From the NCBI RefSeq assembly GCF_963457605.1, contig NZ_OY735139.1, positions 2,262,001-2,326,000 of the forward strand: a stretch of DNA of 64,000 bases, in the 5' to 3' direction. Positions within the stretch are counted from its first letter, which is position 1; every line of letters begins with the position of its first letter. The notes beneath the pieces are model-generated. The model saw only the letters and a list, made by a program, of their open reading frames with translations. It had not been told where the DNA came from and did no database searches. The translations under genes and the position numbers were made by a program. Below are positions 1 to 64,000 of this stretch, one piece after another. The stretch is from an uncultured Gellertiella sp. GTDB lineage: Bacteria > Pseudomonadota > Alphaproteobacteria > Rhizobiales > Rhizobiaceae.

Positions 1-519
1 CACCCGGAAGCCCATCTCGTTATAGAAGGCGACGGAGGCGTCGACATCGGGCGTGAAGCAGTTGAAATGGTCGATGCGCAGCGGCTTGACGCCCTTGTAG
101 AGCCTGTATTGCTGGTGGATCGGGGCGAGCCGTTCCATCTTGTGGTAGAATTCCAGCGGAATGCCGAAATTGTCCCGGGTCCGGAGCGTGCGGCCCTGAT
201 GGGGGCGCTCGACCCATGCGGCCGGCAGGCCCTTCGCCTCGAACCAGCTCTTTGCCCGGTCGAGATCCTCTTCGCCATAAACCTTCATGCCGAGCACATT
301 GGCGACGGGACTGTCGCCCTGTTTCAGCACCATGCAGTGATGGCCGCGTTCTTCGAGCGCCCGGAGGTAGATTTCCCGGTCGTCCTCATAGGTCACCTGC
401 AGGCCGAGCGTGTCGACATAGAAGGCGCGCGAGGCGGCGAGATCCCTGACGATGAACTCGACATGGCTGAGCCGCACGGTGTTGAAGTCGGGGTAAAGAT
501 TCGGATTGGGTATCGGCAT
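1..519 (-). CDS. hpaD: 3,4-dihydroxyphenylacetate 2,3-dioxygenase, 3' end off the window
   Basis: Extradiol ring-cleaving dioxygenase of the vicinal-oxygen-chelate fold. It opens homoprotocatechuate to 5-carboxymethyl-2-hydroxymuconate semialdehyde in the cytoplasm. The visible 173 residues start MPIPNPNLYPD, carry LSHVEFIVRDL (a candidate His metal ligand), and enter a second VOC repeat at LRIDHFNCFTPDVD just before the edge. The start follows a GAGGAGG ribosome site. It is the third gene of hpaF-hpaE-hpaD, 115 bases after hpaE; the operon continues beyond the left edge. The product call rests on family resemblance plus the neighbouring pathway genes. Confidence 0.88.
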   Translation of the reverse strand, partial: MPIPNPNLYPDFNTVRLSHVEFIVRDLAASRAFYVDTLGLQVTYEDDREIYLRALEERGHHCMVLKQGDSPVANVLGMKVYGEEDLDRAKSWFEAKGLPAAWVERPHQGRTLRTRDNFGIPLEFYHKMERLAPIHQQYRLYKGVKPLRIDHFNCFTPDVDASVAFYNEMGFRV

Positions 520-634
520 GGTTTCCTCCTCAGCCAGAGGTGCCCACCGGAGGGCAAGAAGGCTGGCTGTCCGTTTCGCTGCAATGGGTCGGGTCCGGCG
601 GCAGGCGCGCCGCCGGACATTCGGTCAGGCCGTG

Positions 635-2152
<1,518 letters not shown>

Positions 2153-2200
2153 GATCGGCCCCTGTGCTGTCTTCGGCGGCTTTTTTTTGGCGCGGATGGT

Positions 2201-2587
2201 CTATTGTCCGCGCAGGCGCGGGTGAATGGCATTCTTCTTCCAGCTGAGATCCGGATCGATTTCCCGGATTTCCAGCGACAGGGCGAAGTGCGGCGTCGCA
2301 AAGAGATTGCCGAGATGGGTGGTAACGGCGGCAAAGATCGCCTCGCCAGCGCGCTTACGGTCTTCGGCGGAACGGCCGGTGCCGATGCGAAACTCCATGT
2401 CGAGGAAGGCATTTTCGGGAAGGTTGTCGGCAATGGAGCACGCGTCGCTGGCAAAGGCCCGCACGCGGACCGCGCCGGTTTCGAACAGGCCGGTGGCAAG
2501 GATCGTCTCGCGCACCAGATTGGCAAGCTGGGCGAAATCGACCCGGTCGGCCAGATTGGCGGAATATTCCATTCGAAAATGCGGCAT
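2201..2587 (-). CDS. hpaF: 5-carboxymethyl-2-hydroxymuconate delta-isomerase
   Basis: Small tautomerase-superfamily enzyme (128 residues) isomerising 5-carboxymethyl-2-hydroxymuconate in the homoprotocatechuate pathway. I start it at MPHFRMEYSANL, not at the longer upstream ATG (2626). This exposes the N-terminal proline that is the catalytic base in this family, and a GGGAGACAG ribosome site lies just upstream. The first gene of the hpaF-hpaE-hpaD operon, it is divergent from hpaR, and a palindrome lies 52 bases upstream of its start. Confidence 0.9.
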   Translation of the reverse strand: MPHFRMEYSANLADRVDFAQLANLVRETILATGLFETGAVRVRAFASDACSIADNLPENAFLDMEFRIGTGRSAEDRKRAGEAIFAAVTTHLGNLFATPHFALSLEIREIDPDLSWKKNAIHPRLRGQ

Positions 2588-2638
2588 GTCTGTCTCCCGG
2601 AGCCGATCATCGGGATCGGCCCGCATGTCTCAATCTAA

Positions 2639-2650
2639 TTAACACGTTAA
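2639..2650. promoter_or_regulatory. Candidate HpaR operator in the hpaF/hpaR intergenic region
   Basis: TTAACACGTTAA is an inverted repeat with perfect TTAAC/GTTAA arms and a 2-base spacer, in an A/T-rich pocket between divergent hpaF and hpaR. MarR-type regulators bind such short palindromes, and HpaR-type repressors regulate both their own gene and the meta-pathway operon. The assignment to HpaR is inferred from position. Confidence 0.5.
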
Positions 2651-2822
2651 ATATATTCGTGCCGAAGTCAAGCTGCTTTCGCCAACAATTTCTACCGCCT
2701 GCGCTGATCGCATCGCGGATTTGTCGCGGCTTGCCGTCGCCCCCGTTGCCAAATAATCGTCCGCCGCTCTATATGAGTTAAGCCCCTGAAAGATCGGGGC
2801 CAAAAATATCCGGGAGATCATC

Positions 2823-3263
2823 TTGCTGCCAAAGAACACGCGACGCTCGCTGCCGATGTCGCTGCTGCGCGGGCGTGAGGCCGTCATGTCGAAATTCCGC
2901 CCGATGCTGGCGGGCCACAATGTCAGCGAGCAACAGTGGCGGGTGCTGCGGGTGCTGGCGGAAGCGGGGCCGCTCGACGCATCGGAGGTCTGCGAGCGTG
3001 CGTCCATTCTTGCACCCAGCCTGACCCGGATCATCAAGACACTGGTCGAGCGCCAGTTCATTACCGTTGGCAAGTTCAAGGGGGATGGTCGACGGGTGCA
3101 GCTCAGCATTGCGCCACCGGGCAATGCGCTGATCGACGAATTGCAGCCGGAGCGGCAGGCGATCTATGACGAACTCGAGCAGCGTTTCGGTCCCGGCCGG
3201 CTCGAGCAGCTGCTGGATCTTCTCGATGCCCTGATTCGCAGCCAGGATGGCGAAGAGGCGTGA
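2823..3263 (+). CDS. hpaR: MarR-family repressor of homoprotocatechuate degradation
   Basis: Winged-helix MarR protein of 146 residues with the HpaR-type N terminus (LPKNTRRSLPMSLLRGREAVM) and the core VSEQQWRVLRVLAEAGPLDA. The recognition region is ILAPSLTRIIKTLVERQFI and the wing contains GDGRRVQ. HpaR proteins repress the hpa meta operon and are released by pathway aromatics. Divergent transcription from hpaF fits that role exactly. The 235-base intergenic region holds a palindromic candidate operator. Confidence 0.9.
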   Translation: MLPKNTRRSLPMSLLRGREAVMSKFRPMLAGHNVSEQQWRVLRVLAEAGPLDASEVCERASILAPSLTRIIKTLVERQFITVGKFKGDGRRVQLSIAPPGNALIDELQPERQAIYDELEQRFGPGRLEQLLDLLDALIRSQDGEEA

Positions 3264-3305
3264 GTCTTGCTCCGGCGATTCAGGCCGTTGGAGCCTGACA
3301 ACGGC

Positions 3306-3334
3306 GAAAAAGGGCGTCCCGCCAGGAACGCCCT
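3306..3334 (-). terminator. Rho-independent terminator after the DUF3455 gene
   Basis: On the minus strand, AGGGCGT and ACGCCCT pair across a 10-base loop and run straight into a T tract. It lies between the convergent ends of hpaR and the DUF3455 gene and is oriented for the latter. The plus-strand reading has only a weak CCTTTC tail. Confidence 0.65.
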
Positions 3335-3377
3335 CCTTTCGGACTGCCGATTACCGGAACCAGCCATCCGAAAACAC

Positions 3378-3893
3378 TTATTTGGACTTGCCGCTGAAGA
3401 CATAATCGGCACTGTAGGGCACGGCCTTTTCCTCGCCGGCCATGTCACAGGCCCCCGACAGGGCACCGCCCCGGGTGTTGATGCGCTGCACCGTGGTCAC
3501 CGACGCAAAGGCGCCCTTGCCCTGATGATCGACGACATCAAGCATCAGCCAGGCAATGTCCTCCTTTGACGTGCCGGGGTGCTTGGCCGTGACCTTGCCG
3601 GTGATGGTGCTGCCATCCTTCAGCTGCCACGAGGGGCCGGGATAATGGTGGCCGACGGTCTCGCCCTTGACAACCAGATTGGCGACAGGTTCGCGGAAGA
3701 TCCAGCCAAGCTTGCCATCGGTGCCGGCCTTGCATTCGTAGATCTGTGCGCCGGTGGCATGGGCCTGCAGCAGCACGGCTTCGCCTTTGGTCGAGATGTC
3801 GCTGGGCAGGGTGTCAGCGGCAAGGGTGACGGAGCTGAGGGCGGCGAAAATGCAGGCGAGGGCCAGACTTGCGCGTATCGGGGAGGTGATCAT
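3378..3893 (-). CDS. Secreted DUF3455-domain protein
   Basis: 171 residues with a clear Sec signal peptide (MITSPIRASLALACIFAALSS, cleavage near ALA/AD). The mature domain has the DUF3455 pattern: GAQIYECKA, a central HHYPGPSWQLKDGS segment, and a C-terminal region with a cysteine (GALSGACDMAGEE). The biochemical function of this family is unknown to me. It follows sodC by 45 bases on the same strand and is followed by a terminator, so the two probably form an operon. Co-expression with periplasmic superoxide dismutase suggests an envelope or oxidative stress role, but that is inference only. Confidence 0.75.
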   Translation of the reverse strand: MITSPIRASLALACIFAALSSVTLAADTLPSDISTKGEAVLLQAHATGAQIYECKAGTDGKLGWIFREPVANLVVKGETVGHHYPGPSWQLKDGSTITGKVTAKHPGTSKEDIAWLMLDVVDHQGKGAFASVTTVQRINTRGGALSGACDMAGEEKAVPYSADYVFSGKSK

Positions 3894-3938
3894 GCTGAAA
3901 TCCTCAATGGAGACGGTGGATGGGGATGAAGGGGCTGG

Positions 3939-4478
3939 TTACCTGATAACGGCGCAAACGAGGCGCGCGCCGGAATTGCCGATCGGCTGCGACATGTGGT
4001 CGTCCTCGGCGGCGTGGATGACGAGTGCGCTGCCATCGGTATCGAGAAGCGCTGCCGGACCATCCTTGAGATTGACCAGCTGTGACGCAACTTCGGCATG
4101 GGCCGATCCATCAGCGTTGACATAGAGGTTCGGCAGGTCGCCATTTTCCGGGCCTGCGGGGTTGAGCAGACCATGCTTGCCATCGCCATGATTGACATGG
4201 GCCTTGGAATTCTTGAATTTTTCCAGATCGGAACAGTCGCCGACCGCGTGGAAATGCATGCCGTGCCAGCCGGGGGCAAGGGCACCGGCGGAAAGATCGA
4301 TGCGCAATACCACGCCGGTCTTGCCGCCGGAGACGGCAACGGTACCGATCTCGGCACCCTTGTTGTTGATGGCCTTGGTGACCATCGGCTTCATGTCGGC
4401 CATGTCATCGGCAAGGACCTGGCCCGCGCCAAGGGCGAGAAGCACGGCGGATACGGCTGCGAATTTCGAAAGGATCAT
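3939..4478 (-). CDS. sodC: Periplasmic Cu/Zn superoxide dismutase
   Basis: Disproportionates superoxide in the periplasm. The 179-residue protein has a signal peptide (cleavage near VLA/DD). Metal-site signatures are intact: HGMHFHAVGDCSD supplies two copper histidines and the first disulfide Cys. AHVNHGDGKHG gives the bridging and zinc histidines, GDLPNLYV the zinc Asp region, and SGARLVCAVIR the final disulfide Cys and active-site Arg. It is divergent from oxyR with 95 bases between, so regulation by that LysR protein is plausible. It is placed between hpa genes, whose flavin monooxygenase and extradiol dioxygenase consume O2. Confidence 0.95.
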   Translation of the reverse strand: MILSKFAAVSAVLLALGAGQVLADDMADMKPMVTKAINNKGAEIGTVAVSGGKTGVVLRIDLSAGALAPGWHGMHFHAVGDCSDLEKFKNSKAHVNHGDGKHGLLNPAGPENGDLPNLYVNADGSAHAEVASQLVNLKDGPAALLDTDGSALVIHAAEDDHMSQPIGNSGARLVCAVIR

Positions 4479-4552
4479 CTTCTTTTCCTCCGGTTAAGTT
4501 CTGAAATTGACCATACTCAAACAGATATATAAGATCCAATCGTCATTTATTG

Positions 4553-4564
4553 TTATCACGATAA
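4553..4564. promoter_or_regulatory. Inverted repeat between sodC and oxyR
   Basis: TTATCACGATAA has perfect TTATC/GATAA arms with a 2-base spacer, 9 bases before the oxyR start codon and in an A/T-rich divergent promoter region. The position suits autoregulation by the LysR protein. It does not display a full four-box OxyR site, so the assignment is tentative. Confidence 0.35.
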
Positions 4565-4573
4565 GGTGAAATT

Positions 4574-5467
4574 ATGATTGGAATTACGCTTCGCCAGTTA
4601 CATTATTTTGATGCGCTGGCGCGCACCGGTCACTTCGGCCGGGCGGCGGATCTCAGCACCATCTCGCAACCGGCCCTGTCGATGCAGATCCAGGAGCTGG
4701 AGGCGCAATTGGGGGTGACGCTGGTCGAGCGGGGAAAGCGCGGGGTTACCCTGACCCGGGATGGCGAGGCCATTGCCCGCCGGGCCGCCGCCATCCTTGG
4801 CGATGTCCAGGATCTGATCGACTATGCCCGGCACGGCAAGTCGGTGCTGACCGGCATGCTGAAATTCGGCGTCATCCCGACGGTTGCGCCCTATCTGCTG
4901 CCGCCGCTGCTGCCGCAACTGCGCCAGGATTATCCGGAGCTTGAGCTGCATGTGCGCGAGACCCAGACCTCGGTACTGTTGCGCGAGCTGGAGGATGGCA
5001 AGCTGGATGTGGTGCTGATCGCCCTGCCGGTGGATATCCAGGGTCTGGACTCGCTGAAACTGATGGAAGACCGTTTCGTCATCGCGGTTCCGGCCGGATA
5101 CGAGACCAGCAGCCAGCTGGTCGCCGGGCCGGAGCTGCTCCAGAATGAGCGGCTGTTGCTGCTCGAAGAAGGGCATTGCTTCCGTGATCAGGCGCTGTCC
5201 TATTGCAGCCTGCAGCAGACAAGCTCCGTCAACACGCTGGGAGCCTCAAGCTTTGCCACGCTGGTGCGGATGGTGGCGAATGGCATGGGCGTCACGCTTC
5301 TGCCGGAAATGGCGATCGCCACCGAAATCCGCAGCCAGGAAATTCGCGTCCTGCCGCTGGCCGAACCACAGCCCAGGCGGACGCTGGGGCTGGTCTGGCG
5401 CAGGAGTTCGCCACGCAAGCAGGATTTTGCCGCCCTTGCGACCCTCATACAGGGTCTTCGCCTCTGA
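4574..5467 (+). CDS. oxyR: LysR-family hydrogen peroxide sensor OxyR
   Basis: 297-residue LysR regulator with an N-terminal helix-turn-helix (LRQLHYFDALARTGHFGRAA, residues 6-25) and a periplasmic-binding-like sensor domain. The diagnostic OxyR feature is present: Cys202 and Cys211 in EEGHC...SYC, nine residues apart like the peroxide-reactive Cys199/Cys208 pair of E. coli OxyR. It is divergent from sodC rather than from a catalase gene. Its 3' end lies 15 bases from the convergent hpaC. Expected role: peroxide-induced activation, with sodC as the obvious local target. Confidence 0.85.
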   Translation: MIGITLRQLHYFDALARTGHFGRAADLSTISQPALSMQIQELEAQLGVTLVERGKRGVTLTRDGEAIARRAAAILGDVQDLIDYARHGKSVLTGMLKFGVIPTVAPYLLPPLLPQLRQDYPELELHVRETQTSVLLRELEDGKLDVVLIALPVDIQGLDSLKLMEDRFVIAVPAGYETSSQLVAGPELLQNERLLLLEEGHCFRDQALSYCSLQQTSSVNTLGASSFATLVRMVANGMGVTLLPEMAIATEIRSQEIRVLPLAEPQPRRTLGLVWRRSSPRKQDFAALATLIQGLRL

Positions 5468-5482
5468 CGGCGCTTGCCGCCG

Positions 5483-5992
5483 TCAGCCGCCAAAACCGCC
5501 ATTGGCAAAGACCGGCTGGCCATAGGCGCGGTCCATGTAGAGAAGCGCATTGCCATCGGCCCGGCGGCGCAGGCCGATAACGCGGGCAATCAGGATATTG
5601 TGGGTTCCCGCCTGCTGGACCGTGTCGATTTCGCAGTCGAAATTGACGATCGCATCCTTCAGCGCCGGTGTGCCCGAGGCCATCGCCACCCATTCGGCAC
5701 TGGCGTACCGCTCGTCCATGTCCTTGATCGCGCCGGCAAACTTGCCGGCGAGATGCTGGTGCTCGTGGGTGAGCACATTGACGCAGAACCGGCCATTGGC
5801 AAGAAACAGGTCGCGCTGCGCCGATTTGCCATTCATGCAGACGAGCAGGGACGGCGGTTCGTCGGAGACGCTGCACATGGCCGTGGCGGTAAAGCCACCC
5901 CGGCCATGCGGGCCATCGGTGGTGATGATGTTGACCGGGGCGCAGACCCGGGCCATCGCATCGCGGAACTCACCTTTCGAAATCTCGACCAT
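5483..5992 (-). CDS. hpaC: 4-hydroxyphenylacetate 3-monooxygenase, flavin reductase component
   Basis: NAD(P)H:flavin oxidoreductase that feeds reduced flavin to HpaB. 169 residues, with the split-barrel flavin reductase pattern: VNIITTDGPHGRGGFTATAMCSVSDEPPSLLVC and FCVNVLTHEHQHLAGKFAG. It lies 27 bases downstream of hpaB on the same strand, the usual hpaBC pairing. Its 3' end converges on oxyR with no visible terminator. Confidence 0.92.
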   Translation of the reverse strand: MVEISKGEFRDAMARVCAPVNIITTDGPHGRGGFTATAMCSVSDEPPSLLVCMNGKSAQRDLFLANGRFCVNVLTHEHQHLAGKFAGAIKDMDERYASAEWVAMASGTPALKDAIVNFDCEIDTVQQAGTHNILIARVIGLRRRADGNALLYMDRAYGQPVFANGGFGG

Positions 5993-6019
5993 CCCGTCCT
6001 CCTCCCGTTCTGTCGCGGC

Positions 6020-7579
6020 CTATTCGGCGGCGTCGCGGAGCTTTGCCTGCGACTGCGGGCCGAGCCAGGTATCGCCGGTCCAGCCATGCTCGTCGTAATC
6101 GGCCATGCAGGCATCGACCAGGGCTTCCATCTCGCGCAACCGGCCACCGCGTTCGGCCCCTTTCAGCACCTGCAGCCGGACCTCTTCCGGTGCGCCGGCA
6201 TAGTTGAGCTCATAGAGCGCGTGCCGCCCGCCGAATTCCGTGCCGGTCGCATCCCAGAGCAGTTTCATGATCTTGATGCGCTCGATATGGCCCATGTCGT
6301 TCGACCCGCGCACATATTGGGCGAGGTATTTGTTGATGTCGGGATTGGCGAAATCCTTGGCCGAGGACGGCAGATAGATGAGGCCCGAAGCGACCGTGCG
6401 GCGGATGAGGTCGATCACCTTCGGATAGGCTTCCGACATGAAGGTGCGGTAGCAGAGGGCGGCTTCCATGTTCGGCAGCACCGCGCCATTCGCCCAGGGC
6501 TGCGGATTATAGGCCATGGCATTGGAGAAGGCCCAGAACTGGTGGCGGATCGCAATCACTTCGCCAAGCATCGCCTGATTGCCGCGGAAGGCATCGCCGC
6601 CGGTGGCGCGCAGCGCCTTGGCAAGCAGGCCCGCGAGGAAATCGAGCTTCACCGCCAGCCGGGTGCAGCCCTGGAAGCAATAGCCATGCATGAAGCCGGA
6701 GGCCGGGTGGAAGGACAGGATCTTCTGCGCATCGCGCAGCACCAGCACGTCTTCCCAGGGGATGAAGACATTGTCGAGCACCAGGATCGCATCATTTTCG
6801 TCAAAGCGCGACGACAGCGGATAATCGAAGGGCAGGGCGGCGGTGCTTGCGGTCTCCTCGTAGGAGACGCGGCAGAACATCTTGATCCCCGGCGCATTCA
6901 TCGGAACGATGAACATCACCGACAGCGAGGGATCTTCGGTGACGGTCGCCGAGCTCTGTGCAAGGAAATTATAGTGGGTGAGGGCGGACGAGGTCGCGAC
7001 CACCTTTGCACCGGAGACGTAGATCCCCGCATCGGTTTCCCTGGTGATGTGGACGAAGACATCCTTGACCTGATCGGCGGGCTTGTGCCGGTCAATCGGC
7101 GGATTGACGATGGCGTGGTTCATGAACAGCACGCTTTCCTGGGCGCGGCTGTGCCAGGCAAGGGCATTGTCCTTGAAGGGGCCGTACCAGTCGGCATTGG
7201 CGCCGAGCGTGTTCATCAGCGCCGCCTTGTAGTCGGCGGTGCGGCCCATCCAGCCATAGGACATCCGCGCCCAGTCGGCAATCGCGCCCTGCTGGGCAAC
7301 CAGATCGGCGGAGGACTTCGCCACCCGGAAAAATTTGTGGGTATAGCCGCCATTGCCGGTATCGGTCGGCGAGGTCAGCCGGTCCTTCCTGGCCGGATCA
7401 TGCAGCGCATCATAAAGGCGGGCGAGCGACCGCACGGAATTGCGCATCGCCGGATGGGTGGTGACATCGGCAACCCGCTCGCCATTGATATAGACTTCAC
7501 GCCCGTCGCGAAGGCTCTCCATATATTCGGCCCCGGTAAACGGGCGTTTGCTGTCGGCGCGAAAATCTTCGGAACGCAT
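6020..7579 (-). CDS. hpaB: 4-hydroxyphenylacetate 3-monooxygenase, oxygenase component
   Basis: FADH2-dependent monooxygenase that hydroxylates 4-hydroxyphenylacetate to homoprotocatechuate. 519 residues, matching the family length of about 520. Family segments include GREVYINGERV, MSYGWMGRTADYKAALMNTLGANADWYGPF, the acyl-CoA-dehydrogenase-like VHITRETDAGIYVSGAKVVATSSALTHYNF, and the C-terminal GRHALYELNYAG. The ATG at 7579 has GGAGG six bases upstream; the ATG six bases earlier abuts the ribosome site and is less likely. It is transcribed with hpaC and divergent from the AraC-family regulator. Confidence 0.95.
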   Translation of the reverse strand: MRSEDFRADSKRPFTGAEYMESLRDGREVYINGERVADVTTHPAMRNSVRSLARLYDALHDPARKDRLTSPTDTGNGGYTHKFFRVAKSSADLVAQQGAIADWARMSYGWMGRTADYKAALMNTLGANADWYGPFKDNALAWHSRAQESVLFMNHAIVNPPIDRHKPADQVKDVFVHITRETDAGIYVSGAKVVATSSALTHYNFLAQSSATVTEDPSLSVMFIVPMNAPGIKMFCRVSYEETASTAALPFDYPLSSRFDENDAILVLDNVFIPWEDVLVLRDAQKILSFHPASGFMHGYCFQGCTRLAVKLDFLAGLLAKALRATGGDAFRGNQAMLGEVIAIRHQFWAFSNAMAYNPQPWANGAVLPNMEAALCYRTFMSEAYPKVIDLIRRTVASGLIYLPSSAKDFANPDINKYLAQYVRGSNDMGHIERIKIMKLLWDATGTEFGGRHALYELNYAGAPEEVRLQVLKGAERGGRLREMEALVDACMADYDEHGWTGDTWLGPQSQAKLRDAAE

Positions 7580-7677
7580 GGTCATCCTCCATCAGGCTCT
7601 CATTGCCCCGGAGAATAGGCGGGTCCGGGCGGCGGGACCATGGACAAACGGGTCAATTCGCTGGTACTTTTTCCGGC

Positions 7678-8547
7678 ATGGCCCCCAGGAACGACATTCC
7701 GAGCTTCTTTGTCTATGGCGAACCGAACCGGGCGCTCGATGTCGGCTTTCTGCATGTCGAGACGGTAAACGAGCGAAACAACCTGCATTTTGGCAATGTT
7801 TCGCCCCATAAGCACAGCCAGATGGGCCAGATCACCTTCTGGTACCGGGGCGCGGGCGAATACCGCATCGAGGACCAGAGCTTTCACTTTTCCGCGCCAT
7901 CGGCAAGCTTCGTACCCTCCAATGTGGTGCATGGCTTTGCCATCGGTCCCGACACGGATGCGATCGTTGTGTCGGTCGCCGATGACACGTTGCGGGCGCT
8001 TGATGGCGCGACCCCGCTGCGGCTGGCCGAACCTGTTTTCCTGCAGGGCAGGCCGGGCGATGCCGGCTGGCTGAGACTGTCGGCGATGCTGGAACTGATC
8101 GCGGCGGAATATCGCGAGGGGGAGCCCGCAACCGGCAAGGTCCTGCCGGGACTGCTGGCGGTCGCGCTCTCCTATATTGCCCGGCTCGGCGAAGGGGCGC
8201 AGGCGCCCTCTGTCCCGCCCGGCGTGGCGCTGGCGCTGGCCTTGCGCAAGGCGGTCGACCGGCATTACCGGAGCGACCACCCGGTCGGCTTCTATGTCGA
8301 CCTGCTGCATTCCACCCCGCATCTGCTCGACAAGGCGGCCCGCGGCGTGCTCGGCATGCCGGTCAAGCATGTCATTCTCGAAAGGCGGCTGCTGGAAGCC
8401 AAGCGGCTGCTGATGTTCACCATCCGGCCGGTCGAGGATATCGCGGCGGAAACCGGCTTCCGCGACCCCGCCTATTTCTCCCGCTTCTTCCGCAAGCGGG
8501 TCGGGCAAGCCCCCGCCGCATGGCGCAAGGCGCATCTGGGGAACTAG
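7678..8547 (+). CDS. hpaA: AraC-family activator, HpaA/PobR-like
   Basis: About 289 residues. The N-terminal cupin sensor domain has PHKHSQMGQITFWYRGAGEYRIED and PSNVVHGF. The C-terminal AraC DNA-binding domain has HTHs around LHSTPHLLDKAARGVLGMPVKHVILERRLLEAKRLL and IAAETGFRDPAYFSRFFRKRVG. I start at MAPRNDIPSFF; a longer in-frame reading overlaps the hpaB promoter region. Divergence from hpaB suggests it activates hpaBC in response to 4-hydroxyphenylacetate, as HpaA does. Its TAG stop lies inside the CTAG end of a repeat element. Confidence 0.78.
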   Translation: MAPRNDIPSFFVYGEPNRALDVGFLHVETVNERNNLHFGNVSPHKHSQMGQITFWYRGAGEYRIEDQSFHFSAPSASFVPSNVVHGFAIGPDTDAIVVSVADDTLRALDGATPLRLAEPVFLQGRPGDAGWLRLSAMLELIAAEYREGEPATGKVLPGLLAVALSYIARLGEGAQAPSVPPGVALALALRKAVDRHYRSDHPVGFYVDLLHSTPHLLDKAARGVLGMPVKHVILERRLLEAKRLLMFTIRPVEDIAAETGFRDPAYFSRFFRKRVGQAPAAWRKAHLGN

Positions 8548-8648
8548 AGTTTGTCAGGGAAAAGTGGAATCCGGTTTTCCCGAAAAGACAAACGAAAACA
8601 AATTTGCTTGGAGTCTGTCAGGTTCTATCTGAACCTGACAGACGCTAG
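8544..8648 (+). repeat. RIME-like palindromic repeat, copy A
   Basis: About 105 bases, bounded by CTAG at both ends, with inverted termini (AGAGTTTGTCAGG left, CCTGACAGACGCT right) and an inner imperfect hairpin around GGAATCCGGTTTTCCCG. The left half is shared almost base for base with copies at 8729, 30308 and, inverted, 48681. Size, intergenic location and paired palindromes resemble rhizobial RIME1 elements. The left CTAG supplies the stop codon of the AraC-family gene. Confidence 0.85.
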
Positions 8649-8732
8649 TGGTTTGATTCCGACATTTGCTACCGTCCGCTCTACCCTCGAGATCGCGGCG
8701 AATGGCATCGAATGTCAAATTCATTCCACTAG
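8645..8732. repeat. 88 bp inner palindromic element between repeat copies A and B
   Basis: The segment between copies A and B is itself an inverted repeat: CTAGTGG on the left mirrors CCACTAG on the right, and GACATTTG on the left pairs imperfectly with GAATGTC on the right. It shares its terminal CTAG tetranucleotides with the flanking elements, so the three palindromes are chained. No coding sense is visible. Confidence 0.6.
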
Positions 8733-8833
8733 AGTTTGTCAGGGAAAAGTGGAATCCGGTTTTCCCGAAAAGACAAACGACAACAAGGGGAGCCAGAGTC
8801 TGGCTGGTTCAATATGAGCCTGACAGACTCTAG
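8729..8833 (+). repeat. RIME-like palindromic repeat, copy B
   Basis: A second direct copy of the 105-base element with perfect CTAGAG/CTCTAG termini. It matches copy A closely through the first half (to GACAAACGA) and then follows the copy C sequence (CAACAAGGGGAGCCAGAGTC). The right CTAG supplies the TAG stop of the minus-strand thiolase gene. Confidence 0.85.
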
Positions 8834-10032
8834 TCCCGTTCCAGCAGCATCGAAATGCCCTGGCCGACGCCGATGCACATCGTCACCACCGCCCGGCGCT
8901 GCTTGCGCTCGTGAAGTTCCAGTGCGGCGGTGAGCGCGAGACGGGCGCCCGACATGCCGAGCGGATGGCCCAGCGCAATCGCGCCGCCATTAGGATTGAC
9001 GTGTTCGGCATCATCGGCAAGGCCGAGATGCCGGAGGCAGGCCAGCGCCTGCACCGCAAAAGCCTCGTTGAGCTCGAAAAGATCGATGTCGCCGACCGAG
9101 AGCCCGGCCCGCGCCAGCAACCGTTCCGTCGCCGGAACCGGGCCAATTCCCATCAGGCGCGGGGTAACACCCGCAACCGCCATGCCGGAGATGCGGGCAA
9201 GCGGCGTCAGGCCGTAGCGCGCCAGCGCCGGACCGGAGGCAATCAGCAGGGCTGCGGCACCGTCATTGACGCCCGAGGCATTGCCCGCCGTGACCGATCC
9301 GCCCTCGCGAAACGGGGCGGGCAGGGCTGAAAGCCGCTCCAGCGTCGTCTCGCGCGGATGCTCGTCCTGGGCGATCACCGTCACGGCGCCCTTGCGGTCG
9401 CGGATCTCGACCGGGGCAATCTCGCGGGCAAAGCGGCCCCGCTGCTGCGCACGGGCGGCACGGGCCTGGCTGTTCAGCGCAAACCGGTCCTGGTCGTCGC
9501 GCGAAATCGAAAAGGCCCGCGCCAGGTTTTCAGCCGTTTCCGGCATCGAATCGATGCCATATTGCCGTTCGATCAGGCTGTTGACGAAACGCCAGCCGAT
9601 GGTCGTGTCGTAAAGGGCTGTCGAGCGGGAAAAGGCGGAATCGGCCTTGGGCATCACCAGCGGCGCGCGGGTCATGCTTTCCACCCCGCCCGCAATCATC
9701 AGATCCGCTTCGCCGAGCCGGATGGCGCGGGCCGCATAGGAGACCGCGTCGAGCCCCGAGCCGCAGAGCCGGTTGATCGTCGTTCCGCCGGTGGTTTCCG
9801 GCAGGCCGGAGATGAGCACCGCCATCCGCGCCACATTCCGGTTGTCCTCGCCCGCCTGATTGGCGCAGCCAAGCACCACATCCTCGATGGCATCCGGATC
9901 GAGGTCGGGATGGCGGGCGATCAGCGCCCGGATTGGGTGGGCGGCGAGATCATCTGCCCGCACCGAAGCGAGAGCCCCGGCATGGCGGCCAATCGGCGTG
10001 CGCAGCCCGTCGACGATATAGGCATCACCCAT
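8830..10032 (-). CDS. 3-oxoadipyl-CoA thiolase (acetyl-CoA acyltransferase)
   Basis: 400-residue thiolase cleaving a 3-oxoacyl-CoA with CoA. Catalytic residues are visible: Cys90 in [11 protein letters not shown], the [11 protein letters not shown] segment, His in [10 protein letters not shown], and the second Cys in CIGVGQGIS. Sequence resembles the PcaF/PaaJ type (3-oxoadipyl-CoA to succinyl-CoA plus acetyl-CoA). I start at [13 protein letters not shown], with AAGGAACG upstream; a longer reading overlaps the previous gene. It overlaps the FadB-like gene by 8 bases. It is the last gene of the anthraniloyl-CoA operon and the expected final step. Its stop codon lies in repeat copy B. Confidence 0.88.
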
Positions 10033-12025
10033 CAGATCGTTCCTTTTCGGTTTCTGCCAGAAACATCGGGCCGCCCCGGTGGGCGGGAAAGCCATAGCCG
10101 TTGATCATCACCAGATCGATGTCACCGGCCCTGAAGGCAATGCCCTCCTCAAGCAAAGCCCGACCTTCCCCGGCCATGGCGGCAACAAGAGTGCGCACGA
10201 TGGTCTCGGCATCGATCCGGTGCGGGGTGATCCCCTTTTCGGCCCTGACCGCATCGATCAGGGCCGAAACTTCGGGATCGTCCTGCCGCTTGCCATCGAC
10301 ATGGGCATACCAGCCCTTGCCCGCCTTCTGGCCAAAGCGGCCGGCTTCGCAGAGCCGGTCGGCGAGCGGTGAATAGCGTGCGTCGGGATCGCGGCTTGCG
10401 GCCTGCCGCTTGCGCCGCGCCCAGGCGATGTCGAGACCGGCGAGATCGAAGACGGCAAACGGGCCCATCGCCATGCCGAAATCTTCCATCGCACGGTCGA
10501 TGTCGGCAGGCGATGCGCCATCCTCGACCAGAAATTCGGCCTGCCTGCGATAGGCGGAAAAGATCCGGTTGCCGATGAAGCCTTCGGTTACGCCGCAGGT
10601 AATGGCAAGCTTGCCGAGCCGTCGGGCAAAGGCAAGGCCCGTCGCCAGCACATCCGGCGCGGTCTTCGCGCCCTTCACCACCTCGCAAAGCCGCATGACA
10701 TGGGCGGGCGAGAAGAAATGCAGGCCGACGACGCGGGCGGGATCTCTGGTCCCTGCCGCCAGCCGGTCCGGGTCGAGATAGCTGGTATTGGTCGCCAGCA
10801 CCGCATCCGGACGGACAATCCGGTCGAGATCGGCAAACAGCGCCGCCTTGACCTCCATATCGTCAAAAACCGCCTCGATCACCAGATCGCAGCCGGACAG
10901 TGCTTCATTGCGATGGCTGACCTCCAGCCGCTGAAGCCGGGCCTGAAGGCCGGCCTCGTCGATCCGGCCCGAGGCGAGATTGCGCTTCAGGATGGTTTCG
11001 ATGCGGGCGCGGCCCGCCGTCGCCGCCTCCGGACTGCGGTCGACCGCAACAACGTGGAAACCGGCATCAAGCGCCGAAACCGCAATGCCCGATCCCATCA
11101 GTCCGGTCCCGGCAATGCCGATCATCTCCAGCCTGCGCGGCGAGACCCCTTCGAGTCCCTCTCCCTTTGCGGCAGCCCGTTCGGCAAAGAACACATGCCG
11201 GAGCGCCTTTGCCTGCGGGCTGTCCTTCAGCGCGAGAAAGGTCCGCCGCTCCTCGGCAAGTCCCTGTGCCAGCGGCACATGGGCGGAAGCCCGTACCAGC
11301 CTTGTCGCCTCGACAGGTGCAACCTGCCTCCGGGCCCGCGCCAGCACCTTTTTCTCCGCCCGGTCGATGTCGTCGAGGGCCGCGCTGGCGACCGGGCGCG
11401 CGCCGGTCCGCCGCAGCACTTCACCCACCAGCGCCAGGGCGCTTGACCGGGCGGCCTGAAGCAGATCGCCCTGTGTCCTCGCGTCGAGAATACCGAGCCC
11501 ATAGGCCTCGTCGGCGCCGATGATCCGCCCCGTGCCGATCATCTCGATGGCATCAGGCAGACCCGTCAGGCGCGGCAGGCGTTGGGTGCCGCCGGCGCCC
11601 GGCACCAGACCGAGCCTGACCTCGGGCAGGCCCAGCCTGGCGAAGGGACTTGCGATGCGAAAATGGCAGGCGAGCGCCAGTTCCAGCCCGCCGCCCAGCG
11701 CCACGCCGTTGATCGCCGCCACAACCGGCTTCCCAAAGGCCTCGATCCGCTCGACGAGGGCGGGAAGGATCGGTTCGGCGGGTGGCTTGCCGAATTCCCG
11801 GATGTCGGCTCCGCCGACAAAGCTCTTGCCCGTGCCGGTCAGCACCACGGCTCTGACGCCATCTGTCGCAAGCGCGAAATCCAGAGCTGCGGCCAGCCCC
11901 TGCCGCAAGCCCAGCGAAGCGGCATTGACCGGCGGATTGTCGAGGACGATTTCCAGCACGCCTTCCATCACCCGTGCGCAGACCTCGGGCGAAAAGACGT
12001 GTCGTTCGGTTTCGCTGCCAGCCAT
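10025..12025 (-). CDS. Bifunctional enoyl-CoA hydratase / 3-hydroxyacyl-CoA dehydrogenase (FadB-like)
   Basis: 666 residues. An N-terminal crotonase domain ([60 protein letters not shown]) is joined to an NAD-binding 3-hydroxyacyl-CoA dehydrogenase domain ([13 protein letters not shown]) and its C-terminal helical domain ([20 protein letters not shown]). It performs hydration and NAD-dependent oxidation of an acyl-CoA. In this operon it probably handles the ring-opened dicarboxylic CoA intermediate ahead of the thiolase. It lies 11 bases after ridA and overlaps the thiolase. Confidence 0.88.
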
Positions 12026-12036
12026 GATCGCCCCTT

Positions 12037-12432
12037 TTATTCCGGAATGACGGCGGTCGCCTGTATTTCGATCTTCGCCCGGTCTTCGACCAGCGCCACC
12101 ACCTGCACGGCGGCCATGGCCGGGAAATGCTTGCCGATCACGGCGCGATAGACCTCGCCCAGCCCCCTGGGGTCGGCGAGATATTCCGCCTTGTCGATGA
12201 AATACCAGGTCATGCTGGTGATGTGATCCGGCTTGCCCCCGGCCTCGGCGAGGATGGCGACGATATTTTCCAGCGTCTGGCGGACCTGGCCGACGAAATC
12301 ATCGGTTTCGAACCGGCACTGGCTGTTCCAGCCGATCTGGCCGCCGATGAAGACGGTGCGGCCCTCGGCCATCACCCCGTTCGAATAGCCCTTCGGCTGC
12401 ACCCAGCCCTCGGGCTGCAGGATCCTGTGCAT
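12037..12432 (-). CDS. RidA/YjgF-family enamine-imine deaminase
   Basis: 131-residue RidA-superfamily protein ([81 protein letters not shown]). The superfamily hydrolyses enamines and imines to ketones plus ammonia. Its ATG overlaps the acyl-CoA dehydrogenase stop (TGATG), so it is translationally coupled. Dearomatised 2-aminobenzoyl-CoA is an enamine whose nitrogen must be removed. A dedicated deaminase role is a strong inference but not shown. A GTG one codon upstream is possible. Confidence 0.85.
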
Positions 12433-13613
12433 CACTGTTTTTCCTTCAGAATGTCGCGGGCGATGATCAGTTTCTGCACTTCCGTCGCACCCTCGTAGAT
12501 GCGCAGCGCCCGGATTTCACGGTAGAGGCTTTCGGTGATCGCGCCGCATTCGACGCCGCGTCCGCCAAACATCTGCAGCGCCCGGTCGATCACCGTCTGG
12601 GCGGTTTCGGTGGCGGTCATCTTCGCCATCGCCGCCTCGCGGGTGGTGGCAAGACCCTGCACATCCCGCCGCCAGGCGGCGCGATAGGTGAGCAGCGCCG
12701 CGCCGTCTATGCCTGCCGCCATGTCGCCGAGCGCGCCCTGCGTCAGTTGCAGGTCGGCAAGCGTCGCGCCGAACATCTGCCGGGTGCGGGCGTGGTGGAC
12801 GGCCTCGTCAAGGGCGCGGCGGGCAAATCCGAGGGCGGCGGCTGCGACCGAGGCACGGAAAATGTCGAGGGTCCGCATGGCGATCTTGAAGCCCTCGCCC
12901 GGCGTGCCGAGCAATCGCGTCGCCTTGATGCGGCAAGCCTCAAGGCGGATGGTGGCAAGCGGATGCGGCGCGATGACGTGCAGGCGCTCGGCAATCGAAA
13001 AACCGGGATCGTCGGCATAGACCACGAAGGCGGAAATGCCGCGGGTGCCCGGTGCCTCGCCGGTACGGGCAAAGACCGTATAGACATCGGCGATGCCACC
13101 ATTGGAGATCCAGGTCTTTTCGCCGTCGAGCACATAGTGGTCGCCGTCGCGCCGGGCCGCACAGGTCATGGCCGCGACATCCGAGCCCGCCTGTTTTTCC
13201 GACAGGGCGAAGGCGGAAATCCAGTCGCCGGAGGTGACCTTCGGGAGAATGGCGGCCTTCAGCGCCGGCGAACCCGAGAGGCCGATGGCCCCGGTGCCGA
13301 GCCCCTGCATGGCAAAGGCGAAATCCGCCAGCCCGTCATGCCAGGCAAGGGTTTCGCGGGTAAGGCAGATGGCCCTGGAATCGATGGGGCCTGTCCCGGC
13401 ATGGCCGGTCGCCGTCGCCAGAAATCCGGCATCGCCGAGACTGCGCACCAGCCTGCGGCAGGCAGTGTCGGTATCCGCGTGGTCGATGCCCGCGAGCGCC
13501 CCGGTGGCGGCGAAGGCATCGAGCCGGGCGGCAAGGGCGCGATGCGCGTCGCCGAAAAACGGCCAGTCGAGCGGTTCTCGGTCCGGGCCGGAAAGCGCGC
13601 TTTTCTCAGCCAT
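12432..13613 (-). CDS. Acyl-CoA dehydrogenase
   Basis: FAD-dependent acyl-CoA dehydrogenase of 393 residues. The signature [18 protein letters not shown] and FAD/CoA-binding [21 protein letters not shown] are intact. The C-terminal domain has [24 protein letters not shown] and [26 protein letters not shown]. It starts at MAEKSALSG, one base after the enoyl-CoA hydratase stop. In this operon it would introduce a double bond in a cyclic or ring-opened CoA thioester; the exact substrate is not readable from sequence. Confidence 0.9.
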
Positions 13614-13614
13614 C

Positions 13615-14463
13615 TCAGTTGCCCTCGAATTCTGGCTTGCGCCTGGCGGCAAAGGCCTCGAAGGCGCGGCGGAAATCCTGGGTCGCCATGCAGATCGCCT
13701 GGGCCTGCGCCTCCGATTCGATCAGTTCCTCAAGTCCCATCGCCCATTCCTGGTTCAGCATGGTCTTGGTCATCGTATGGGCGAAATAGGGGCCGTCGGC
13801 GAGCGAGCGCGCAAGCGCCACGGCTTGCGCTTCCAGCACGTCGCCGCCGTGGATGGCATTGTAAAAACCCCAGTCTTTGCCCTCGGCTGCGGTCATGGAC
13901 CGCCCGGTGAACAGCAGTTCGGCGGCCCGTCCCTGGCCGATGATGCGCGGAAGAATGCCGCAGGCGCCCATATCGGCTCCGGCGAGCCCGACGCGGGTAA
14001 AGAGGAAGGCGGTCTTTGCCTCCGGCGTCGCAAGCCTGAGGTCGGACGCCATCGCCATGATCGCACCCGCCCCGGCGCAGATGCCGTCGACGGCGGCGAT
14101 GACCGGCTGCGGACAGCGCTTCATCGCCTTGACCAGATCGCCGGTCATCCGGGTAAAGGCAATCAGGTCAGGCATGCTCATCCGGGTCAAGGGCTCGATG
14201 ATGTCGAACACGTCGCCACCGGACGAGAAATTGCCGCCCGCGCCCGTCAGCACCACGGCGCGGATGTCGCTGGCATGGACCAGATCGCGGAACAGGTCCC
14301 TGAGCTCGGCATAGCTGTCGAAGGTCAGCGGGTTCTTCTTTTCCGGGCGGTTCAGCCGCACCGTCGCCACCCGTCCGTCGCCGCTCACCTCGAACAGGAA
14401 ATGTGTCGCTGCATAGCTGGCCAGGGGTTTCCTGTGACCCTGCATGATCGTGCTCGGTTCCAT
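13615..14463 (-). CDS. Enoyl-CoA hydratase / isomerase family protein
   Basis: 282-residue crotonase-fold enzyme. Oxyanion-hole segments are [23 protein letters not shown] and [66 protein letters not shown] strong AAGGAGCAG ribosome site precedes the ATG. Hydratases of this type occur in aminobenzoyl-CoA and benzoyl-CoA oxidation clusters and may carry out ring hydration or hydrolytic cleavage. It lies 71 bases after the SDR gene and one base before the acyl-CoA dehydrogenase. Confidence 0.87.
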
Positions 14464-14534
14464 ACCTGCTCCTTGACCCGTAAATCCCGTATCTGTCCCG
14501 CAGGCCGTCGGCCTGCCCGACGTCGCGCTGAACT

Positions 14535-15314
14535 CTATCCCGCCATGATCTCGCCGCCCGCCACGACGATCGCCTGTCCCGTGATCGACGAGGCCCCCGG
14601 CGAGGCGAGCCAGAGCACGGTGTCGGCGACCTCCTCAGGGGTGACCAGCCGGCCCTGCGGATTGCTCTTTTCAAGCGCGGCGCGGGCTTCCTGCGGCGTC
14701 TTGCCGGTCTTGGCGGAAATTGCCGCAAGCGCCCGGTCGATGATCGGCGTATCGGTATAGCCGGGGCAGACGGCATTGACGGTGACGCCCTTGCGGGCAA
14801 GCTCTAGCGCCAGCGCCCGGGTCAGGCCGATCACCCCGTGCTTTGCCGCACAATAGGCGCTGACATAGGCGTAACCGGTGACCCCAGCCGTCGAGGCGAT
14901 GTTGATGATCCGCGCGCCTGTCCCGCGGGCCTTCAGGTCCGGCAGAACCGCCTGCGTGACGTTGAACACGCCGGTGAGATCAATGCCGATCACCCGCGAC
15001 CAGAGATCGAGCGTCGTCCTTTCGAACGGCGCGCTCGGCGCTTCCCCGGCACTGTTGACCAGGATCGAGACCGGACCGAAGGCCGCGCGGGCCTGCGCCA
15101 GGCCGGCGGCAATCGCGTCCGGATCCGTCACGTCGAAGGCGGCGGCGACATGGGTGCGGTCGCCAAGCCCGGCGGCAAGGGCTGCGAGCGGTTCGCGTCT
15201 CCGTCCCGCCAGCGTCAGGCTTGCGCCCCGGCCATGCAGGGCGCGGGCGATTGCCGCCCCGATGCCGCTTCCGGCCCCGGTCACCAGTGCGTGGTGGTGG
15301 TCAAGATCAGCCAT
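14535..15314 (-). CDS. SDR-family 3-hydroxyacyl-CoA dehydrogenase
   Basis: Classical short-chain dehydrogenase of 259 residues: cofactor motif [12 protein letters not shown], catalytic YCAAK, and PGYTDTP after it. Likely oxidises a 3-hydroxy (ring) CoA thioester with NAD+. It starts 9 bases after the monooxygenase/OYE stop, making it gene two of the operon. SDRs at this position are usual in 2-aminobenzoyl-CoA clusters; substrate assignment is by context. Confidence 0.85.
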
Positions 15315-15323
15315 CGCTCTGCC

Positions 15324-17642
15324 CTACTTTGCCAGGGGCTGGGCGGCACGGGCGAGGTTCGCCTCATACTGGCCCTTGCCGGAATAATATTGCTTCGGCC
15401 AGGCAATGTCGCTGATGCCGATCCGGGCCGCCTCATGCAGTGTCCAGGCGGGGTCCGCCAGATGCGGGCGGGCCACCGCGCAGAGATCGGCGCGACCGGC
15501 GGCGATGATCGAATTGGCGTGGTCGGCCTCCGAAATCGCCCCGACCGCCATGGTATCGACATGCACCTCGTTGCGGATCCTGTCGGAAAACGGCGTCTGG
15601 AACAGGCGGCCATAGACCGGCTGCTCTTCCTTCCACACCTGACCCGAGGAGCAGTCGATGAGATCGGCCCCCGCTTCATGGAAGTAACTGGCAAAGAGGG
15701 CCGCATCCTCCGGCGTGTTGCCGCCTTCAAACCAGTCGTGGCAGGACAGTCTGACCGACATCGGCCTGTCCTTCGGCCAGACGGCCCGCATGGCGCGGAA
15801 TATCTCCAGCGGATAGCGGGCACGGTTCTCGTGGCTGCCGCCATAGTCGTCCTCGCGCCGGTTGGTCAGCGGCGACAGGAAGGAGGAGAGGAGATAGCCG
15901 TGGGCGCAGTGCAGTTCGAGCCAGTCGGCTCCCGCTGCAATCGCCCGTTCGGTTGCGCTGATGAAATCGCCCCTGACCCGCTCCATGTCGGCGCGGTCCA
16001 TGGCCTTCGGCACCGGCGAATGCCGGAGATAGGCCAGCGCCGAGGCGGAGATCAGCGGCCAGGCGCCTTCGTCAAGCGGCTGGTCGATCCCTTCCCAGGC
16101 GACCCTGGTCGAGCCCTTGCGGCCGGCATGGCCGAGCTGGATCGCCACCCTGGCATCGCTGTTGCCATGGATGAATTCCGTCAGCCTCTTCCAGCCCGCC
16201 GCCTGCTCGTCATTCCACAGGCCAAGACAGCCGGGGGTAATGCGGGCATCGGGTGACACGCAGGTCATTTCGCCGAAGATCAGCGCCGCACCGCCCAGCG
16301 CCCGCGCGCCGAGATGGACGAGGTGAAAATCGTTGATCAGCCCGTCCTGTGCCGAATACATTGCCATCGGCGAGACGACGATGCGGTTTTTCAGCGTGAG
16401 ACCGCGCACCCGGTAGGGGGTGAGCATCGGCGGCAAGGCCCGCTCGCCCTCCTTCACCGCCAGGCCGGTGCGGGCAGCAAACCAGCGCTCGTAGCCTTCC
16501 AGCCAGGCCCGGTCGCGCAGCCTCAGGTTTTCGTGGCTGATGCGCTGCGAGCGGGTCAGCATCGAATACATGAACTGTTCCGGCTCCAGCGTGTCGGCAT
16601 AGCGCCGTCCCACCACCTCGAACCATTCCATCGCATTGCGGGCGGCATTCTGGATGCGGGCGACATCCACCCGGCGGATCTCCTCATAGGCGTCGAGCAC
16701 CTCGGGAATATGCTGCCGGTCATGGCCGAGCGTTTCAAACTGGCGGGCGAGTTCGATGGCATCGTCGATTGCGAGCTTTGTGCCGGAGCCGATGGCAAAA
16801 TGCGCGGTATGGGCAGCATCCCCCATCAGCACCACATGGCTCTGGCCATTGAAATGGCTCCACTTTCCGCAGATCAGCCGGTTGAAGTTCAGCCAGGCCG
16901 AGCCGCGCAGGTGGCGGGCATTGGTCATCAGCGGGGCGCCGTCGAGCACCTCGGAAAACAGCTTCTCGCAGAAATCGATGGAGCCCTGCTGGTCGAGCGC
17001 CCCGAGCCCGTGCTTTTCATAGGCCTCTTCGGTGGTCTCGACGATGAAGGTCGAGGTCTCCTCGTCGAACTTGTAGATATGGGCCTGGAACCAGCCATGC
17101 TCGGTCTTGCGGAAATCGAAGGTGAAGGCGTCATAGAGCCGCCTGGTGCCAAGCCAGATATAGCGATTCGGCCGGGTGACGAGATCGGGCTGGAACACCT
17201 CGCGATAGGCATTGCGGATCTTCGAATTCAGCCCGTCCGAAGCAATGATCAGGTCGGCATCGGGATATTGCAGATCGCTGTCGACATCGGTCTCAAACAC
17301 CAGCTCGACGCCGAGCCGCTCGCAACGGCGCTGCAGGATGTTGAGCAGCTTCTTGCGGCCGATGCCGACGAAGCCGTGGCCGCAGGTGCGCTGCCGCGTG
17401 CCCTTGAACCAGACCTCGATATCGTCCCAATGGTTGAAGGCATGCTGGATCTCGGCCGCCGTCTCGGGGTCCCAGACCTTCATCGCCTCCATGGTCGCAT
17501 CGGAAAACACCACGCCCCAGCCAAAGGTGTCATAGGGGCGGTTGCGCTCGACCACCGTGATGTGATGGGCAGGGTGAAGCGTCTTCATCAGGAGGCCGAA
17601 ATAGAGCCCTGCGGGCCCTCCGCCTATGCACACGATCCGCAT
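15324..17642 (-). CDS. 2-aminobenzoyl-CoA monooxygenase/reductase-type fusion (salicylyl-CoA 5-hydroxylase/OYE family)
   Basis: 772 residues in two modules. The N-terminal FAD aromatic hydroxylase (about 1-370) has [12 protein letters not shown] for [13 protein letters not shown] in the middle and [22 protein letters not shown]. The C-terminal old-yellow-enzyme module (about 385-772) has [55 protein letters not shown] and [10 protein letters not shown]. The fusion matches the enzyme that monooxygenates and then hydrogenates anthraniloyl-CoA in Azoarcus; databases often label it salicylyl-CoA 5-hydroxylase. I prefer MRIVCIGGG, nine bases from GGGAGG; ATGs at 17648 and 17663 are alternatives. 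It leads the operon, 47 bases below an 18-base palindrome. Confidence 0.88.
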
Positions 17643-17689
17643 GTCCATCGCCCTCCCGAACATGGCAGCACCGGCTCGGTGCCGCCAGT

Positions 17690-17707
17690 TATTTTAAGCT
17701 TAAAATA
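17690..17707. promoter_or_regulatory. Perfect 18 bp palindrome upstream of the aminobenzoyl-CoA operon
   Basis: TATTTTAAGCTTAAAATA is a perfect palindrome 47 bases upstream of the first gene of the operon. A closely related core (ATTTTAAGTTTAAA) lies upstream of the aminotransferase at 36689. Position and symmetry suggest an operator for a dimeric regulator such as one of the two MarR proteins in the cluster. The regulator is not identified. Confidence 0.55.
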
Positions 17708-17867
17708 TAGTGCCGCAGCGACGTGGGTCAAGCGGCAATTCCGTCTTTTTCCCCTTTTGCCAAACCGGGGTGGCAGATAGGGGCCAGAGCGTCCCCAATG
17801 GCCGGGCGGCACCGGGCTGTCAGGCCTGTTTCGGCCAGACGCCCTTACAGGCGTTGCGTCGAAACAG

Positions 17868-17883
17868 GTAAGTAATTACTTAC
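17868..17883. promoter_or_regulatory. Perfect 16 bp palindrome between the VOC gene and the aminobenzoyl-CoA operon
   Basis: GTAAGTAATTACTTAC is fully self-complementary, 226 bases upstream of the monooxygenase start and 13 bases past the VOC stop. The form is typical of TetR- or MarR-type operators. No TetR gene is present in the window, so its partner is unknown. Confidence 0.4.
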
Positions 17884-17896
17884 ATTTGAAGCCTGC

Positions 17897-18496
17897 TTAC
17901 CTCGCAGGATCCTTCGGGCTCCAGAGCACAGTCTTTGCACCCTTTTCATAGGCCATGCCCTTGGGATAGCTGATGGCCTCCAGCTGCAGGCCCCAGGGGG
18001 CCTGGAAATAGAGGATCGTCTGGCCCGCCGCCGGGCCCTGATCCACCGGGATCGGCCCCATCCGGGTCTTCACCCCCTTGCCGTCCAGGTAGGCCTTGGC
18101 CGCCTTCACGTCATCGACATAGAGGGCGATATGATAGCCGCCGATATCGCTGTTTTTCGGTGTGGCATCCTTCTGGTCGGGGCTCGTATATTTGAACAGT
18201 TCGATATTGGAGCCGAAGCCGCAGCGGACCTGGGTGATTTCCTCGATGACGGCCTTTGGATCGACGCCCAGCACATCCTGCATGAAAGTGCCCTTGTCAT
18301 CGGCGAAGGGACCGAAGGACATCGCCTTTTCGCAGCCGACCACATCGGTAAAGAAGCTGACCGCCTGTTTCATGTCGGGAACGGTAATGCCGGTATGGTC
18401 ATGGCCGCGCATTCCGGGAATGCCTTGCGCATGCGCGAGGGTTGTGGCTGCAAGCAGTGCGGCAGCGAGTGTCAGGCCTCTGGAAACGGGTGTCAT
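17897..18496 (-). CDS. Exported VOC (glyoxalase/dioxygenase fold) protein
   Basis: 199 residues with a Sec signal peptide (VSRGLTLAAALLAATTLAHA) followed by one VOC domain (RGHDHTGITVPDMKQAVSFFTDVVGCEKAM, SDIGGYHIALYVDDVKAAKAYLDGKG, WGLQLEAISYPKG). Candidate metal ligands are the His of HDHTGI, the His of GYHIAL and the Glu of QLEAIS. Most VOC enzymes are cytoplasmic, so export is unusual. The start at 18496 has GAAGGGAG upstream. It stands alone between the ABC transporter and the aminobenzoyl-CoA operon. Function unknown; it could act on a periplasmic aromatic or reactive product. Confidence 0.75.
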   Translation of the reverse strand: MTPVSRGLTLAAALLAATTLAHAQGIPGMRGHDHTGITVPDMKQAVSFFTDVVGCEKAMSFGPFADDKGTFMQDVLGVDPKAVIEEITQVRCGFGSNIELFKYTSPDQKDATPKNSDIGGYHIALYVDDVKAAKAYLDGKGVKTRMGPIPVDQGPAAGQTILYFQAPWGLQLEAISYPKGMAYEKGAKTVLWSPKDPAR

Positions 18497-18635
18497 TGCT
18501 GTTCTCCCTTCTGATCGGCGGTCACGGAACGCGCAAAGCTTGCGCGATATGCACCGGCTTCCGCCATGAACCGGCGCATAGTTGAAAGATGGCATCGGCG
18601 CTTGTGGCCCGCCTGCACGCAACCCATCGCGTGAT

Positions 18636-19454
18636 TCAGACGCTTGCATCCGTTTCAGTGAGCCAGCCGGCATCGATCTCCGGCAGCGGAATGGCTTCGA
18701 GCAGCACGCGAGTGTACGCCGATTTCGGCGCGGAAAAGACGGTGGCGCAGTCGCCTTCCTCGACCACCACGCCCTGCCGCATCACATAGACCCGGTCGCA
18801 TACGGCGCGAATGACGGACAGGTCATGGCTGATGAAGGCCATGGCAAGACCGAGATCGCGGCAGAGTTCCTTCAGCAGGTTCAGCACCTGCGCCTGGGTG
18901 GAGACGTCAAGGCCGGAAACGATTTCATCGGCCAGCACGAATTCCGGTTCCAGCAGCGCGGCGCGCGCGATGCCGATCCGCTGGCGCTGGCCGCCGGACA
19001 GTTCGTGCGGATTGCGGGCGAGTACCACCGGCGACAGGCCGACCCGATCCAGCATCAGCCGAATCTTGCCTTCCGCCTCGGTGCCGTCGGCCGCCACACC
19101 GTGAAACAGCAGGGGATCGCCAAGGATCTGGCGGATCGTATGACGCGGATTGAGGGAGGCCATCGGGTCCTGAAAGATCATCTGCATCCGGCGGCGATAG
19201 GGCCGCATCGCCCGGTCGGAAATCCCGGTTATATCCTTGCCGTCGAAGCGGATCTCGCCGGCGGAGATGTCGACAAGCCGCAGCAGCGCCCGGCCAAGCG
19301 TCGTCTTGCCCGAACCGGATTCGCCGACGATGCCGATGGTCTCGCCACGCTTCAGCGTGACATCGACCCCATGCAGCACCCTGACGCCACCGCGCCCGCG
19401 CCCGCGGCCATAGGTGACCTCGATCCCCCTGGCTTCGAGGAGAAGCTCACGCAT
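18636..19454 (-). CDS. Oligopeptide/dipeptide-type ABC transporter ATP-binding protein (DppF-like)
   Basis: 272-residue ATPase: Walker [11 protein letters not shown]-loop [10 protein letters not shown], signature [14 protein letters not shown], Walker [15 protein letters not shown]-loop ISHDLSVI. It starts at [10 protein letters not shown], overlapping the preceding ATPase gene by 8 bases. Last gene of a five-gene transporter operon (binding protein, two permeases, two ATPases). The Walker B aspartate is followed by EIVSGLD, not the usual EPTSALD, a mild variant also seen in related transporters. Confidence 0.9.
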
Positions 19455-20328
19455 CGCCCGCCTCCTTCGTCGCCTGGGCAATTTCCTGGCGCAGCTGGTC
19501 GAAGATCGCCTGCGGCACCGGTTCCAGCCCCGCATCGGGCCGGTCATAGCGCGGGCCTGCGGCCATCAGCGCCCTGGTATAGGCATGGCGGGGATCGGCA
19601 AGCACCTCGGCCGTCCGCCCCGCCTCGATCACCTTGCCGCCATAGAGAAGCGTCACGCTGTCGCAGATCTTGGCGACCACGCCGAGATCATGGGTGACGA
19701 AGATCACGGCGGTGCCATGGGCTTCCTGCATGCCGCGGATCAGCCGGAGGATCTGCTTCTGCACGGTCACGTCGAGCGCGGTGGTCGGCTCGTCGGCGAC
19801 CACCAGTTTCGGCTCCAGCGCAAAAGCCGCGGCAATCAGCACCCGCTGGCGCATGCCGCCGGAAAGCTCATGCGGCCAGGATTTCAGCACCCGCTCGGGA
19901 TCGCGGATATGGACTTCCGCAAGAAGCTGCAAGGCCCGCGCCTCGGCGTCGCGCGCCTTCAGCCCCCGGCGCAGCCGCAGGCCGTCGGTCAGTTGCGCCC
20001 CGATCCGCCGACCGGGATTGAGGGCTGTCTGCGGGTCCTGCGGAATGAGGGCGATGTCGCTGCCCATGATCCGGGACAGCGCGCGTGGCGGCAGCGTCAG
20101 GAGGTCGCGGCCTTCAAAGCCGATGCTTCCAGCCGTCACCCTGACGGTGGCGGGCAGGATGCCGAGCAGCGCCTTGGCTATGGTGGATTTGCCCGCCCCG
20201 CTTTCCCCGACAAGACCGCGCACCTCGCCGCGTTCGACGGTCAGCGAGATGTCCCTGAGGATCGGACTGCCGCCTTCGCGCAGCGACAGGGCGCAAAGCC
20301 CTTCTATCGACAGGAGGGGCGCGCTCAT
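19447..20328 (-). CDS. Oligopeptide/dipeptide-type ABC transporter ATP-binding protein (DppD-like)
   Basis: 293-residue ATPase: Walker A GESGAGKST, Q-loop IPQDPQTALNPGRRIG, signature LSGGMRQRVLIAAA, Walker B LVVADEPTTALD, H-loop VTHDLGVV. The C-terminal extension with HAYTRALMAAGP is typical of the peptide/nickel subfamily. It overlaps the upstream permease by ATGA. Together with the DppF-like protein it would form the heterodimeric motor of the importer. Confidence 0.92.
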   Translation of the reverse strand: MSAPLLSIEGLCALSLREGGSPILRDISLTVERGEVRGLVGESGAGKSTIAKALLGILPATVRVTAGSIGFEGRDLLTLPPRALSRIMGSDIALIPQDPQTALNPGRRIGAQLTDGLRLRRGLKARDAEARALQLLAEVHIRDPERVLKSWPHELSGGMRQRVLIAAAFALEPKLVVADEPTTALDVTVQKQILRLIRGMQEAHGTAVIFVTHDLGVVAKICDSVTLLYGGKVIEAGRTAEVLADPRHAYTRALMAAGPRYDRPDAGLEPVPQAIFDQLRQEIAQATKEAGDA

Positions 20329-21233
20329 CGGGCAAGCACCGGGTCAAGAGCGCGGCGCAGGCCGTCGCCGAGCTGGTTGAAGGCAAGCACGGTCGCAAAC
20401 AGCGCCAGCAGCGGAAAGGCCAGAACCCACCAGCCATCGTGGATGATCTGGCGGCCCGACGCGATCATGCCGCCCCAGGTCGGCGTATCGGAGGAGACCG
20501 ACAGGCCGACAAAGGACAGGATCGCCTCGACGATGACGGCAATGCCCATTTCAAGGCTCAGGAGCGCAACCAGCACCGGCGCGACATTCGGCAGGATTTC
20601 GCGCAACAGAATGCGACGCTTCGGATAGCCGATGGTGCGTGCGGCGGTGATATAGTCGAGCCGCGCCTGCGCCATGGTTTCCGCCCGGATCACCCGGCAG
20701 AAACGGGTCCAGTCGATGATGACGATGGCGGCGATGACGGAATGGACGCCGGAGCCCAGTACCGCCACCAGCAGGATCGACAGCAGCACCGGCGGAAAGG
20801 CCATCCAGATTTCCACCAGCCGCGAAATCACCCGGTCGGCAATCCCGCCATACCAGCCGGCGATCAACCCGAGCGCCGTGCCGAACAAGGCGGCAAGCCC
20901 CGACGCGACGAAGGCGACGGTCAGCGCGATGCGGGTGCCGAAGATCAGCCGGGAGAGCACGTCGCGTCCGAGATCGTCGGTGCCGAGCCAGTAGCCGGGC
21001 TCGGCATTCTCGCCCCCGAATGGCGGCAGGGTGCCGAGCATCAGGTCCTGTTCCAGCGGATCCCTGGGGGCAATCCACGGGGCAAACAGGGCGAGAAGGA
21101 TCAATATCAGGATGAAGCCGCCCGCGACCACCACCTTGGCATCCCCCAGCATCAGCCTGAGGCGGGACCGCCTGCGGTGATCCTGTCTCTCCTCACCGCT
21201 CCCGGGCGTGCGCAATGTGGAAATATGGGTCAT
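20325..21233 (-). CDS. Peptide-type ABC transporter permease (DppC-like)
   Basis: 302 residues. An N-terminal transmembrane helix (VVVAGGFILILILLALFAPW) precedes the DppC motif PLEQDLMLGTLPP...YWLGTDDLGRDVLSRLIFGTRIAL. Further helices and the EAA loop follow (AARTIGYPKRRILLREILPNVAPVLV). Its ATG overlaps the DppB-like stop by one base (TGATG). Inner-membrane component of the five-gene importer. Confidence 0.92.
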   Translation of the reverse strand: MTHISTLRTPGSGEERQDHRRRSRLRLMLGDAKVVVAGGFILILILLALFAPWIAPRDPLEQDLMLGTLPPFGGENAEPGYWLGTDDLGRDVLSRLIFGTRIALTVAFVASGLAALFGTALGLIAGWYGGIADRVISRLVEIWMAFPPVLLSILLVAVLGSGVHSVIAAIVIIDWTRFCRVIRAETMAQARLDYITAARTIGYPKRRILLREILPNVAPVLVALLSLEMGIAVIVEAILSFVGLSVSSDTPTWGGMIASGRQIIHDGWWVLAFPLLALFATVLAFNQLGDGLRRALDPVLAR

Positions 21234-22282
21234 CAGCCCTCCATGCGCGGATTGAAGGCGGCAACCAGCGCGTCGGTTGCCAGGTTGACGAGAATGAACA
21301 GCGCACCGAAGACCAGCACCAGACCCTGGATCAGCGGCAGGTCCCGGTTGATCACCGCGTCGATTGCCATGTTGCCGATCCCCGGATAGGCAAAGATCCG
21401 CTCGACGATCACGGTGCCGCCGATCAGGAAGGTGAACTGCACGCCGGTCAGCGCGATGGTCGGGCCGATGGCATTGCGCAGCGCTTCCTGCAGCACCAGC
21501 CTGAGGCGGGACATGCCCTTCAGGCGGGCAAGCAGGATGTAATCCTGCACCATGACCTCTGCCAGCGCCTCCTTCAGCACCTTGGTGATGATGGCGGCGA
21601 GCGGCAGGCCGAGCGCCAGAACCGGCATGATCATGTGGGCGCTGATGTCGGCAACCCCGCGCCACCGCAGCCGCAACAGGCTTTCAAGCAGATAGAAGGG
21701 GGTGGAAAACTGTTCCTGCAGGCCGGGATCGATCCGTCCGGACAGCGGGAAAACCGGCAGGAAGACGCCGAAGACCAGCACCAGCGCCAGCGCCCAGACG
21801 AAATCCGGCACCGCGAGAAACAGGCCATTGACCGCATCGATCAGCGGCGACAGCCGCGAGCGGGCGACAAGCGTCGCACCGATGGCAAGTCCCATGCCGA
21901 GCAGCACTGCAAAGACCAGGGCTGCCATGCTCAGTTCCAGCGTGGCGGGCAGCCGCTCGAACAACAGCGACAGCACGTCGCGATGCAGCGAGATCGAGGT
22001 GCCGAAATCGCCTGACAGCACCGCCTTCAGCCACAGGCCGAATTGTACAGGCAGGCTGGCATCAAGGCCGTAATGGGCCCGCAGCGCCGCGATGTCATCA
22101 GGCTTTGCCCCCGGCGAGATCATCATCGCTATCGGATCGCCCGGCACAACCCGCAGCAGCACGAACACGATCAAAGCCACGCCAAACAGCGTGATTGCGG
22201 CCATCAGCACCCGGTTGAGAAGCGAAAAGGCAGTCATGGTCGCCGATTGTCCGGTCAAGGGGATAAGGAAGGTGGCGATCAC
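21233..22282 (-). CDS. Peptide-type ABC transporter permease (DppB-like)
   Basis: About 349 residues with six transmembrane helices and DppB landmarks: VFVLLRVVPGDPIAMM, YGLDASLPVQFGLWLKAVLSGDFGTSI, and an EAA loop ILLARLKGMSRLRLVLQEALRNAIGPTI. The GTG at 22282 has a strong GAGAGAGGTGG ribosome site. An ATG at 22237 (MTAFSLLNRV) gives a more usual N terminus but has almost no ribosome site. It follows the binding-protein gene after 107 bases. Confidence 0.9.
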   Translation of the reverse strand: MIATFLIPLTGQSATMTAFSLLNRVLMAAITLFGVALIVFVLLRVVPGDPIAMMISPGAKPDDIAALRAHYGLDASLPVQFGLWLKAVLSGDFGTSISLHRDVLSLLFERLPATLELSMAALVFAVLLGMGLAIGATLVARSRLSPLIDAVNGLFLAVPDFVWALALVLVFGVFLPVFPLSGRIDPGLQEQFSTPFYLLESLLRLRWRGVADISAHMIMPVLALGLPLAAIITKVLKEALAEVMVQDYILLARLKGMSRLRLVLQEALRNAIGPTIALTGVQFTFLIGGTVIVERIFAYPGIGNMAIDAVINRDLPLIQGLVLVFGALFILVNLATDALVAAFNPRMEG

Positions 22283-22389
22283 GCGCCACCTCTCTCGTGT
22301 CAGGGGTCAACGGTCTGCCGGTGAGCAGCCGGAATGCCGGTTCTTCCCGGCAGGACGCGGTTACCCGATCGCAAGGCGTCCGGAACCGC

Positions 22390-23925
22390 TCAGGCCGCAG
22401 ACACCAGCACCGGCTGCAATGCACCGGAGACATTCGGCGTCACCTTCAGGGCGGCCTTGTAGACGATCGGCTGGACATATTGCAGCAGCGGGATCACATA
22501 GCCCTGCTCGGCAATATATTTGTCGACCGCCTTCCAGCCGGCGATGCGCTTGGCCTCGTCCTTCTCGCCCCAGAGCGGCCCGATCATGCCGTCAAGATCG
22601 TCGGTATTCCAGACCGAATGCGGCGAGGGGCCGAACATTGCAAAGCCGGTCGAGGTTGTGGGGTCACCGATCGCATTGCCCCAGTTGTAGAAGGCGGCAG
22701 GCGCAAGCTTGTCGGCCGCGCGCAGTTCGTAATGCTTGGCGATCTCGTAGACTTCGATTTCCGCCTCGATGCCAACCTTGCGCCACATCCCGACAATCGC
22801 CTGGATCATCTCGTAATCCTTCGGCTTGAAGCCGCGGGTCGTCTGGATGGTGAACCTGGCGGGCTTCTTGGTCGAATAGCCGGACGCCTTCAGCAGTTCT
22901 TTGGCCTTCCTGGCGTCATAGCCAACCTTGATCGAGGCATCATAGGCGTCATATTCGGGCGCTTCGAGCGTATCGATCGGCACGCCATAGCCCTTGAGCA
23001 ACCGTTTGACGATGGCCTGCTTGTCGATGGCGTGATGGGCGGCAAGGCGCACGTTCTTGTCGAGCATCACGTCGATATTGTTGATGAAGATCATGCCGAT
23101 GTCGGAAATCGGGGTCGCGGCGCCGGCAAGACCGGACACCTTCTTCAGCCGGTCAAACTCCTCGTAGGGAATTTCCAGTGTCACGTCGGAGGAGCCGGAT
23201 TCGATCTCCGCCACCCGGCTGGTCGTGTCGGGCACGAACTTGAAGATCACCGTATCGAAGGGCGGCTTGCCGCCAAAGTAATGCGGGTTGGCCTTCAGCC
23301 TCAGGAAGGCATTGCCGGAATATTCGTCGACCATGTAGGGACCGGTGCCGACGGGCTTCTTCTCGAACCCTTCCGCGCCGACCTTTTCGTAATAGGCCTT
23401 GGGCAGGACATAGCCGGTGAGGAAGGCCATCCACTTGAAGAAGGTCGGCTCGAAACGCAGCACGTCGCCGGTGATCTTGTTGCCTTCGATCTTGTAATTG
23501 CCCGCCGTCGACCAGATGAACTGGATCGGATTGCCGGTTTCCTGCCTGGCCGCCCGTTCCAGCGACCAGACAACGTCCTCCGCCGTGAAGGGTGAACCGT
23601 CATGCCAGGTAACGCCATCGCGCACCTTCATCCAGACCTTGGTCTTGTCGTCGTTCCAGCCCCATTCTGTGAGCAGGCCGGGCGCGAAGGACAGGTCCGG
23701 CTTCTGGCCGACGAACTGGTCGAAGATCGAGCGGTAGATCGCCTGGATCGTCGGATTGACCGCCGACGGCCCGACGGTCGGATCGAAGGAGGGCAGGTTG
23801 ACATTGTAGGCGATGGTCAAGGTGCCGGCTTCGGCGGCCTGAACCGGGGTCCGGCCGGAAAGGATGCCGCTCAAAAGCGCGGCTGCGCCGAGCGCAAGGG
23901 TTTCGCGTCTGGTAATCGTGGTCAT
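22390..23925 (-). CDS. ABC transporter substrate-binding protein, SBP_bac_5 (peptide/opine/nickel) family
   Basis: 511-residue periplasmic binding protein. The start MTTITRRETLALGAAALL gives a twin-arginine-like or Sec leader cleaved near VQA/AE. Family motifs: LPSFDPTVG, TVWMKVRDGVTWHDGSPFTAEDVVWSLER, KANPHYFGGKPPFDTVIFKFVPD and RLAAHHAIDKQAIVKRLLKGYG. First gene of the importer operon, transcribed away from iorA across a 369-base intergenic region. Its location inside an indolic/aromatic cluster suggests the cargo is an aromatic amide or conjugate rather than general peptides; that is inference. Confidence 0.9.
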   Translation of the reverse strand: MTTITRRETLALGAAALLSGILSGRTPVQAAEAGTLTIAYNVNLPSFDPTVGPSAVNPTIQAIYRSIFDQFVGQKPDLSFAPGLLTEWGWNDDKTKVWMKVRDGVTWHDGSPFTAEDVVWSLERAARQETGNPIQFIWSTAGNYKIEGNKITGDVLRFEPTFFKWMAFLTGYVLPKAYYEKVGAEGFEKKPVGTGPYMVDEYSGNAFLRLKANPHYFGGKPPFDTVIFKFVPDTTSRVAEIESGSSDVTLEIPYEEFDRLKKVSGLAGAATPISDIGMIFINNIDVMLDKNVRLAAHHAIDKQAIVKRLLKGYGVPIDTLEAPEYDAYDASIKVGYDARKAKELLKASGYSTKKPARFTIQTTRGFKPKDYEMIQAIVGMWRKVGIEAEIEVYEIAKHYELRAADKLAPAAFYNWGNAIGDPTTSTGFAMFGPSPHSVWNTDDLDGMIGPLWGEKDEAKRIAGWKAVDKYIAEQGYVIPLLQYVQPIVYKAALKVTPNVSGALQPVLVSAA

Positions 23926-24294
23926 GGACAACTCCGTCGTTCCCTGGTTCCGGCGTCGCGCGGCTGTTTCCTTCAGCCGTACCGCCGTTGTTATCGTGAT
24001 CGGAATATCTGCGAATGGACTGGTCGGCGCATGTGGATGGCTTGTGTCGCCATCTCCCACTGGCCGCGCCTGACCGCGTGTCGAAAGCTCGCCTCCCCAG
24101 GCCTTGCGCGATGCAGGTTGGGATATGTATGTCACAGCATATAACGACGTGCAAGCGTCCTCTTGCGCCCTTTGCCCAATTTCAAGGGAATGGTGGCTCT
24201 ACAGCGATTGTCGATTGACATCGGCCTTTGCGACAAAATATGTTTTTGCAAATGATTGTGGGTTTGGACGTCCGGCAAGGGCGGGGAGGTCCTG
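23926..24294. promoter_or_regulatory. Divergent promoter region between the peptide-type importer and iorA
   Basis: 369 bases without a gene, serving the binding-protein operon leftward and iorA-iorB rightward. The right part is A/T rich compared with its surroundings. It contains the ACAAAATATGT-type site at 24233 and, near 24121, an imperfect inverted repeat GATATGTATGTCACAGCATAT. No promoter can be assigned with certainty. Confidence 0.45.
24233..24251. promoter_or_regulatory. Candidate operator upstream of iorA (shared with 31288)
   Basis: ACAAAATATGTTTTTGCAA lies 44 bases upstream of the iorA start. Sixteen of its 19 bases are identical to a site between the isatin-hydrolase-like gene and the second FAD oxidoreductase. 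Extended to TTGCG on the left, it forms a 24-base imperfect palindrome. A MarR-type partner is likely but unproven. Confidence 0.5.
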
Positions 24295-26457
24295 ATGGCG
24301 GAACGCTCGTTTCAGCGTGAAGTGGAAGATCTGAAGCTCGGGGAAGGCGATATTTTCCGGGGCGAGGGGATATTGGCCATCACCAAGGCACTGCTGCAAT
24401 CCGGCGTCTCCTATGTCGGCGGCTATCAGGGGTCGCCGATTTCGCATCTGATGGATGTGCTCGCCGACGCAAAAGACGTGATGGAAGAACTCGGCGTGCA
24501 TTTCGAAACGTCGGCCTCCGAGGCCGCCGCCGCCGCCATGCTGTCGGCCTCGGTGCTCTATCCGGTGCGCGGCGCGGTCACCTGGAAATCCACCGCCGGC
24601 ACCAATGTCGCCTCGGATGCGCTGTCCAATCTCTCGTCCGGCGGCGTCACCGGTGGCGCGCTGATCATCATCGGCGAGGATTATGGCGAGGGCTCCTCGA
24701 TCATGCAGGAGCGCAGCCATGCCTATGCGATGAAGTCGCAGCTCTGGCTGCTCGATCCGCGCCCCAACCTGCCCTCGATCGTCAAGGCGGTGGAAGACGG
24801 GTTCCTGCTGTCGGAGGCCTCCCATACGCCCGTCATGCTGCAGGTCCGCATCCGCACCTGCCATGTGCATGGCCAGTTTCATGCCAGGGACAACAAAAGG
24901 CCGGAATTCACGCTGCGCCAGGCAATGGAAAACCCGGTGCGCGACGTCAGCCGCATCGTGCTTCCCCCGTCATCTTTCCTGCACGAGAAGGAAAAGCTCG
25001 AGCGCCGCTGGCCTCAGGCCGTCGAGTTCATCCGCGACCGCAAGCTCAACGAGACCTTCGGACCTGACGATGCCGAGATCGGCATCATCACGCTCGGCGG
25101 TCTCTATAATGGCGTGCTGCGCGGCTTGCAGCAGCTGGGCCTTGCGGATGTCTATGGCGAGAGCGTGGTGCCGATCTATGTGATGAATGTCGCCTATCCC
25201 ATGATCGACACGGAAATCCTCGATTTCTGCAAGGGCAAGAAGGCGGTGCTGATGGTCGAGGAGGGGGCACCCGACTATATCGAGCAATCGCTGAACACGC
25301 TGCTCCGCCGCCGTGATATCGCGACGCGGATTTCCGGCAAGGACGTGCTGCCGATGGGCGGCGAATATACGGCCCCGGTGATGCTGTCGGGCCTGACCCG
25401 ATTCATCGAAACCTGGGCTGCCCCGATGCTCGGCAATCGCCCGCCGGTGCCCGACCCTTCCGCTGTCCTCTCCGATGAGCGGGTCAGGGCCCTGGCGACG
25501 GTGGTGCCGCCCCGGCCCGCGGGCTTTTGCACCGGCTGTCCGGAACGGCCGATCTTTGCCGCGATGAAACTGGTCGAGAAGGAGCTTGGCGCCCATCACA
25601 TGTCCGCCGATATCGGCTGCCACCTGTTTTCGATCCTGCCGCCCTTCAATCTCGGCGGCACCACCATGGGCTATGGCCTCGGACCGGCATCGGCCTCCGC
25701 CTTCAACGTCCCGTCGGACAAGCGGGCGATTTCGGTGATGGGCGATGGCGGTTTCTGGCACAACGGCCTTGCCACCTCGGTCGGCAATGCGGTGTTCAAC
25801 AAGCAGGATGGCGTCATCCTGGTGGTCGACAATTTCTATTCTGCGGCGACCGGCGGCCAGGACATCCTCTCCTCGCGCGCCGACAATCCGCGCCGCAAGA
25901 CCAACAATTCCATCGTCAGGGCGGTGAAGGGGATCGGGGCCACCTGGGTGCGCCAGATCGACCGCACCTATGACGTTGCCCGGATGCGCGACACGCTGCG
26001 CGAGGCGCTGACCACGAAGGAGCCCGGCCCGAAGATCATCGTCGCCTCCTCGGAATGCATGCTCAACAAGCAGCGGCGGGTCAGGCCGGAGTTCAATGCG
26101 GCCGTCCGGGCGGGCAAGCGGATGGTCAAGCAGCGCTTCGGTGTCGATGAGGATGTCTGCACCGGCGATCATGCCTGCATCCGGCTGTCGGGCTGTCCGT
26201 CGCTGTCGGTCAGGCAGACGGACGATCCGCTGCGGGATGATCCGGTGGCCTCCATCGACAATTCCTGCGTCGGCTGCGGCAATTGCGGCGAGGTTGCGGA
26301 AGCGGCGGTTCTCTGCCCCTCCTTCTACCGCGCCGATGTGATCATCAATCCAACCGGCTGGGACCGTTTCGTGGCCGGCCTTCGCCGCCGGGTGATCGGC
26401 TGGCTGCAACGCCGTCGCGCCCGGGGCCGGGTGACCTTTACCGAGGCGGGAGCCTGA
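24295..26457 (+). CDS. 2-oxoacid:ferredoxin oxidoreductase, indolepyruvate type, alpha subunit
   Basis: 720 residues, CoA- and thiamine-pyrophosphate-dependent oxidation of an aryl 2-oxoacid to an acyl-CoA. The N-terminal pyrimidine-binding domain has SYVGGYQGSPISHLMDVL and HFETSASEAAAAAMLSASVL. The diphosphate-binding motif GDGGFWHNG is near residue 482. A C-terminal iron-sulfur region carries Cys at 622 and after (CTGDHACIRLSGC) and CVGCGNC from 658. A GGGGAGGT ribosome site supports the start. iorB starts two bases later. Known family substrates are indolepyruvate and phenylpyruvate-type acids. Here isatinate (2-aminophenylglyoxylate) is my favoured substrate because its product would be anthraniloyl-CoA. 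Confidence 0.88.
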   Translation: MAERSFQREVEDLKLGEGDIFRGEGILAITKALLQSGVSYVGGYQGSPISHLMDVLADAKDVMEELGVHFETSASEAAAAAMLSASVLYPVRGAVTWKSTAGTNVASDALSNLSSGGVTGGALIIIGEDYGEGSSIMQERSHAYAMKSQLWLLDPRPNLPSIVKAVEDGFLLSEASHTPVMLQVRIRTCHVHGQFHARDNKRPEFTLRQAMENPVRDVSRIVLPPSSFLHEKEKLERRWPQAVEFIRDRKLNETFGPDDAEIGIITLGGLYNGVLRGLQQLGLADVYGESVVPIYVMNVAYPMIDTEILDFCKGKKAVLMVEEGAPDYIEQSLNTLLRRRDIATRISGKDVLPMGGEYTAPVMLSGLTRFIETWAAPMLGNRPPVPDPSAVLSDERVRALATVVPPRPAGFCTGCPERPIFAAMKLVEKELGAHHMSADIGCHLFSILPPFNLGGTTMGYGLGPASASAFNVPSDKRAISVMGDGGFWHNGLATSVGNAVFNKQDGVILVVDNFYSAATGGQDILSSRADNPRRKTNNSIVRAVKGIGATWVRQIDRTYDVARMRDTLREALTTKEPGPKIIVASSECMLNKQRRVRPEFNAAVRAGKRMVKQRFGVDEDVCTGDHACIRLSGCPSLSVRQTDDPLRDDPVASIDNSCVGCGNCGEVAEAAVLCPSFYRADVIINPTGWDRFVAGLRRRVIGWLQRRRARGRVTFTEAGA

Positions 26458-26459
26458 GC

Positions 26460-28043
26460 ATGGATGTCTCTGCGAAGGTCCCGGGTCGCCTGTCGACGGT
26501 CAAGCCGGTCTCGATTGCCATTCTCGCCATGGGCGGCCAGGGCGGCGGGGTGCTGGCCGACTGGATCGTCGCGCTGGCGGAATCGAAGGGCTGGGTGGCC
26601 CAGTCCACCTCCGTGCCGGGCGTTGCCCAGCGCACGGGGGCCACGATCTACTACATCGAAACGCTGGCCGGAATGGCAGGAGCCGCGCCTGTCCTGTCGC
26701 TGATGCCGACGCCGGGTGATGTCGATATCGTCATCGCCGCCGAACTGATGGAAGCCGGGCGCTCGGTGCTGCGCGGGCTTGTCACCCCCGGCCAGACGGT
26801 GCTGATCACCTCCACCCATCGCTCCTATGCCGTGGCGGAAAAGGAGCAGCCGGGTGACGGGATCGGTGATCCCGGCGTGGTGGTGACGGCCACGGATTTT
26901 GCCGCGCGGCGCACCATTGCCTTCGACATGGAGGCGCTGGCCGTCGCCCATGGCAGCATGATCTCCGCCGCCCTGTTCGGAGCCTTTGCCGCCTCCGGAG
27001 CGCTGCCCTTCGACCGGGCGGATTTCGAGGCGATCATTCGCGCCGGTGGCAAGGGTATCGCGCCAAGCCTGAAAACCTTCGCCGCCGCCTTCGATCAGGC
27101 AACGGAAAAGCCCAGGCAGCCCGTCAGCGCGGGGCCGGAGAAAAACCTGCCAGCCCTGCCTGCCCGGGCGGCCCTGCCTGCCCGGGCGGCCTTGCCTGCC
27201 CGGGCGGGCCAGCCTGAACTCGACGGGATCATCGAGCGGATCCGTGCGCGGTTTGCCGCAGCGCTGCATCCGATGCTCTATGCGGGTGCGCGAAAACTCA
27301 CCGATTTTCAGGACCCCGCCTATGCGCAAGACTACCTGGATCGGCTTCAGGCGCTGCAGGATCTCGACCGCGCCGCAGGGGGTGAAAGCCACGGCCTCGC
27401 CTTCACGCTGGAAGCGGCGAAATATCTGGCGGTGGCCATGGCCTATGACGACGTCATCCGGGTTGCCGATCTCAAGGTGCGCGGCTCCCGCTTCGACCGG
27501 GTCAGGCAGGAAGTCGGTGTCGGTGCCGACCAGATCCTCTATACGACCGAATTCATGCATCCGCGCATGGAGGAGGTTTGCGGCACGCTGCCGAAGCGGC
27601 TGGGCCTGTGGATCGAACACCGCAAGGGCCTTCACGCTGCCCTTGACCGGGTGGTCAATCGCGGGCGGCGGGTGAGGACCGGCACGATCTTCTGGTTTCT
27701 CGGCCTCTATCTGGTCTCGGGGCTCCGGTCCGTCCGGCGCGGCACGCTGCGCCATCACCGCGAGATGGAATTTACCGATGCCTGGCTTGCCCAGGCAAAG
27801 GCGCTGCTGGCCAGCAATTACCCGCTTGCCGTCGAGGTGCTGAAATGCCGGAGGCTGGTCAAGGGCTATTCGGGAACCTGGCAGCGCGGCACGTCGAAAT
27901 TCGACCGGGTCCTTGCGGCCCTGCCGCTGCTCGCGGCCCGCGACGACGGGGCGGACTGGCTGCGGCGGCTGCGGCAGGCGGCGCTGCTCGATGAAGACGG
28001 CATTGCCCTCGATGGCGCGCTGAAGACGGTGGCGTCGCTCTGA
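26460..28043 (+). CDS. 2-oxoacid:ferredoxin oxidoreductase, indolepyruvate type, beta subunit with long C-terminal extension
   Basis: 527 residues. The first ~210 form the gamma-type catalytic domain of ferredoxin oxidoreductases (LAMGGQGGGVLADWIVALAES, VPGVAQRTGATIYYIE, ISAALFGAFAASGALPF). A linker with three ALPARA repeats follows. The remaining ~280 residues are a C-terminal domain found in the long indolepyruvate oxidoreductase beta family (YAGARKLTDFQDPAYAQDYLDRL, VRQEVGVGADQILYTTEFMHPRMEEVCGTLPK). Its ATG is two bases after the iorA stop. Its 3' end is convergent with the first MarR gene. Confidence 0.85.
   Translation: MDVSAKVPGRLSTVKPVSIAILAMGGQGGGVLADWIVALAESKGWVAQSTSVPGVAQRTGATIYYIETLAGMAGAAPVLSLMPTPGDVDIVIAAELMEAGRSVLRGLVTPGQTVLITSTHRSYAVAEKEQPGDGIGDPGVVVTATDFAARRTIAFDMEALAVAHGSMISAALFGAFAASGALPFDRADFEAIIRAGGKGIAPSLKTFAAAFDQATEKPRQPVSAGPEKNLPALPARAALPARAALPARAGQPELDGIIERIRARFAAALHPMLYAGARKLTDFQDPAYAQDYLDRLQALQDLDRAAGGESHGLAFTLEAAKYLAVAMAYDDVIRVADLKVRGSRFDRVRQEVGVGADQILYTTEFMHPRMEEVCGTLPKRLGLWIEHRKGLHAALDRVVNRGRRVRTGTIFWFLGLYLVSGLRSVRRGTLRHHREMEFTDAWLAQAKALLASNYPLAVEVLKCRRLVKGYSGTWQRGTSKFDRVLAALPLLAARDDGADWLRRLRQAALLDEDGIALDGALKTVASL
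27153..27206 (+). repeat. Three tandem 18 bp repeats inside iorB
   Basis: GCCCTGCCTGCCCGGGCG occurs three times head to tail, the last copy with one C-to-T change. It is in frame and encodes ALPARA three times in the linker between the catalytic and C-terminal domains. Copy number is likely to vary among strains. Confidence 0.9.
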
Positions 28044-28061
28044 ACCGGGAAAATCGCCGGA

Positions 28062-28568
28062 TCAGATGTCGTGCTTGCGGATATTGTGCAGCACCCGGTG
28101 CAGGATCGACAGGAACAGCCGGTATTCCTCTTCCTCCACCCCGTCAAACATGTGCAGGAACAGGTCATACATCGTCGGCCAGAGGCGGGCAAAGGCCGCA
28201 CGGCCTTCCTCGGTGATCGAGACATCGCGGATGCGCATGTCTTCGGCGCGGGGCTGGCGGCGGATATAGCCCTGCTCCTCCAGCGAATCCAGCGTCCGGC
28301 TCATCGTTGATTGCTCGGTCACGGCAAAGACCGAGAGTTCGTTGATGGTGACGGAGGCGGTGAGCGACAGGATCGCCAGCGCCCGCATCTTGGTGGTGGT
28401 GATGTCGTGGGTCTTCAGTTCTTCCGCCAGATTGGCGTTCCAGCGGGCCGCGATCCGGTTCATCAGATAGGGGGCGAACTGGTTGAGCCCGATTTCGCCC
28501 ATCGTCGGCTGGGTCTCGTCCTGGTCACCGGGACGCCGCAAGATCCTGCCTGAAAACCGATCCTCCAT
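28062..28568 (-). CDS. MarR-family regulator (indolic/aromatic cluster)
   Basis: 168 residues. Helix-turn-helix core ITTTKMRALAILSLTASVTINELSVFAVTEQSTMSRTLDSLEEQGYIRRQPRAEDMRIRDVSITEEG. It lies 18 bases downstream of the first FAD oxidoreductase and is probably co-transcribed with it, so the perfect 20-base palindrome upstream of that gene is a good autoregulatory operator candidate. MarR proteins commonly control auxin and aromatic acid degradation operons. Start uncertain: the first ATG has a GGTGG-type site, and an internal Met at 28502 is possible. Confidence 0.82.
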   Translation of the reverse strand: MEDRFSGRILRRPGDQDETQPTMGEIGLNQFAPYLMNRIAARWNANLAEELKTHDITTTKMRALAILSLTASVTINELSVFAVTEQSTMSRTLDSLEEQGYIRRQPRAEDMRIRDVSITEEGRAAFARLWPTMYDLFLHMFDGVEEEEYRLFLSILHRVLHNIRKHDI

Positions 28569-28586
28569 CCGAAACCACCTGTCTGT

Positions 28587-30176
28587 TCAGTTAAGGGAAG
28601 AGGCGAGAAGGAAGCCCGAACCGCCACCGAGCCCGGGGCCCGAATGGGTCGAGGCACCGATATGGTAGAGCCCCGCAATGTGGGTGCGGTGGTTAACAGA
28701 AGTCTTGAACGGACGCCACAGGAAAAACTGGTCGAGCCCGCAGAAGCCGCCATAGGGATCGCCGCCCACCAGATTGACATTCATCCGCTCGAGATCGGCG
28801 GGCGACAAGGCGCGGCGCGCAATCACGCTCTCCCGGAAACCTTCGATATGCCGGCACAGCAGCGCCTCGATCCGGTCGGCATAGGCCTCGCGGATCGCTT
28901 CGGTCCAGCTGCCTTCAGGGCCGATTGCAATCTCGCCTGCGGCGTCGCCCTTCAGCAGTCGCGGGGCTTCCGGCAATTGCAGCCAGAGGACCGATTGTCC
29001 CTCCGGCGCGCGCGACGGGTCGAAGGAGGCTGGCTGTCCCACGCAGATCGTGGGTTCGGCCGGCAGCAGGCCGCGTTCCGCCTCGTTGGCGGCGCGCGAT
29101 ACGCCGTCGAGCCCCGGCGTCAGGTGCAGAAGCGCCACCTGGCCGAGCTCCCCGCCCGCCTCCCAGCGGGGCGGGTGTTTGAGCGCATAATGGATCTGCA
29201 TGTTGCCCTTGCCGTGCCGGAAGGTCTTCAGGCCATCGGCCACCGCGTCCGGCAGCGGCACCGGCCAGTCCTTCAGCATCCGTCCATAGAGCTGGCCGGG
29301 ATCGACCGAACAGATGACGCCCGACCGGGCCAGAATCTCCTCGCCGCCTGCAAGCCGCACGCCGGCAGCCCTTCCGTCCGGCCCTTCGACAATGCCCGTG
29401 ACATCGGCCCCAATGCGGATCACGCCGCCATGATCGGTGATCAGGCGCTCGAAGGCGGAGAGGAGATTTTGCGCCCCGCCCCTGACGATCGGGCAGCCTG
29501 CAAGCTCGATGGCAAAGCCGATGACCTTGACCATCTGGGCGGAATAGGCGCTTTCCGGTCCAAGCCCGGTATGCAGCACCCAGGGTGCCCAGAGGGCGCG
29601 GACATCCTCGGAACGGTACGTGGTCTCCAGATGGGCGCGGGCAGTGGCAAGCGCCTCGCCGAACCAGCCCGCAAGGCCGCGAAAACCGCGCTTCCAGGCT
29701 TCCTTCAGCACCGTCTTCAGCATCGGGAACGACCAGAGTTGCCCGCCAAGCAGGGCAAACAGGAAGGGCGCATCACCGCCCAGCCGGTCCATGCCGGCGG
29801 CAAAGGCGAGGCCGTCGCCTTTGGCCAGAGCCTCGAATGTCGCGACATTGCGGGCGCGGTCCATCGAGAAGATCACGTGGCTGCCGTCGGGCCGGAGCAC
29901 ACCGGTCGGCAGGCCCGCATGGGCGAATTCCACGCCCCTTGCCTCCAGATCCTTGCCGAGAGCGCCCCAGGCGGGCGAGGTCAGGAACAGCACCATGGTG
30001 GTTGCCATCACGTCATGGACGAACCCCGGCGCGGTCAGTTCCTCGGTCCTGAGGCAGCCGCCGATCCGGTCATTGCGCTCGAGCACCAGCACCCGCTTGC
30101 CCTTGCGCGACAGCAGCGAGGCCGCAACCAGCGCATTGATGCCGCTTCCGGCGATGATGTAGTCGGGCTGGTCCAT
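28587..30176 (-). CDS. NAD(P)/FAD-dependent oxidoreductase, CrtI/phytoene-desaturase-like (copy 1)
   Basis: 529 residues. N-terminal FAD dinucleotide-binding motif YIIAGSGINALVAASLLSRKGKRVLVLERNDRIGG, and a C-terminal FAD-binding motif HIAGLYHIGASTHSGPGLGGGSGFLL. The middle is the substrate domain of the amine-oxidase/CrtI fold. GTGAGGAC upstream fixes the start at MDQPDYIIAG. Clearly paralogous to the protein at 31523 (shared NLVGGD, LDQxFLxRP, GLYHIGAST/GLFLCGAST). No carotenoid genes are nearby, so a role in oxidation of the indolic substrate is more likely than carotenoid desaturation. Confidence 0.8.
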   Translation of the reverse strand: MDQPDYIIAGSGINALVAASLLSRKGKRVLVLERNDRIGGCLRTEELTAPGFVHDVMATTMVLFLTSPAWGALGKDLEARGVEFAHAGLPTGVLRPDGSHVIFSMDRARNVATFEALAKGDGLAFAAGMDRLGGDAPFLFALLGGQLWSFPMLKTVLKEAWKRGFRGLAGWFGEALATARAHLETTYRSEDVRALWAPWVLHTGLGPESAYSAQMVKVIGFAIELAGCPIVRGGAQNLLSAFERLITDHGGVIRIGADVTGIVEGPDGRAAGVRLAGGEEILARSGVICSVDPGQLYGRMLKDWPVPLPDAVADGLKTFRHGKGNMQIHYALKHPPRWEAGGELGQVALLHLTPGLDGVSRAANEAERGLLPAEPTICVGQPASFDPSRAPEGQSVLWLQLPEAPRLLKGDAAGEIAIGPEGSWTEAIREAYADRIEALLCRHIEGFRESVIARRALSPADLERMNVNLVGGDPYGGFCGLDQFFLWRPFKTSVNHRTHIAGLYHIGASTHSGPGLGGGSGFLLASSLN

Positions 30177-30270
30177 GCTTGTCCTCACCACAGGAAAGAG
30201 GGGGAACTGCGCGCCCCATGGGCGGGGCTCCTCCCCGTCAGCACGGGAAGGGTGTCAGCAGGTTGGGGTA

Positions 30271-30290
30271 ATACCAAAGATCTTTGGTAT
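30271..30290. promoter_or_regulatory. Perfect 20 bp palindrome upstream of the FAD oxidoreductase-MarR operon
   Basis: ATACCAAAGATCTTTGGTAT reads identically on both strands. It is 95 bases upstream of the FAD oxidoreductase start, whose operon includes a MarR gene. Length and symmetry fit a MarR dimer operator. Confidence 0.6.
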
Positions 30291-30307
30291 AGGGATGGGG
30301 CCGGTCT

Positions 30308-30410
30308 CAGAGTTTGTCAGGGAAAAGTGGAATCCGGTTTTCCCGAATAGACAAACGACAACAAGGGGAGCCAGAGTCTGTCTGGTTCAATTTGAACCAG
30401 ACAGACTCTG
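30308..30410 (+). repeat. RIME-like palindromic repeat, copy C
   Basis: A third copy of the ~105-base element, here with CAGAG/CTCTG termini in place of CTAGAG/CTCTAG. The left half matches copies A and B apart from GAATAG for GAAAAG. The right half forms a strong hairpin (CAGAGTCTGTCTGGTTCAA against TTGAACCAGACAGACTCTG). It ends four bases before the stop codon of the cyclase gene. Confidence 0.85.
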
Positions 30411-30414
30411 GGGA

Positions 30415-31200
30415 TCAACCGGCAACCAGCGCCATTGCCCGGACCGGCGAGCCGGTGCCGTCGACGAATTTCAGCGGCGCGGCGATCAGCACCGCCCCCT
30501 TCGGCGGCAACTGGTCGAGATGGCAGAGGCTGGCCAGACCATAGCGGTTGGCCTTGTGCATCAGGTTATGGGCGGGGAAGGGCGGGTTCATGCCGCCGGC
30601 CGCACCGGCATCGGTGCCGATGGTTTCCGTGCCCCAGCCGATTGCGCCGCGCGAGATGACATATTCGATCGCATCGACGGTCGGACCGGGCGAATGCGGG
30701 CCATTGGCGTCGGCATTGAGGAAGGTGTCGCTCGAGCCGTTGCGCTTGTACCAGTCGGTGCGCATCAGCACCCAGCTGCCCTTCTCGATGGCACCATGCT
30801 CAGCCTCCCAGGCCCTGATGCCATCGGCACTGAGCAGGTAATCGGCATTGGCAGCCGCTTCTGCCGAGCAGTCGATGACATTGACCGGGGCGACGAAATT
30901 CTGTGCCGGAATCCGGTCGGTGGTGCCGTCCTGGTAGTCCTTGCCGGTGATCCAGTGCACGGGCGCATCGAAATGGGTGCCGGTATGTTCGCCAAGCTCC
31001 AGCCAGTTCCAGGCCCAGAACGGACCGTTCTTGTCATAATGCGAGATATTGTGCACCTTCACCTCAGGCGTGTTGACGGCGAAATCCGGCGGCAGCTTGA
31101 TGACAGGCGTATCCGGTCCGAGGGGGGCGGTGAGGTCGACGACCTTGACCGATCCGGACAGCAGGGCGGAGGCGAGCTGGTTCAGTGCAGATGATGACAT
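30415..31200 (-). CDS. Cyclase-family metal-dependent hydrolase, isatin-hydrolase/kynurenine-formamidase type
   Basis: 261 residues with the hallmark metal-binding motif HTGTHFDAPVHW (residues 72-83) of the cyclase family, whose characterised members include kynurenine formamidase and isatin hydrolase. Supporting segments: VVDLTAPLGPDTPVIKLP at the N terminus, SWVLMRTDWYKR and GWGTETIGTDAG. Start at MSSSALNQL; a much longer upstream reading is unsupported. The bulky N-terminal region WAWNWLELGEHTG and length are closer to isatin hydrolase as I remember it than to the shorter KynB. In the cluster it would hydrolyse isatin to isatinate. Kynurenine formamidase activity is the main alternative. 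Confidence 0.78.
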   Translation of the reverse strand: MSSSALNQLASALLSGSVKVVDLTAPLGPDTPVIKLPPDFAVNTPEVKVHNISHYDKNGPFWAWNWLELGEHTGTHFDAPVHWITGKDYQDGTTDRIPAQNFVAPVNVIDCSAEAAANADYLLSADGIRAWEAEHGAIEKGSWVLMRTDWYKRNGSSDTFLNADANGPHSPGPTVDAIEYVISRGAIGWGTETIGTDAGAAGGMNPPFPAHNLMHKANRYGLASLCHLDQLPPKGAVLIAAPLKFVDGTGSPVRAMALVAG

Positions 31201-31522
31201 GGCAGGTTCCCCGATTGGCCGCCGGTCGCCGCCGTCCTCTTGGCAGCCCAGACCTCCCGTGCGGCAGTCATGGGCAGAGCCTATGTCACAAAATATGTGG
31301 GTGCAAGTATTTTGAGCGGCAAGCCCGGGTGTTCTCGCCTTCATCTGCGGCATCGGGTCTGACCGGATGCAAAAGCGTGAAATGCCGGTGCGAAGGCGCT
31401 TTGTGCAAGGCGCGGGCCTGTTTTGCGCCGGAAGATGCCTTGCAAGCTGCAAGCGGGCTTGACCGTGATTTGAAAATTGTATGCATTTGAGAATAATGGA
31501 TCGGGCCGGAGAGCGGGATATC
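31201..31522. promoter_or_regulatory. Divergent promoter region between the cyclase and FAD oxidoreductase 2
   Basis: 322 bases without a gene. It holds the ACAAAATATGT-type site at 31288, nearer the cyclase, and an A/T-rich stretch around 31467-31500 (TGAAAATTGTATGCATTTGA) that probably includes the promoter of the rightward FAD oxidoreductase gene. No RNA or small ORF is convincing. Confidence 0.45.
31288..31306. promoter_or_regulatory. Candidate operator shared with the iorA upstream region
   Basis: ACAAAATATGTGGGTGCAA is identical to the site at 24233 at 16 of 19 positions; the three differences are consecutive (GGG for TTT). It is 88 bases upstream of the cyclase start and 217 bases upstream of the FAD oxidoreductase gene. 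Confidence 0.5.
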
Positions 31523-33094
31523 ATGAGCAGCTATGATGCGATTATCATCGGCGCGGGGCACAATGGCCTCGCCGCTGCCGTCAACCTTGCCGAAAAGGGC
31601 TGGTCGGTGGCCGTGGTCGAGGCCCGCGACACTGCCGGCGGGGCGGTCAAGACATCCGGGCTGACGTTGCCGGGCTATCGCCATGATCTGGCGGCGATGA
31701 ATCTCTCGATGTTTGCAGGCTCCGCCTTCCATGCGGCCCATGCGGCTGATCTTGCCCGGCACGGGCTGGCATTCGTTCCCGCCGAACACTGCTTTGCCAG
31801 CATCTTCCGCGACCAGACCTGGCTCGGTGTCAGCAAGGATCTGGAGACGACAGTCGCCCGCATTGCGGCCTTTTCCGTCAGCGATGCCGAAGCCTGGCGC
31901 CGGATGTTTGCCGAATTTGGCGGCGATGCCCCGCATATATTCGGCCTGCTCGGCGCGCCGATGCCCTCCCTTGCGGCGCTGAAGGTGGTGTGGAAGGCCT
32001 GGCGGCAGAAGGGCACCGGCTGGCTCTGTGACACCGCCCGGATGCTGCTTGCCTCGCCCCGCGATTTCCTCGATGCGCGCTTTGAAAGCGACCGGGTGAA
32101 GGCGATGATGGCGGCCTGGGGCATGCATCTGGATTTCGCCCCCGATACGGCGGGTGGCGCCCTGTTTCCCTATCTGGAATCCATGGCCAACCAGGCCTTC
32201 GGCATGGTGATCGGCAAGGGCGGTGCCTCCACCATCATCGATGCCATGGTCGCCCTGCTCCGGGAAAAGGGCGGGGTGCTCAGGACCTCCGCGCCGGTCG
32301 AGGCCATCGAGCAGGAAAATGGCCGGGCAAGCGCCGTGCGGCTTGGCTGCGGCGAGGTGCTGACGGCCCGCCGGGCGGTGATCGCCAATGTCCATCCGCA
32401 GCTGGTGTTTGGCAAGCTGCTGCAACCGGATGCGGGGCGGGCGGATTTCGACGCGAGGATCGCGGGCTTCCGGGCGGGGCCGGGAACGATGATGATCCAT
32501 CTGGCCCTTGACGGTTTGCCGGACTGGACCGCAGGCGAAGAGCTGAAGCAATTTGCCTATGTGCATCTGGCCCCCGATCTGCCGATGATGGCGAAAGCCT
32601 ATGCCGAAGCGGCCTCCGGCCTGCTGCCTTGCGAACCGGCACTGGTCGTCGGCCAGCCGACCGCGCTCGATCCGTCGCGGGCACCGGAGGGCAGGCATGT
32701 GCTCTGGGTGCAGGTGCGGGTGCTGCCCGCCACCATCAGGGGCGATGCCGCGTCTGAAATTTCGGGCCGCGACTGGGCCGGGATCAAGGAGGCCTATGCC
32801 GACCGGGTGATCCGGCTGATCGAGCGCCATGCCCCCGGCCTTTCCACCCGCATTCTTGCGAGAAGCATCCATTCGCCCGCCGATCTCGAGGCGGAAAATC
32901 CAAATCTGGTCGGTGGCGACAACCTGTCGGGCAGCCATCATCTCGACCAGAATTTCCTGTTCCGGCCGGTGGCCGGCTATTCCCGCTACAGGACGCCGGT
33001 GCCGGGCCTGTTCCTCTGCGGTGCCTCCACCTGGCCGGGGGCGGGAACCGGGGCGGGTTCCGGACACATGCTGTCAAAAATGCTGGCGGGCTGA
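31523..33094 (+). CDS. NAD(P)/FAD-dependent oxidoreductase, CrtI/phytoene-desaturase-like (copy 2)
   Basis: 523 residues. FAD-binding motif YDAIIIGAGHNGLAAAVNLAEKGWSVAVVEARDTAGG at the N terminus and GLFLCGASTWPGAGTGAGSGHML at the C terminus. The start MSSYDAIII is preceded by GGAGAGCGGG. Paralogue of the protein ending at 28587. The pair flank the cyclase gene and are transcribed in opposite directions. Substrate unknown; oxidation of an indolic ring or side chain is inferred from context. Confidence 0.8.
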   Translation: MSSYDAIIIGAGHNGLAAAVNLAEKGWSVAVVEARDTAGGAVKTSGLTLPGYRHDLAAMNLSMFAGSAFHAAHAADLARHGLAFVPAEHCFASIFRDQTWLGVSKDLETTVARIAAFSVSDAEAWRRMFAEFGGDAPHIFGLLGAPMPSLAALKVVWKAWRQKGTGWLCDTARMLLASPRDFLDARFESDRVKAMMAAWGMHLDFAPDTAGGALFPYLESMANQAFGMVIGKGGASTIIDAMVALLREKGGVLRTSAPVEAIEQENGRASAVRLGCGEVLTARRAVIANVHPQLVFGKLLQPDAGRADFDARIAGFRAGPGTMMIHLALDGLPDWTAGEELKQFAYVHLAPDLPMMAKAYAEAASGLLPCEPALVVGQPTALDPSRAPEGRHVLWVQVRVLPATIRGDAASEISGRDWAGIKEAYADRVIRLIERHAPGLSTRILARSIHSPADLEAENPNLVGGDNLSGSHHLDQNFLFRPVAGYSRYRTPVPGLFLCGASTWPGAGTGAGSGHMLSKMLAG

Positions 33095-33184
33095 CAGGTG
33101 GCCGGTCCATCATCCAAGATTTGGCCTATCCTTTGGCCGGGATGCGGATAGAGTAGTGAAAACGTGCATACGGGGGATCAGGGT

Positions 33185-33676
33185 GTGGATCTGGAAGTCA
33201 TTGTTCAGGGCGGGCAGGCGGAAAACAAGCCGGAGCTTCGGCTGTGGCTGCGCATGCTGTCCACCACCAAGCTGATTTCGCAGGAAATCCGCCGCAGGCT
33301 GCGGGCCGAATATGGTGCAACCCTGCCGCAATTCGATCTTCTCGCCCAGCTTTACCGTGAACGCGACGGCCTGAGGCTCGGCGAGCTTTCCCGCCGCACC
33401 ATGGTCACCAATGGCAATGTCACCGGGCTGGTCGAACGGCTGGAGGTGGATGGTCTCGTCATCAGGGAAACGCCGGATGGCGACCGCCGGGTAACCGTGG
33501 CAAAGCTGACGGCCCGTGGCGAGAGCCTGTTTGCCGAAATGGCAACCGCCCATGAGGGCTGGCTGCGCGACATGATGGCCGACGTTCCGCCGGAGCGGCT
33601 GCAATCGCTGCTGCGCGATACCGGCGAGGTCAAGGCCTCCGCCCGAAACCACCTTTCCGGCCCGCACGACGAATAG
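33185..33676 (+). CDS. MarR-family regulator, second copy
   Basis: About 163 residues. Core LRLWLRMLSTTKLISQEIRRRLRAEYGATLPQFDLLAQLYRERDGLRLGELSRRTMVTNGNVTGLVERLEVDGLVIRETPDGDRRVTVAKLTARG is a typical MarR winged helix with the DxRR wing. I favour the GTG at 33185, eight bases after GGGGG; a GTG at 33164 gives seven more residues. It follows the second FAD oxidoreductase by 90 bases on the same strand. Related MarR proteins accompany benzoyl-CoA-type operons, so the palindrome at 17690 may be its target (inference). Confidence 0.8.
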   Translation: MDLEVIVQGGQAENKPELRLWLRMLSTTKLISQEIRRRLRAEYGATLPQFDLLAQLYRERDGLRLGELSRRTMVTNGNVTGLVERLEVDGLVIRETPDGDRRVTVAKLTARGESLFAEMATAHEGWLRDMMADVPPERLQSLLRDTGEVKASARNHLSGPHDE

Positions 33677-33682
33677 CCGCGT

Positions 33683-34357
33683 TCAGTGCCCCTTCTCGGT
33701 GCGGAACTTGCGCTCCAGCAGGCCGACCAGCCGCACCATCGGCCAGAGAATGGCGATATAGATCAGCGCTGCGGCAATCAGCGGCGAGGGATTGGCAAAC
33801 AGCGCCTGGGCATTGTTGGCTTCCTTCAGCAGTTCCGGCAGTGCCACGGTCGAGGCCAGCGACGTATCCTTGAACATCGACACGCAGTTGCTGGTGGTGG
33901 GGGCGACGACCACCCGGAAGGCCTGCGGCAGCACGATCTTGCGCAGCACGATCAGGAAGGGCAGGCCAAGCGCGGCTGCGGCCTCGAACTGGCCCCTGGC
34001 GATGCTTTCGATGCCGGAGCGGAACACTTCCGCCGAATAGGCCGACATCACCAGCGACAGTGCCATGATCGCCGAAGACCAGGAGGACAGGCTGATGCCG
34101 ACGAAAGGCAGGGCGAAATAGATGAGGATCAGCACCACCAGCACCGGTGCGGCGCGGAAAATGTCGATATAGACGACGGCCGCCAGCCGCAGCGGCTTTT
34201 TCGCGTAGAGCCGGATCAGGCTGATCACCAGTCCCGCCGGCACGCCGATGCAGATGCTGGCAATCCCCAGCAGGAATGTGTGGAACAAGCCGCGCATCAG
34301 GGCAGGAAAGCTGCCCAGCATTACCTGGGTATTGAAGAATGTATCGATCAGCGACAT
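33683..34357 (-). CDS. Polar amino acid ABC transporter permease
   Basis: 224-residue HisM/GlnP-type permease with transmembrane helices and the motif YIDIFRAAPVLVVLILIYFALP. The EAA loop is RGQFEAAAALGLPFLIVLRKIVLPQAFRVVVAPTTSNCVSMFKDTSL. It lies 125 bases downstream of the binding-protein gene, separated by a terminator-like hairpin. No ATPase and no second permease gene is nearby, so it must act as a homodimer and borrow or encode its ATPase elsewhere. Confidence 0.88.
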   Translation of the reverse strand: MSLIDTFFNTQVMLGSFPALMRGLFHTFLLGIASICIGVPAGLVISLIRLYAKKPLRLAAVVYIDIFRAAPVLVVLILIYFALPFVGISLSSWSSAIMALSLVMSAYSAEVFRSGIESIARGQFEAAAALGLPFLIVLRKIVLPQAFRVVVAPTTSNCVSMFKDTSLASTVALPELLKEANNAQALFANPSPLIAAALIYIAILWPMVRLVGLLERKFRTEKGH

Positions 34358-34430
34358 GAAGCCCCCATGCAGCGCGGTGCCGGATCGCCTCCCCGCCGAT
34401 CAGGATACCGCGCGGGAAAGGCAACCGGAC

Positions 34431-34467
34431 GAAAAATCCCGCATCGACAGGACCTGCGGATGCGGGA
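34431..34467 (-). terminator. Intercistronic terminator/attenuator between binding protein and permease
   Basis: On the minus strand, TCCCGCATC and GATGCGGGA form a perfect 9-bp stem with a 13-base loop followed by TTTTT. It lies between the amino acid binding-protein stop and the permease start. Such hairpins commonly give the binding protein higher expression than the membrane parts. Confidence 0.7.
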
Positions 34468-34482
34468 GAGAATTTTGCGAGG

Positions 34483-35283
34483 TCAGCCCTTCGGGATCGG
34501 CTGCTCGGTCACGGTCGAGCTGTCGGCGGGCGCGTCATTGCCGAACCACTTCTTGTGGATCGCGGCCATGGTACCGTCCTTCTTCATGGCGGTGATGGCA
34601 TCATTGACCTTGGCCAGCAGCGGATGGTCCTTCGTCATCATCAGGCCATATTGTTCGCCGGTCTTGATCCGGCTCTTGACGGCGAGGTCGGTCATCTTCA
34701 GGAAGGCATACTGCATGCCCGGCACGTCGGAGACAGCCGCCTCGATGCGGCCTGCCATGAGGTCGAGCAGCATGTCCTGCTGGGTATTGTAGCCCTTGAC
34801 CTCGGTAATCCCCAGCGACGCCTTGTTGTCATTCGACCATTTCTCGCCGGTCGAGCCGGAGAGCACGCCGACGGTCTTGTCCTTCAGGTCCCCTTGGGCG
34901 GCGATGGCGGAATCCGCCTTGGCCGCAATGCCCATGTCGGAATCATAGTAGGGCTGGGTGAAGGACTGGCTCTGCAGGCGCTCCTTGGTGATGGTGATCG
35001 AGGAGATCGCCACATCGATGCGCTTGGAGCTGGTGGCGGCAAACAGTGCCTGGAATCCGAGATCGGAAAATTCCGGGGTCAGACCCAGGCGCTTGGCGAC
35101 TTCGGTGGCGATTTCCGCCTCGAAGCCTTCGAATGTGCCGCTTTCATTCTTGAATTCGAAGGGCGGGTTGCTCGGATAGGAGCCGATCAGCAGCTTGCCG
35201 TCTTCGGCAGCGGCAAAATGCGGCAAAGCGAACAGGCTGGCGGTGGCAAACAGGGCCATCACGGTACGGCGTGTATAGGACAT
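34483..35283 (-). CDS. Polar amino acid ABC transporter substrate-binding protein
   Basis: 266 residues with a signal peptide (MSYTRRTVMALFATASLFALPHFAAA, cleavage before EDG). Family-3 binding protein fold: GSYPSNPPFEFKNESGTFEGFEAEIATEVAKRLGL, FSDLGFQALFAATSSKRIDVAISSITITKERL, and SGSTGEKW. Imports an amino acid or amino-acid-like ligand; specificity cannot be read. Located beside an aminotransferase, which fits uptake and transamination of an aromatic amino acid. Confidence 0.9.
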   Translation of the reverse strand: MSYTRRTVMALFATASLFALPHFAAAEDGKLLIGSYPSNPPFEFKNESGTFEGFEAEIATEVAKRLGLTPEFSDLGFQALFAATSSKRIDVAISSITITKERLQSQSFTQPYYDSDMGIAAKADSAIAAQGDLKDKTVGVLSGSTGEKWSNDNKASLGITEVKGYNTQQDMLLDLMAGRIEAAVSDVPGMQYAFLKMTDLAVKSRIKTGEQYGLMMTKDHPLLAKVNDAITAMKKDGTMAAIHKKWFGNDAPADSSTVTEQPIPKG

Positions 35284-35384
35284 CGACTTCTCCCGGTTTT
35301 TTCAGGTTGGCTGCTTCACTACGTTCCCCCGGCACCTGTTGTTTTGGCTGCCGGTATTGCTTTGGCTCCCCAGGGAGCAAACCT

Positions 35385-36593
35385 TCAGGCGAATGCCGCG
35401 ACCATCCGGTCGAGCGCCGTGCCGATATCCCTTTCGTCGCGGCAGATGCACATCCGCAGGAAAGCCCGCGAGGCATCGCCGAACAGATAGCCGGGCGCAA
35501 GCCCGACGCGGGCCTGTTCCAGAATGCGCCGGCAGGCCTCCCGCGAATCCGGCTCGCCTTCAAAGGCGAAGAAGGCATACATGCCGCCCCGGGGTTTCTC
35601 CGGCAGAAGGATACCGGGTATTTGTGCCAGCCGGTCATGGGCCATGTCCAGCCCTGTCTTGCAGCGGGCGCGAATCTCGTCGATCAGCGGCTCGCCGTCG
35701 ACAATGGCTGTTGCCGCCGCCGCCTGCACCATGGCGGGGGTGCCGCTGTTGACATACTGGGTCATCGCGCCAAGCTGCGGTGCGACCGAGGCCGGATGAG
35801 TCAGCCAGCCGATCCGCCAGCCGGTCATCGCCCAGGCCTTGGAGAAACTGTTGATCGACATCACCCGGTCATTTTCGTCCGCGATGGCAAGGATGGAGGG
35901 GGCGACCGGCCCGTCGAAATAAAGCCGCCCATAGACCTCGTCGGAGAGGATCCAGATTCCGGTCTTGCGGCTGAAATCGAGCAGCGCCTGCATCTCCGCC
36001 GCACTTGCCGTCCAGCCGGTCGGGTTGGAGGGCGTCGAGAGGAAAATCGCCCGGGTGCGGGCGTCGCAGCGGTCAAACAGCTGGTCGAGATCCAGCCGCC
36101 AGTCGGTGTCGAAACGCAGCGCCACAGGCCGCGGTTCTGCCGCCGAGAGATGGATGACGCTGTGGATGTTCGGCCATTGCGGCCCGACATAGACGACATT
36201 GCTGCCGGGATCGGCAATCAGCTGCACGGCCAGAAACAGCGCCTGCATGCCGCCGGGCGTGACGGTGGTGCGGCTGACGGGAACGGGCCTCTGGTGAATG
36301 CGGCTCTGATAGGCCGACAGTGCCTCGTTCAGCCGGTCGAGGCCGCGCATGTTGGGGACATAGAAGGTCAGGCCCTCGTCGAGCGCCTGCTTTGCCGCAT
36401 CGCGGATGAAGGTCGGCGTCACCATGTCGCCCTCGCCATACCAGAGCGGGATGACATCGCCGATTTCGCGGGCGCGAACCGCGAGAAGCGCAATGTTTTC
36501 CGTCACGAGATCGCGTATCTGGCCGCGAATGCCCTGCAAGGCAAAGCGTTCCGGTTTCAGCTGCAGCCGGTCGAGCGCGGTTTGAATGGTCAT
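35385..36593 (-). CDS. PLP-dependent class I/II aminotransferase
   Basis: 402 residues of the aspartate/aromatic aminotransferase fold. VTPGGMQALFLAVQ binds the cofactor phosphate, STPSNPTGW is the conserved Asn segment, SDEVYGRLYFDG follows, and SINSFSKAWAMTGWRIGW holds the PLP lysine. The C-terminal substrate Arg region is RAFLRMCICR. AGAGGAA precedes the ATG. Likely deaminates an imported amino acid (tryptophan, tyrosine or phenylalanine would all fit the surrounding pathways). A palindrome related to that upstream of the aminobenzoyl-CoA operon lies about 95 bases upstream. Confidence 0.87.
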   Translation of the reverse strand: MTIQTALDRLQLKPERFALQGIRGQIRDLVTENIALLAVRAREIGDVIPLWYGEGDMVTPTFIRDAAKQALDEGLTFYVPNMRGLDRLNEALSAYQSRIHQRPVPVSRTTVTPGGMQALFLAVQLIADPGSNVVYVGPQWPNIHSVIHLSAAEPRPVALRFDTDWRLDLDQLFDRCDARTRAIFLSTPSNPTGWTASAAEMQALLDFSRKTGIWILSDEVYGRLYFDGPVAPSILAIADENDRVMSINSFSKAWAMTGWRIGWLTHPASVAPQLGAMTQYVNSGTPAMVQAAAATAIVDGEPLIDEIRARCKTGLDMAHDRLAQIPGILLPEKPRGGMYAFFAFEGEPDSREACRRILEQARVGLAPGYLFGDASRAFLRMCICRDERDIGTALDRMVAAFA

Positions 36594-36688
36594 TCGGTTC
36601 CTCTGCGGGCCGGTGAGGCAAGGGTCACGCCGTCCGGCCTGTATTTTATCGGATCGTGCGGCATATTTCCGGCAAATTCAAGCGATAA

Positions 36689-36702
36689 ATTTTAAGTTTA
36701 AA
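36689..36702. promoter_or_regulatory. Palindromic core related to the 17690 operator, upstream of the aminotransferase
   Basis: ATTTTAAGTTTAAA matches 13 of 14 bases of the core of the perfect palindrome at 17690. It is 96 bases upstream of the aminotransferase start, inside the 129-base gap after the aldolase gene. It suggests a common regulator for the two operons. Confidence 0.42.
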
Positions 36703-36722
36703 GGGTCTCCGGGGCGCCCCGT

Positions 36723-37502
36723 TCAGGTGGCCGACAGGCTTGCCCTTGCGGCCTCCATGCTGGCACTGACGGCAGCGGTGAGATGCATGGCATCGCTGGC
36801 CAGAATGAAGAATCTGAGGCCCAGCGCGGCAAAGCGGGGGAGGTCCCGGGTGTCGGGCCGGAAGATGCCACAGGTTCGCCCCTGTGAACGGCAGGTCGCG
36901 GCGATGGTGGTGATTGCCTCGTCGAGCGCCGGTCGCCCGTCCGTTGCCAGTGCGCCAAGCGAGACCTGGAGATCGCCGGGACCGATGAAGATCACGTCGA
37001 CACCTTCGACCGCGGCAATCTCGCCGATATTGGCAAGGCCTTCGGCATTTTCGACCTGGATCGACACCAGCACCGAGCGGTTTGCCGTCTCGAGATAATC
37101 GGGGATACGGTAGCCATAGCCGGAGGCGCGGCCCGGTCCGACGCCGCGGCGGCCAAGCGGCGGGTAACGGGCGGCCGAGACCACGGCGCGTGCCTGTTCG
37201 GCGGTCGACACCATCGGCACCATGATCCCCTTCGCCCCGGCATCGAGAACCCCGGCGATGGCTTCCGGCGCAGAGCCGGGAACCCGGACCATGGCGGCCA
37301 CGCCATGCAGGTCGGCAGCCCGCAGCAGGTCTTCCACCATCCCCCGCCCGATTTGCGAATGCTCGCCGTCGATGCAGATGAAATCCGGCTTTCCAAGCGC
37401 GATGATCTCGATGGCGGCGGGATGGGCGATATTGGCGAAGATGCCGAACAGCGGCGCGCCGGAGAGGCAGGTTTCCCGAAACGACGGAAATGCAGGGTTC
37501 AT
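36723..37502 (-). CDS. HpcH/HpaI-family class II aldolase
   Basis: 259 residues. Cleaves 4-hydroxy-2-oxo acids such as 2,4-dihydroxyhept-2-enedioate to pyruvate plus an aldehyde, with a divalent metal. Visible motifs: FICIDGEHS (Glu47, His48), MVRVPG (Arg73), GIMVPMVSTAEQA, and the metal-binding VENAEGL and DVIFIGPGDL. It may be the HpaI step of the hpa pathway, though it sits 35 kb from hpaFED. No strong ribosome site is visible before the ATG. Neighbours: aminotransferase downstream on the same strand, rnd divergent. Confidence 0.82.
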   Translation of the reverse strand: MNPAFPSFRETCLSGAPLFGIFANIAHPAAIEIIALGKPDFICIDGEHSQIGRGMVEDLLRAADLHGVAAMVRVPGSAPEAIAGVLDAGAKGIMVPMVSTAEQARAVVSAARYPPLGRRGVGPGRASGYGYRIPDYLETANRSVLVSIQVENAEGLANIGEIAAVEGVDVIFIGPGDLQVSLGALATDGRPALDEAITTIAATCRSQGRTCGIFRPDTRDLPRFAALGLRFFILASDAMHLTAAVSASMEAARASLSAT

Positions 37503-37711
37503 GGGTTAACGCCCGGGCTGGTGAGGTGGGTTTGACCGGCACCCGGCAGGTGCAGGCAGGGACGGCAGTCTAGACCGAACTATATGCAAATGGAAATATC
37601 CGATTTGCCGGCGGGTCTGCGCAATGGCCCGCAAACTGGCATTGCACGGTTTCCATGTCGCTGCCGCTCGGCTATAGACTGGAAAAACGGCAGTTCCCCT
37701 GGAGAGAATGA

Positions 37712-38335
37712 ATGACCACCATCCGGTACCACGAAGGCGATATTTCCGCGACTGATGCAGCCCGTTACACCGGCGCGATTGCCATCGATACCGAAACGCT
37801 CGGCCTCATTCCGCGGCGCGACCGGCTCTGCGTCGTGCAGCTGTCGCCAGGTGACGGCAGCGCCGACGTGATCCGCATTGCAGCTGGCCAGACCGCAGCG
37901 CCGAACCTTGTGGCACTGCTCGAAGATCCCGCCCGGCTCAAGATCTTCCACTACGGCCGGTTCGATATTGCCGTGTTGTTCCAGACCTTTGGCGTGACGA
38001 CATCGCCGGTGTTCTGCACCAAGATCGCCTCGCGCCTGACGCGCACCTATACCGACCGCCATGGTCTCAAGGACAATCTGAAGGAACTGCTGGAAATCGA
38101 TATTTCCAAGGCGCAGCAATCCTCCGACTGGGCAGCGGTAAGCCTTTCCCCGGCGCAGCTCGAATATGCCGCCTCCGACGTGCTCCACCTGCATGCGCTG
38201 ATGGACAAGCTGAATTTCCGGCTGGAGCGCGATGGCCGCAAGGCCCATGCGGGAGCCTGCTTCACCTTCCTGCCGACCCGCGCCAAACTGGACCTGCTCG
38301 GCTGGGAGGAAACCGATATTTTCGCCCATAGCTGA
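37712..38335 (+). CDS. rnd: Ribonuclease D (short form)
   Basis: 3'-to-5' exoribonuclease of the DEDD superfamily acting on tRNA and small RNAs. 207 residues, the short alphaproteobacterial form with the DnaQ-like domain and no HRDC domain. Motifs: AIDTETLGL (Exo I), HYGRFDIAVLF (Exo II) and LEYAASDVLHLHAL (Exo III with the YxxxD signature). GGAGAGA precedes the start. First gene of the conserved part of the window. Confidence 0.88.
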   Translation: MTTIRYHEGDISATDAARYTGAIAIDTETLGLIPRRDRLCVVQLSPGDGSADVIRIAAGQTAAPNLVALLEDPARLKIFHYGRFDIAVLFQTFGVTTSPVFCTKIASRLTRTYTDRHGLKDNLKELLEIDISKAQQSSDWAAVSLSPAQLEYAASDVLHLHALMDKLNFRLERDGRKAHAGACFTFLPTRAKLDLLGWEETDIFAHS

Positions 38336-38574
38336 AATTTTTTTGGCAGGGCTGTCCCGCACAGCGACAGCCGCCGCAACTGCCTGAAAAGGCTGGTTTC
38401 GCTGGCTGGCTTTTGGCAATTGACCGCCCGATATGGTGAATTTGCCTGGCGTTCCGCCCGCTGCTCCAACACGCAATGTTAACCATTTTCGGATGGACTT
38501 GCCCTTGTCGCGATCAATGTCGCGGCATGAGGTTTTGTCAGTTTTGTTCAGACCCGAATTCGCTTGGGGGCGTT

Positions 38575-38841
38575 ATGGTTGCCGATATGTTGGGCAGTTT
38601 GTCTTTTGAAGTTTCTGACGACCGTTCTTTTTCCGATCCCAGCAATTTTGGCCCGTTGAGCGGCGGTGCCTATGCCGACATGGACGGTTTCGATGGGGAA
38701 GAAGCGGTGCCGGTTTTCGTCCGCGGCAGCGTTCTCGATGCCTGTGCCGCACGGGATCGGGTCGAGCGGGCGCTGTCCAGCCATATCGCCGCCATCGATT
38801 CCGACGACAACGGGCTCTATCGCCTGTTTCGCAACCGGTAA
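38575..38841 (+). CDS. Small conserved-looking hypothetical protein
   Basis: 88 residues starting MVADMLGSLSFEVSD, with GGGGGCG just upstream. A longer in-frame reading from 38476 has poor support. The protein is acidic, with no transmembrane segment or recognisable motif; the second half (VFVRGSVLDACAARDRVERALSSHIAAID) looks helical. It follows rnd by 239 bases and ends two bases from the convergent nadV stop. Function unknown. Confidence 0.55.
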   Translation: MVADMLGSLSFEVSDDRSFSDPSNFGPLSGGAYADMDGFDGEEAVPVFVRGSVLDACAARDRVERALSSHIAAIDSDDNGLYRLFRNR

Positions 38842-38842
38842 G

Positions 38843-40237
38843 TTACCGGTCCGTCCGCCTTATCCGGGCGCGGATCTCGTCAAGGGTCCAGTCGACAAGC
38901 AGGTTGCCATTCTCGAAGACCGGGACGAGGTGGTTCTGCCGCAGGCCGATATCGTCCAGCCTGCAGGCGGCAAGTTCGGCCAGTTCGACGACGACAGCCT
39001 GCCTGCCGCTCTTTGACGCCTTTTCCTGCATGGTCGCCGGGCGCTTGGCCAGATCGTGCCAGCGGCCCGTGCCATCCTGCCGGGCGTTGACCTTCATGGT
39101 GAAGGCATAGGTGTCGCGGCTGACCTTCTGGATCAGCTGCGAGCCGATGCCGAAATAGATATTGTCGGCGGAAAAGCCGAGCGCTTCCATCCGGCCAAGG
39201 ATCATCGACATGTCCTGCGGCGAGACGCCATCGCCCTGCATCACCCGGACCCGGTGATTGATCACCTTGTAGCCCTTCGAATTCAGCGTCGTGCCGAAGG
39301 CATAGGCCAGCTGGGCGACCGTCTGCACCGGCGTGTCGATCGGGTCGCCGCTGTCGGGGCGAACCAGCAGCAGCGCGCCACTGGCAGCAACGCGCTCATG
39401 CAGCGCCTTGCCCCAGACCTCGGCGGTTGCGTGCGCGATATCGTAGCTGTCGGAGACGACCGACAGGGCCCCGCTTGCCTGAAAGCGATCCAGCATGGTG
39501 CCGAAGGCCTCGGCCTCGCGGGCCTGTCCCCAGGCGGTCATCGTCGCGTGCTCCGAGGCCGGCATCGAAAAGCCCGCCATGGCGGCGCCGTAATACTGGC
39601 GGGCGTAAAGCAGGGCGGAGAGCGAATCGGTCCGCTCGAAAAACAACAGATGGGCCGCGCCGCCGATGCCGCTCTGCTCGCGGCTGGTGGCGCTGCGCGA
39701 TCCGAAATCATGCAGCCGGGTGGCGATGGCGACCCGGTCAGGGTCGACGGTCTTTTCATAGAAGGGCAGCAGTTGCTCGCGGATGCGCCGGGCAAGGCTC
39801 GCGACCGTCGAGGGATACCAGATCGCCCGGACGATGGCGGTGTCGAGATAGGCGGTGACCCATGGGCTCTCGGGATCAGTGCTGGTGATCTGCGCCACCG
39901 GCACGCCCCGGCGCACCAGCGTGCCTTCCGGCAGGGCTTCGATGCGCACCGGCATGAAGCCGCCGAAACGGGACACGATCCTCTGCCAGCCCTCACGGTT
40001 GAAGGGCAGGCCGTGCAGGGTGGCGATCTCTTCGGCTTCCTGAACGTCATGCCGCGTCACCGGGCGCTGCAGCATGTCCTTCAGCAGCATCTGCAGGCCG
40101 AAGAACACAATTTCCGGCCAGGATGACGGCCCGCGCGCCTCCACATAGGCGCTGATCGCCCGTGTATCCGGCGGATATTGCAAGTGATGGCTGAGCTTGT
40201 AGCTGTCGGTGTTCAGGATGGGGTTTTCAAGATTCAT
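38843..40237 (-). CDS. nadV: Nicotinamide phosphoribosyltransferase
   Basis: Makes nicotinamide mononucleotide from nicotinamide and PRPP, the first step of the non-deamidating NAD salvage route. 464 residues, close to NAMPT family length. Landmarks: NTDSYKLSHHLQYPP at the N terminus, RLHDFGSRSATSREQSGIGGAAHLLFF, VVSDSYDI, LLVRPDSGDP, VMQGDGV and FGIGSQLIQKVSRDT. The start at MNLENPILN is preferred over an ATG 11 codons upstream. nadV-type enzymes also occur on phages, but nothing phage-like surrounds this one. Confidence 0.87.
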   Translation of the reverse strand: MNLENPILNTDSYKLSHHLQYPPDTRAISAYVEARGPSSWPEIVFFGLQMLLKDMLQRPVTRHDVQEAEEIATLHGLPFNREGWQRIVSRFGGFMPVRIEALPEGTLVRRGVPVAQITSTDPESPWVTAYLDTAIVRAIWYPSTVASLARRIREQLLPFYEKTVDPDRVAIATRLHDFGSRSATSREQSGIGGAAHLLFFERTDSLSALLYARQYYGAAMAGFSMPASEHATMTAWGQAREAEAFGTMLDRFQASGALSVVSDSYDIAHATAEVWGKALHERVAASGALLLVRPDSGDPIDTPVQTVAQLAYAFGTTLNSKGYKVINHRVRVMQGDGVSPQDMSMILGRMEALGFSADNIYFGIGSQLIQKVSRDTYAFTMKVNARQDGTGRWHDLAKRPATMQEKASKSGRQAVVVELAELAACRLDDIGLRQNHLVPVFENGNLLVDWTLDEIRARIRRTDR

Positions 40238-40537
40238 CAGAAGGCCCGTCTCAAGCTGCCGATCCGGCAAATCGGCTGATGCATGGTTGTATGCGACAGC
40301 GGATTGATCGGCAACCCGGGTGCGCGCCCCGCGCTGCCACCGGACCCTGCAACCGCAAAATAGTTAGCATTCTGTTAATCAATTGCTGATAAATTTACAT
40401 TAACCATTCCCGTCCGGGTGCCATGAGGCACCGGAGAGCGCCGCCCAAGAGCGCTCCAGCCGGCGGGAGCAGGACGGGGTGCACCGTCCCGTGCCATAAG
40501 CCTGATCCAGCCACCCCTTGTGAGAATGGAGCACGCC

Positions 40538-42322
40538 ATGTTGCCTCCTGTTCGTACAATTTCCGGGTCCAGCGGGTCCTACCAGAACTCGTCCTCCGTC
40601 TCCGCCTCGGCGCATCTGACGGGGGAGCCGATCTTTCCCGGGCAGGCCGCAGATGCCGACCGTGACGTCAATCCGAACCTGACCGGCAAGCTCAACATCT
40701 TGCTGCTGAACGGGCGCGACAGCGTCTCCGAGAGCCTGTCGATGCTGGCCGAAGCGCTTGGCCGCACCATCCATCTGCCGCGGCAGGAGGGGGAGGGGCC
40801 GTTCGCCTATGCGCAGCGCCTTGCCGACGCGCTGAAGACGCTCCCCGCCGGCTTGCGGGCCGATGTCGAGCGGCAGCTGAACCTGATCCTGCAAGGGGTC
40901 CGCCTTGAGGTGGTCATCCAGGCCCTCGCCCATCCGACCGGCCCGGAAGCGGCGCGCATCGTCGCGCTGCTTGAAATGGCCGGGCTGAAGGAGCGCGATC
41001 TCGCCACCCGGACCGTGCTCACCTCCTATCGCCAGAATGGCGGGGCGGATGTGGCCTCCGAAGCGGGACATTTTCAGGGACCACCGTCACGGCTGGCGGT
41101 TCAGTCTCTTCCTGCCGGCGCTGCTCTCGAGCTCCCTCCGGGAAATCCTGATCTGGCCGAGGTCGCTGTCCCCCCATTTTTGCCGGAAGGCGACGACGGA
41201 GATGTCGCGGTGGCCCGCAATGCCGACATTGAACCGGACCTTGCGGGTGCCGGGATCGAAGCCATCGCCCTTCCGGACGAAACGGCCGACGGACCGTCCC
41301 TGTCGCGTTTTCACCATGAGACCGACAATATCTTCAGCCGGACCTCGGCACGCGAGCCTGATGTCGCCCGCTCGCCGGTCGACCAGATGCGAGCCCAGCT
41401 TGATCCCGGCAGGGCGGCAGAACCGGCCCCCGAACGGTCTCCCGGCGCAGGGCGGCAGAGCGCCGGCGTGATCGACGCGCGCGGCCTGCAATCGGTGTTG
41501 CGCTCTGCCTTCGAAGCGGGCGAAAACAGCGATCCCGTCATCCAGGCCAAGGCCGCGATGGAATTGCTGGCGGGGGTCGATCCGGCCCCCGACGCTCCAT
41601 CCGGATTTGCAGGCCGGCGCGAGACCGCCGCGTCAAAGCCCTTTATCGATTATACCCGTCCGCCTCCGCGTCCTGCACCCCTGATCGAGAGCCACCAGAT
41701 CTTCGAGGTGCTGAAGGGCTGGACGGTTGATCCTGCCGGCTCCGGCCTGCCGATCCTGCCCGCCTCGCTTGAGGCGGAGGCGGCGCTCGCCGCTGCCCTT
41801 GCGCCGCATGCGGGGCCGGAACCGGATGGCGAGGACCAGTCCTATCAGCTGCGCGGTCGCGGCACGGCCGCCAATGACAGCACCAACAGTTCGCACAAGG
41901 CGGCGCTGGCCGCTGCCGAACAGCAATTGCTGCAAAATGCCGATGAGGCCGCAGGGTTGCCGGCAGGCCGGGCCATCACGCGATCACCCGGCGGTGAGGC
42001 GACCGCACCTGAAGCCCTGCTCCGGAGCGCCCTGCAGCTGAGCCAGGATCTGAGGCTTGCCATCCCCTATGTCCAGCATCCCTATCCTGCCATCGATGCA
42101 CATGAGGAGGGCGCTGCCGACCGCCCCGGCTTCCGCTCCCGCTCCCGCTCCGACGATACTGCCGGGGACGAAGAGGAGGCCGAGCCGCACAATTCCGGTT
42201 CTTCGCAGGACGGCGATGACAACGGGAGCGACGGGCATCCAGATGCTGATGGTGAAGTCGCATCCGCCGACATGGCCGATCCTGCCTATGACCTCTACCA
42301 GCGCATGGCCGGCTGGAACTGA
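40538..42322 (+). CDS. Large low-complexity acidic protein of unknown function
   Basis: 594 residues from MLPPVRTISG, preceded by GGAG at good spacing. Residues ~35-160 look folded and helical (LTGKLNILLLNGRDSVSESLSMLAEALGR, FAYAQRLADALKTLPAGLRADVERQLNLILQGVRLEVVIQAL). The rest is rich in Pro, Ala, Glu and Asp, and the tail is strongly acidic and probably disordered (DEEEAEPHNSGSSQDGDDNGSD). No signal peptide, membrane segment or known domain is recognised. Codon use looks native. It stands alone between nadV and rpsA, with its own terminator. Confidence 0.72.
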   Translation: MLPPVRTISGSSGSYQNSSSVSASAHLTGEPIFPGQAADADRDVNPNLTGKLNILLLNGRDSVSESLSMLAEALGRTIHLPRQEGEGPFAYAQRLADALKTLPAGLRADVERQLNLILQGVRLEVVIQALAHPTGPEAARIVALLEMAGLKERDLATRTVLTSYRQNGGADVASEAGHFQGPPSRLAVQSLPAGAALELPPGNPDLAEVAVPPFLPEGDDGDVAVARNADIEPDLAGAGIEAIALPDETADGPSLSRFHHETDNIFSRTSAREPDVARSPVDQMRAQLDPGRAAEPAPERSPGAGRQSAGVIDARGLQSVLRSAFEAGENSDPVIQAKAAMELLAGVDPAPDAPSGFAGRRETAASKPFIDYTRPPPRPAPLIESHQIFEVLKGWTVDPAGSGLPILPASLEAEAALAAALAPHAGPEPDGEDQSYQLRGRGTAANDSTNSSHKAALAAAEQQLLQNADEAAGLPAGRAITRSPGGEATAPEALLRSALQLSQDLRLAIPYVQHPYPAIDAHEEGAADRPGFRSRSRSDDTAGDEEEAEPHNSGSSQDGDDNGSDGHPDADGEVASADMADPAYDLYQRMAGWN

Positions 42323-42349
42323 GGAAACCGGTTGCCGGACAGAATGCAG

Positions 42350-42385
42350 AAGGCCCGCCGGTCGGATTGATCGGCGGGCCTTTTT
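42350..42385 (+). terminator. Strong terminator between the acidic protein gene and rpsA
   Basis: AAGGCCCGCC pairs with GGCGGGCCTT across a short loop and is followed by TTTTTG on the plus strand, 27 bases after the acidic-protein stop. The minus-strand reading also forms the stem, with a weaker T tract, so it may serve the convergent rpsA as well. Confidence 0.85.
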
Positions 42386-42405
42386 GTCAGACGGGTCTGG
42401 CGGGA

Positions 42406-44109
42406 TTACTCGGCGTTGCGGTTCTTCAGAGCCGCGCCAAGGATGTCACCCAGCGAAGCGCCCGAGTCGGACGAACCGAACTGGGCAACCGCTTCCTTCT
42501 CTTCGGCGATTTCCAGCGCCTTGATCGAAAGCATGACCTTGCGGTCCTTCTTGGAGAAGTTGGTGACGCGGGCGTCGACAACCTGACCGACCGAGAAACG
42601 CTCCGGACGCTGTTCATCACGGTCACGCGACAGGTCGGCGCGGCGGATGAACGACGAGATGTCCTCGTGGTTGACCAGCTTCACTTCGATGCCACCGTCG
42701 TTGACGGCGGTGATTTCGCACGACACGACGGCATTCTTGCGCAGGTCGCCGGACTGGGCGGCTTCGCCGACCGAATCCTTGCCGAGCTGCTTGATGCCGA
42801 GCGAGATGCGCTCCTTGTCGACGTCCACATCGAGAACGACAGCCTTGACGACGTCGCCCTTGTTGTATTCCTCGATGACCTGCTCGCCCGGACGGTTCCA
42901 GTCGAGATCCGACAGGTGCACCATGCCGTCGACATCGCCGTCGAGGCCGATGAACAGGCCGAATTCGGTCTTGTTCTTGACTTCGCCTTCAACTTCGGTG
43001 CCGGCCGGATGGCTGTGGGCAAAGGCCTGCCACGGATTTTCAAGCGTCTGCTTGAGGCCGAGCGAGATGCGGCGCTTGGACGGATCAACTTCGAGAACGA
43101 CCACGTCAACTTCCTGGCTGGTGGACAGGATCTTGCCGGGATGGACGTTCTTCTTGGTCCAGGACATTTCCGAGATGTGGATGAGGCCTTCGATGCCTGG
43201 CTCCAGCTCAACGAATGCACCGTAGTCGGTGATGTTGGTGACGGTACCGGAGATCTTCTTGCCTTCCGGATACTTGGCCTGGATGCCATCCCACGGATCG
43301 CTCTCGAGCTGCTTCATGCCGAGCGAGATGCGGTGGGTTTCCTGGTTGATGCGGATGATCTGAACCTTGACCGACTGGCCGATGTTCAGGATTTCCGACG
43401 GATGGTTGACGCGGCGCCATGCCATGTCGGTCACGTGCAGCAGGCCGTCGATGCCGCCGAGGTCAACGAACGCACCGTAATCGGTGATGTTCTTGACGAC
43501 GCCGTCAACAACCTGGCCTTCTTCGAGGTTCTGGACGATTTCAGAACGCTGCTCGGCGCGGGACTCTTCGAGTACCGTACGGCGCGAGACGACGATATTG
43601 CCGCGGCGCTTGTCCATCTTGAGGATTTCGAAGGGCTGCGGATTGTGCATCAGCGGGGTCACGTCGCGGATCGGACGGATGTCGACCTGGCTGCGCGGCA
43701 GGAAGGCAACGGCGCCGTCGAGATCGACGGTGAAGCCACCCTTGACCTGGTTGAAGATCACGCCTTCGACGCGTTCGCCGGCTTCGAACTTCACTTCCAG
43801 ACGCATCCAGCTTTCTTCGCGGCGAGCCTTTTCGCGCGACAGGACGGCTTCGCCAAGCGCGTTTTCGATGCGCTCGACATAGACTTCCACTTCGTCGCCG
43901 ACCTTCAGCGTGCCGTCCTTGGCCTTGGCGCCGAATTCCTTGAGGGCGATGCGGCCTTCAACCTTGAGGCCGACGTCGACAATGGCGACGTCCTTTTCGA
44001 TGGCCGTGATGATACCCTTGGTCACATAGCCTTCGGCCAGATCGTTCTTGGCAAAGGATTCTTCCAGCAGGGCTGCGAAATCGTCACGGGTAGGATTAGC
44101 TTGAGACAT
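42406..44109 (-). CDS. rpsA: 30S ribosomal protein S1
   Basis: mRNA-binding ribosomal protein needed for initiation on most messages. 567 residues from MSQANPTRDDFAALLEESF, with six S1 repeats (for example VDVGLKVEGRIALKEF, GGFTVDLDGAVAFLPRSQVD, YGAFVDLGGIDGLLHVTDMAW, YGAFVELEPGIEGLIHISEMSW). The upstream in-frame extension is not supported. Downstream of cmk, a conserved pairing in proteobacteria. Codon use is the most biased in the window, as expected for high expression. Confidence 0.97.
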   Translation of the reverse strand: MSQANPTRDDFAALLEESFAKNDLAEGYVTKGIITAIEKDVAIVDVGLKVEGRIALKEFGAKAKDGTLKVGDEVEVYVERIENALGEAVLSREKARREESWMRLEVKFEAGERVEGVIFNQVKGGFTVDLDGAVAFLPRSQVDIRPIRDVTPLMHNPQPFEILKMDKRRGNIVVSRRTVLEESRAEQRSEIVQNLEEGQVVDGVVKNITDYGAFVDLGGIDGLLHVTDMAWRRVNHPSEILNIGQSVKVQIIRINQETHRISLGMKQLESDPWDGIQAKYPEGKKISGTVTNITDYGAFVELEPGIEGLIHISEMSWTKKNVHPGKILSTSQEVDVVVLEVDPSKRRISLGLKQTLENPWQAFAHSHPAGTEVEGEVKNKTEFGLFIGLDGDVDGMVHLSDLDWNRPGEQVIEEYNKGDVVKAVVLDVDVDKERISLGIKQLGKDSVGEAAQSGDLRKNAVVSCEITAVNDGGIEVKLVNHEDISSFIRRADLSRDRDEQRPERFSVGQVVDARVTNFSKKDRKVMLSIKALEIAEEKEAVAQFGSSDSGASLGDILGAALKNRNAE

Positions 44110-44277
44110 GAAAACTCCTGAGAGCGTTCCTTTAAAGGGGAACGCGAGCGGCGCCGGTGGGTTGGTGTTGAACAGGCCTGACCTCCGTCCGCCCCTTCTC
44201 ATCGAGGGGCAATCCGGCGCATGAACGGAATGTCAGGCATCTGGCAGCCCCGTCCTGCGGAGAAGGCTGCCCATCAT

Positions 44278-44913
44278 CTATGTCGTCTTCAGCGCCGCAT
44301 AAATCAAGGATTGAGCTGCGCGAAATGCGGCCTCTATACTCATTTCCGACGTATCAAGCAAGTGCGCATCTTCAGCCGGGCGCAACGGGCTTTCGGCCCG
44401 GTTCATGTCGCGTTGATCGCGCTGCTGAACCTCGGCCAGGATCGTGCCGAATTCGGCGCTGGCCCCGGACGCGATGATCTCCTCGAACCGCCGTCTCGCC
44501 CGCACTTCGGGGCTGGCGGTGACATAGAGCTTCACGGCGGCATGCGGGCAGACGACGGTACCGATGTCCCGTCCGTCGAGCACGGTGCCGGGCTCCTGTG
44601 CCGCAAAGCGCCGCTGCGCCTCGACCAGCGCCCGGCGCACCTGCGGCATTACCGCGATCTTCGAGGCGGCCTCGCCAATCGCGTGGGTGGCAAGCAGGCT
44701 GCGGTCGAGGCCGTTGAAATCGACCCTGCCTGCAAAACCCGCCGCCACCGGCTCGTCATCGAGCGGCAGCCCGGCCTCGAGCATCGCCCTTGCCGTGGCG
44801 CGGTAGGTGAGGCCGGTATCGAGGTGATGAAAGCCGTAATGCGCGGCAATCTTCCGCGACAGCGTTCCCTTGCCGGCCGCCGCCGGGCCGTCGATGGCAA
44901 TGGTGAAGGTCAT
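44278..44913 (-). CDS. cmk: Cytidylate kinase
   Basis: Phosphorylates CMP and dCMP. 211 residues beginning [18 protein letters not shown]-loop at 9-17, then [48 protein letters not shown] and a C-terminal [12 protein letters not shown]. The long upstream reading is intergenic. It lies between paiB and rpsA on the minus strand; in relatives it follows aroA directly. Confidence 0.95.
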
Positions 44914-45544
44914 GTTCCGCCTCTGGTCCGTCTCTGGTCCATCCTGGAGCCTGCTGTAATCCAGTGTCCGGCGAAATTCAAATCTCTTTGCTGCCGTGAC
45001 CGGATACGGGATTGCGCTCCCGCGCTCGGGGTCGAGCCGGGTTGTGATGGCGTGTCTTGCCCGTTGGCCACGGGGGTTCGGCAGGGGCGCCGGTCGCGCC
45101 TGGAATTGAGTGTTTAGGTGACGCGGCCAGCGCCCCTCTTCGATGTCTTGCCAACGCAACTTCGGCTTCTCTTCGTCTCATGACGCCATCTGCCGGGTTT
45201 TCGCATGCCCCGGCAGCAGGGATCCGGTTTTATCGGAATTTTCTCACACGCCGGCCTTTATTCAGACCGGCGCTGTCGCGGGACTTGTCGCATGGCACAC
45301 ATGCCCCCCCGGACATTCACGGGCCGGGAGAGGAAGCCATTTTCTGCGCCGTGACATGCCCGATGCTGCGAACACCCGGCATGAAACACCGGTTCCGCCT
45401 CGCCGGGCTCGCAGAAACCCGGTGTATCCGATGGCGGGACGGAAGAAGTGTAGGCACAGAAGTCGGGGATGGGGATGAATTTTTTTTGGGAAGCGGCATG
45501 CAGCAGGGCCCGGCATACGCGGTGCCCATCAGTGATCTTTGGAA
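44914..45544. other. 631 bp intergenic region without a recognisable gene
   Basis: Between cmk and paiB. Open frames exist on both strands but lack ribosome sites and any protein-like composition, and they overlap each other. Small hairpins such as GCCGG/CCGGC near 45252-45268 and a T8 run at 45480 are visible. It probably carries the cmk promoter. Confidence 0.5.
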
Positions 45545-46174
45545 TTATATCTTCCCGAACCTCTTCACCAGTCCGGCCATTTCCGCATTGCCGGCCGCCT
45601 CATAGCCGGCGACCACGCCCTGGCGGTCGGCTTCCGGGCGGTTCTGGCTGACTTTCCATTTGCCGGTGATTTCGGTAATTTCAACCTCCACGCCGATGAT
45701 CGCCCGCATCTGCATGGCGATGAAATCGTGCGGTGCGTCGGAGACGGCCCAGGGGTCAGGGCGGCCGTTCTCCTGCCCCTCCGTCAGCGCCGTGATCTGG
45801 CGCTGCAGCCAGTCGGCATCCTGATGCACGGTCGCCCGGCCGCGCACCTGCACCATGACATAATTCCAGGTCGGCACGACCTTGCCGGTGTCGCGCTTGG
45901 TTTGGTAAAAGGACGGCGTGACATAGGCATCCGGCCCCTCAAAGACCAGCAGCAGATCCGCCCCCGCCTCGATCTCCTGCCATTGCGGATTGGCGCGGGC
46001 GACATGCAGGCGGAGCGTTCCCTTTTCCGAGGCACCGGCATCGAGATGGACCGGAACCGGATTGGCCAGGATGCCGGATTGTCCCGCCGTGATCACCAGC
46101 GCCAGCGGATGGGCGCGGATCAGCGCGTGCTGCAGGTCGAGATCGTCTTGCCGGAAATGCGGCGGCTGGTACAT
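45545..46174 (-). CDS. FMN-binding PaiB-family protein
   Basis: 209 residues from MYQPPHFRQDD. Family pattern: LVITAGQSGILANPVPVHLD, RLHVARANPQWQEIEAGADLLLVFEGPDAYVTPSFYQTKRDTGKVVPTWNYVMVQVRGRA and the C-terminal IIGVEVEITEITGKWKVSQNRPEADRQGVVAG. These are split-barrel FMN-binding proteins, first noted as a negative regulator of protease genes in Bacillus; the enzymatic role is unclear. It is inserted between aroA (28 bases upstream) and cmk. Confidence 0.85.
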   Translation of the reverse strand: MYQPPHFRQDDLDLQHALIRAHPLALVITAGQSGILANPVPVHLDAGASEKGTLRLHVARANPQWQEIEAGADLLLVFEGPDAYVTPSFYQTKRDTGKVVPTWNYVMVQVRGRATVHQDADWLQRQITALTEGQENGRPDPWAVSDAPHDFIAMQMRAIIGVEVEITEITGKWKVSQNRPEADRQGVVAGYEAAGNAEMAGLVKRFGKI

Positions 46175-46202
46175 GTCTTGAGCCCTTCCATCCGGGTGTG
46201 TG

Positions 46203-47849
<1,647 letters not shown>

Positions 47850-47926
47850 CTAACCATTTTACATGAGACAGCCGGCTTATCCGGCCCCTTCCGGTCCTTC
47901 GACCGGTTCATCAAGAGGCTTTGACA

Positions 47927-48313
47927 GTGGCAAAAGCGGAACTTGGCACAAAACGGACTTGCCCGGACACCGGCAAGAAATTCTACGATCTCAACCGCGA
48001 CCCGGTTGTATCGCCCTATACGCAGAAATCCTGGCCGCTTTCCTATTTCGAGGAAACCTCCGTTGCCGCCATCATGGAGAAGGCAGCCGAGGAAGAAGTG
48101 GCCGAGGTCGATACCGAAAGCACGGAAGTCGAGCTGGTGTCGCTGGAAGATGCCGACGATGCCGCAGGCGGCGATGACATCCCCGACATGGGCGATGACG
48201 ATGTCGATCTCGGCGACGACGATGACGACACGTTCCTGGAAGCCGATGAAGACGATGACGATGACGATGTCTCCGGCATCCTCGGCGTCACAGGCGGCGA
48301 CGACGAAGTCTGA
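47927..48313 (+). CDS. TIGR02300-family protein (FYDLN motif, acidic tail)
   Basis: 128 residues from a GTG (MAKAELGTKRTCPDTGKKFYDLNRDPVVSPYT), with AAGAGG upstream; a TTG six bases earlier is possible. The N-terminal domain has the family FYDLN signature and one conserved Cys. The C-terminal half is a long Asp/Glu run (for example DVDLGDDDDDTFLEADEDDDDDD). Function unknown. It is conserved in alphaproteobacteria, divergent from aroA and upstream of a tRNA-Ala gene, as here. Confidence 0.88.
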   Translation: MAKAELGTKRTCPDTGKKFYDLNRDPVVSPYTQKSWPLSYFEETSVAAIMEKAAEEEVAEVDTESTEVELVSLEDADDAAGGDDIPDMGDDDVDLGDDDDDTFLEADEDDDDDDVSGILGVTGGDDEV

Positions 48314-48331
48314 TCGCCTGCAAACCACCGT

Positions 48332-48374
48332 CCGGCGATTGTTTTCACGAAAAAAATCGCCGGGCCGGATTTTT
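48332..48374 (+). terminator. Terminator after the TIGR02300 gene
   Basis: CCGGCGATT pairs with AATCGCCGG, extended by a GTTTT/AAAA inner stem, followed by GCCGGATTTTT. It starts 19 bases after the stop codon. Confidence 0.75.
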
Positions 48375-48480
48375 GGGCTTGTCATCTGCCACGACGGCAC
48401 GTAATAAGCCGCCACCCGCCGGACACAACAGCTGTCCTGCCGGGTCCCGGACCGGGTCTTCAACCCGGAACCCAATGGAT

Positions 48481-48556
<76 letters not shown>

Positions 48557-48593
48557 AATCTTTCTCCGCATTTCCTGAATGCATCCCTGTGAC

Positions 48594-48675
48594 GGTGCTT
48601 GCGGGCTCTTGGTATTGAGCCCTGTGCGAGGAAAGTCCCAAGGACCTGATAAGGTGCCAGGTCATCAAGGGCACC
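48594..48675 (+). ncRNA. Candidate structured RNA between tRNA-Ala and repeat copy D
   Basis: GGTGC at the left end pairs with GCACC at the right end, closing 82 bases. Inside are perfect hairpins GGGCTC/GAGCCC and GACCTG/CAGGTC, plus an alternative stem GGTGCC/GGGCACC. No ORF is credible. It contains GAGGAAAGTCC, reminiscent of RNase P RNA, but the surrounding core is absent. It could instead be a degenerate part of the adjoining mosaic repeat. Confidence 0.3.
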
Positions 48676-48680
48676 TGTTC

Positions 48681-48783
48681 CAGCTTCTGTCAGGTTCCTG
48701 CTGCACGAGGCAGACTCCAAGCAAATTTGTTTTCGTTTGTCTTTTCGGGAAAACCGGATTCCACTTTTCCCTGACAAACTCTA
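48681..48783 (-). repeat. RIME-like palindromic repeat, copy D (inverted)
   Basis: On the minus strand this matches copy A through the first half (CTAGAG is replaced by TTTAGAG at the end) including GACAAACGAAAACAAATTTG. The right half is diverged: AGTCTGCCTCGTGCAGCAGGAACCTG in place of the copy A hairpin. Intergenic, between tRNA-Ala and a histidine kinase gene. Confidence 0.8.
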
Positions 48784-48957
48784 AACACGGCAGTGCCCGA
48801 TAGGCTCCGTCCAAAAACATCCCGCTCCGTCTTGCGAAGCCGAATGTCGCGACAGGGCATCGCGTGAAAACAAGGACACAGGCACCATCAGACCGCCTTC
48901 GCGCCTGGGTCGCCAGGATGCGGAGCGGGTTGCTGGCGGCGCTGTGTCCTGTCGCAA

Positions 48958-49980
48958 TCACGCGTGCGCGACCTTGACCACCGTACCGGGATGGGCATCG
49001 TCATGGGTAAAATCCGCCGCCAGCTGGGCGGCCAGGGCGGTGACGATCCCCGTTCCCAATCCCGGTTTCAAAGCCTCTTCCCGGGCGGGATAGCCTATGC
49101 CATCATCGCGGACCGAAAGCGCCCAGGCTTTCTCGGCGGAATGATAGTCGACGGTAATATGGCCACCGCGATGGCCGGGAAAGGCATGTTTCAGCGCATT
49201 GATCACCAGTTCCGTGACGATCAGCCCGAGGCTTGCCGACATGTTGGAATGCACCATGCTGTCATCCACATCAACGGTGATCGATATGGTGTCGGGATCG
49301 AGGATCATCGACGCGCCGAGGCTTTTGCAAAGCTGCCTGAAATAGGGCGCGAGCGCCACATCCTTGCCGTTTCCCGAGGCCAGTTGCTGCTGGACGGAGG
49401 CAATCGACATGACCCGGCCATGAGCAAGTTCGAGAGGGGTACGGCTTTCGCCTGACTGCATCTTGCGGGCGCTCTGGAGCAGGATGCTGGCAATGATCTG
49501 CAGGCTGTTGGCAACCCGGTGCTGCACCTCGCGCAGCAGCACTTCCTTTTCCAGCAACAATTCAGATTTCAGTTTCTCCGCCAGTCTTGCCGCCGTGATG
49601 TCGACGATCGACAGCAGGACCCGTACGCCATCGCTGTCGCTGTAGTCAAGCCGCTGGGCGTTGACGATCAGCCGTCGGGAAGGCTGGCCACCGCTGGCCA
49701 GATCCATCTCATAGGCCCTGATATCCGCAGCCCCCGATGCGGTCGCCTGCAGCAGCGCGGACAATTGCCGTCCGCCCCACTCGCCCTTGCCAAGACCGGC
49801 GAAGGGCCGGTGTTCGATATCGGCGGCGGCAATCCGGAATTCGGCGCAAAAGGACGCGCTGGCGACAATCACCTTCAGGTCGCCGTCGAGCAGCAGCAGG
49901 GGCGTGTTGGAGGAGAGCACGATGGCATGGCCAAGGTCGACAGGGCCCTTCACCTGCGGGGGATGTCCAGCAGTGTCCAT
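48958..49980 (-). CDS. PAS-containing sensor histidine kinase, HisKA_2/HWE type
   Basis: 340 residues, no transmembrane segment, so cytoplasmic. A PAS-like domain (about 20-130, LLLDGDLKVIVASASFCAEFRIAAADIE) precedes a dimerisation/phosphoacceptor helix LLREVQHRVANSLQIIASILL with His154. The ATPase domain follows (LGLIVTELVINALKHAFP for the N box, VRDDGIGYP, GLGTGIVTALAAQL). This kinase class is common in Rhizobiales, often in general stress or light/redox signalling. No response regulator is adjacent. Confidence 0.86.
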   Translation of the reverse strand: MDTAGHPPQVKGPVDLGHAIVLSSNTPLLLLDGDLKVIVASASFCAEFRIAAADIEHRPFAGLGKGEWGGRQLSALLQATASGAADIRAYEMDLASGGQPSRRLIVNAQRLDYSDSDGVRVLLSIVDITAARLAEKLKSELLLEKEVLLREVQHRVANSLQIIASILLQSARKMQSGESRTPLELAHGRVMSIASVQQQLASGNGKDVALAPYFRQLCKSLGASMILDPDTISITVDVDDSMVHSNMSASLGLIVTELVINALKHAFPGHRGGHITVDYHSAEKAWALSVRDDGIGYPAREEALKPGLGTGIVTALAAQLAADFTHDDAHPGTVVKVAHA

Positions 49981-50408
49981 TGAGGCAATTTCTTGGGGAC
50001 CGGAGGCTCGCGCAGCGAAAGCCTTCCCCGGAATCCCGCTGTCGCAGACAACAGGGATGTGGCGGCAACCCTATCACGGATAAGCCCGCTTCAAAGGGAA
50101 ATCGATTGCCCGCTTCGCTTGAGGGCATGCAATCAGGTCGGGTTGGCGGACAGGATCGCCGGTTACCCGGTTTCCCTGACAGCCTCTGGCGGCAAAACCG
50201 CTGCAAATTCTACCCGGACCAGCGTCCGGTTTGGCACAGCAGTGCCCCACATTTCTCCTGCTTGCCCGGCAGCTTGCCCCATGGTGAAACAGCCCAATCG
50301 GTACTGGCGGTAAATTATTATCCATGCGCCCAATTTACTTGACTCAGGCAAATGATTGGGCGTTTAAGTTTATCACAATAAAGTGTTTTTACGTGCGTAT
50401 CGGACCTC
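49981..50408. other. 428 bp intergenic region between the histidine kinase and acyltransferase genes
   Basis: Divergent promoter space. The only structure seen is CGCCCAAT at 50327 mirrored by ATTGGGCG at 50355, with another GCCCAAT at 50292. The right end (50350-50400) is A/T rich and likely holds the acyltransferase promoter. No gene recognised. Confidence 0.4.
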
Positions 50409-51458
50409 ATGGCCATGTCAGGCAGGCGTTATTTCCAGAGTTTGGACGGGCTGCGCGGGCTCTGCTCGCTGATGGTGCTCTGCGATCACTGGAAGGAACT
50501 TTATCCGGCGGCAGGAACCTGGATCCAGCAGACGGGCGGCGAGCCGGTTTGCCTGCTGTTTGCGCTCTCCGGCTTCTTCATGGCCTATCTCTATGCGGGC
50601 AAAAGGTTCAATGCCGATGCGGTGGCGACCTATCTGGTGCATCGCCTCGCCCGCATCTATCCCGCCTATCTGGTCGCCGTGCTGCTGATGGCGGTGCTGT
50701 CCTACGTGCCGCAGGTGCATATTGTCGGTGCCATCGTCGGTCCGGTCGAAATCACGAGGCACCTGCTTCTCGCCGGAAACATGGGCGTCTTCTGGTCGAT
50801 CACCCCGGAAATCCAGTTCTACCTGTTCTTCGTGCTGCTCTGGCTGTTTGCCGCCGAACCGGTCAAATACCAGTGGCTCGGGATTGCCAACCTCACCTTC
50901 ATCGCCGCCGACGTCATGCTCGGCCTGCCCGGTCCCGGCACGATGCTGCCCTCGAAACTTCCCTATTTCATGCTCGGCGTGGCAGCCGGCTATCTCTACA
51001 AGCGCGGCTTTGGCGCAAGGCCCGGTCTCATCAGCGGCATGGCGACCGTGCTGCTGCTCGGCGTCTATCTCTTCATTCATGTGCTCCACCCCCAGGGCGA
51101 AGTGGTCTGGGGCGTGCAATCGGCCGTGGGTGCCGCCCTGCTGCTGTTCCTTGCGGCAAGCGACAGCCCCGTCGCCACGCGGGTTCTGGGAAGCCTGCCG
51201 TTCCGCACCATCGGCAAGGTCAGCTTTTCGCTGTTTCTGTTTCACGTGCCGGTCTTCATGCTGACCCATCAGGCGCTTGAGGGCCGGGTGCCGTTCTGGC
51301 TGCAGACCGTCCTGTGCTGGGCCGCCGTCTTCAGCGTTGCGACCCTGTCGTTCCTCTACCTCGAAACGCCGAGCCGCAAGGCGATTACCGACCGGTGGCA
51401 CCGCCGCCAGGATCAGGCCCGGCTGCCTTCCACCGCGCCCCTGCAGGGCGGAATGTAG
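50409..51458 (+). CDS. Acyltransferase-3 family membrane protein (OafA/YrhL-like)
   Basis: 349 residues, about ten transmembrane helices. N-terminal signature FQSLDGLRGLCSLMVLCDHW, then FALSGFFMAYLYAGKRF, and the conserved Arg-rich loop VHRLARIYPAYLVAVLL. FWSITPEIQFYLFFVLLWLF and a late FHVPVFMLTH follow. Family members O-acylate surface polysaccharides or other glycans at the inner membrane. The substrate cannot be told. Start is uncertain: the ATG at 50409 or the one at 50415, both with poor ribosome sites. Confidence 0.87.
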   Translation: MAMSGRRYFQSLDGLRGLCSLMVLCDHWKELYPAAGTWIQQTGGEPVCLLFALSGFFMAYLYAGKRFNADAVATYLVHRLARIYPAYLVAVLLMAVLSYVPQVHIVGAIVGPVEITRHLLLAGNMGVFWSITPEIQFYLFFVLLWLFAAEPVKYQWLGIANLTFIAADVMLGLPGPGTMLPSKLPYFMLGVAAGYLYKRGFGARPGLISGMATVLLLGVYLFIHVLHPQGEVVWGVQSAVGAALLLFLAASDSPVATRVLGSLPFRTIGKVSFSLFLFHVPVFMLTHQALEGRVPFWLQTVLCWAAVFSVATLSFLYLETPSRKAITDRWHRRQDQARLPSTAPLQGGM

Positions 51459-51711
51459 GAATTATACCGGCAGGCGACAGGGCGGGCATCCGTTCCTCTT
51501 TCTGGACGCGGCCTTCTATTTCGCTTTGAAAGAACAGCGGTTCAGATTAACTTGCGGCACAAGCCCGCTTCGCCTCCGGCGAAGCCTGCGCGTCCCGGTC
51601 CGTTGCGCCGGGAGCTGCCCGGACCGTGGGCATCAAGCGCCAGGAACGGGCATTTTCTGATCTTTTGATACCGGGCCGGGGGACGGCCCTTCGAGGGGAG
51701 CCTGATCGAAC

Positions 51712-52893
51712 ATGAGCTACACAGAGACCACGACGCAGAGCTGGTTCAGCCGGATCAAGACTGCGATCTTCATGATTTTCTTCGGCTTCATCCTGGTTGT
51801 CGCCTCCGGCATCCTGCTGTTCTGGAACGAAGGCCGGGCCATCGGCACCTACAGGGCGCTGGTGGAGGGGGCAGGCCTGGTGATCAGCGTGCCCGCCGAG
51901 ACGCCCGATCCGGCCAATGAAGGCAAGCTCGTCCACATCTCCGGAACCGTGGTTCCCGGTGCCGTGGCTGAGGATCAGCAATTCTCCATCTCCGCCGATG
52001 GGGCGGTCGGTCTCAGCCGGTCGGTGGACATGTACCAGTGGGTGCAGAAGGAAGAAAGCAAGACCCAGAAGAATCTCGGCGGCAGCGAGGAAACCGTCAC
52101 CACCTATACCTATTCGAAGGAGTGGAACGACAGCCGCGTGAAGTCGGAGGATTTCAAGCAGGCTGACGGGCACCAGAATCCCGACATGCCGGTTTCGGGC
52201 CAGACCTTCGAGGTTCCTGATGCAAGGGTCGGCGGCTTTACCGTGGCAGGCGACCAGGTGGCACCGCTGGGCAAGAGCAATCCGGTCCAGCTGACAGCGG
52301 ACGATGCGGCACGCTTTGCCTCGTTCTTCGGCACCGACCGTCCGGTCAAGGCCGAAAATGGCGGACTTTTTGTCGGTGCAAACCCGTCAAGTCCTTCGGT
52401 CGGCGACCTCAGGATCAGCTACAGCCGCGCCGATCTCAAGGATGCAAGTTTCGTCGCCAGGCAGAGCGGCGAGGCGCTGGCCCCCTATCAGGCCAGCAAC
52501 GGCAATGAGATTTTCCTGAGTGCAGCGGGCAAGGTCGATGCGGCAGGCCTGTTCAAGCAGGCGGAAGAAACCAATGCCATCATCACCTGGCTGCTGCGTC
52601 TGGCGGGCATCGTCTGCCTGTTCATCGGCTTTGCGATGATCTTCTCGATCTTCGGCGTGCTGGCCGATCTCATCCCGTTCTTCGGCTCGCTGGTCGGTTT
52701 CGGCACCAGTCTCATCGCCTTCGTGCTGGCGCTCATCATCGGACCGTTCATCATCGCGCTCGGCTGGTTTGCCTATCGGCCGCTGCTGGCTTTGGCGATC
52801 ATGGGTACGGGCGTGGTGCTGGGCGGCGGCATCTGGTACCTCCGGCGCAACCGGGGCACTGCTGCATCCGTCGCATCCGCGCAAAAAGCCTGA
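51712..52893 (+). CDS. TMEM43/LUMA-family membrane protein
   Basis: 393 residues. An N-terminal transmembrane helix (AIFMIFFGFILVVASGILLFWNEGRA) carries the family WNEGRA motif. A large extracytoplasmic domain follows, with SRSVDMYQWVQKEESKTQKN and YSKEWNDSRVKSEDF. Three or four C-terminal helices end it (LLRLAGIVCLFIGFAMIFSIFGVLADLIPF onward). Function in bacteria is unknown; the eukaryotic homologue is an inner nuclear membrane protein. GAGGGGAG precedes the start. Followed by a YdcF-family gene after 18 bases. Confidence 0.9.
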   Translation: MSYTETTTQSWFSRIKTAIFMIFFGFILVVASGILLFWNEGRAIGTYRALVEGAGLVISVPAETPDPANEGKLVHISGTVVPGAVAEDQQFSISADGAVGLSRSVDMYQWVQKEESKTQKNLGGSEETVTTYTYSKEWNDSRVKSEDFKQADGHQNPDMPVSGQTFEVPDARVGGFTVAGDQVAPLGKSNPVQLTADDAARFASFFGTDRPVKAENGGLFVGANPSSPSVGDLRISYSRADLKDASFVARQSGEALAPYQASNGNEIFLSAAGKVDAAGLFKQAEETNAIITWLLRLAGIVCLFIGFAMIFSIFGVLADLIPFFGSLVGFGTSLIAFVLALIIGPFIIALGWFAYRPLLALAIMGTGVVLGGGIWYLRRNRGTAASVASAQKA

Positions 52894-52911
52894 GTCAATT
52901 CAGGAGCCTGG

Positions 52912-53700
52912 ATGTTTCTGGTCTCGAAGCTCTACTGGCTGGTTTTCCAGCCCCTGAGCTTCGCCCTGATCCTGGCTGTTGCCGGGATCACGGCGGGGCG
53001 CCTTCATCGCGTGCGGCTGCACGTGGCGGCGAACCTTCTGTCGGTCACGGTGCTGTTCCTCACCCTGTTCACCACCACGGGTGCCCTGCTGCTCCAGCCG
53101 CTCGAGGCCCGGTTTTCAAGGCCCGTTCTCCGCGCCGCTCCGGCCTGCCTGATCGTGCTTGGCGGCGGCTTTGACAATGAGGTCACCACCACGCGCGGCG
53201 GCTATGAGCTCAACGCCGCCGGGGACCGCTATCTCGAGCTCTTGCGCCTTGCGCGCCTTTATCCCGGGGCGAAACTGCTGATTTCGGGCGGGGATGCCCA
53301 TCTTGTCCGCCACACCGAGGACGATGTGACAATCAGCCTGCGGCTGCTCGCCGGTTTCGGCATCGGCGGCGACAGGGTTCTCGCCGACCGGACCTCGCGC
53401 AATACCTATGAAAATGCCGAAAACAGCCGGAAGCTCATGGACAGCGCGCAGATCCGTGACTGCCTGCTGATCACCTCCGCCTTCCACATGCCGAGGGCGA
53501 TGGGCATGTTCCGGCAGGTGGGTGCGTCCGTGATCGCCTGGCCGGTCGATGACCGGACCGATGGCACGACAGGATTCGCGGTGGATATGTCCGACCCGAT
53601 GGGTCATGCCGAACAGATGAGCCTGGCGCTGAGGGAATGGTCGGGCCTGCTCGGCAACTATCTCGGCGGCCGCACCAGCGCACTCTATCCAGCCCCCTGA
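52912..53700 (+). CDS. YdcF-family (DUF218) membrane protein
   Basis: 262 residues. Two N-terminal transmembrane helices precede a DUF218 domain: CLIVLGGGFDNEV, YPGAKLLISGGDAH, LADRTSRNTYENAENSRKLMD, CLLITSAFHMPRAMGMFRQVG. The E. coli relatives ElyC and SanA affect envelope integrity and peptidoglycan precursor use, so a cell wall role is plausible. CAGGAG precedes the ATG. It probably forms an operon with the TMEM43-family gene. Confidence 0.9.
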   Translation: MFLVSKLYWLVFQPLSFALILAVAGITAGRLHRVRLHVAANLLSVTVLFLTLFTTTGALLLQPLEARFSRPVLRAAPACLIVLGGGFDNEVTTTRGGYELNAAGDRYLELLRLARLYPGAKLLISGGDAHLVRHTEDDVTISLRLLAGFGIGGDRVLADRTSRNTYENAENSRKLMDSAQIRDCLLITSAFHMPRAMGMFRQVGASVIAWPVDDRTDGTTGFAVDMSDPMGHAEQMSLALREWSGLLGNYLGGRTSALYPAP

Positions 53701-53706
53701 ACCGGC

Positions 53707-54186
53707 CTATTCCTTGTGGACCGTGACAAACCGCGTGCCGCGCACCCGCACCGTCATCTCACAGGGTTTGCCGTCGGTGCGGTCGCAAAAATGCGGGGCC
53801 ATCCTGAACACGAACACCATGTTGCCAAAGCGCATCCGGTAGTCATAGCCGAGGATCCTGGCGCTGGCGATCAGCACATAGCCGCCTTCCTTCACCTGGA
53901 CATAGAAATTCGACGGACAGCCTTCGTCATTGCAGAGATAGTTCGGCTTGCCGTCGCAGGTGATCTTTCCCTCGTCGATCACCATGTCCATGATGCCGTC
54001 ATTGTTGAAGTCGCGGGGCGTGGCAAACCCCTCGTCGACGGCGGAGGTCTGGCAGATCTCGCTGAAATGCTTGCGCTCATAGGCTTCGGGGTCCACCACC
54101 AGCGCCTGTTGCGAGAAGGCCCTGACCGGCACGAGGGCGAGCAGGGCGGCCTGAAGGAAAACCAGCAGATATGTCTTGATCGTCAT
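53707..54186 (-). CDS. Small secreted protein with a possible calcium-binding loop
   Basis: 159 residues from MTIKTYLLVFLQAALLALVPVRAFS, a clear signal peptide; AGGA lies seven bases upstream. The mature part has six cysteines (CQTS, CDGKPNYLC, EGC, FC, CEM), suggesting disulfides. RDFNNDGIMDMVIDEG resembles an EF-hand or FG-GAP calcium loop. Not otherwise recognised. It is convergent with the YdcF-family gene with six bases between stops. Confidence 0.65.
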   Translation of the reverse strand: MTIKTYLLVFLQAALLALVPVRAFSQQALVVDPEAYERKHFSEICQTSAVDEGFATPRDFNNDGIMDMVIDEGKITCDGKPNYLCNDEGCPSNFYVQVKEGGYVLIASARILGYDYRMRFGNMVFVFRMAPHFCDRTDGKPCEMTVRVRGTRFVTVHKE

Positions 54187-54393
54187 GGCCAATCCTGGAG
54201 AAGGGGAGCGCGTCAGCGGGTGGTCTTATCGCCGAGAGCTTGCGCCGCCCTGATCGCCGGTGCAAGACCTGACTTGACGACGGCAGGGACACGATAAAAT
54301 CTGCCGGATGGCAAAGGCCGGTGGTGGAGGCCGAAACGCCACGCGTGATCTTGCCCATAGAGGTCGTCAGTCCAGCCAGAGAGGTGGAAGCGC

Positions 54394-55029
54394 TTGTCCC
54401 TGCTCGAGATTCTTGACTATTCCGGCGTGGCGGTCTTTGCCGCAACCGGGGCACTTGCCGCCTCGCGCAAGGAACTGGACCTGATCGGGTTTCTGTTTCT
54501 CGCGGCGGTCACCGGCATTGGTGGCGGGACGTTGCGCGACATCATCCTCGGCCGGGTGCCGGTCTTCTGGGTGCTGAAGCCCACCTATGTCATCGTCTGC
54601 GTTGCCGTCGGCATCCTCGTCTATTTCACCGCCCACCTGTTTGAATCCCGCTACCGGCTGCTGGTCTGGCTGGATGCGATCGGTCTTGCCGCCTATTGTG
54701 TGATGGGCGCTGCCAAGGGGCTTGCCGCCACCGGTTCGCCGACGGTTGCCATCGTCACCGGCACGCTGACGGCAGCCTTCGGCGGCATCCTGCGCGATAT
54801 CCTGTCGAATGAGCCCTCGGTGCTGCTGCGCCGGGAAATCTACATCACCGCAGCCCTTGCCGGCGCCTGCGTCTTCACGCTTGCCCAGGCGCTTGGTGCC
54901 CCCCTGTCGCTTTCCTCCAGCCTCGGTGCCCTGCTCGCCCTCATCGTGCGCGGCGGCGCGTTGCTTTACGGCTGGACCATCCCGCCCTACAAGCCAAGGC
55001 CGGGCAGGCATCCCGATGACGTGATGTGA
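54394..55029 (+). CDS. TRIC/YadS-family (UPF0126) membrane channel protein
   Basis: 211 residues with seven predicted helices arranged as an inverted repeat. The two glycine-rich motifs are VTGIGGGTLRDIILGRVPVFWV and LTAAFGGILRDILSNEPSVLL. Bacterial relatives of trimeric intracellular cation channels conduct K+ or Na+; some family members affect glycine use. The start is TTG with GAGAGGTGG upstream, and no ATG fits. It ends six bases from the convergent irr stop. Confidence 0.9.
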   Translation: MSLLEILDYSGVAVFAATGALAASRKELDLIGFLFLAAVTGIGGGTLRDIILGRVPVFWVLKPTYVIVCVAVGILVYFTAHLFESRYRLLVWLDAIGLAAYCVMGAAKGLAATGSPTVAIVTGTLTAAFGGILRDILSNEPSVLLRREIYITAALAGACVFTLAQALGAPLSLSSSLGALLALIVRGGALLYGWTIPPYKPRPGRHPDDVM

Positions 55030-55035
55030 GGACGT

Positions 55036-55455
55036 TCAGTCCTGCTTCGGCCGCAGCCGGATCACCACGTCGACATGGGCGATTTCCATGCCTTCGGGCG
55101 GTTCGGGCAGGTTGCCGATCTCGATGCTGGAGACCGGGATATCGAGCACCTCATTGCGGCCCTCGACGTAGAAATGGTGATGGTCGGAGACATTCGTGTC
55201 GAAATAGGTGCGGGCACTTTCGACCGCCAGCACCCGGATCATGCCCGCTTCGGTGAACTGGTGGAGTGTGTTGTAGACGGTTGCCAGCGACACCGGCACG
55301 CCTGCGGTCACCGCTTCCTCATGCAGTTCCTCGACGGTCAGATGCCGGTCACCCTTGGCAAACAGCAGGTCGGCAAGCGCCATGCGCTGGCGGGTGGGCC
55401 TGAGCCCGGAGCGGCGTAGCCGCGTCTCCGCCGTGGGCATTCTCGTTGCTGTCAT
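55036..55455 (-). CDS. irr: Iron response regulator Irr (Fur family)
   Basis: 139 residues from MTATRMPTAETRLRRSGL. Fur-type winged helix (RPTRQRMALADLLFAKGDRHLTVEELHEEAV, SLATVYNTLHQFTEAGMIRV) and the Irr heme-binding SDHHHFYVEG (His92-94). The N-terminal heme regulatory motif with Cys-Pro found in Bradyrhizobium Irr is absent, as in Rhizobium. In rhizobia it represses heme synthesis and other iron-demanding genes when iron is low. Divergent from fabA, the standard Rhizobiaceae arrangement. Confidence 0.95.
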   Translation of the reverse strand: MTATRMPTAETRLRRSGLRPTRQRMALADLLFAKGDRHLTVEELHEEAVTAGVPVSLATVYNTLHQFTEAGMIRVLAVESARTYFDTNVSDHHHFYVEGRNEVLDIPVSSIEIGNLPEPPEGMEIAHVDVVIRLRPKQD

Positions 55456-55838
55456 TTCAACCTTGCTCCCGGCACGTCGAAACCCGGCGCAGTCCCCGTG
55501 CCACGGAAAGCCCCCCGTCCGCCCTGAGGATCCTGACCACCACAGGCGGGTGGAACAGAAGCAGGGCATCTGCCCGCAGGCATCACAAAAGCAGGACGTG
55601 GGTTTGATATATCTTTTGCCCGTCCTGCTTTCAATAGAGCCGATCAGGACAAATTGCCCGGCAACCCCGCGTTTGCGGGCTTTTGTGCAGGCGCGAATGT
55701 CAGCAGATTGTAAAAAAAGCGTGGGCAGTGGCTGCTGGCGCGCCGCCGCGACCATTGTTGCGCTTCATTTTGCTGCGATCTTGCTCTAATGCTCAAGACA
55801 GTTCTATCAAAGTGCATGTGAAGGGAAGTGTGGTGTCC
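55456..55838. promoter_or_regulatory. Divergent irr/fabA promoter region with a long inverted repeat
   Basis: 383 bases without a gene. AAAGCAGGACG (55588-55598) is repeated inverted as CGTCCTGCTTT (55621-55631), an 11-bp perfect stem with a 22-base A/T-rich centre. A second small hairpin, CCCGC/GCGGG then CTTTTG (55664-55683), could act as a weak plus-strand terminator. No iron box of the TTTAGAA type is obvious. The fabA promoter probably lies right of 55690. Confidence 0.5.
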
Positions 55839-56354
55839 ATGGGAACCAGACAATCGAGCTTTAATTACGAGGAAATCCTCAGCTGCGGGCGCGGCGAACT
55901 GTTTGGCCCGGGCAATGCGCAGCTGCCACTGCCGCCGATGCTGATGGTTCACCGGATCACGGAAATTTCCGAAACGGGCGGTGCCTTCGACAAGGGCTTT
56001 ATCCGCGCCGAATATGACGTCAGGCCCGATGACTGGTATTTCCCCTGCCATTTTCAGGGAAATCCCATCATGCCCGGCTGCCTCGGCCTTGACGGCATGT
56101 GGCAGCTGACCGGCTTTTTCCTCGGCTGGCTCGGTGAGCCCGGTCGCGGCATGGCGCTGTCGACCGGCGAGGTCAAGTTCAAGGGCATGGTTCGGCCAGA
56201 GACGAAGCTTCTCGAATATGGCATCGACTTCAAGCGTGTCATGCGCGGCCGCCTGGTGCTCGGCACCGCCGATGGCTGGTTGAAAGCCGATGGCGAAACC
56301 ATATATCAGGCCACCGATCTGCGCGTTGGCCTTTCCAAGGAAAAGGCGGCATAA
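55839..56354 (+). CDS. fabA: 3-hydroxydecanoyl-ACP dehydratase/isomerase
   Basis: Introduces the double bond in type II unsaturated fatty acid synthesis. 171 residues from [14 protein letters not shown]. Catalytic His71 in [22 protein letters not shown] and Asp85 match E. coli positions. The longer in-frame reading to 55683 lies in the promoter region. First gene of fabA-fabB-fabI. Confidence 0.96.
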
Positions 56355-56438
56355 GCGCCCGGCCATGTGTTCATGCTGCTCCGGCCATGCTGCCGCCGGG
56401 GCTTCATTCCTGACGAAACGAAAGAAAAGGTTCCCACG

Positions 56439-57662
56439 ATGAGACGGGTAGTTGTTACGGGTCTGGGCATTGTATCCTCGATCGGAAGCGATGCTGCGGA
56501 AGTCACCGCCTCGCTGCGCGCCGCCAAATCCGGCATTTCATTCTCGCCCGACTTTGCCGAACACGGCTTCAAGTGCCAGGTCTGGGGCAAGCCGTCGCTT
56601 GACCCGTCCGAGCAGGTCGACCGGCGCGCCATGCGCTTCCTGTCGCAGGGCGGTGCCTGGAACCATGTGGCGATGAAGCAGGCGATTGCCGATTCCGGCC
56701 TGCCGGAAAGCGATATCGCCGGCAATGAGCGCACCGGCATCATCATGGGCTCCGGTGGCCCCTCCACCCGCACCATCGTGGAAGCGGCCGATATCACCAA
56801 CAAGAACCACAGCCCGAAGCGGATCGGCCCCTTTGCCGTGCCGAAGGCGATGTCGTCGACCGCCTCTGCGACGCTTGCGACCTGGTTCCAGATCCACGGC
56901 GTCAACTATTCGATCTCGTCGGCCTGCTCGACCTCGGCCCATTGCATCGGCAATGCGGCGGAAATGATCCAGTGGGGCAAGCAGGACATCATGTTCGCCG
57001 GCGGTCACGAGGATCTCGACTGGTCGATGTCGAACCTCTTCGACGCCATGGGCGCGATGTCCTCGAAATACAACGACACGCCGCAAAGCGCGTCGCGCGC
57101 CTATGATGTCTCGCGTGACGGCTTCGTCATCGCCGGCGGCGCAGGCGTTCTGGTTCTCGAAGAGCTCGAACACGCGAAAGCCCGCGGCGCGAAGATCTAT
57201 GCCGAAGTGGTCGGCTACGGCGCGACCTCGGATGGCTATGACATGGTTGCCCCCTCGGGCGAGGGCGCGATCCGCTGCATGCGCCAGGCGCTGGCCACCG
57301 TCAAGGGCGAGGTCGATTACGTCAATACCCACGGCACCTCGACGCCTGTCGGCGACAGCAAGGAAATCGGTGCGATCCGCGAGGTCTTCGGCGACCGCAT
57401 GCCGCATATCCAGTCGACGAAATCGCTGACCGGCCATTCGCTCGGAGCAGCCGGTGCGCAGGAAGCGATCTACTCGCTGCTGATGATGCAGGAACGCTTC
57501 ATCGGCGAAAGCGCCCACATCACCGAACTTGACCCGGAATTTGCCGGTGTGCCGATCGTCCGCAGCCGCATCGACAATGCAAAGATCGATATCGCGCTTT
57601 CCAATTCCTTCGGCTTCGGCGGCACCAACGCCACGCTGGTATTCCAGCGCTACAACGGATGA
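56439..57662 (+). CDS. fabB: 3-oxoacyl-ACP synthase I
   Basis: Condensing enzyme that elongates the FabA product. 407 residues from [17 protein letters not shown], preceded by AAAGAAAAGG. The Cys-His-His triad is visible: Cys163 in [12 protein letters not shown], His in [11 protein letters not shown], and His in [12 protein letters not shown]. The C terminus has [15 protein letters not shown]. It lies 84 bases after fabA; fabI begins at its stop codon. Confidence 0.97.
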
Positions 57663-57667
57663 CACGC

Positions 57668-58474
57668 ATGGCACAACTGATGCACGGCAAGCGCGGCCTT
57701 ATCATGGGCGTCGCCAACAACCATTCCATCGCCTGGGGCATTTCCAGGGCGCTGGCGGCGGAAGGGGCGGAACTCGCCTTCACCTATCAGGGCGAAGCGC
57801 TCGGCAAGCGGGTGAAGCCGCTCGCCGCCGAAGTCGGCTCGGATTTCCTGGTTCCCTGCGACGTCGAGGATATCGCCTCGGTCGATGCCACATTCGAGGC
57901 GATCCGGGAACGCTGGGGCAGCATCGATTTCGTTGTCCATGCCATCGGCTTTTCCGACAAGAACGAGCTGAAGGGCCTCTATGCCGATACGACGCGGGAC
58001 AATTTCACCCGCACCATGGTGATTTCCTGCTTCTCGTTTACCGAGATCGCCAGGCGGGCCGCAGCCATCATGAATGACGGCGGTGCCATGCTGACGCTGA
58101 CCTATGGCGGCTCGGTGCGGGTGATGCCGAATTACAATGTGATGGGCGTCGCCAAGGCAGCCCTCGAAGCGTCGGTGCGCTATCTCGCCGCCGATTACGG
58201 TCCGCGTGGCGTGCGCGTCAATGCGATTTCCGCAGGCCCCATCCGCACACTTGCCGGAGCCGGCATCTCGGATGCCCGCGCCATGCTCTCCTGGCAGCAG
58301 AAGAACTCGCCGATGCGCCGCACCGTCACCATCGAAGACGTCGGCGCGTCCGCCCTCTACCTGCTCTCGCCACTGTCACGCGGCGTGACGGGCGAAATCC
58401 ACTATGTCGATTCCGGCTACAACATCACCTCGATGCCGACGCTGGAAACGCTGAGCCGGGCGGACAGCGAATAG
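57668..58474 (+). CDS. fabI: Enoyl-ACP reductase (NADH)
   Basis: Last step of each fatty acid elongation cycle. 268 residues from MAQLMHGKRGLIMGVANNHSIAWGI. Tyr146, Tyr156 and Lys163 (TYGG, NYNVMGVAK) fall at the E. coli numbers. An ATG at 57659 overlapping the fabB stop (ATGA) would add three residues and cannot be excluded. The cofactor loop and Tyr-x6-Lys are the triclosan-sensitive FabI type. Confidence 0.96.
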   Translation: MAQLMHGKRGLIMGVANNHSIAWGISRALAAEGAELAFTYQGEALGKRVKPLAAEVGSDFLVPCDVEDIASVDATFEAIRERWGSIDFVVHAIGFSDKNELKGLYADTTRDNFTRTMVISCFSFTEIARRAAAIMNDGGAMLTLTYGGSVRVMPNYNVMGVAKAALEASVRYLAADYGPRGVRVNAISAGPIRTLAGAGISDARAMLSWQQKNSPMRRTVTIEDVGASALYLLSPLSRGVTGEIHYVDSGYNITSMPTLETLSRADSE

Positions 58475-58489
58475 GGTTCTCATTGCTGG

Positions 58490-58537
58490 GGGCAGGCTGT
58501 CCACGCGGCCTGCCCAACGGGGGGTAATGCCCCCGGA
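58490..58537. terminator. Two GC-rich hairpins between convergent fabI and the methyltransferase gene
   Basis: GGGCAGGC pairs with GCCTGCCC (58490-58515), and CGGGGG with CCCCCG (58518-58537). Neither is followed by a clear T run, so bidirectional or Rho-assisted termination is possible. Confidence 0.4.
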
Positions 58538-58543
58538 GGTCCG

Positions 58544-59560
58544 TTACTTCCGACCCCACAGAACCTTGAACCGCGCATTGCGGCAAACCTCGCCGCTTTC
58601 GCGGAACAGGCCTGAAATCACCGTTTCATAGGGCAGGCCGCGATTGGCGACCATCAGCAGGCGGCCGCCGAGCTTCAGCGCCGAGGCGGCGGTCCTGATG
58701 AAACTCTGGCCGAGGCCGGGTTCGGTGGCATGGCCTTCGTGGAAGGGCGGGTTCATCAGCACGAGATCGTAGCGCTCCTTCACCTCTTCCTGCGCCAGAT
58801 CCTGCCAGAAGAACCGGGCATGCATGTCAGGGCAATTGGCGGCCATGTTGGCCTTCGCAGCTTCCAGACTGTCGAAATCCGCCTCGAACAGGTCGATCCG
58901 GTTGAGGCGCGGGGCCCTGTCGGCCAGCATCACCGAGAGATAGCCCCAGCCCGCGCCGAAATCCGCAGCATTGCCGTCGAAATCGGCAGGCAGGCGGCTC
59001 ACCAGCAGTTCCGAGCCGGCATCGACGCGGTCATGGCTGAACATGCCGGGGGCGGTGGTGAAGTGACCCTCGACCGAGACGGCCGGATGGGCGAGCCTTG
59101 CGGCGGCCTCGGCGGCATGGTCGGGAACCATCAGCCAGATCGCCACGCCGTGATATTTCGGTGTGTAGTCGCAGGCAATGCCGAGCTGCTCGAGCTTCTT
59201 GCGGATCGGCTGGATGCCGTCTTCCTTCGACCCCGCCATGACGATCATGCCGCCCGGCTTGACCGAACGCAGCAATGTCGCAAGCCGGGTCTCGTTCTCG
59301 CCGCGATGCTTGTTGAACAGCAGCAGGCCCATGTCGAACGGTCCTTCGGGCAGGCTCGGGGCGACCTCTACATGGGCGGCCTTAAGCTTCAGGAAAGGCG
59401 GCCGCAAGCCCTGCACCGCCTGCAGTTCGGCGGCAAAGCCCCCGGGAAGCGAAAAGCCCGCCTCGGCCCCGAGAAACAGCACGCGCTCCTGATCGCCGGG
59501 CGGCGTCAGCACGCCGGTGACGAAGGGGTGGAACAGGGTTTTAAGGGTTTCGCGGGCCAT
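58544..59560 (-). CDS. Class I SAM-dependent methyltransferase, RsmC-like
   Basis: 338 residues from MARETLKTLF. It is duplicated like RsmC: an N-terminal degenerate Rossmann domain (about 20-160, VKPGGMIVMAGSKEDGIQPI) and a catalytic C-terminal domain with AADFGAGWGYLSVML (about 198-212) for SAM and NPPFHEG (270-276), the motif of N-methyltransferases acting on exocyclic amines. RsmC methylates G1207 of 16S rRNA, so a guanine-N2 rRNA activity is likely. Located between fabI and pnp. Confidence 0.88.
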   Translation of the reverse strand: MARETLKTLFHPFVTGVLTPPGDQERVLFLGAEAGFSLPGGFAAELQAVQGLRPPFLKLKAAHVEVAPSLPEGPFDMGLLLFNKHRGENETRLATLLRSVKPGGMIVMAGSKEDGIQPIRKKLEQLGIACDYTPKYHGVAIWLMVPDHAAEAAARLAHPAVSVEGHFTTAPGMFSHDRVDAGSELLVSRLPADFDGNAADFGAGWGYLSVMLADRAPRLNRIDLFEADFDSLEAAKANMAANCPDMHARFFWQDLAQEEVKERYDLVLMNPPFHEGHATEPGLGQSFIRTAASALKLGGRLLMVANRGLPYETVISGLFRESGEVCRNARFKVLWGRK

Positions 59561-59640
59561 TTTCGCTCTCAATTGGTGACGCTGTGCTGCGGGGTCGGGC
59601 GGGACTGCGGACAGCAACGGTTCGGGTTCCCAAAATGATC

Positions 59641-59667
59641 AAAAGGCGCGAGATCATCTCCCGCGCC
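59641..59667 (-). terminator. Terminator after pnp
   Basis: On the minus strand, GGCGCGGGAGAT pairs with ATCTCGCGCC and is followed by TTTTGATCATTTT, 26 bases after the pnp stop. A textbook intrinsic terminator. Confidence 0.85.
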
Positions 59668-59692
59668 CCTGAATTCATGAAGAGGGAAAAGT

Positions 59693-61834
59693 TTACTCGG
59701 CGGCTTCGCCGTCTTCGCGCTTCTTCTCGGCAACTTCCTTGCCGGTTGCCTGATCGACTACCTTCATCGACAGGCGAACCTTGCCACGCTCGTCAAAGCC
59801 CATCAGCTTGACCCAGACCTTGTCGCCTTCCTTGACCACGTCGGTGGTCTTGGCGACGCGCTCGGAGGCGAGCTGCGAGATGTGGACGAGGCCGTCGCGG
59901 GCGCCGAAGAAGTTGACGAAGGCGCCGAAATCGGCGGTCTTCACCACGGTGCCTTCATAGATGGCCCCCACTTCCGGCTCGGCAACGATCGAGTGGATCC
60001 ACTTGCGGGCCGCTTCGATTTCCTTGCCCGAGGACGAGGCAATCTTGACGGTGCCGTCGTCTTCGATGTTGATCTTCGCGCCGGTCTTTTCGACGATTTC
60101 GCGGATGACCTTGCCGCCCGAACCGATGACTTCGCGGATCTTGTCGACCGGAATGTTCATCACTTCGATGCGCGGGGCGAATTCGCCGAGCTGCGAACGG
60201 CCTTCGGTGATCGCCTTGGCCATTTCGCCGAGGATGTGGAGACGGCCGCCCTTGGCCTGGTTGAGCGCGATGCCCATGATCTCTTCGGTGATGCCTTCGA
60301 TCTTGATGTCCATCTGCAGCGAGGTGACGCCCGCTTCCGTTCCGGCCACCTTGAAGTCCATGTCGCCGAGGTGATCTTCATCGCCGAGGATGTCGGAGAG
60401 AACGGCGAAACGCTCGTCTTCCTTGATCAGGCCCATGGCGATACCGGCCACCGGCTTTGCCAGCGGCACGCCGGCATCCATCAGCGCCAGCGAGGTGCCG
60501 CAGACGGTTGCCATCGAGGAGGAGCCGTTCGATTCGGTGATTTCCGAGACGACGCGCAGCGTGTAGGGGAACTGCTCGGCACCTGGCAGCATCGGGCGAA
60601 TGGCGCGCCAGGCGAGCTTGCCATGGCCGATTTCGCGGCGGCCCGGGGAGCCCATGCGGCCGGTTTCACCGACGGAGTAGGGAGGGAAGTTGTAGTGGAG
60701 CATGAAGCGCTCCTTGTACATGCCGGTCAGGCTGTCGACATACTGCTCGTCTTCGCCGGTGCCGAGCGTGGCAACCACGATTGCCTGGGTTTCGCCACGG
60801 GTGAAGAGGGCCGAACCATGGGTGCGCGGCAGGATGCCGACTTCCGACAGGATCGGGCGAACGGTGTCGAGGCTGCGGCCATCGATACGGCTCTTGGTGT
60901 CGAGAATGTTCCAGCGAACGATCTTCGCCTGCAGGTGCTTGAACACCGAGCCGACTTCTTCAGCCGAATAGCGGGCTTCGCCTTCGGCGGGCAGGAAGTG
61001 GGCCTTGACCTTGGCCTTGACGGCATCGACCGCCTTGTAGCGTTCAGCCTTCTGGGTGATCTTGTAGGCGTCGCGCAGTTCGGCTTCGGCCAGGGCCAGC
61101 ATTTCGCCTTCGAGGGCAGAATGATCTTCCGGGGTGAAGTCGCGCGGTTCCTTGGCAGCCACTTCGGCCAGCTTGATGATCGCGTCGATCACCGGCTGGA
61201 AGCCGCGATGACCGAACATGACGGCGCCGAGCATCACGTCTTCCGGCAGTTCCCGGGCTTCCGATTCGACCATCAGCACGGCTTCGCCGGTGCCGGCAAC
61301 CACGAGGTCGAGGCTCGATTCGTCCATCTCGTCGAGATGCGGGTTCAGCACATATTCGCCGTTGATATAGCCGACGCGCGCGCCGCCGACCGGGCCCATG
61401 AAGGGAACGCCGGACAGCGTCAGGGCTGCCGAGGTGGCAACCAGCGACAGGATGTCGGGATTGTTTTCAAGGTCGTGCTGGAGAACGGTGACCACCACCT
61501 GGGTGTCGTTCTTGTAGCCTTCCGGGAACAGCGGGCGGATCGGGCGGTCGATGAGGCGCGACACCAGCGTTTCGTTCTCGCTCGGACGGCCTTCGCGCTT
61601 GAAATAGCCACCGGGGATCTTGCCGGCTGCATAGGTCTTTTCCTGGTAGTTGACCGTCAGCGGAAAGAAGTCCTGGCCGGGCTTCGGCGACTTGGCGGAC
61701 ACGACGGTCGCCAGAACCACGGTCTCGCCATAGGTGGCGATCACGGCGCCGTCGGCCTGACGGGCGACCTTGCCGGTTTCAAGCTTCAGCGGGCGGCCTG
61801 CCCACTCGATTTCAACAGTATGGATATCAAACAT
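59693..61834 (-). CDS. pnp: Polyribonucleotide nucleotidyltransferase
   Basis: Phosphorolytic 3'-5' exoribonuclease of the degradosome. 713 residues: two RNase PH domains (first from residue 1, with [31 protein letters not shown]; second with [15 protein letters not shown] and [15 protein letters not shown]), a linking helical domain, a KH domain ([29 protein letters not shown]) and a C-terminal S1 domain ([31 protein letters not shown]). AAGGAC precedes the ATG. Downstream of rpsO as in most bacteria. Confidence 0.98.
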
Positions 61835-62254
61835 GTCTTGTCCTTCAAAAGCAGCAGATCGGGCGCATTCCTGTCGCCTCGGCTCATCGGCTGCCGGTCA
61901 TGTGACGCCATCACGGGCAAGACAACGGGACGCTTTTTCAAAGGACGACTTCTGGGGAAGTCGGCGGGCAACTGAGGCCCGGCAAAAGCATCCGGCAATC
62001 CTGCCCCATGACAGGCCAAGGGTTGGTTCCTGGCAGATCCGGCCCATCCGGCCTGCCATCTTCCGGGTTTCCGCCTGCCGCCACGAAGGGCGCCGGTGGA
62101 CTGTCGGAAGGCTGTTTTTCCTGCGTTCTCCCGTGCGCCATCGGCATCGGCGGGATCAGCCGGAATGCATCTCCGCGGGCCAGAGGCGGCCTCAGGAAAG
62201 AGAGGAGACCGGCGAAGCGACGTTTCCGTCACGGCCCGCCGGTCTGCCCGGGTT
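61835..62254. other. rpsO-pnp intergenic region (420 bp)
   Basis: No gene recognised. It contains the stem-loop just after rpsO (62207-62244). The rest probably holds the pnp promoter and leader; no other clear hairpin is seen. Confidence 0.5.
62207..62244 (-). terminator. Stem-loop immediately downstream of rpsO
   Basis: On the minus strand, GACCGGCG pairs with CGCCGGTC, with an inner GACG-GAAA-CGTC hairpin, 10 bases after the rpsO stop, followed by a pyrimidine-rich TCCTCTCTTTCC. It could be an intrinsic terminator or an RNase processing site between rpsO and pnp. Confidence 0.55.
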
Positions 62255-62524
62255 TTAGCGGCGGATACCGAGAGCAGCAATCAGCTTGCTGTAACGGGAT
62301 TCGTCCTTCTTCTTGAGGTAGTCAAGAAGCGAGCGGCGGCTCGAAACCATCGCCAGAAGACCACGGCGGGAATGGTTATCCTTCTTGTGGTCCTTGAAAT
62401 GGCCGGTCAGGTTGTTGATCCGCTCGGTGAGCAGGGCAACCTGAACTTCCGGCGAACCGGTGTCGCCTTCAACCGTTGCATATTCCTTGATCAGCGCAGC
62501 CTTGCGCTCAGCAGTGATCGACAT
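62255..62524 (-). CDS. rpsO: 30S ribosomal protein S15
   Basis: Primary 16S rRNA-binding protein of the small subunit platform. 89 residues from [16 protein letters not shown], the standard length, with [69 protein letters not shown] provides the ribosome site. A start two codons earlier is possible but unusual. Confidence 0.98.
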
Positions 62525-62719
62525 CGTCATATCCTTTCAATGAGAGGAAAACAGGGACGCCAAAGGCCGGGATGTCGTCCAGCATTGGCCGTTAAGGCAG
62601 GGGCCGCCCGAAGGCGTCCCGTGCTGCGCTGCCTATAAACCATTCGCGCGCGGAAGGAAAGGGGGGCCGGACGGGTCGAAATCCGCCCGGCATCCCCCCG
62701 AATTCCAGCCCGTCGGGGC

Positions 62720-63565
62720 CTATTTGCCAGCCATCGCGTCGCGGATCATCGCATTGTAGCCATCGGGATCCTGCAGCATGGCGAAGTGGCTGGCATCCTT
62801 CAGGATCACCAGCTTTGCGCCGGGAATGTCCCGGGCCATCTCTTCCGTATGATCGCGCTTCACCGCCTCGTCGTGGTCGCCGATGACGACGGTAACCGGC
62901 ACGGCGATCTTGCCGAGCATCCCGGGCGTCCAGGCGGGCTGGCTCATCCACATGCCGGAGATCTGGGTGACGAAGGCGTCATATTCGTTGGGCGTCGGCG
63001 ACAGCTTCCTGTAATAGTCGCCGGCCCTGGTGATGTAGTCGGAAAAGGTCTTGTTCTGCATCACGTCGCCCTTCACCCCGTCGACCGTGACATTGGCGGC
63101 CTGGGCGATCACCCGGGTCAGGTGATCGGGGTTCTTCATCGCCATGTCGATGCCGATGATGCCGCCATCAGACCAGCCGACCAGCGTCACCTTGCCGACC
63201 TTCAGGAAATCCAGAAGCGCCACGTAATCGGAGGTCATCAGGTCATAGCCGAATGGCTCGGTGGTGCGGGTGGAACGGCCATGGCCGCGGCTGTCGGCAA
63301 CGATGACCAGATGGTCGCGGGCGAGATCCTTGACCTGGCTCGCCCAGACATCGGAAAAGCCAAGCCCGCCATGGATCAGCAGCACCGGATCGCCCTTGCC
63401 GAAGGTGGCATAATACATCTTGATGCCATTCACCTCGGCCAGCCCCGAGGCATCCGCCTTCGGCATTGGCGGTAACTCGGGCAGGCTCTTCCAGCGGTCG
63501 TCGGCATGCGCAACTGCCGTCAATCCGGCGATCAGCAGCAACCCGGCAAAAATCCGTTTCAGCAT
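62720..63565 (-). CDS. Exported alpha/beta hydrolase
   Basis: 281 residues. Signal peptide MLKRIFAGLLLIAGLTAVAHA then an alpha/beta-hydrolase fold: oxyanion region LIHGGLGFSDVW, nucleophile elbow VGWSDGG (Ser132), acid in VVIGDHDEAV, and catalytic His in KDASHFAMLQ. The substrate is unknown; resemblance is to esterase/lactonase-type hydrolases. GAGGGAGAA precedes the start. It is inserted between truB and rpsO, normally adjacent, on the same strand. Confidence 0.85.
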   Translation of the reverse strand: MLKRIFAGLLLIAGLTAVAHADDRWKSLPELPPMPKADASGLAEVNGIKMYYATFGKGDPVLLIHGGLGFSDVWASQVKDLARDHLVIVADSRGHGRSTRTTEPFGYDLMTSDYVALLDFLKVGKVTLVGWSDGGIIGIDMAMKNPDHLTRVIAQAANVTVDGVKGDVMQNKTFSDYITRAGDYYRKLSPTPNEYDAFVTQISGMWMSQPAWTPGMLGKIAVPVTVVIGDHDEAVKRDHTEEMARDIPGAKLVILKDASHFAMLQDPDGYNAMIRDAMAGK

Positions 63566-63634
63566 GTCATTTCTCCCTCGTTTGGTATCGGGAGAAATTA
63601 GCCGAGATCAAGGCTTTTGCAAGCGATGCGCGGT

Positions 63635-64000
63635 TCAGCCGAATACCCGGCGCGGGCGGAATTCGCCTTCGGCGATCTCGCCGATGGCAATCAGCCGACC
63701 GCGCGCGGTGGCATAGGCTTCGGGAGCGGGCAGCGGTGCGTCGCGGCCGCGAAGCAGGATCGGATTGCCCATCTTCAGCCGGTGAGCCTGATCTTCGCTG
63801 ATGGCGATATGCGGCAGGCCGGACAGTGCCTCGCCGGTCTCGATCAGAAAGGCGTCGAGGGCGGCCAGCCGCTCGTCCTGATCTTCGATGGCCTCAAGCG
63901 CAATGAGGGTGGCAAGCGGCACCATCGTCTCTTCGGCGAAGGGCGCGACGAAGGACCGGCGGAGTTCGGATATATGGCCGAAACAGCCGAGATCGCGGCC
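63635..64000 (-). CDS. truB: tRNA pseudouridine-55 synthase, C-terminal part
   Basis: The 3' 366 bases of a gene that continues past the right edge. The visible protein reads GRDLGCFGHISELRRSFVAPF, then a C-terminal region ending YATARGRLIAIGEIAEGEFRPRRVFG, typical of TruB. TruB makes pseudouridine 55 in the T loop of tRNAs. The catalytic Asp lies outside the window. The expected truB-rpsO-pnp order supports the call. Confidence 0.9.
   Translation of the reverse strand, partial: GRDLGCFGHISELRRSFVAPFAEETMVPLATLIALEAIEDQDERLAALDAFLIETGEALSGLPHIAISEDQAHRLKMGNPILLRGRDAPLPAPEAYATARGRLIAIGEIAEGEFRPRRVFG

Follow-up and report, generated by a model that had tools for sequence, protein, structure and literature searches.

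A gene block from an uncultured Gellertiella sp. that may link isatin to the 2-aminobenzoyl-CoA pathway

Organization of the locus

The window analysed here is a stretch of 64,000 nt from an uncultured Gellertiella sp. (GCF_963457605.1, contig NZ_OY735139.1, positions 2,262,001-2,326,000, forward strand). Comparison with Pfam, NCBIfam, and PDB located all six items of the original prediction between window positions 8830 and 37502: the enzyme set of 2-aminobenzoyl-CoA oxidation, an isatin-hydrolase-like cyclase, an IorAB-type aryl 2-oxoacid:ferredoxin oxidoreductase (IOR), two FAD oxidoreductases, two MarR regulators, and two transporters. That prediction was silent on three further genes, which encode a VOC/glyoxalase-fold protein (17897-18673, minus strand; Pfam), an aminotransferase (35385-36593), and an aldolase (36723-37502). 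The comparative search that it had proposed was made in 121 related genomes, where the gene set recurs well above chance expectation; all Fisher values below treat kin genomes as independent. The reactions assigned to this organism are predictions drawn from gene families, active-site residues, and linkage.

The minus-strand operon at 8830-17663, in which adjacent called genes overlap by as much as 71 bp or stand at most 71 bp apart, supplies the enzyme set of 2-aminobenzoyl-CoA oxidation. According to Pfam, it encodes the putative 2-aminobenzoyl-CoA monooxygenase/reductase (ACMR; 15324-17663; FAD_binding_3 and Oxidored_FMN), a short-chain dehydrogenase (SDR; 14535-15314; PF13561), an enoyl-CoA hydratase (13615-14463; PF00378), an acyl-CoA dehydrogenase (12432-13652), a RidA-family protein (12037-12435; PF01042), a bifunctional enoyl-CoA hydratase/3-hydroxyacyl-CoA dehydrogenase (10025-12025; ECH_1, 3HCDH_N, and 3HCDH), and, as the last gene, a thiolase (8830-10095; Thiolase_N/C). 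ACMR has 779 aa and fuses FAD_binding_3 to an Old-Yellow-Enzyme-type domain, an architecture that we take to be that of 2-aminobenzoyl-CoA monooxygenase/reductase. The assignment of 2-aminobenzoyl-CoA as its probable substrate rests on this architecture and on gene context; NF006101, the NCBIfam model that it passes, is named 'bifunctional salicylyl-CoA 5-hydroxylase/oxidoreductase'.

All 60 genomes with ACMR carry a homologue of IOR or of an AMP-ligase, the latter read from its context as 2-aminobenzoate-CoA ligase. The ligase homologue is present in 18/18 ACMR genomes devoid of IOR, and IOR in 6/6 of those devoid of the ligase, a result which alone has a chance probability of about 0.1 by our own arithmetic. 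The operon is not confined to genomes with the ligase homologue, as it would be if it always accompanied an anthranilate-CoA ligase and never the cyclase and IOR. In the genome of the window itself, a ligase homologue (75%) lies outside the block, beside a kynureninase-like gene, so that ACMR has a second feed.

Isatin hydrolase

The cyclase gene (30415-31200, minus strand; start codon ATG at 31200) encodes a protein sharing 172 of 258 residues (67%, 408 bits) with isatin hydrolase B, LaIHB (4j0n), and 145 of 254 (57%) with LaIHA. Residues H69, H73, D75, H79, D193, H207, W59, W61, and W80 of LaIHA are all kept, and the Mn ligands (His, His, Asp) and the catalytic dyad of isatin hydrolase are present. 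Gln219 is replaced by Ala, which also stands in the LaIHB row, and Tyr204 by Phe. In the phylogenetic tree, the protein falls inside the LaIHB clade (clade A) with support of 100/99. It very probably acts on isatin. Assay data for LaIHB are mentioned in PMC6117287, the available part of which describes no gene context for LaIHA or LaIHB.

Isatin hydrolase genes occur in 32 of the 121 relatives, and IOR and ACMR are both present in 32/32 of these (Fisher p 3e-20 for hydrolase with IOR and 6e-13 for hydrolase with ACMR, kin counted as independent). This co-occurrence supports the predicted route from isatin via isatinate to 2-aminobenzoyl-CoA. Clade A is represented in 27 genomes, 22 of which have the FAD pair, and includes all 12 aldolase genomes; the other hydrolase clade is found together with iad (auxin) genes of the Rieske type. 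The linkage is looser further afield: the hydrolase was found in 25 of 398 genomes of a phylum-wide sample, and 12 annotated loci from that sample have IOR in seven and ACMR in four cases within stretches of only 16-35 kb. An IOR match is missing from 17 of 57 plasmid records with the hydrolase.

FAD oxidoreductases and the family-5 transporter

The hydrolase gene is flanked by FAD1 (28587-30191, minus strand; Pfam, NCBIfam, tree) and FAD2 (31481-33094, plus strand; Pfam, tree), CrtI/CrtO-like paralogues that are 40-41% identical. Upstream of IOR lies a Dpp/Opp-type ABC transporter with two ATPases, two permeases, and a family-5 solute-binding protein (18636-24135, minus strand; Pfam). The VOC protein is often encoded beside this transporter and was found in 11 of 37 compared stretches.

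That the FAD enzymes make isatin, as originally predicted, is plausible, because FAD1 homologues stand in operons of SDR, indole monooxygenase, flavin reductase, FAD1, and isatin hydrolase in other genomes. We consider the chances evenly balanced that FAD1 forms isatin, the likeliest single step being the oxidation of dioxindole. It is rather unlikely that the FAD pair, the ABC transporter, and the VOC protein degrade some other N-heterocycle or conjugate, with the isatin genes as mere neighbours fed by the aldolase module alone. FAD1, FAD2, and the transporter do occur apart from isatin hydrolase: Mesorhizobium loti pML2037 gave no hydrolase match, and in Sulfitobacter indolifex these genes lie beside hydroxyproline genes, ~64 kb from one of two hydrolase matches. 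FAD1 is also absent from 5 of the 27 clade-A genomes, two of which have the aldolase. However, a clade-A hydrolase is present in 22/22 relatives with FAD1 at at least 56% identity (p 1e-19 among the 121, kin counted as independent), 17 of the 18 plasmid records listed with FAD1 at at least 54% identity carry isatin hydrolase, and in locus L271 the FAD1 start overlaps the hydrolase stop.

IorAB-type oxidoreductase

IOR is encoded on the plus strand by genes for an IorA-type alpha subunit (24256-26457) and an IorB-type beta subunit (POR and DUF6537; about 26460-28043, the start being picked from the reading frame). The beta subunit exceeds the NCBIfam cut-off (NF006179, 696 bits against 348), whereas the alpha subunit stays below it (TIGR03336, 262 bits against 650.9). 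The latter has the TPP motif GDG...N at 496 and, with CxxCGNC at 671, the Fe-S cysteines. No ferredoxin gene adjoins IOR in the block. ACMR is present in 42 of the 43 relatives with IOR. In G447, G473, and G499, IOR and hydrolase genes are neighbours; on plasmids, both stand in one run with FAD1 and/or MarR in between, and an Alloyangia plasmid has hydrolase, IOR, and ACMR within 20 kb.

We consider it likely that IOR acts on isatinate and yields a CoA ester. The family name and the nearby aminotransferase, seen in the window and likewise in G447, would also fit indolepyruvate or another aryl pyruvate as substrate, but this is improbable given that IOR tracks isatin hydrolase and that the plasmid stretches of ~20 kb with both in one run show no aminotransferase. 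Also, two records lacking an IOR match at E 1e-100, from two other phyla, have an unrelated enzyme of the TPP 2-oxoacid-decarboxylase type directly after the hydrolase; the Deinococcus record has an AMP-ligase in the same run.

Aminotransferase-aldolase module

The second transporter predicted for the block comprises an amino-acid ABC permease and a family-3 solute-binding protein (33683-35283, minus strand; Pfam), an operon kept in relatives, with no ATPase gene beside it. The adjacent minus-strand genes encode a class I/II aminotransferase of the PRK06108 subfamily (35385-36593; NF004770, 428.7 bits, cut-off 422) and an HpcH/HpaI-type pyruvate aldolase (36723-37502; Pfam). The aldolase has HpaI and GarL as PDB relatives and is 34% identical to HpaI. 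Residues H45, R70, E149, and D175 of HpaI, which we take to be catalytic and metal residues, are kept in the window protein, 10 orthologues, La6, and G447.

A clade-A hydrolase is present in 12/12 relatives with the aldolase (p 1.5e-9 among the 121, kin counted as independent), and in 10 of them the two genes share a contig and lie no more than about 52 kb apart; the aldolase is absent from 15 of the 27 clade-A genomes. Aldolase, aminotransferase, and amino-acid transporter genes make up one operon in five genomes. More distant HpcH genes likewise stand next to isatin hydrolase or IOR, some with a different aminotransferase and an amino-acid permease, others with a GlcD-type oxidase. In S. indolifex, a DHDPS-family gene takes this place; two aldolase families thus adjoin isatin hydrolase in different lineages. 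The aldolase is a tentative candidate for the formation of isatin, with chances approaching even. According to the available part of PMC13397446, two aminotransferases, Aro8 and TyrB, couple isatin to alanine at its beta-carbon.

Indole and indole-3-acetate as potential substrates

Relatives have SDR-monooxygenase-flavin reductase-isatin hydrolase-FAD operons with indole as substrate; for the window, indole itself is a very doubtful substrate. An indole-monooxygenase-like gene lies 8-17 kb from the hydrolase in 3 of 4 other genomes of the same genus, and 9 of 10 genomes with such a gene have a clade-A hydrolase, within about 22 kb in eight. Yet the genome of the window gave no match to styrene/indole monooxygenase (PF17885), and the HpaB-type monooxygenase of the window (6020-7585) was not found near the hydrolase in 36 other compared stretches.

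The two predicted MarR regulators are encoded at 28062-28568 (MarR1, minus strand) and 33164-33676 (MarR2, plus strand; both Pfam). The best PDB matches of MarR1 are 3cjn, then 7kym (103 bits), a structure from the auxin paper PMC9613470. According to the accessible part of that paper, IorAB (iadAB) are marker genes of iad loci, which have two MarRs and degrade auxin through isatin. The original prediction left the overlap with such loci open; published ones do carry IorAB and a cyclase (PMC9613470 and PMC12633357, as far as available). Indole-3-acetate as substrate is unsupported, since iad loci need a Rieske beta subunit and none (PF00866, iadDE/iacD type) was matched at E 0.001 in the genome of the window. 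An ordinary auxin locus, whose enzymes, in the block or in another part of the genome, turn indole-3-acetate into isatin and which ends at anthranilate, would agree with IorAB, the two MarRs, the 7kym match of MarR1, and the nine relatives that hold both hydrolase clades, but is a very improbable reading, because the block has no Rieske oxygenase, AMP-ligase, or iadG-/iadH-type genes, its hydrolase belongs to the other clade, and MarR1 and MarR2 match the IAA-binding IadR structures 7kfo and 3cdh weakly (31-41 bits).

Proposed pathway

The block probably represents a modular catabolic hub converging on isatin. Isatin could arise from two inputs. One would be a compound of the oxindole or dioxindole type that the family-5 ABC transporter perhaps imports and that FAD1/FAD2 may oxidise. 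The other would be a 3-hydroxyoxindolyl amino acid taken up by the cell, namely the oxidised tryptophan dioxindolylalanine; the aminotransferase would convert it to a 2-oxoacid, which the HpcH aldolase would split into isatin and pyruvate. Isatin hydrolase would open isatin to isatinate (2-aminophenylglyoxylate), and IOR would form 2-aminobenzoyl-CoA by oxidative decarboxylation with CoA, skipping free anthranilate and anthranilate ligase. ACMR and the operon would then perform dearomatisation and beta-oxidation.

The complete oxidised-tryptophan route, from dioxindolylalanine import to an isatinate:ferredoxin oxidoreductase, with IadAB as the post-isatinate step of auxin loci, is proposed with reserve; we found no description of a route from dioxindolylalanine via isatin and pyruvate to 2-aminobenzoyl-CoA in the literature. 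If IOR makes 2-aminobenzoyl-CoA from isatinate, the role of iadA/iadB is filled, and the auxin, indole, and tryptophan-oxidation routes would share a single exit. This would also bear on a question posed in the available part of a 2018 review (PMC6221969), namely whether indole breakdown truly passes through isatin or whether isatin is a dead end.

Comparison with known systems

The aerobic 2-aminobenzoyl-CoA pathway is known from Azoarcus. It also occurs in Cupriavidus (PMC6221969, available part). Both share the two-domain monooxygenase/reductase and beta-oxidation genes with the window, but entry is via the ligase, whereas entry from isatinate via IOR is proposed here, the ligase homologue lying elsewhere in the genome. 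LaIHB and LaIHA have the same metal ligands and general-base residues as the window hydrolase, and no mechanistic difference is expected. The aldolase likewise has the catalytic and metal residues of the class II pyruvate aldolases HpaI and GarL; its proposed acceptor, the ketone isatin, would be new.

The GS-A to GS-R cluster of Providencia rettgeri (PMC9871250) contains SDR, styrene monooxygenase, flavin reductase, cyclase, oxidoreductase, and a further gene in the same order as in L271, whereas no styrene monooxygenase was found in the genome of the window. GS-O is probably a FAD1 homologue, judging from gene order and kind. The product of the GS cyclase is given as N-formylanthranilate (PMC9871250), which has the same formula as isatinate.

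The iad loci are known in Variovorax, Bradyrhizobium, and Ruegeria, with isatin and isatinic acid as intermediates and anthranilate as end product (available parts of PMC9613470 and PMC12633357). The iad cyclase IadI is annotated as kynurenine formamidase in the accessible text of PMC12633357; that of R. pomeroyi is a 49% isatin-hydrolase homologue. In Variovorax, anthranilate is formed from the nine-gene region iadC-K2, which judging by its name does not include iadAB, and C7H7NO, a formula fitting 2-aminobenzaldehyde, is present (PMC12633357, available part); some of the anthranilate in Variovorax therefore does not require IOR. The main text of this 2025 preprint, as far as available, has zero occurrences of iadA and of iadB. 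The run of iad genes in Bradyrhizobium liaoningense extends as far as a 2-aminobenzoyl-CoA monooxygenase gene. The window block shares the IorAB-type enzyme, cyclase, and two MarRs with iad loci, but in place of their Rieske oxygenase, ligase, iadG, and iadH it has the FAD pair, ABC transporter, aminotransferase, and aldolase. Loci of the iad type with IorAB, cyclase, and Rieske genes, and with the adjoining monooxygenase in Bradyrhizobium, are already known, while the Rieske-free version, the direct entry into the CoA route, and the proposed aldolase step giving isatin and pyruvate are apparently new.

Organization of the gene block

The genome is represented by two contigs (4.17 Mb), and the comparison set contained four genomes of the same genus. 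One of these, G004, carries the set too, along with an indole-monooxygenase-like gene and a gene for a Rieske beta subunit. According to the original prediction, the block at 8830–37502 held an enzyme set for aerobic 2-aminobenzoyl-CoA oxidation, an isatin-hydrolase-like cyclase, a ferredoxin-dependent 2-oxoacid oxidoreductase, two FAD oxidoreductases, two MarR regulators and two transporters. Gene calling and Pfam searches found every one of these parts, some being corrected in detail. Based on gene spacing and strand, six transcription units were inferred. The minus strand carries the operon for 2-aminobenzoyl-CoA monooxygenase/reductase (ACMR; 17663–8830), an ABC transporter with a VOC protein (24135–17897), the isatin hydrolase with the CrtI/CrtO-like oxidoreductase FAD1 and the regulator MarR1 (31200–28062), and an HpcH/HpaI-type aldolase with an aminotransferase, a solute-binding protein and a permease (37502–33683). 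The IorAB-type 2-oxoacid:ferredoxin oxidoreductase (IOR; 24256–28043) and the FAD1 paralogue FAD2 with MarR2 (31481–33676) are on the plus strand. Promoter and terminator scans gave values close to those obtained from shuffles.

An AraC regulator (7603–8547) and an HpaB-type monooxygenase (6020–7585) adjoin the block within 5483–8547, and the small gene next to the latter (5483–5992) is labelled a putative flavin reductase. The HpaB-type enzyme was rejected as the oxygenase of the block, being absent near the hydrolase in the other annotated stretches of the 37-stretch set. A 600-aa open frame lacking a Pfam match (40520–42322) recurs near the aldolase operon in three same-genus genomes.

Isatin hydrolase and co-occurrence of the genes

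The hydrolase shares 67% identity (172/258) with isatin hydrolase B of Labrenzia aggregata (LaIHB). It retains the catalytic and metal-binding residues listed in the accessible text of PMC6117287, except Gln219 (Ala) and Tyr204 (Phe). In a tree of 60 rows, 36 formed clade A, which includes the window enzyme and LaIHB; the remaining 24, with LaIHA, are referred to as clade B. The hydrolases of G011 and G027 (62–63%) were counted as clade A, in agreement with the tree.

Co-occurrence was surveyed in 121 genomes of 117 genera, including the window's own. ACMR was detected in 60 of them, a homologue of AMP-ligases read as 2-aminobenzoate-CoA ligase in 55, IOR in 43, and the isatin hydrolase in 32. 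FAD1 was present in 22 genomes (31–32% matches of G055 and G076 excluded), the Rieske beta subunit (PF00866) in 19 (matches under the family cut-off, in 9 of 28 genomes, excluded), the aldolase in 12 (a second HpcH match of G040, at 42%, excluded), and styrene/indole monooxygenase in 10. All 32 hydrolase genomes carried both IOR and ACMR. Clade-A hydrolase accompanied FAD1 in 22 of 22 genomes, the aldolase in 12 of 12, and styrene/indole monooxygenase in 9 of 10. Rieske beta occurred in 9 of 14 clade-B genomes versus 9 of 27 clade-A genomes, with nine genomes possessing both clades. The Fisher values are overstated, since genomes were taken as independent. Counts on plasmids cover 20 of the 30 FAD1 records; no probability is given for them, as many of the records come from close Sulfitobacter relatives.

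Across the 37 annotated stretches, the hydrolase, FAD1, FAD2, IOR, MarR1, ACMR and the family-5 transporter recur in varying order, the binding protein of the transporter being present in 16. One Alloyangia pacifica plasmid holds ACMR, SDR, RidA, hydrolase, FAD1, MarR, both IOR subunits, FAD2 and the family-5 transporter within at most 20 kb, and hydrolase–FAD1–MarR–IOR is a single run on plasmids of Tritonibacter mobilis and Sulfitobacter mediterraneus. A plasmid stretch of Tsukamurella, from another phylum, combines SDR, IOR, hydrolase and two FAD enzymes, one FAD1-like (43%) and the other FMO-like. Tight linkage is counted against by the 12 hydrolase loci annotated out of 25 hits in a phylum-wide sample: only seven included IOR, and only four ACMR, within the annotated stretch.

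Proposed conversion of isatinate

The proposed core runs from isatin via isatinate to 2-aminobenzoyl-CoA, and the IOR route from isatinate would need no ligase. IOR genes adjoin the hydrolase gene in G447, G473 and G499. Every ACMR genome carries at least one of IOR and the ligase homologue, a pattern that would be expected if these two enzymes produced an identical CoA ester. Of 15 ACMR genomes in a named set, 12 possessed IOR and three lacked it. A TPP enzyme beside the hydrolase would instead give 2-aminobenzaldehyde and then the acid, for which a ligase would be required. Such an enzyme follows the hydrolase in Rhodococcus erythropolis R138, and Deinococcus psychrotolerans has one run of ACMR, SDR, MarR, hydratase, acyl-CoA dehydrogenase, AMP-ligase, isatin hydrolase, TPP enzyme and RidA; neither record was among the IOR matches. 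Both records are plasmids, and their TPP enzymes are of the decarboxylase type.

In Ruegeria pomeroyi, for which the accessible text of PMC9613470 describes an auxin-binding MarR and growth with auxin, a thioesterase gene adjoins IOR and could serve to release anthranilate from the CoA ester. The window's genome encodes a ligase homologue (75%; G000:C2:1421764-1423383) adjoining a kynureninase-like gene (56%), and kynurenine is therefore likely a second feed of ACMR.

Proposed sources of isatin

In G422, genes for SDR, monooxygenase, flavin reductase, hydrolase and FAD1 form one run, the hydrolase stop being overlapped by the FAD1 start. Azospirillum thermophilum has the same run plus a transporter gene. 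Since IifB yields 3-hydroxyindolin-2-one (accessible text of PMC6221969), the FAD enzyme of these indole runs is most simply predicted to convert this compound to isatin. FAD1 and FAD2 gave only weak matches to solved structures, phytoene desaturase and amine oxidases among them; the AlphaFold model of FAD1, from four rows, had a mean pLDDT of 39.4. Both genes are at times located away from the hydrolase. The compact SDR–indole monooxygenase–isatin hydrolase–FAD cluster was seen at L265 (G354) and L271 (G422), the latter with the flavin reductase, and may account for the unassigned oxidoreductase GS-O of Providencia rettgeri.

In the window, G003, G004, G042 and G071, the aldolase gene forms an operon with those for the aminotransferase, the amino-acid binding protein and the permease. 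A pyruvate aldolase beside isatin hydrolase would make sense if it acted on the 4-hydroxy-2-oxoacid dioxindolyl-pyruvate. Tryptophan oxidation is known to yield dioxindolylalanine (PMC8228365), and Aro8/TyrB form the carbon–carbon bond between isatin and alanine (PMC13397446), both according to the accessible text of these papers. G447 encodes, on the same strand, an aminotransferase of the window's NCBIfam subfamily, a second PLP enzyme, porin, amino-acid permease, GntR regulator, HpcH (28% identical), IOR and hydrolase. In Paracoccaceae La 6 the hydrolase and FAD1 are accompanied by HpcH (44%) and a GlcD-type oxidase, and a DHDPS-family gene precedes the hydrolase in S. indolifex.

In 8 of the 12 aldolase genomes, a divergent luciferase-like monooxygenase gene adjoins the aldolase or lies one gene off. 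This gene was seen near or beside the aldolase at loci L206–L209, L215 and L286, a flavin-reductase-like gene adjoining in L286; an unlinked homologue (76% to the G024 copy) occurs in the window's genome at C2:2722898.

Comparison with known systems

The accessible parts of the open-access literature searched did not describe any isatinate:ferredoxin oxidoreductase, any aldolase acting on dioxindolyl-pyruvate, or any FAD-dependent enzyme for isatin. The auxin set consists of Rieske genes and clade-B hydrolase, and continues to ACMR in Bradyrhizobium. MarR1 resembles 7kym, a structure from the auxin paper PMC9613470. A search of the window's own genome gave no match to Rieske beta or styrene/indole monooxygenase; the enzymes best known for the entry of auxin (iad) and of indole (iif) are thus missing, and the true substrate of the block is inferred. 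The block is composed of ordinary enzyme families in an arrangement that is real, recurrent and only partly described, and for which two new reactions are proposed.
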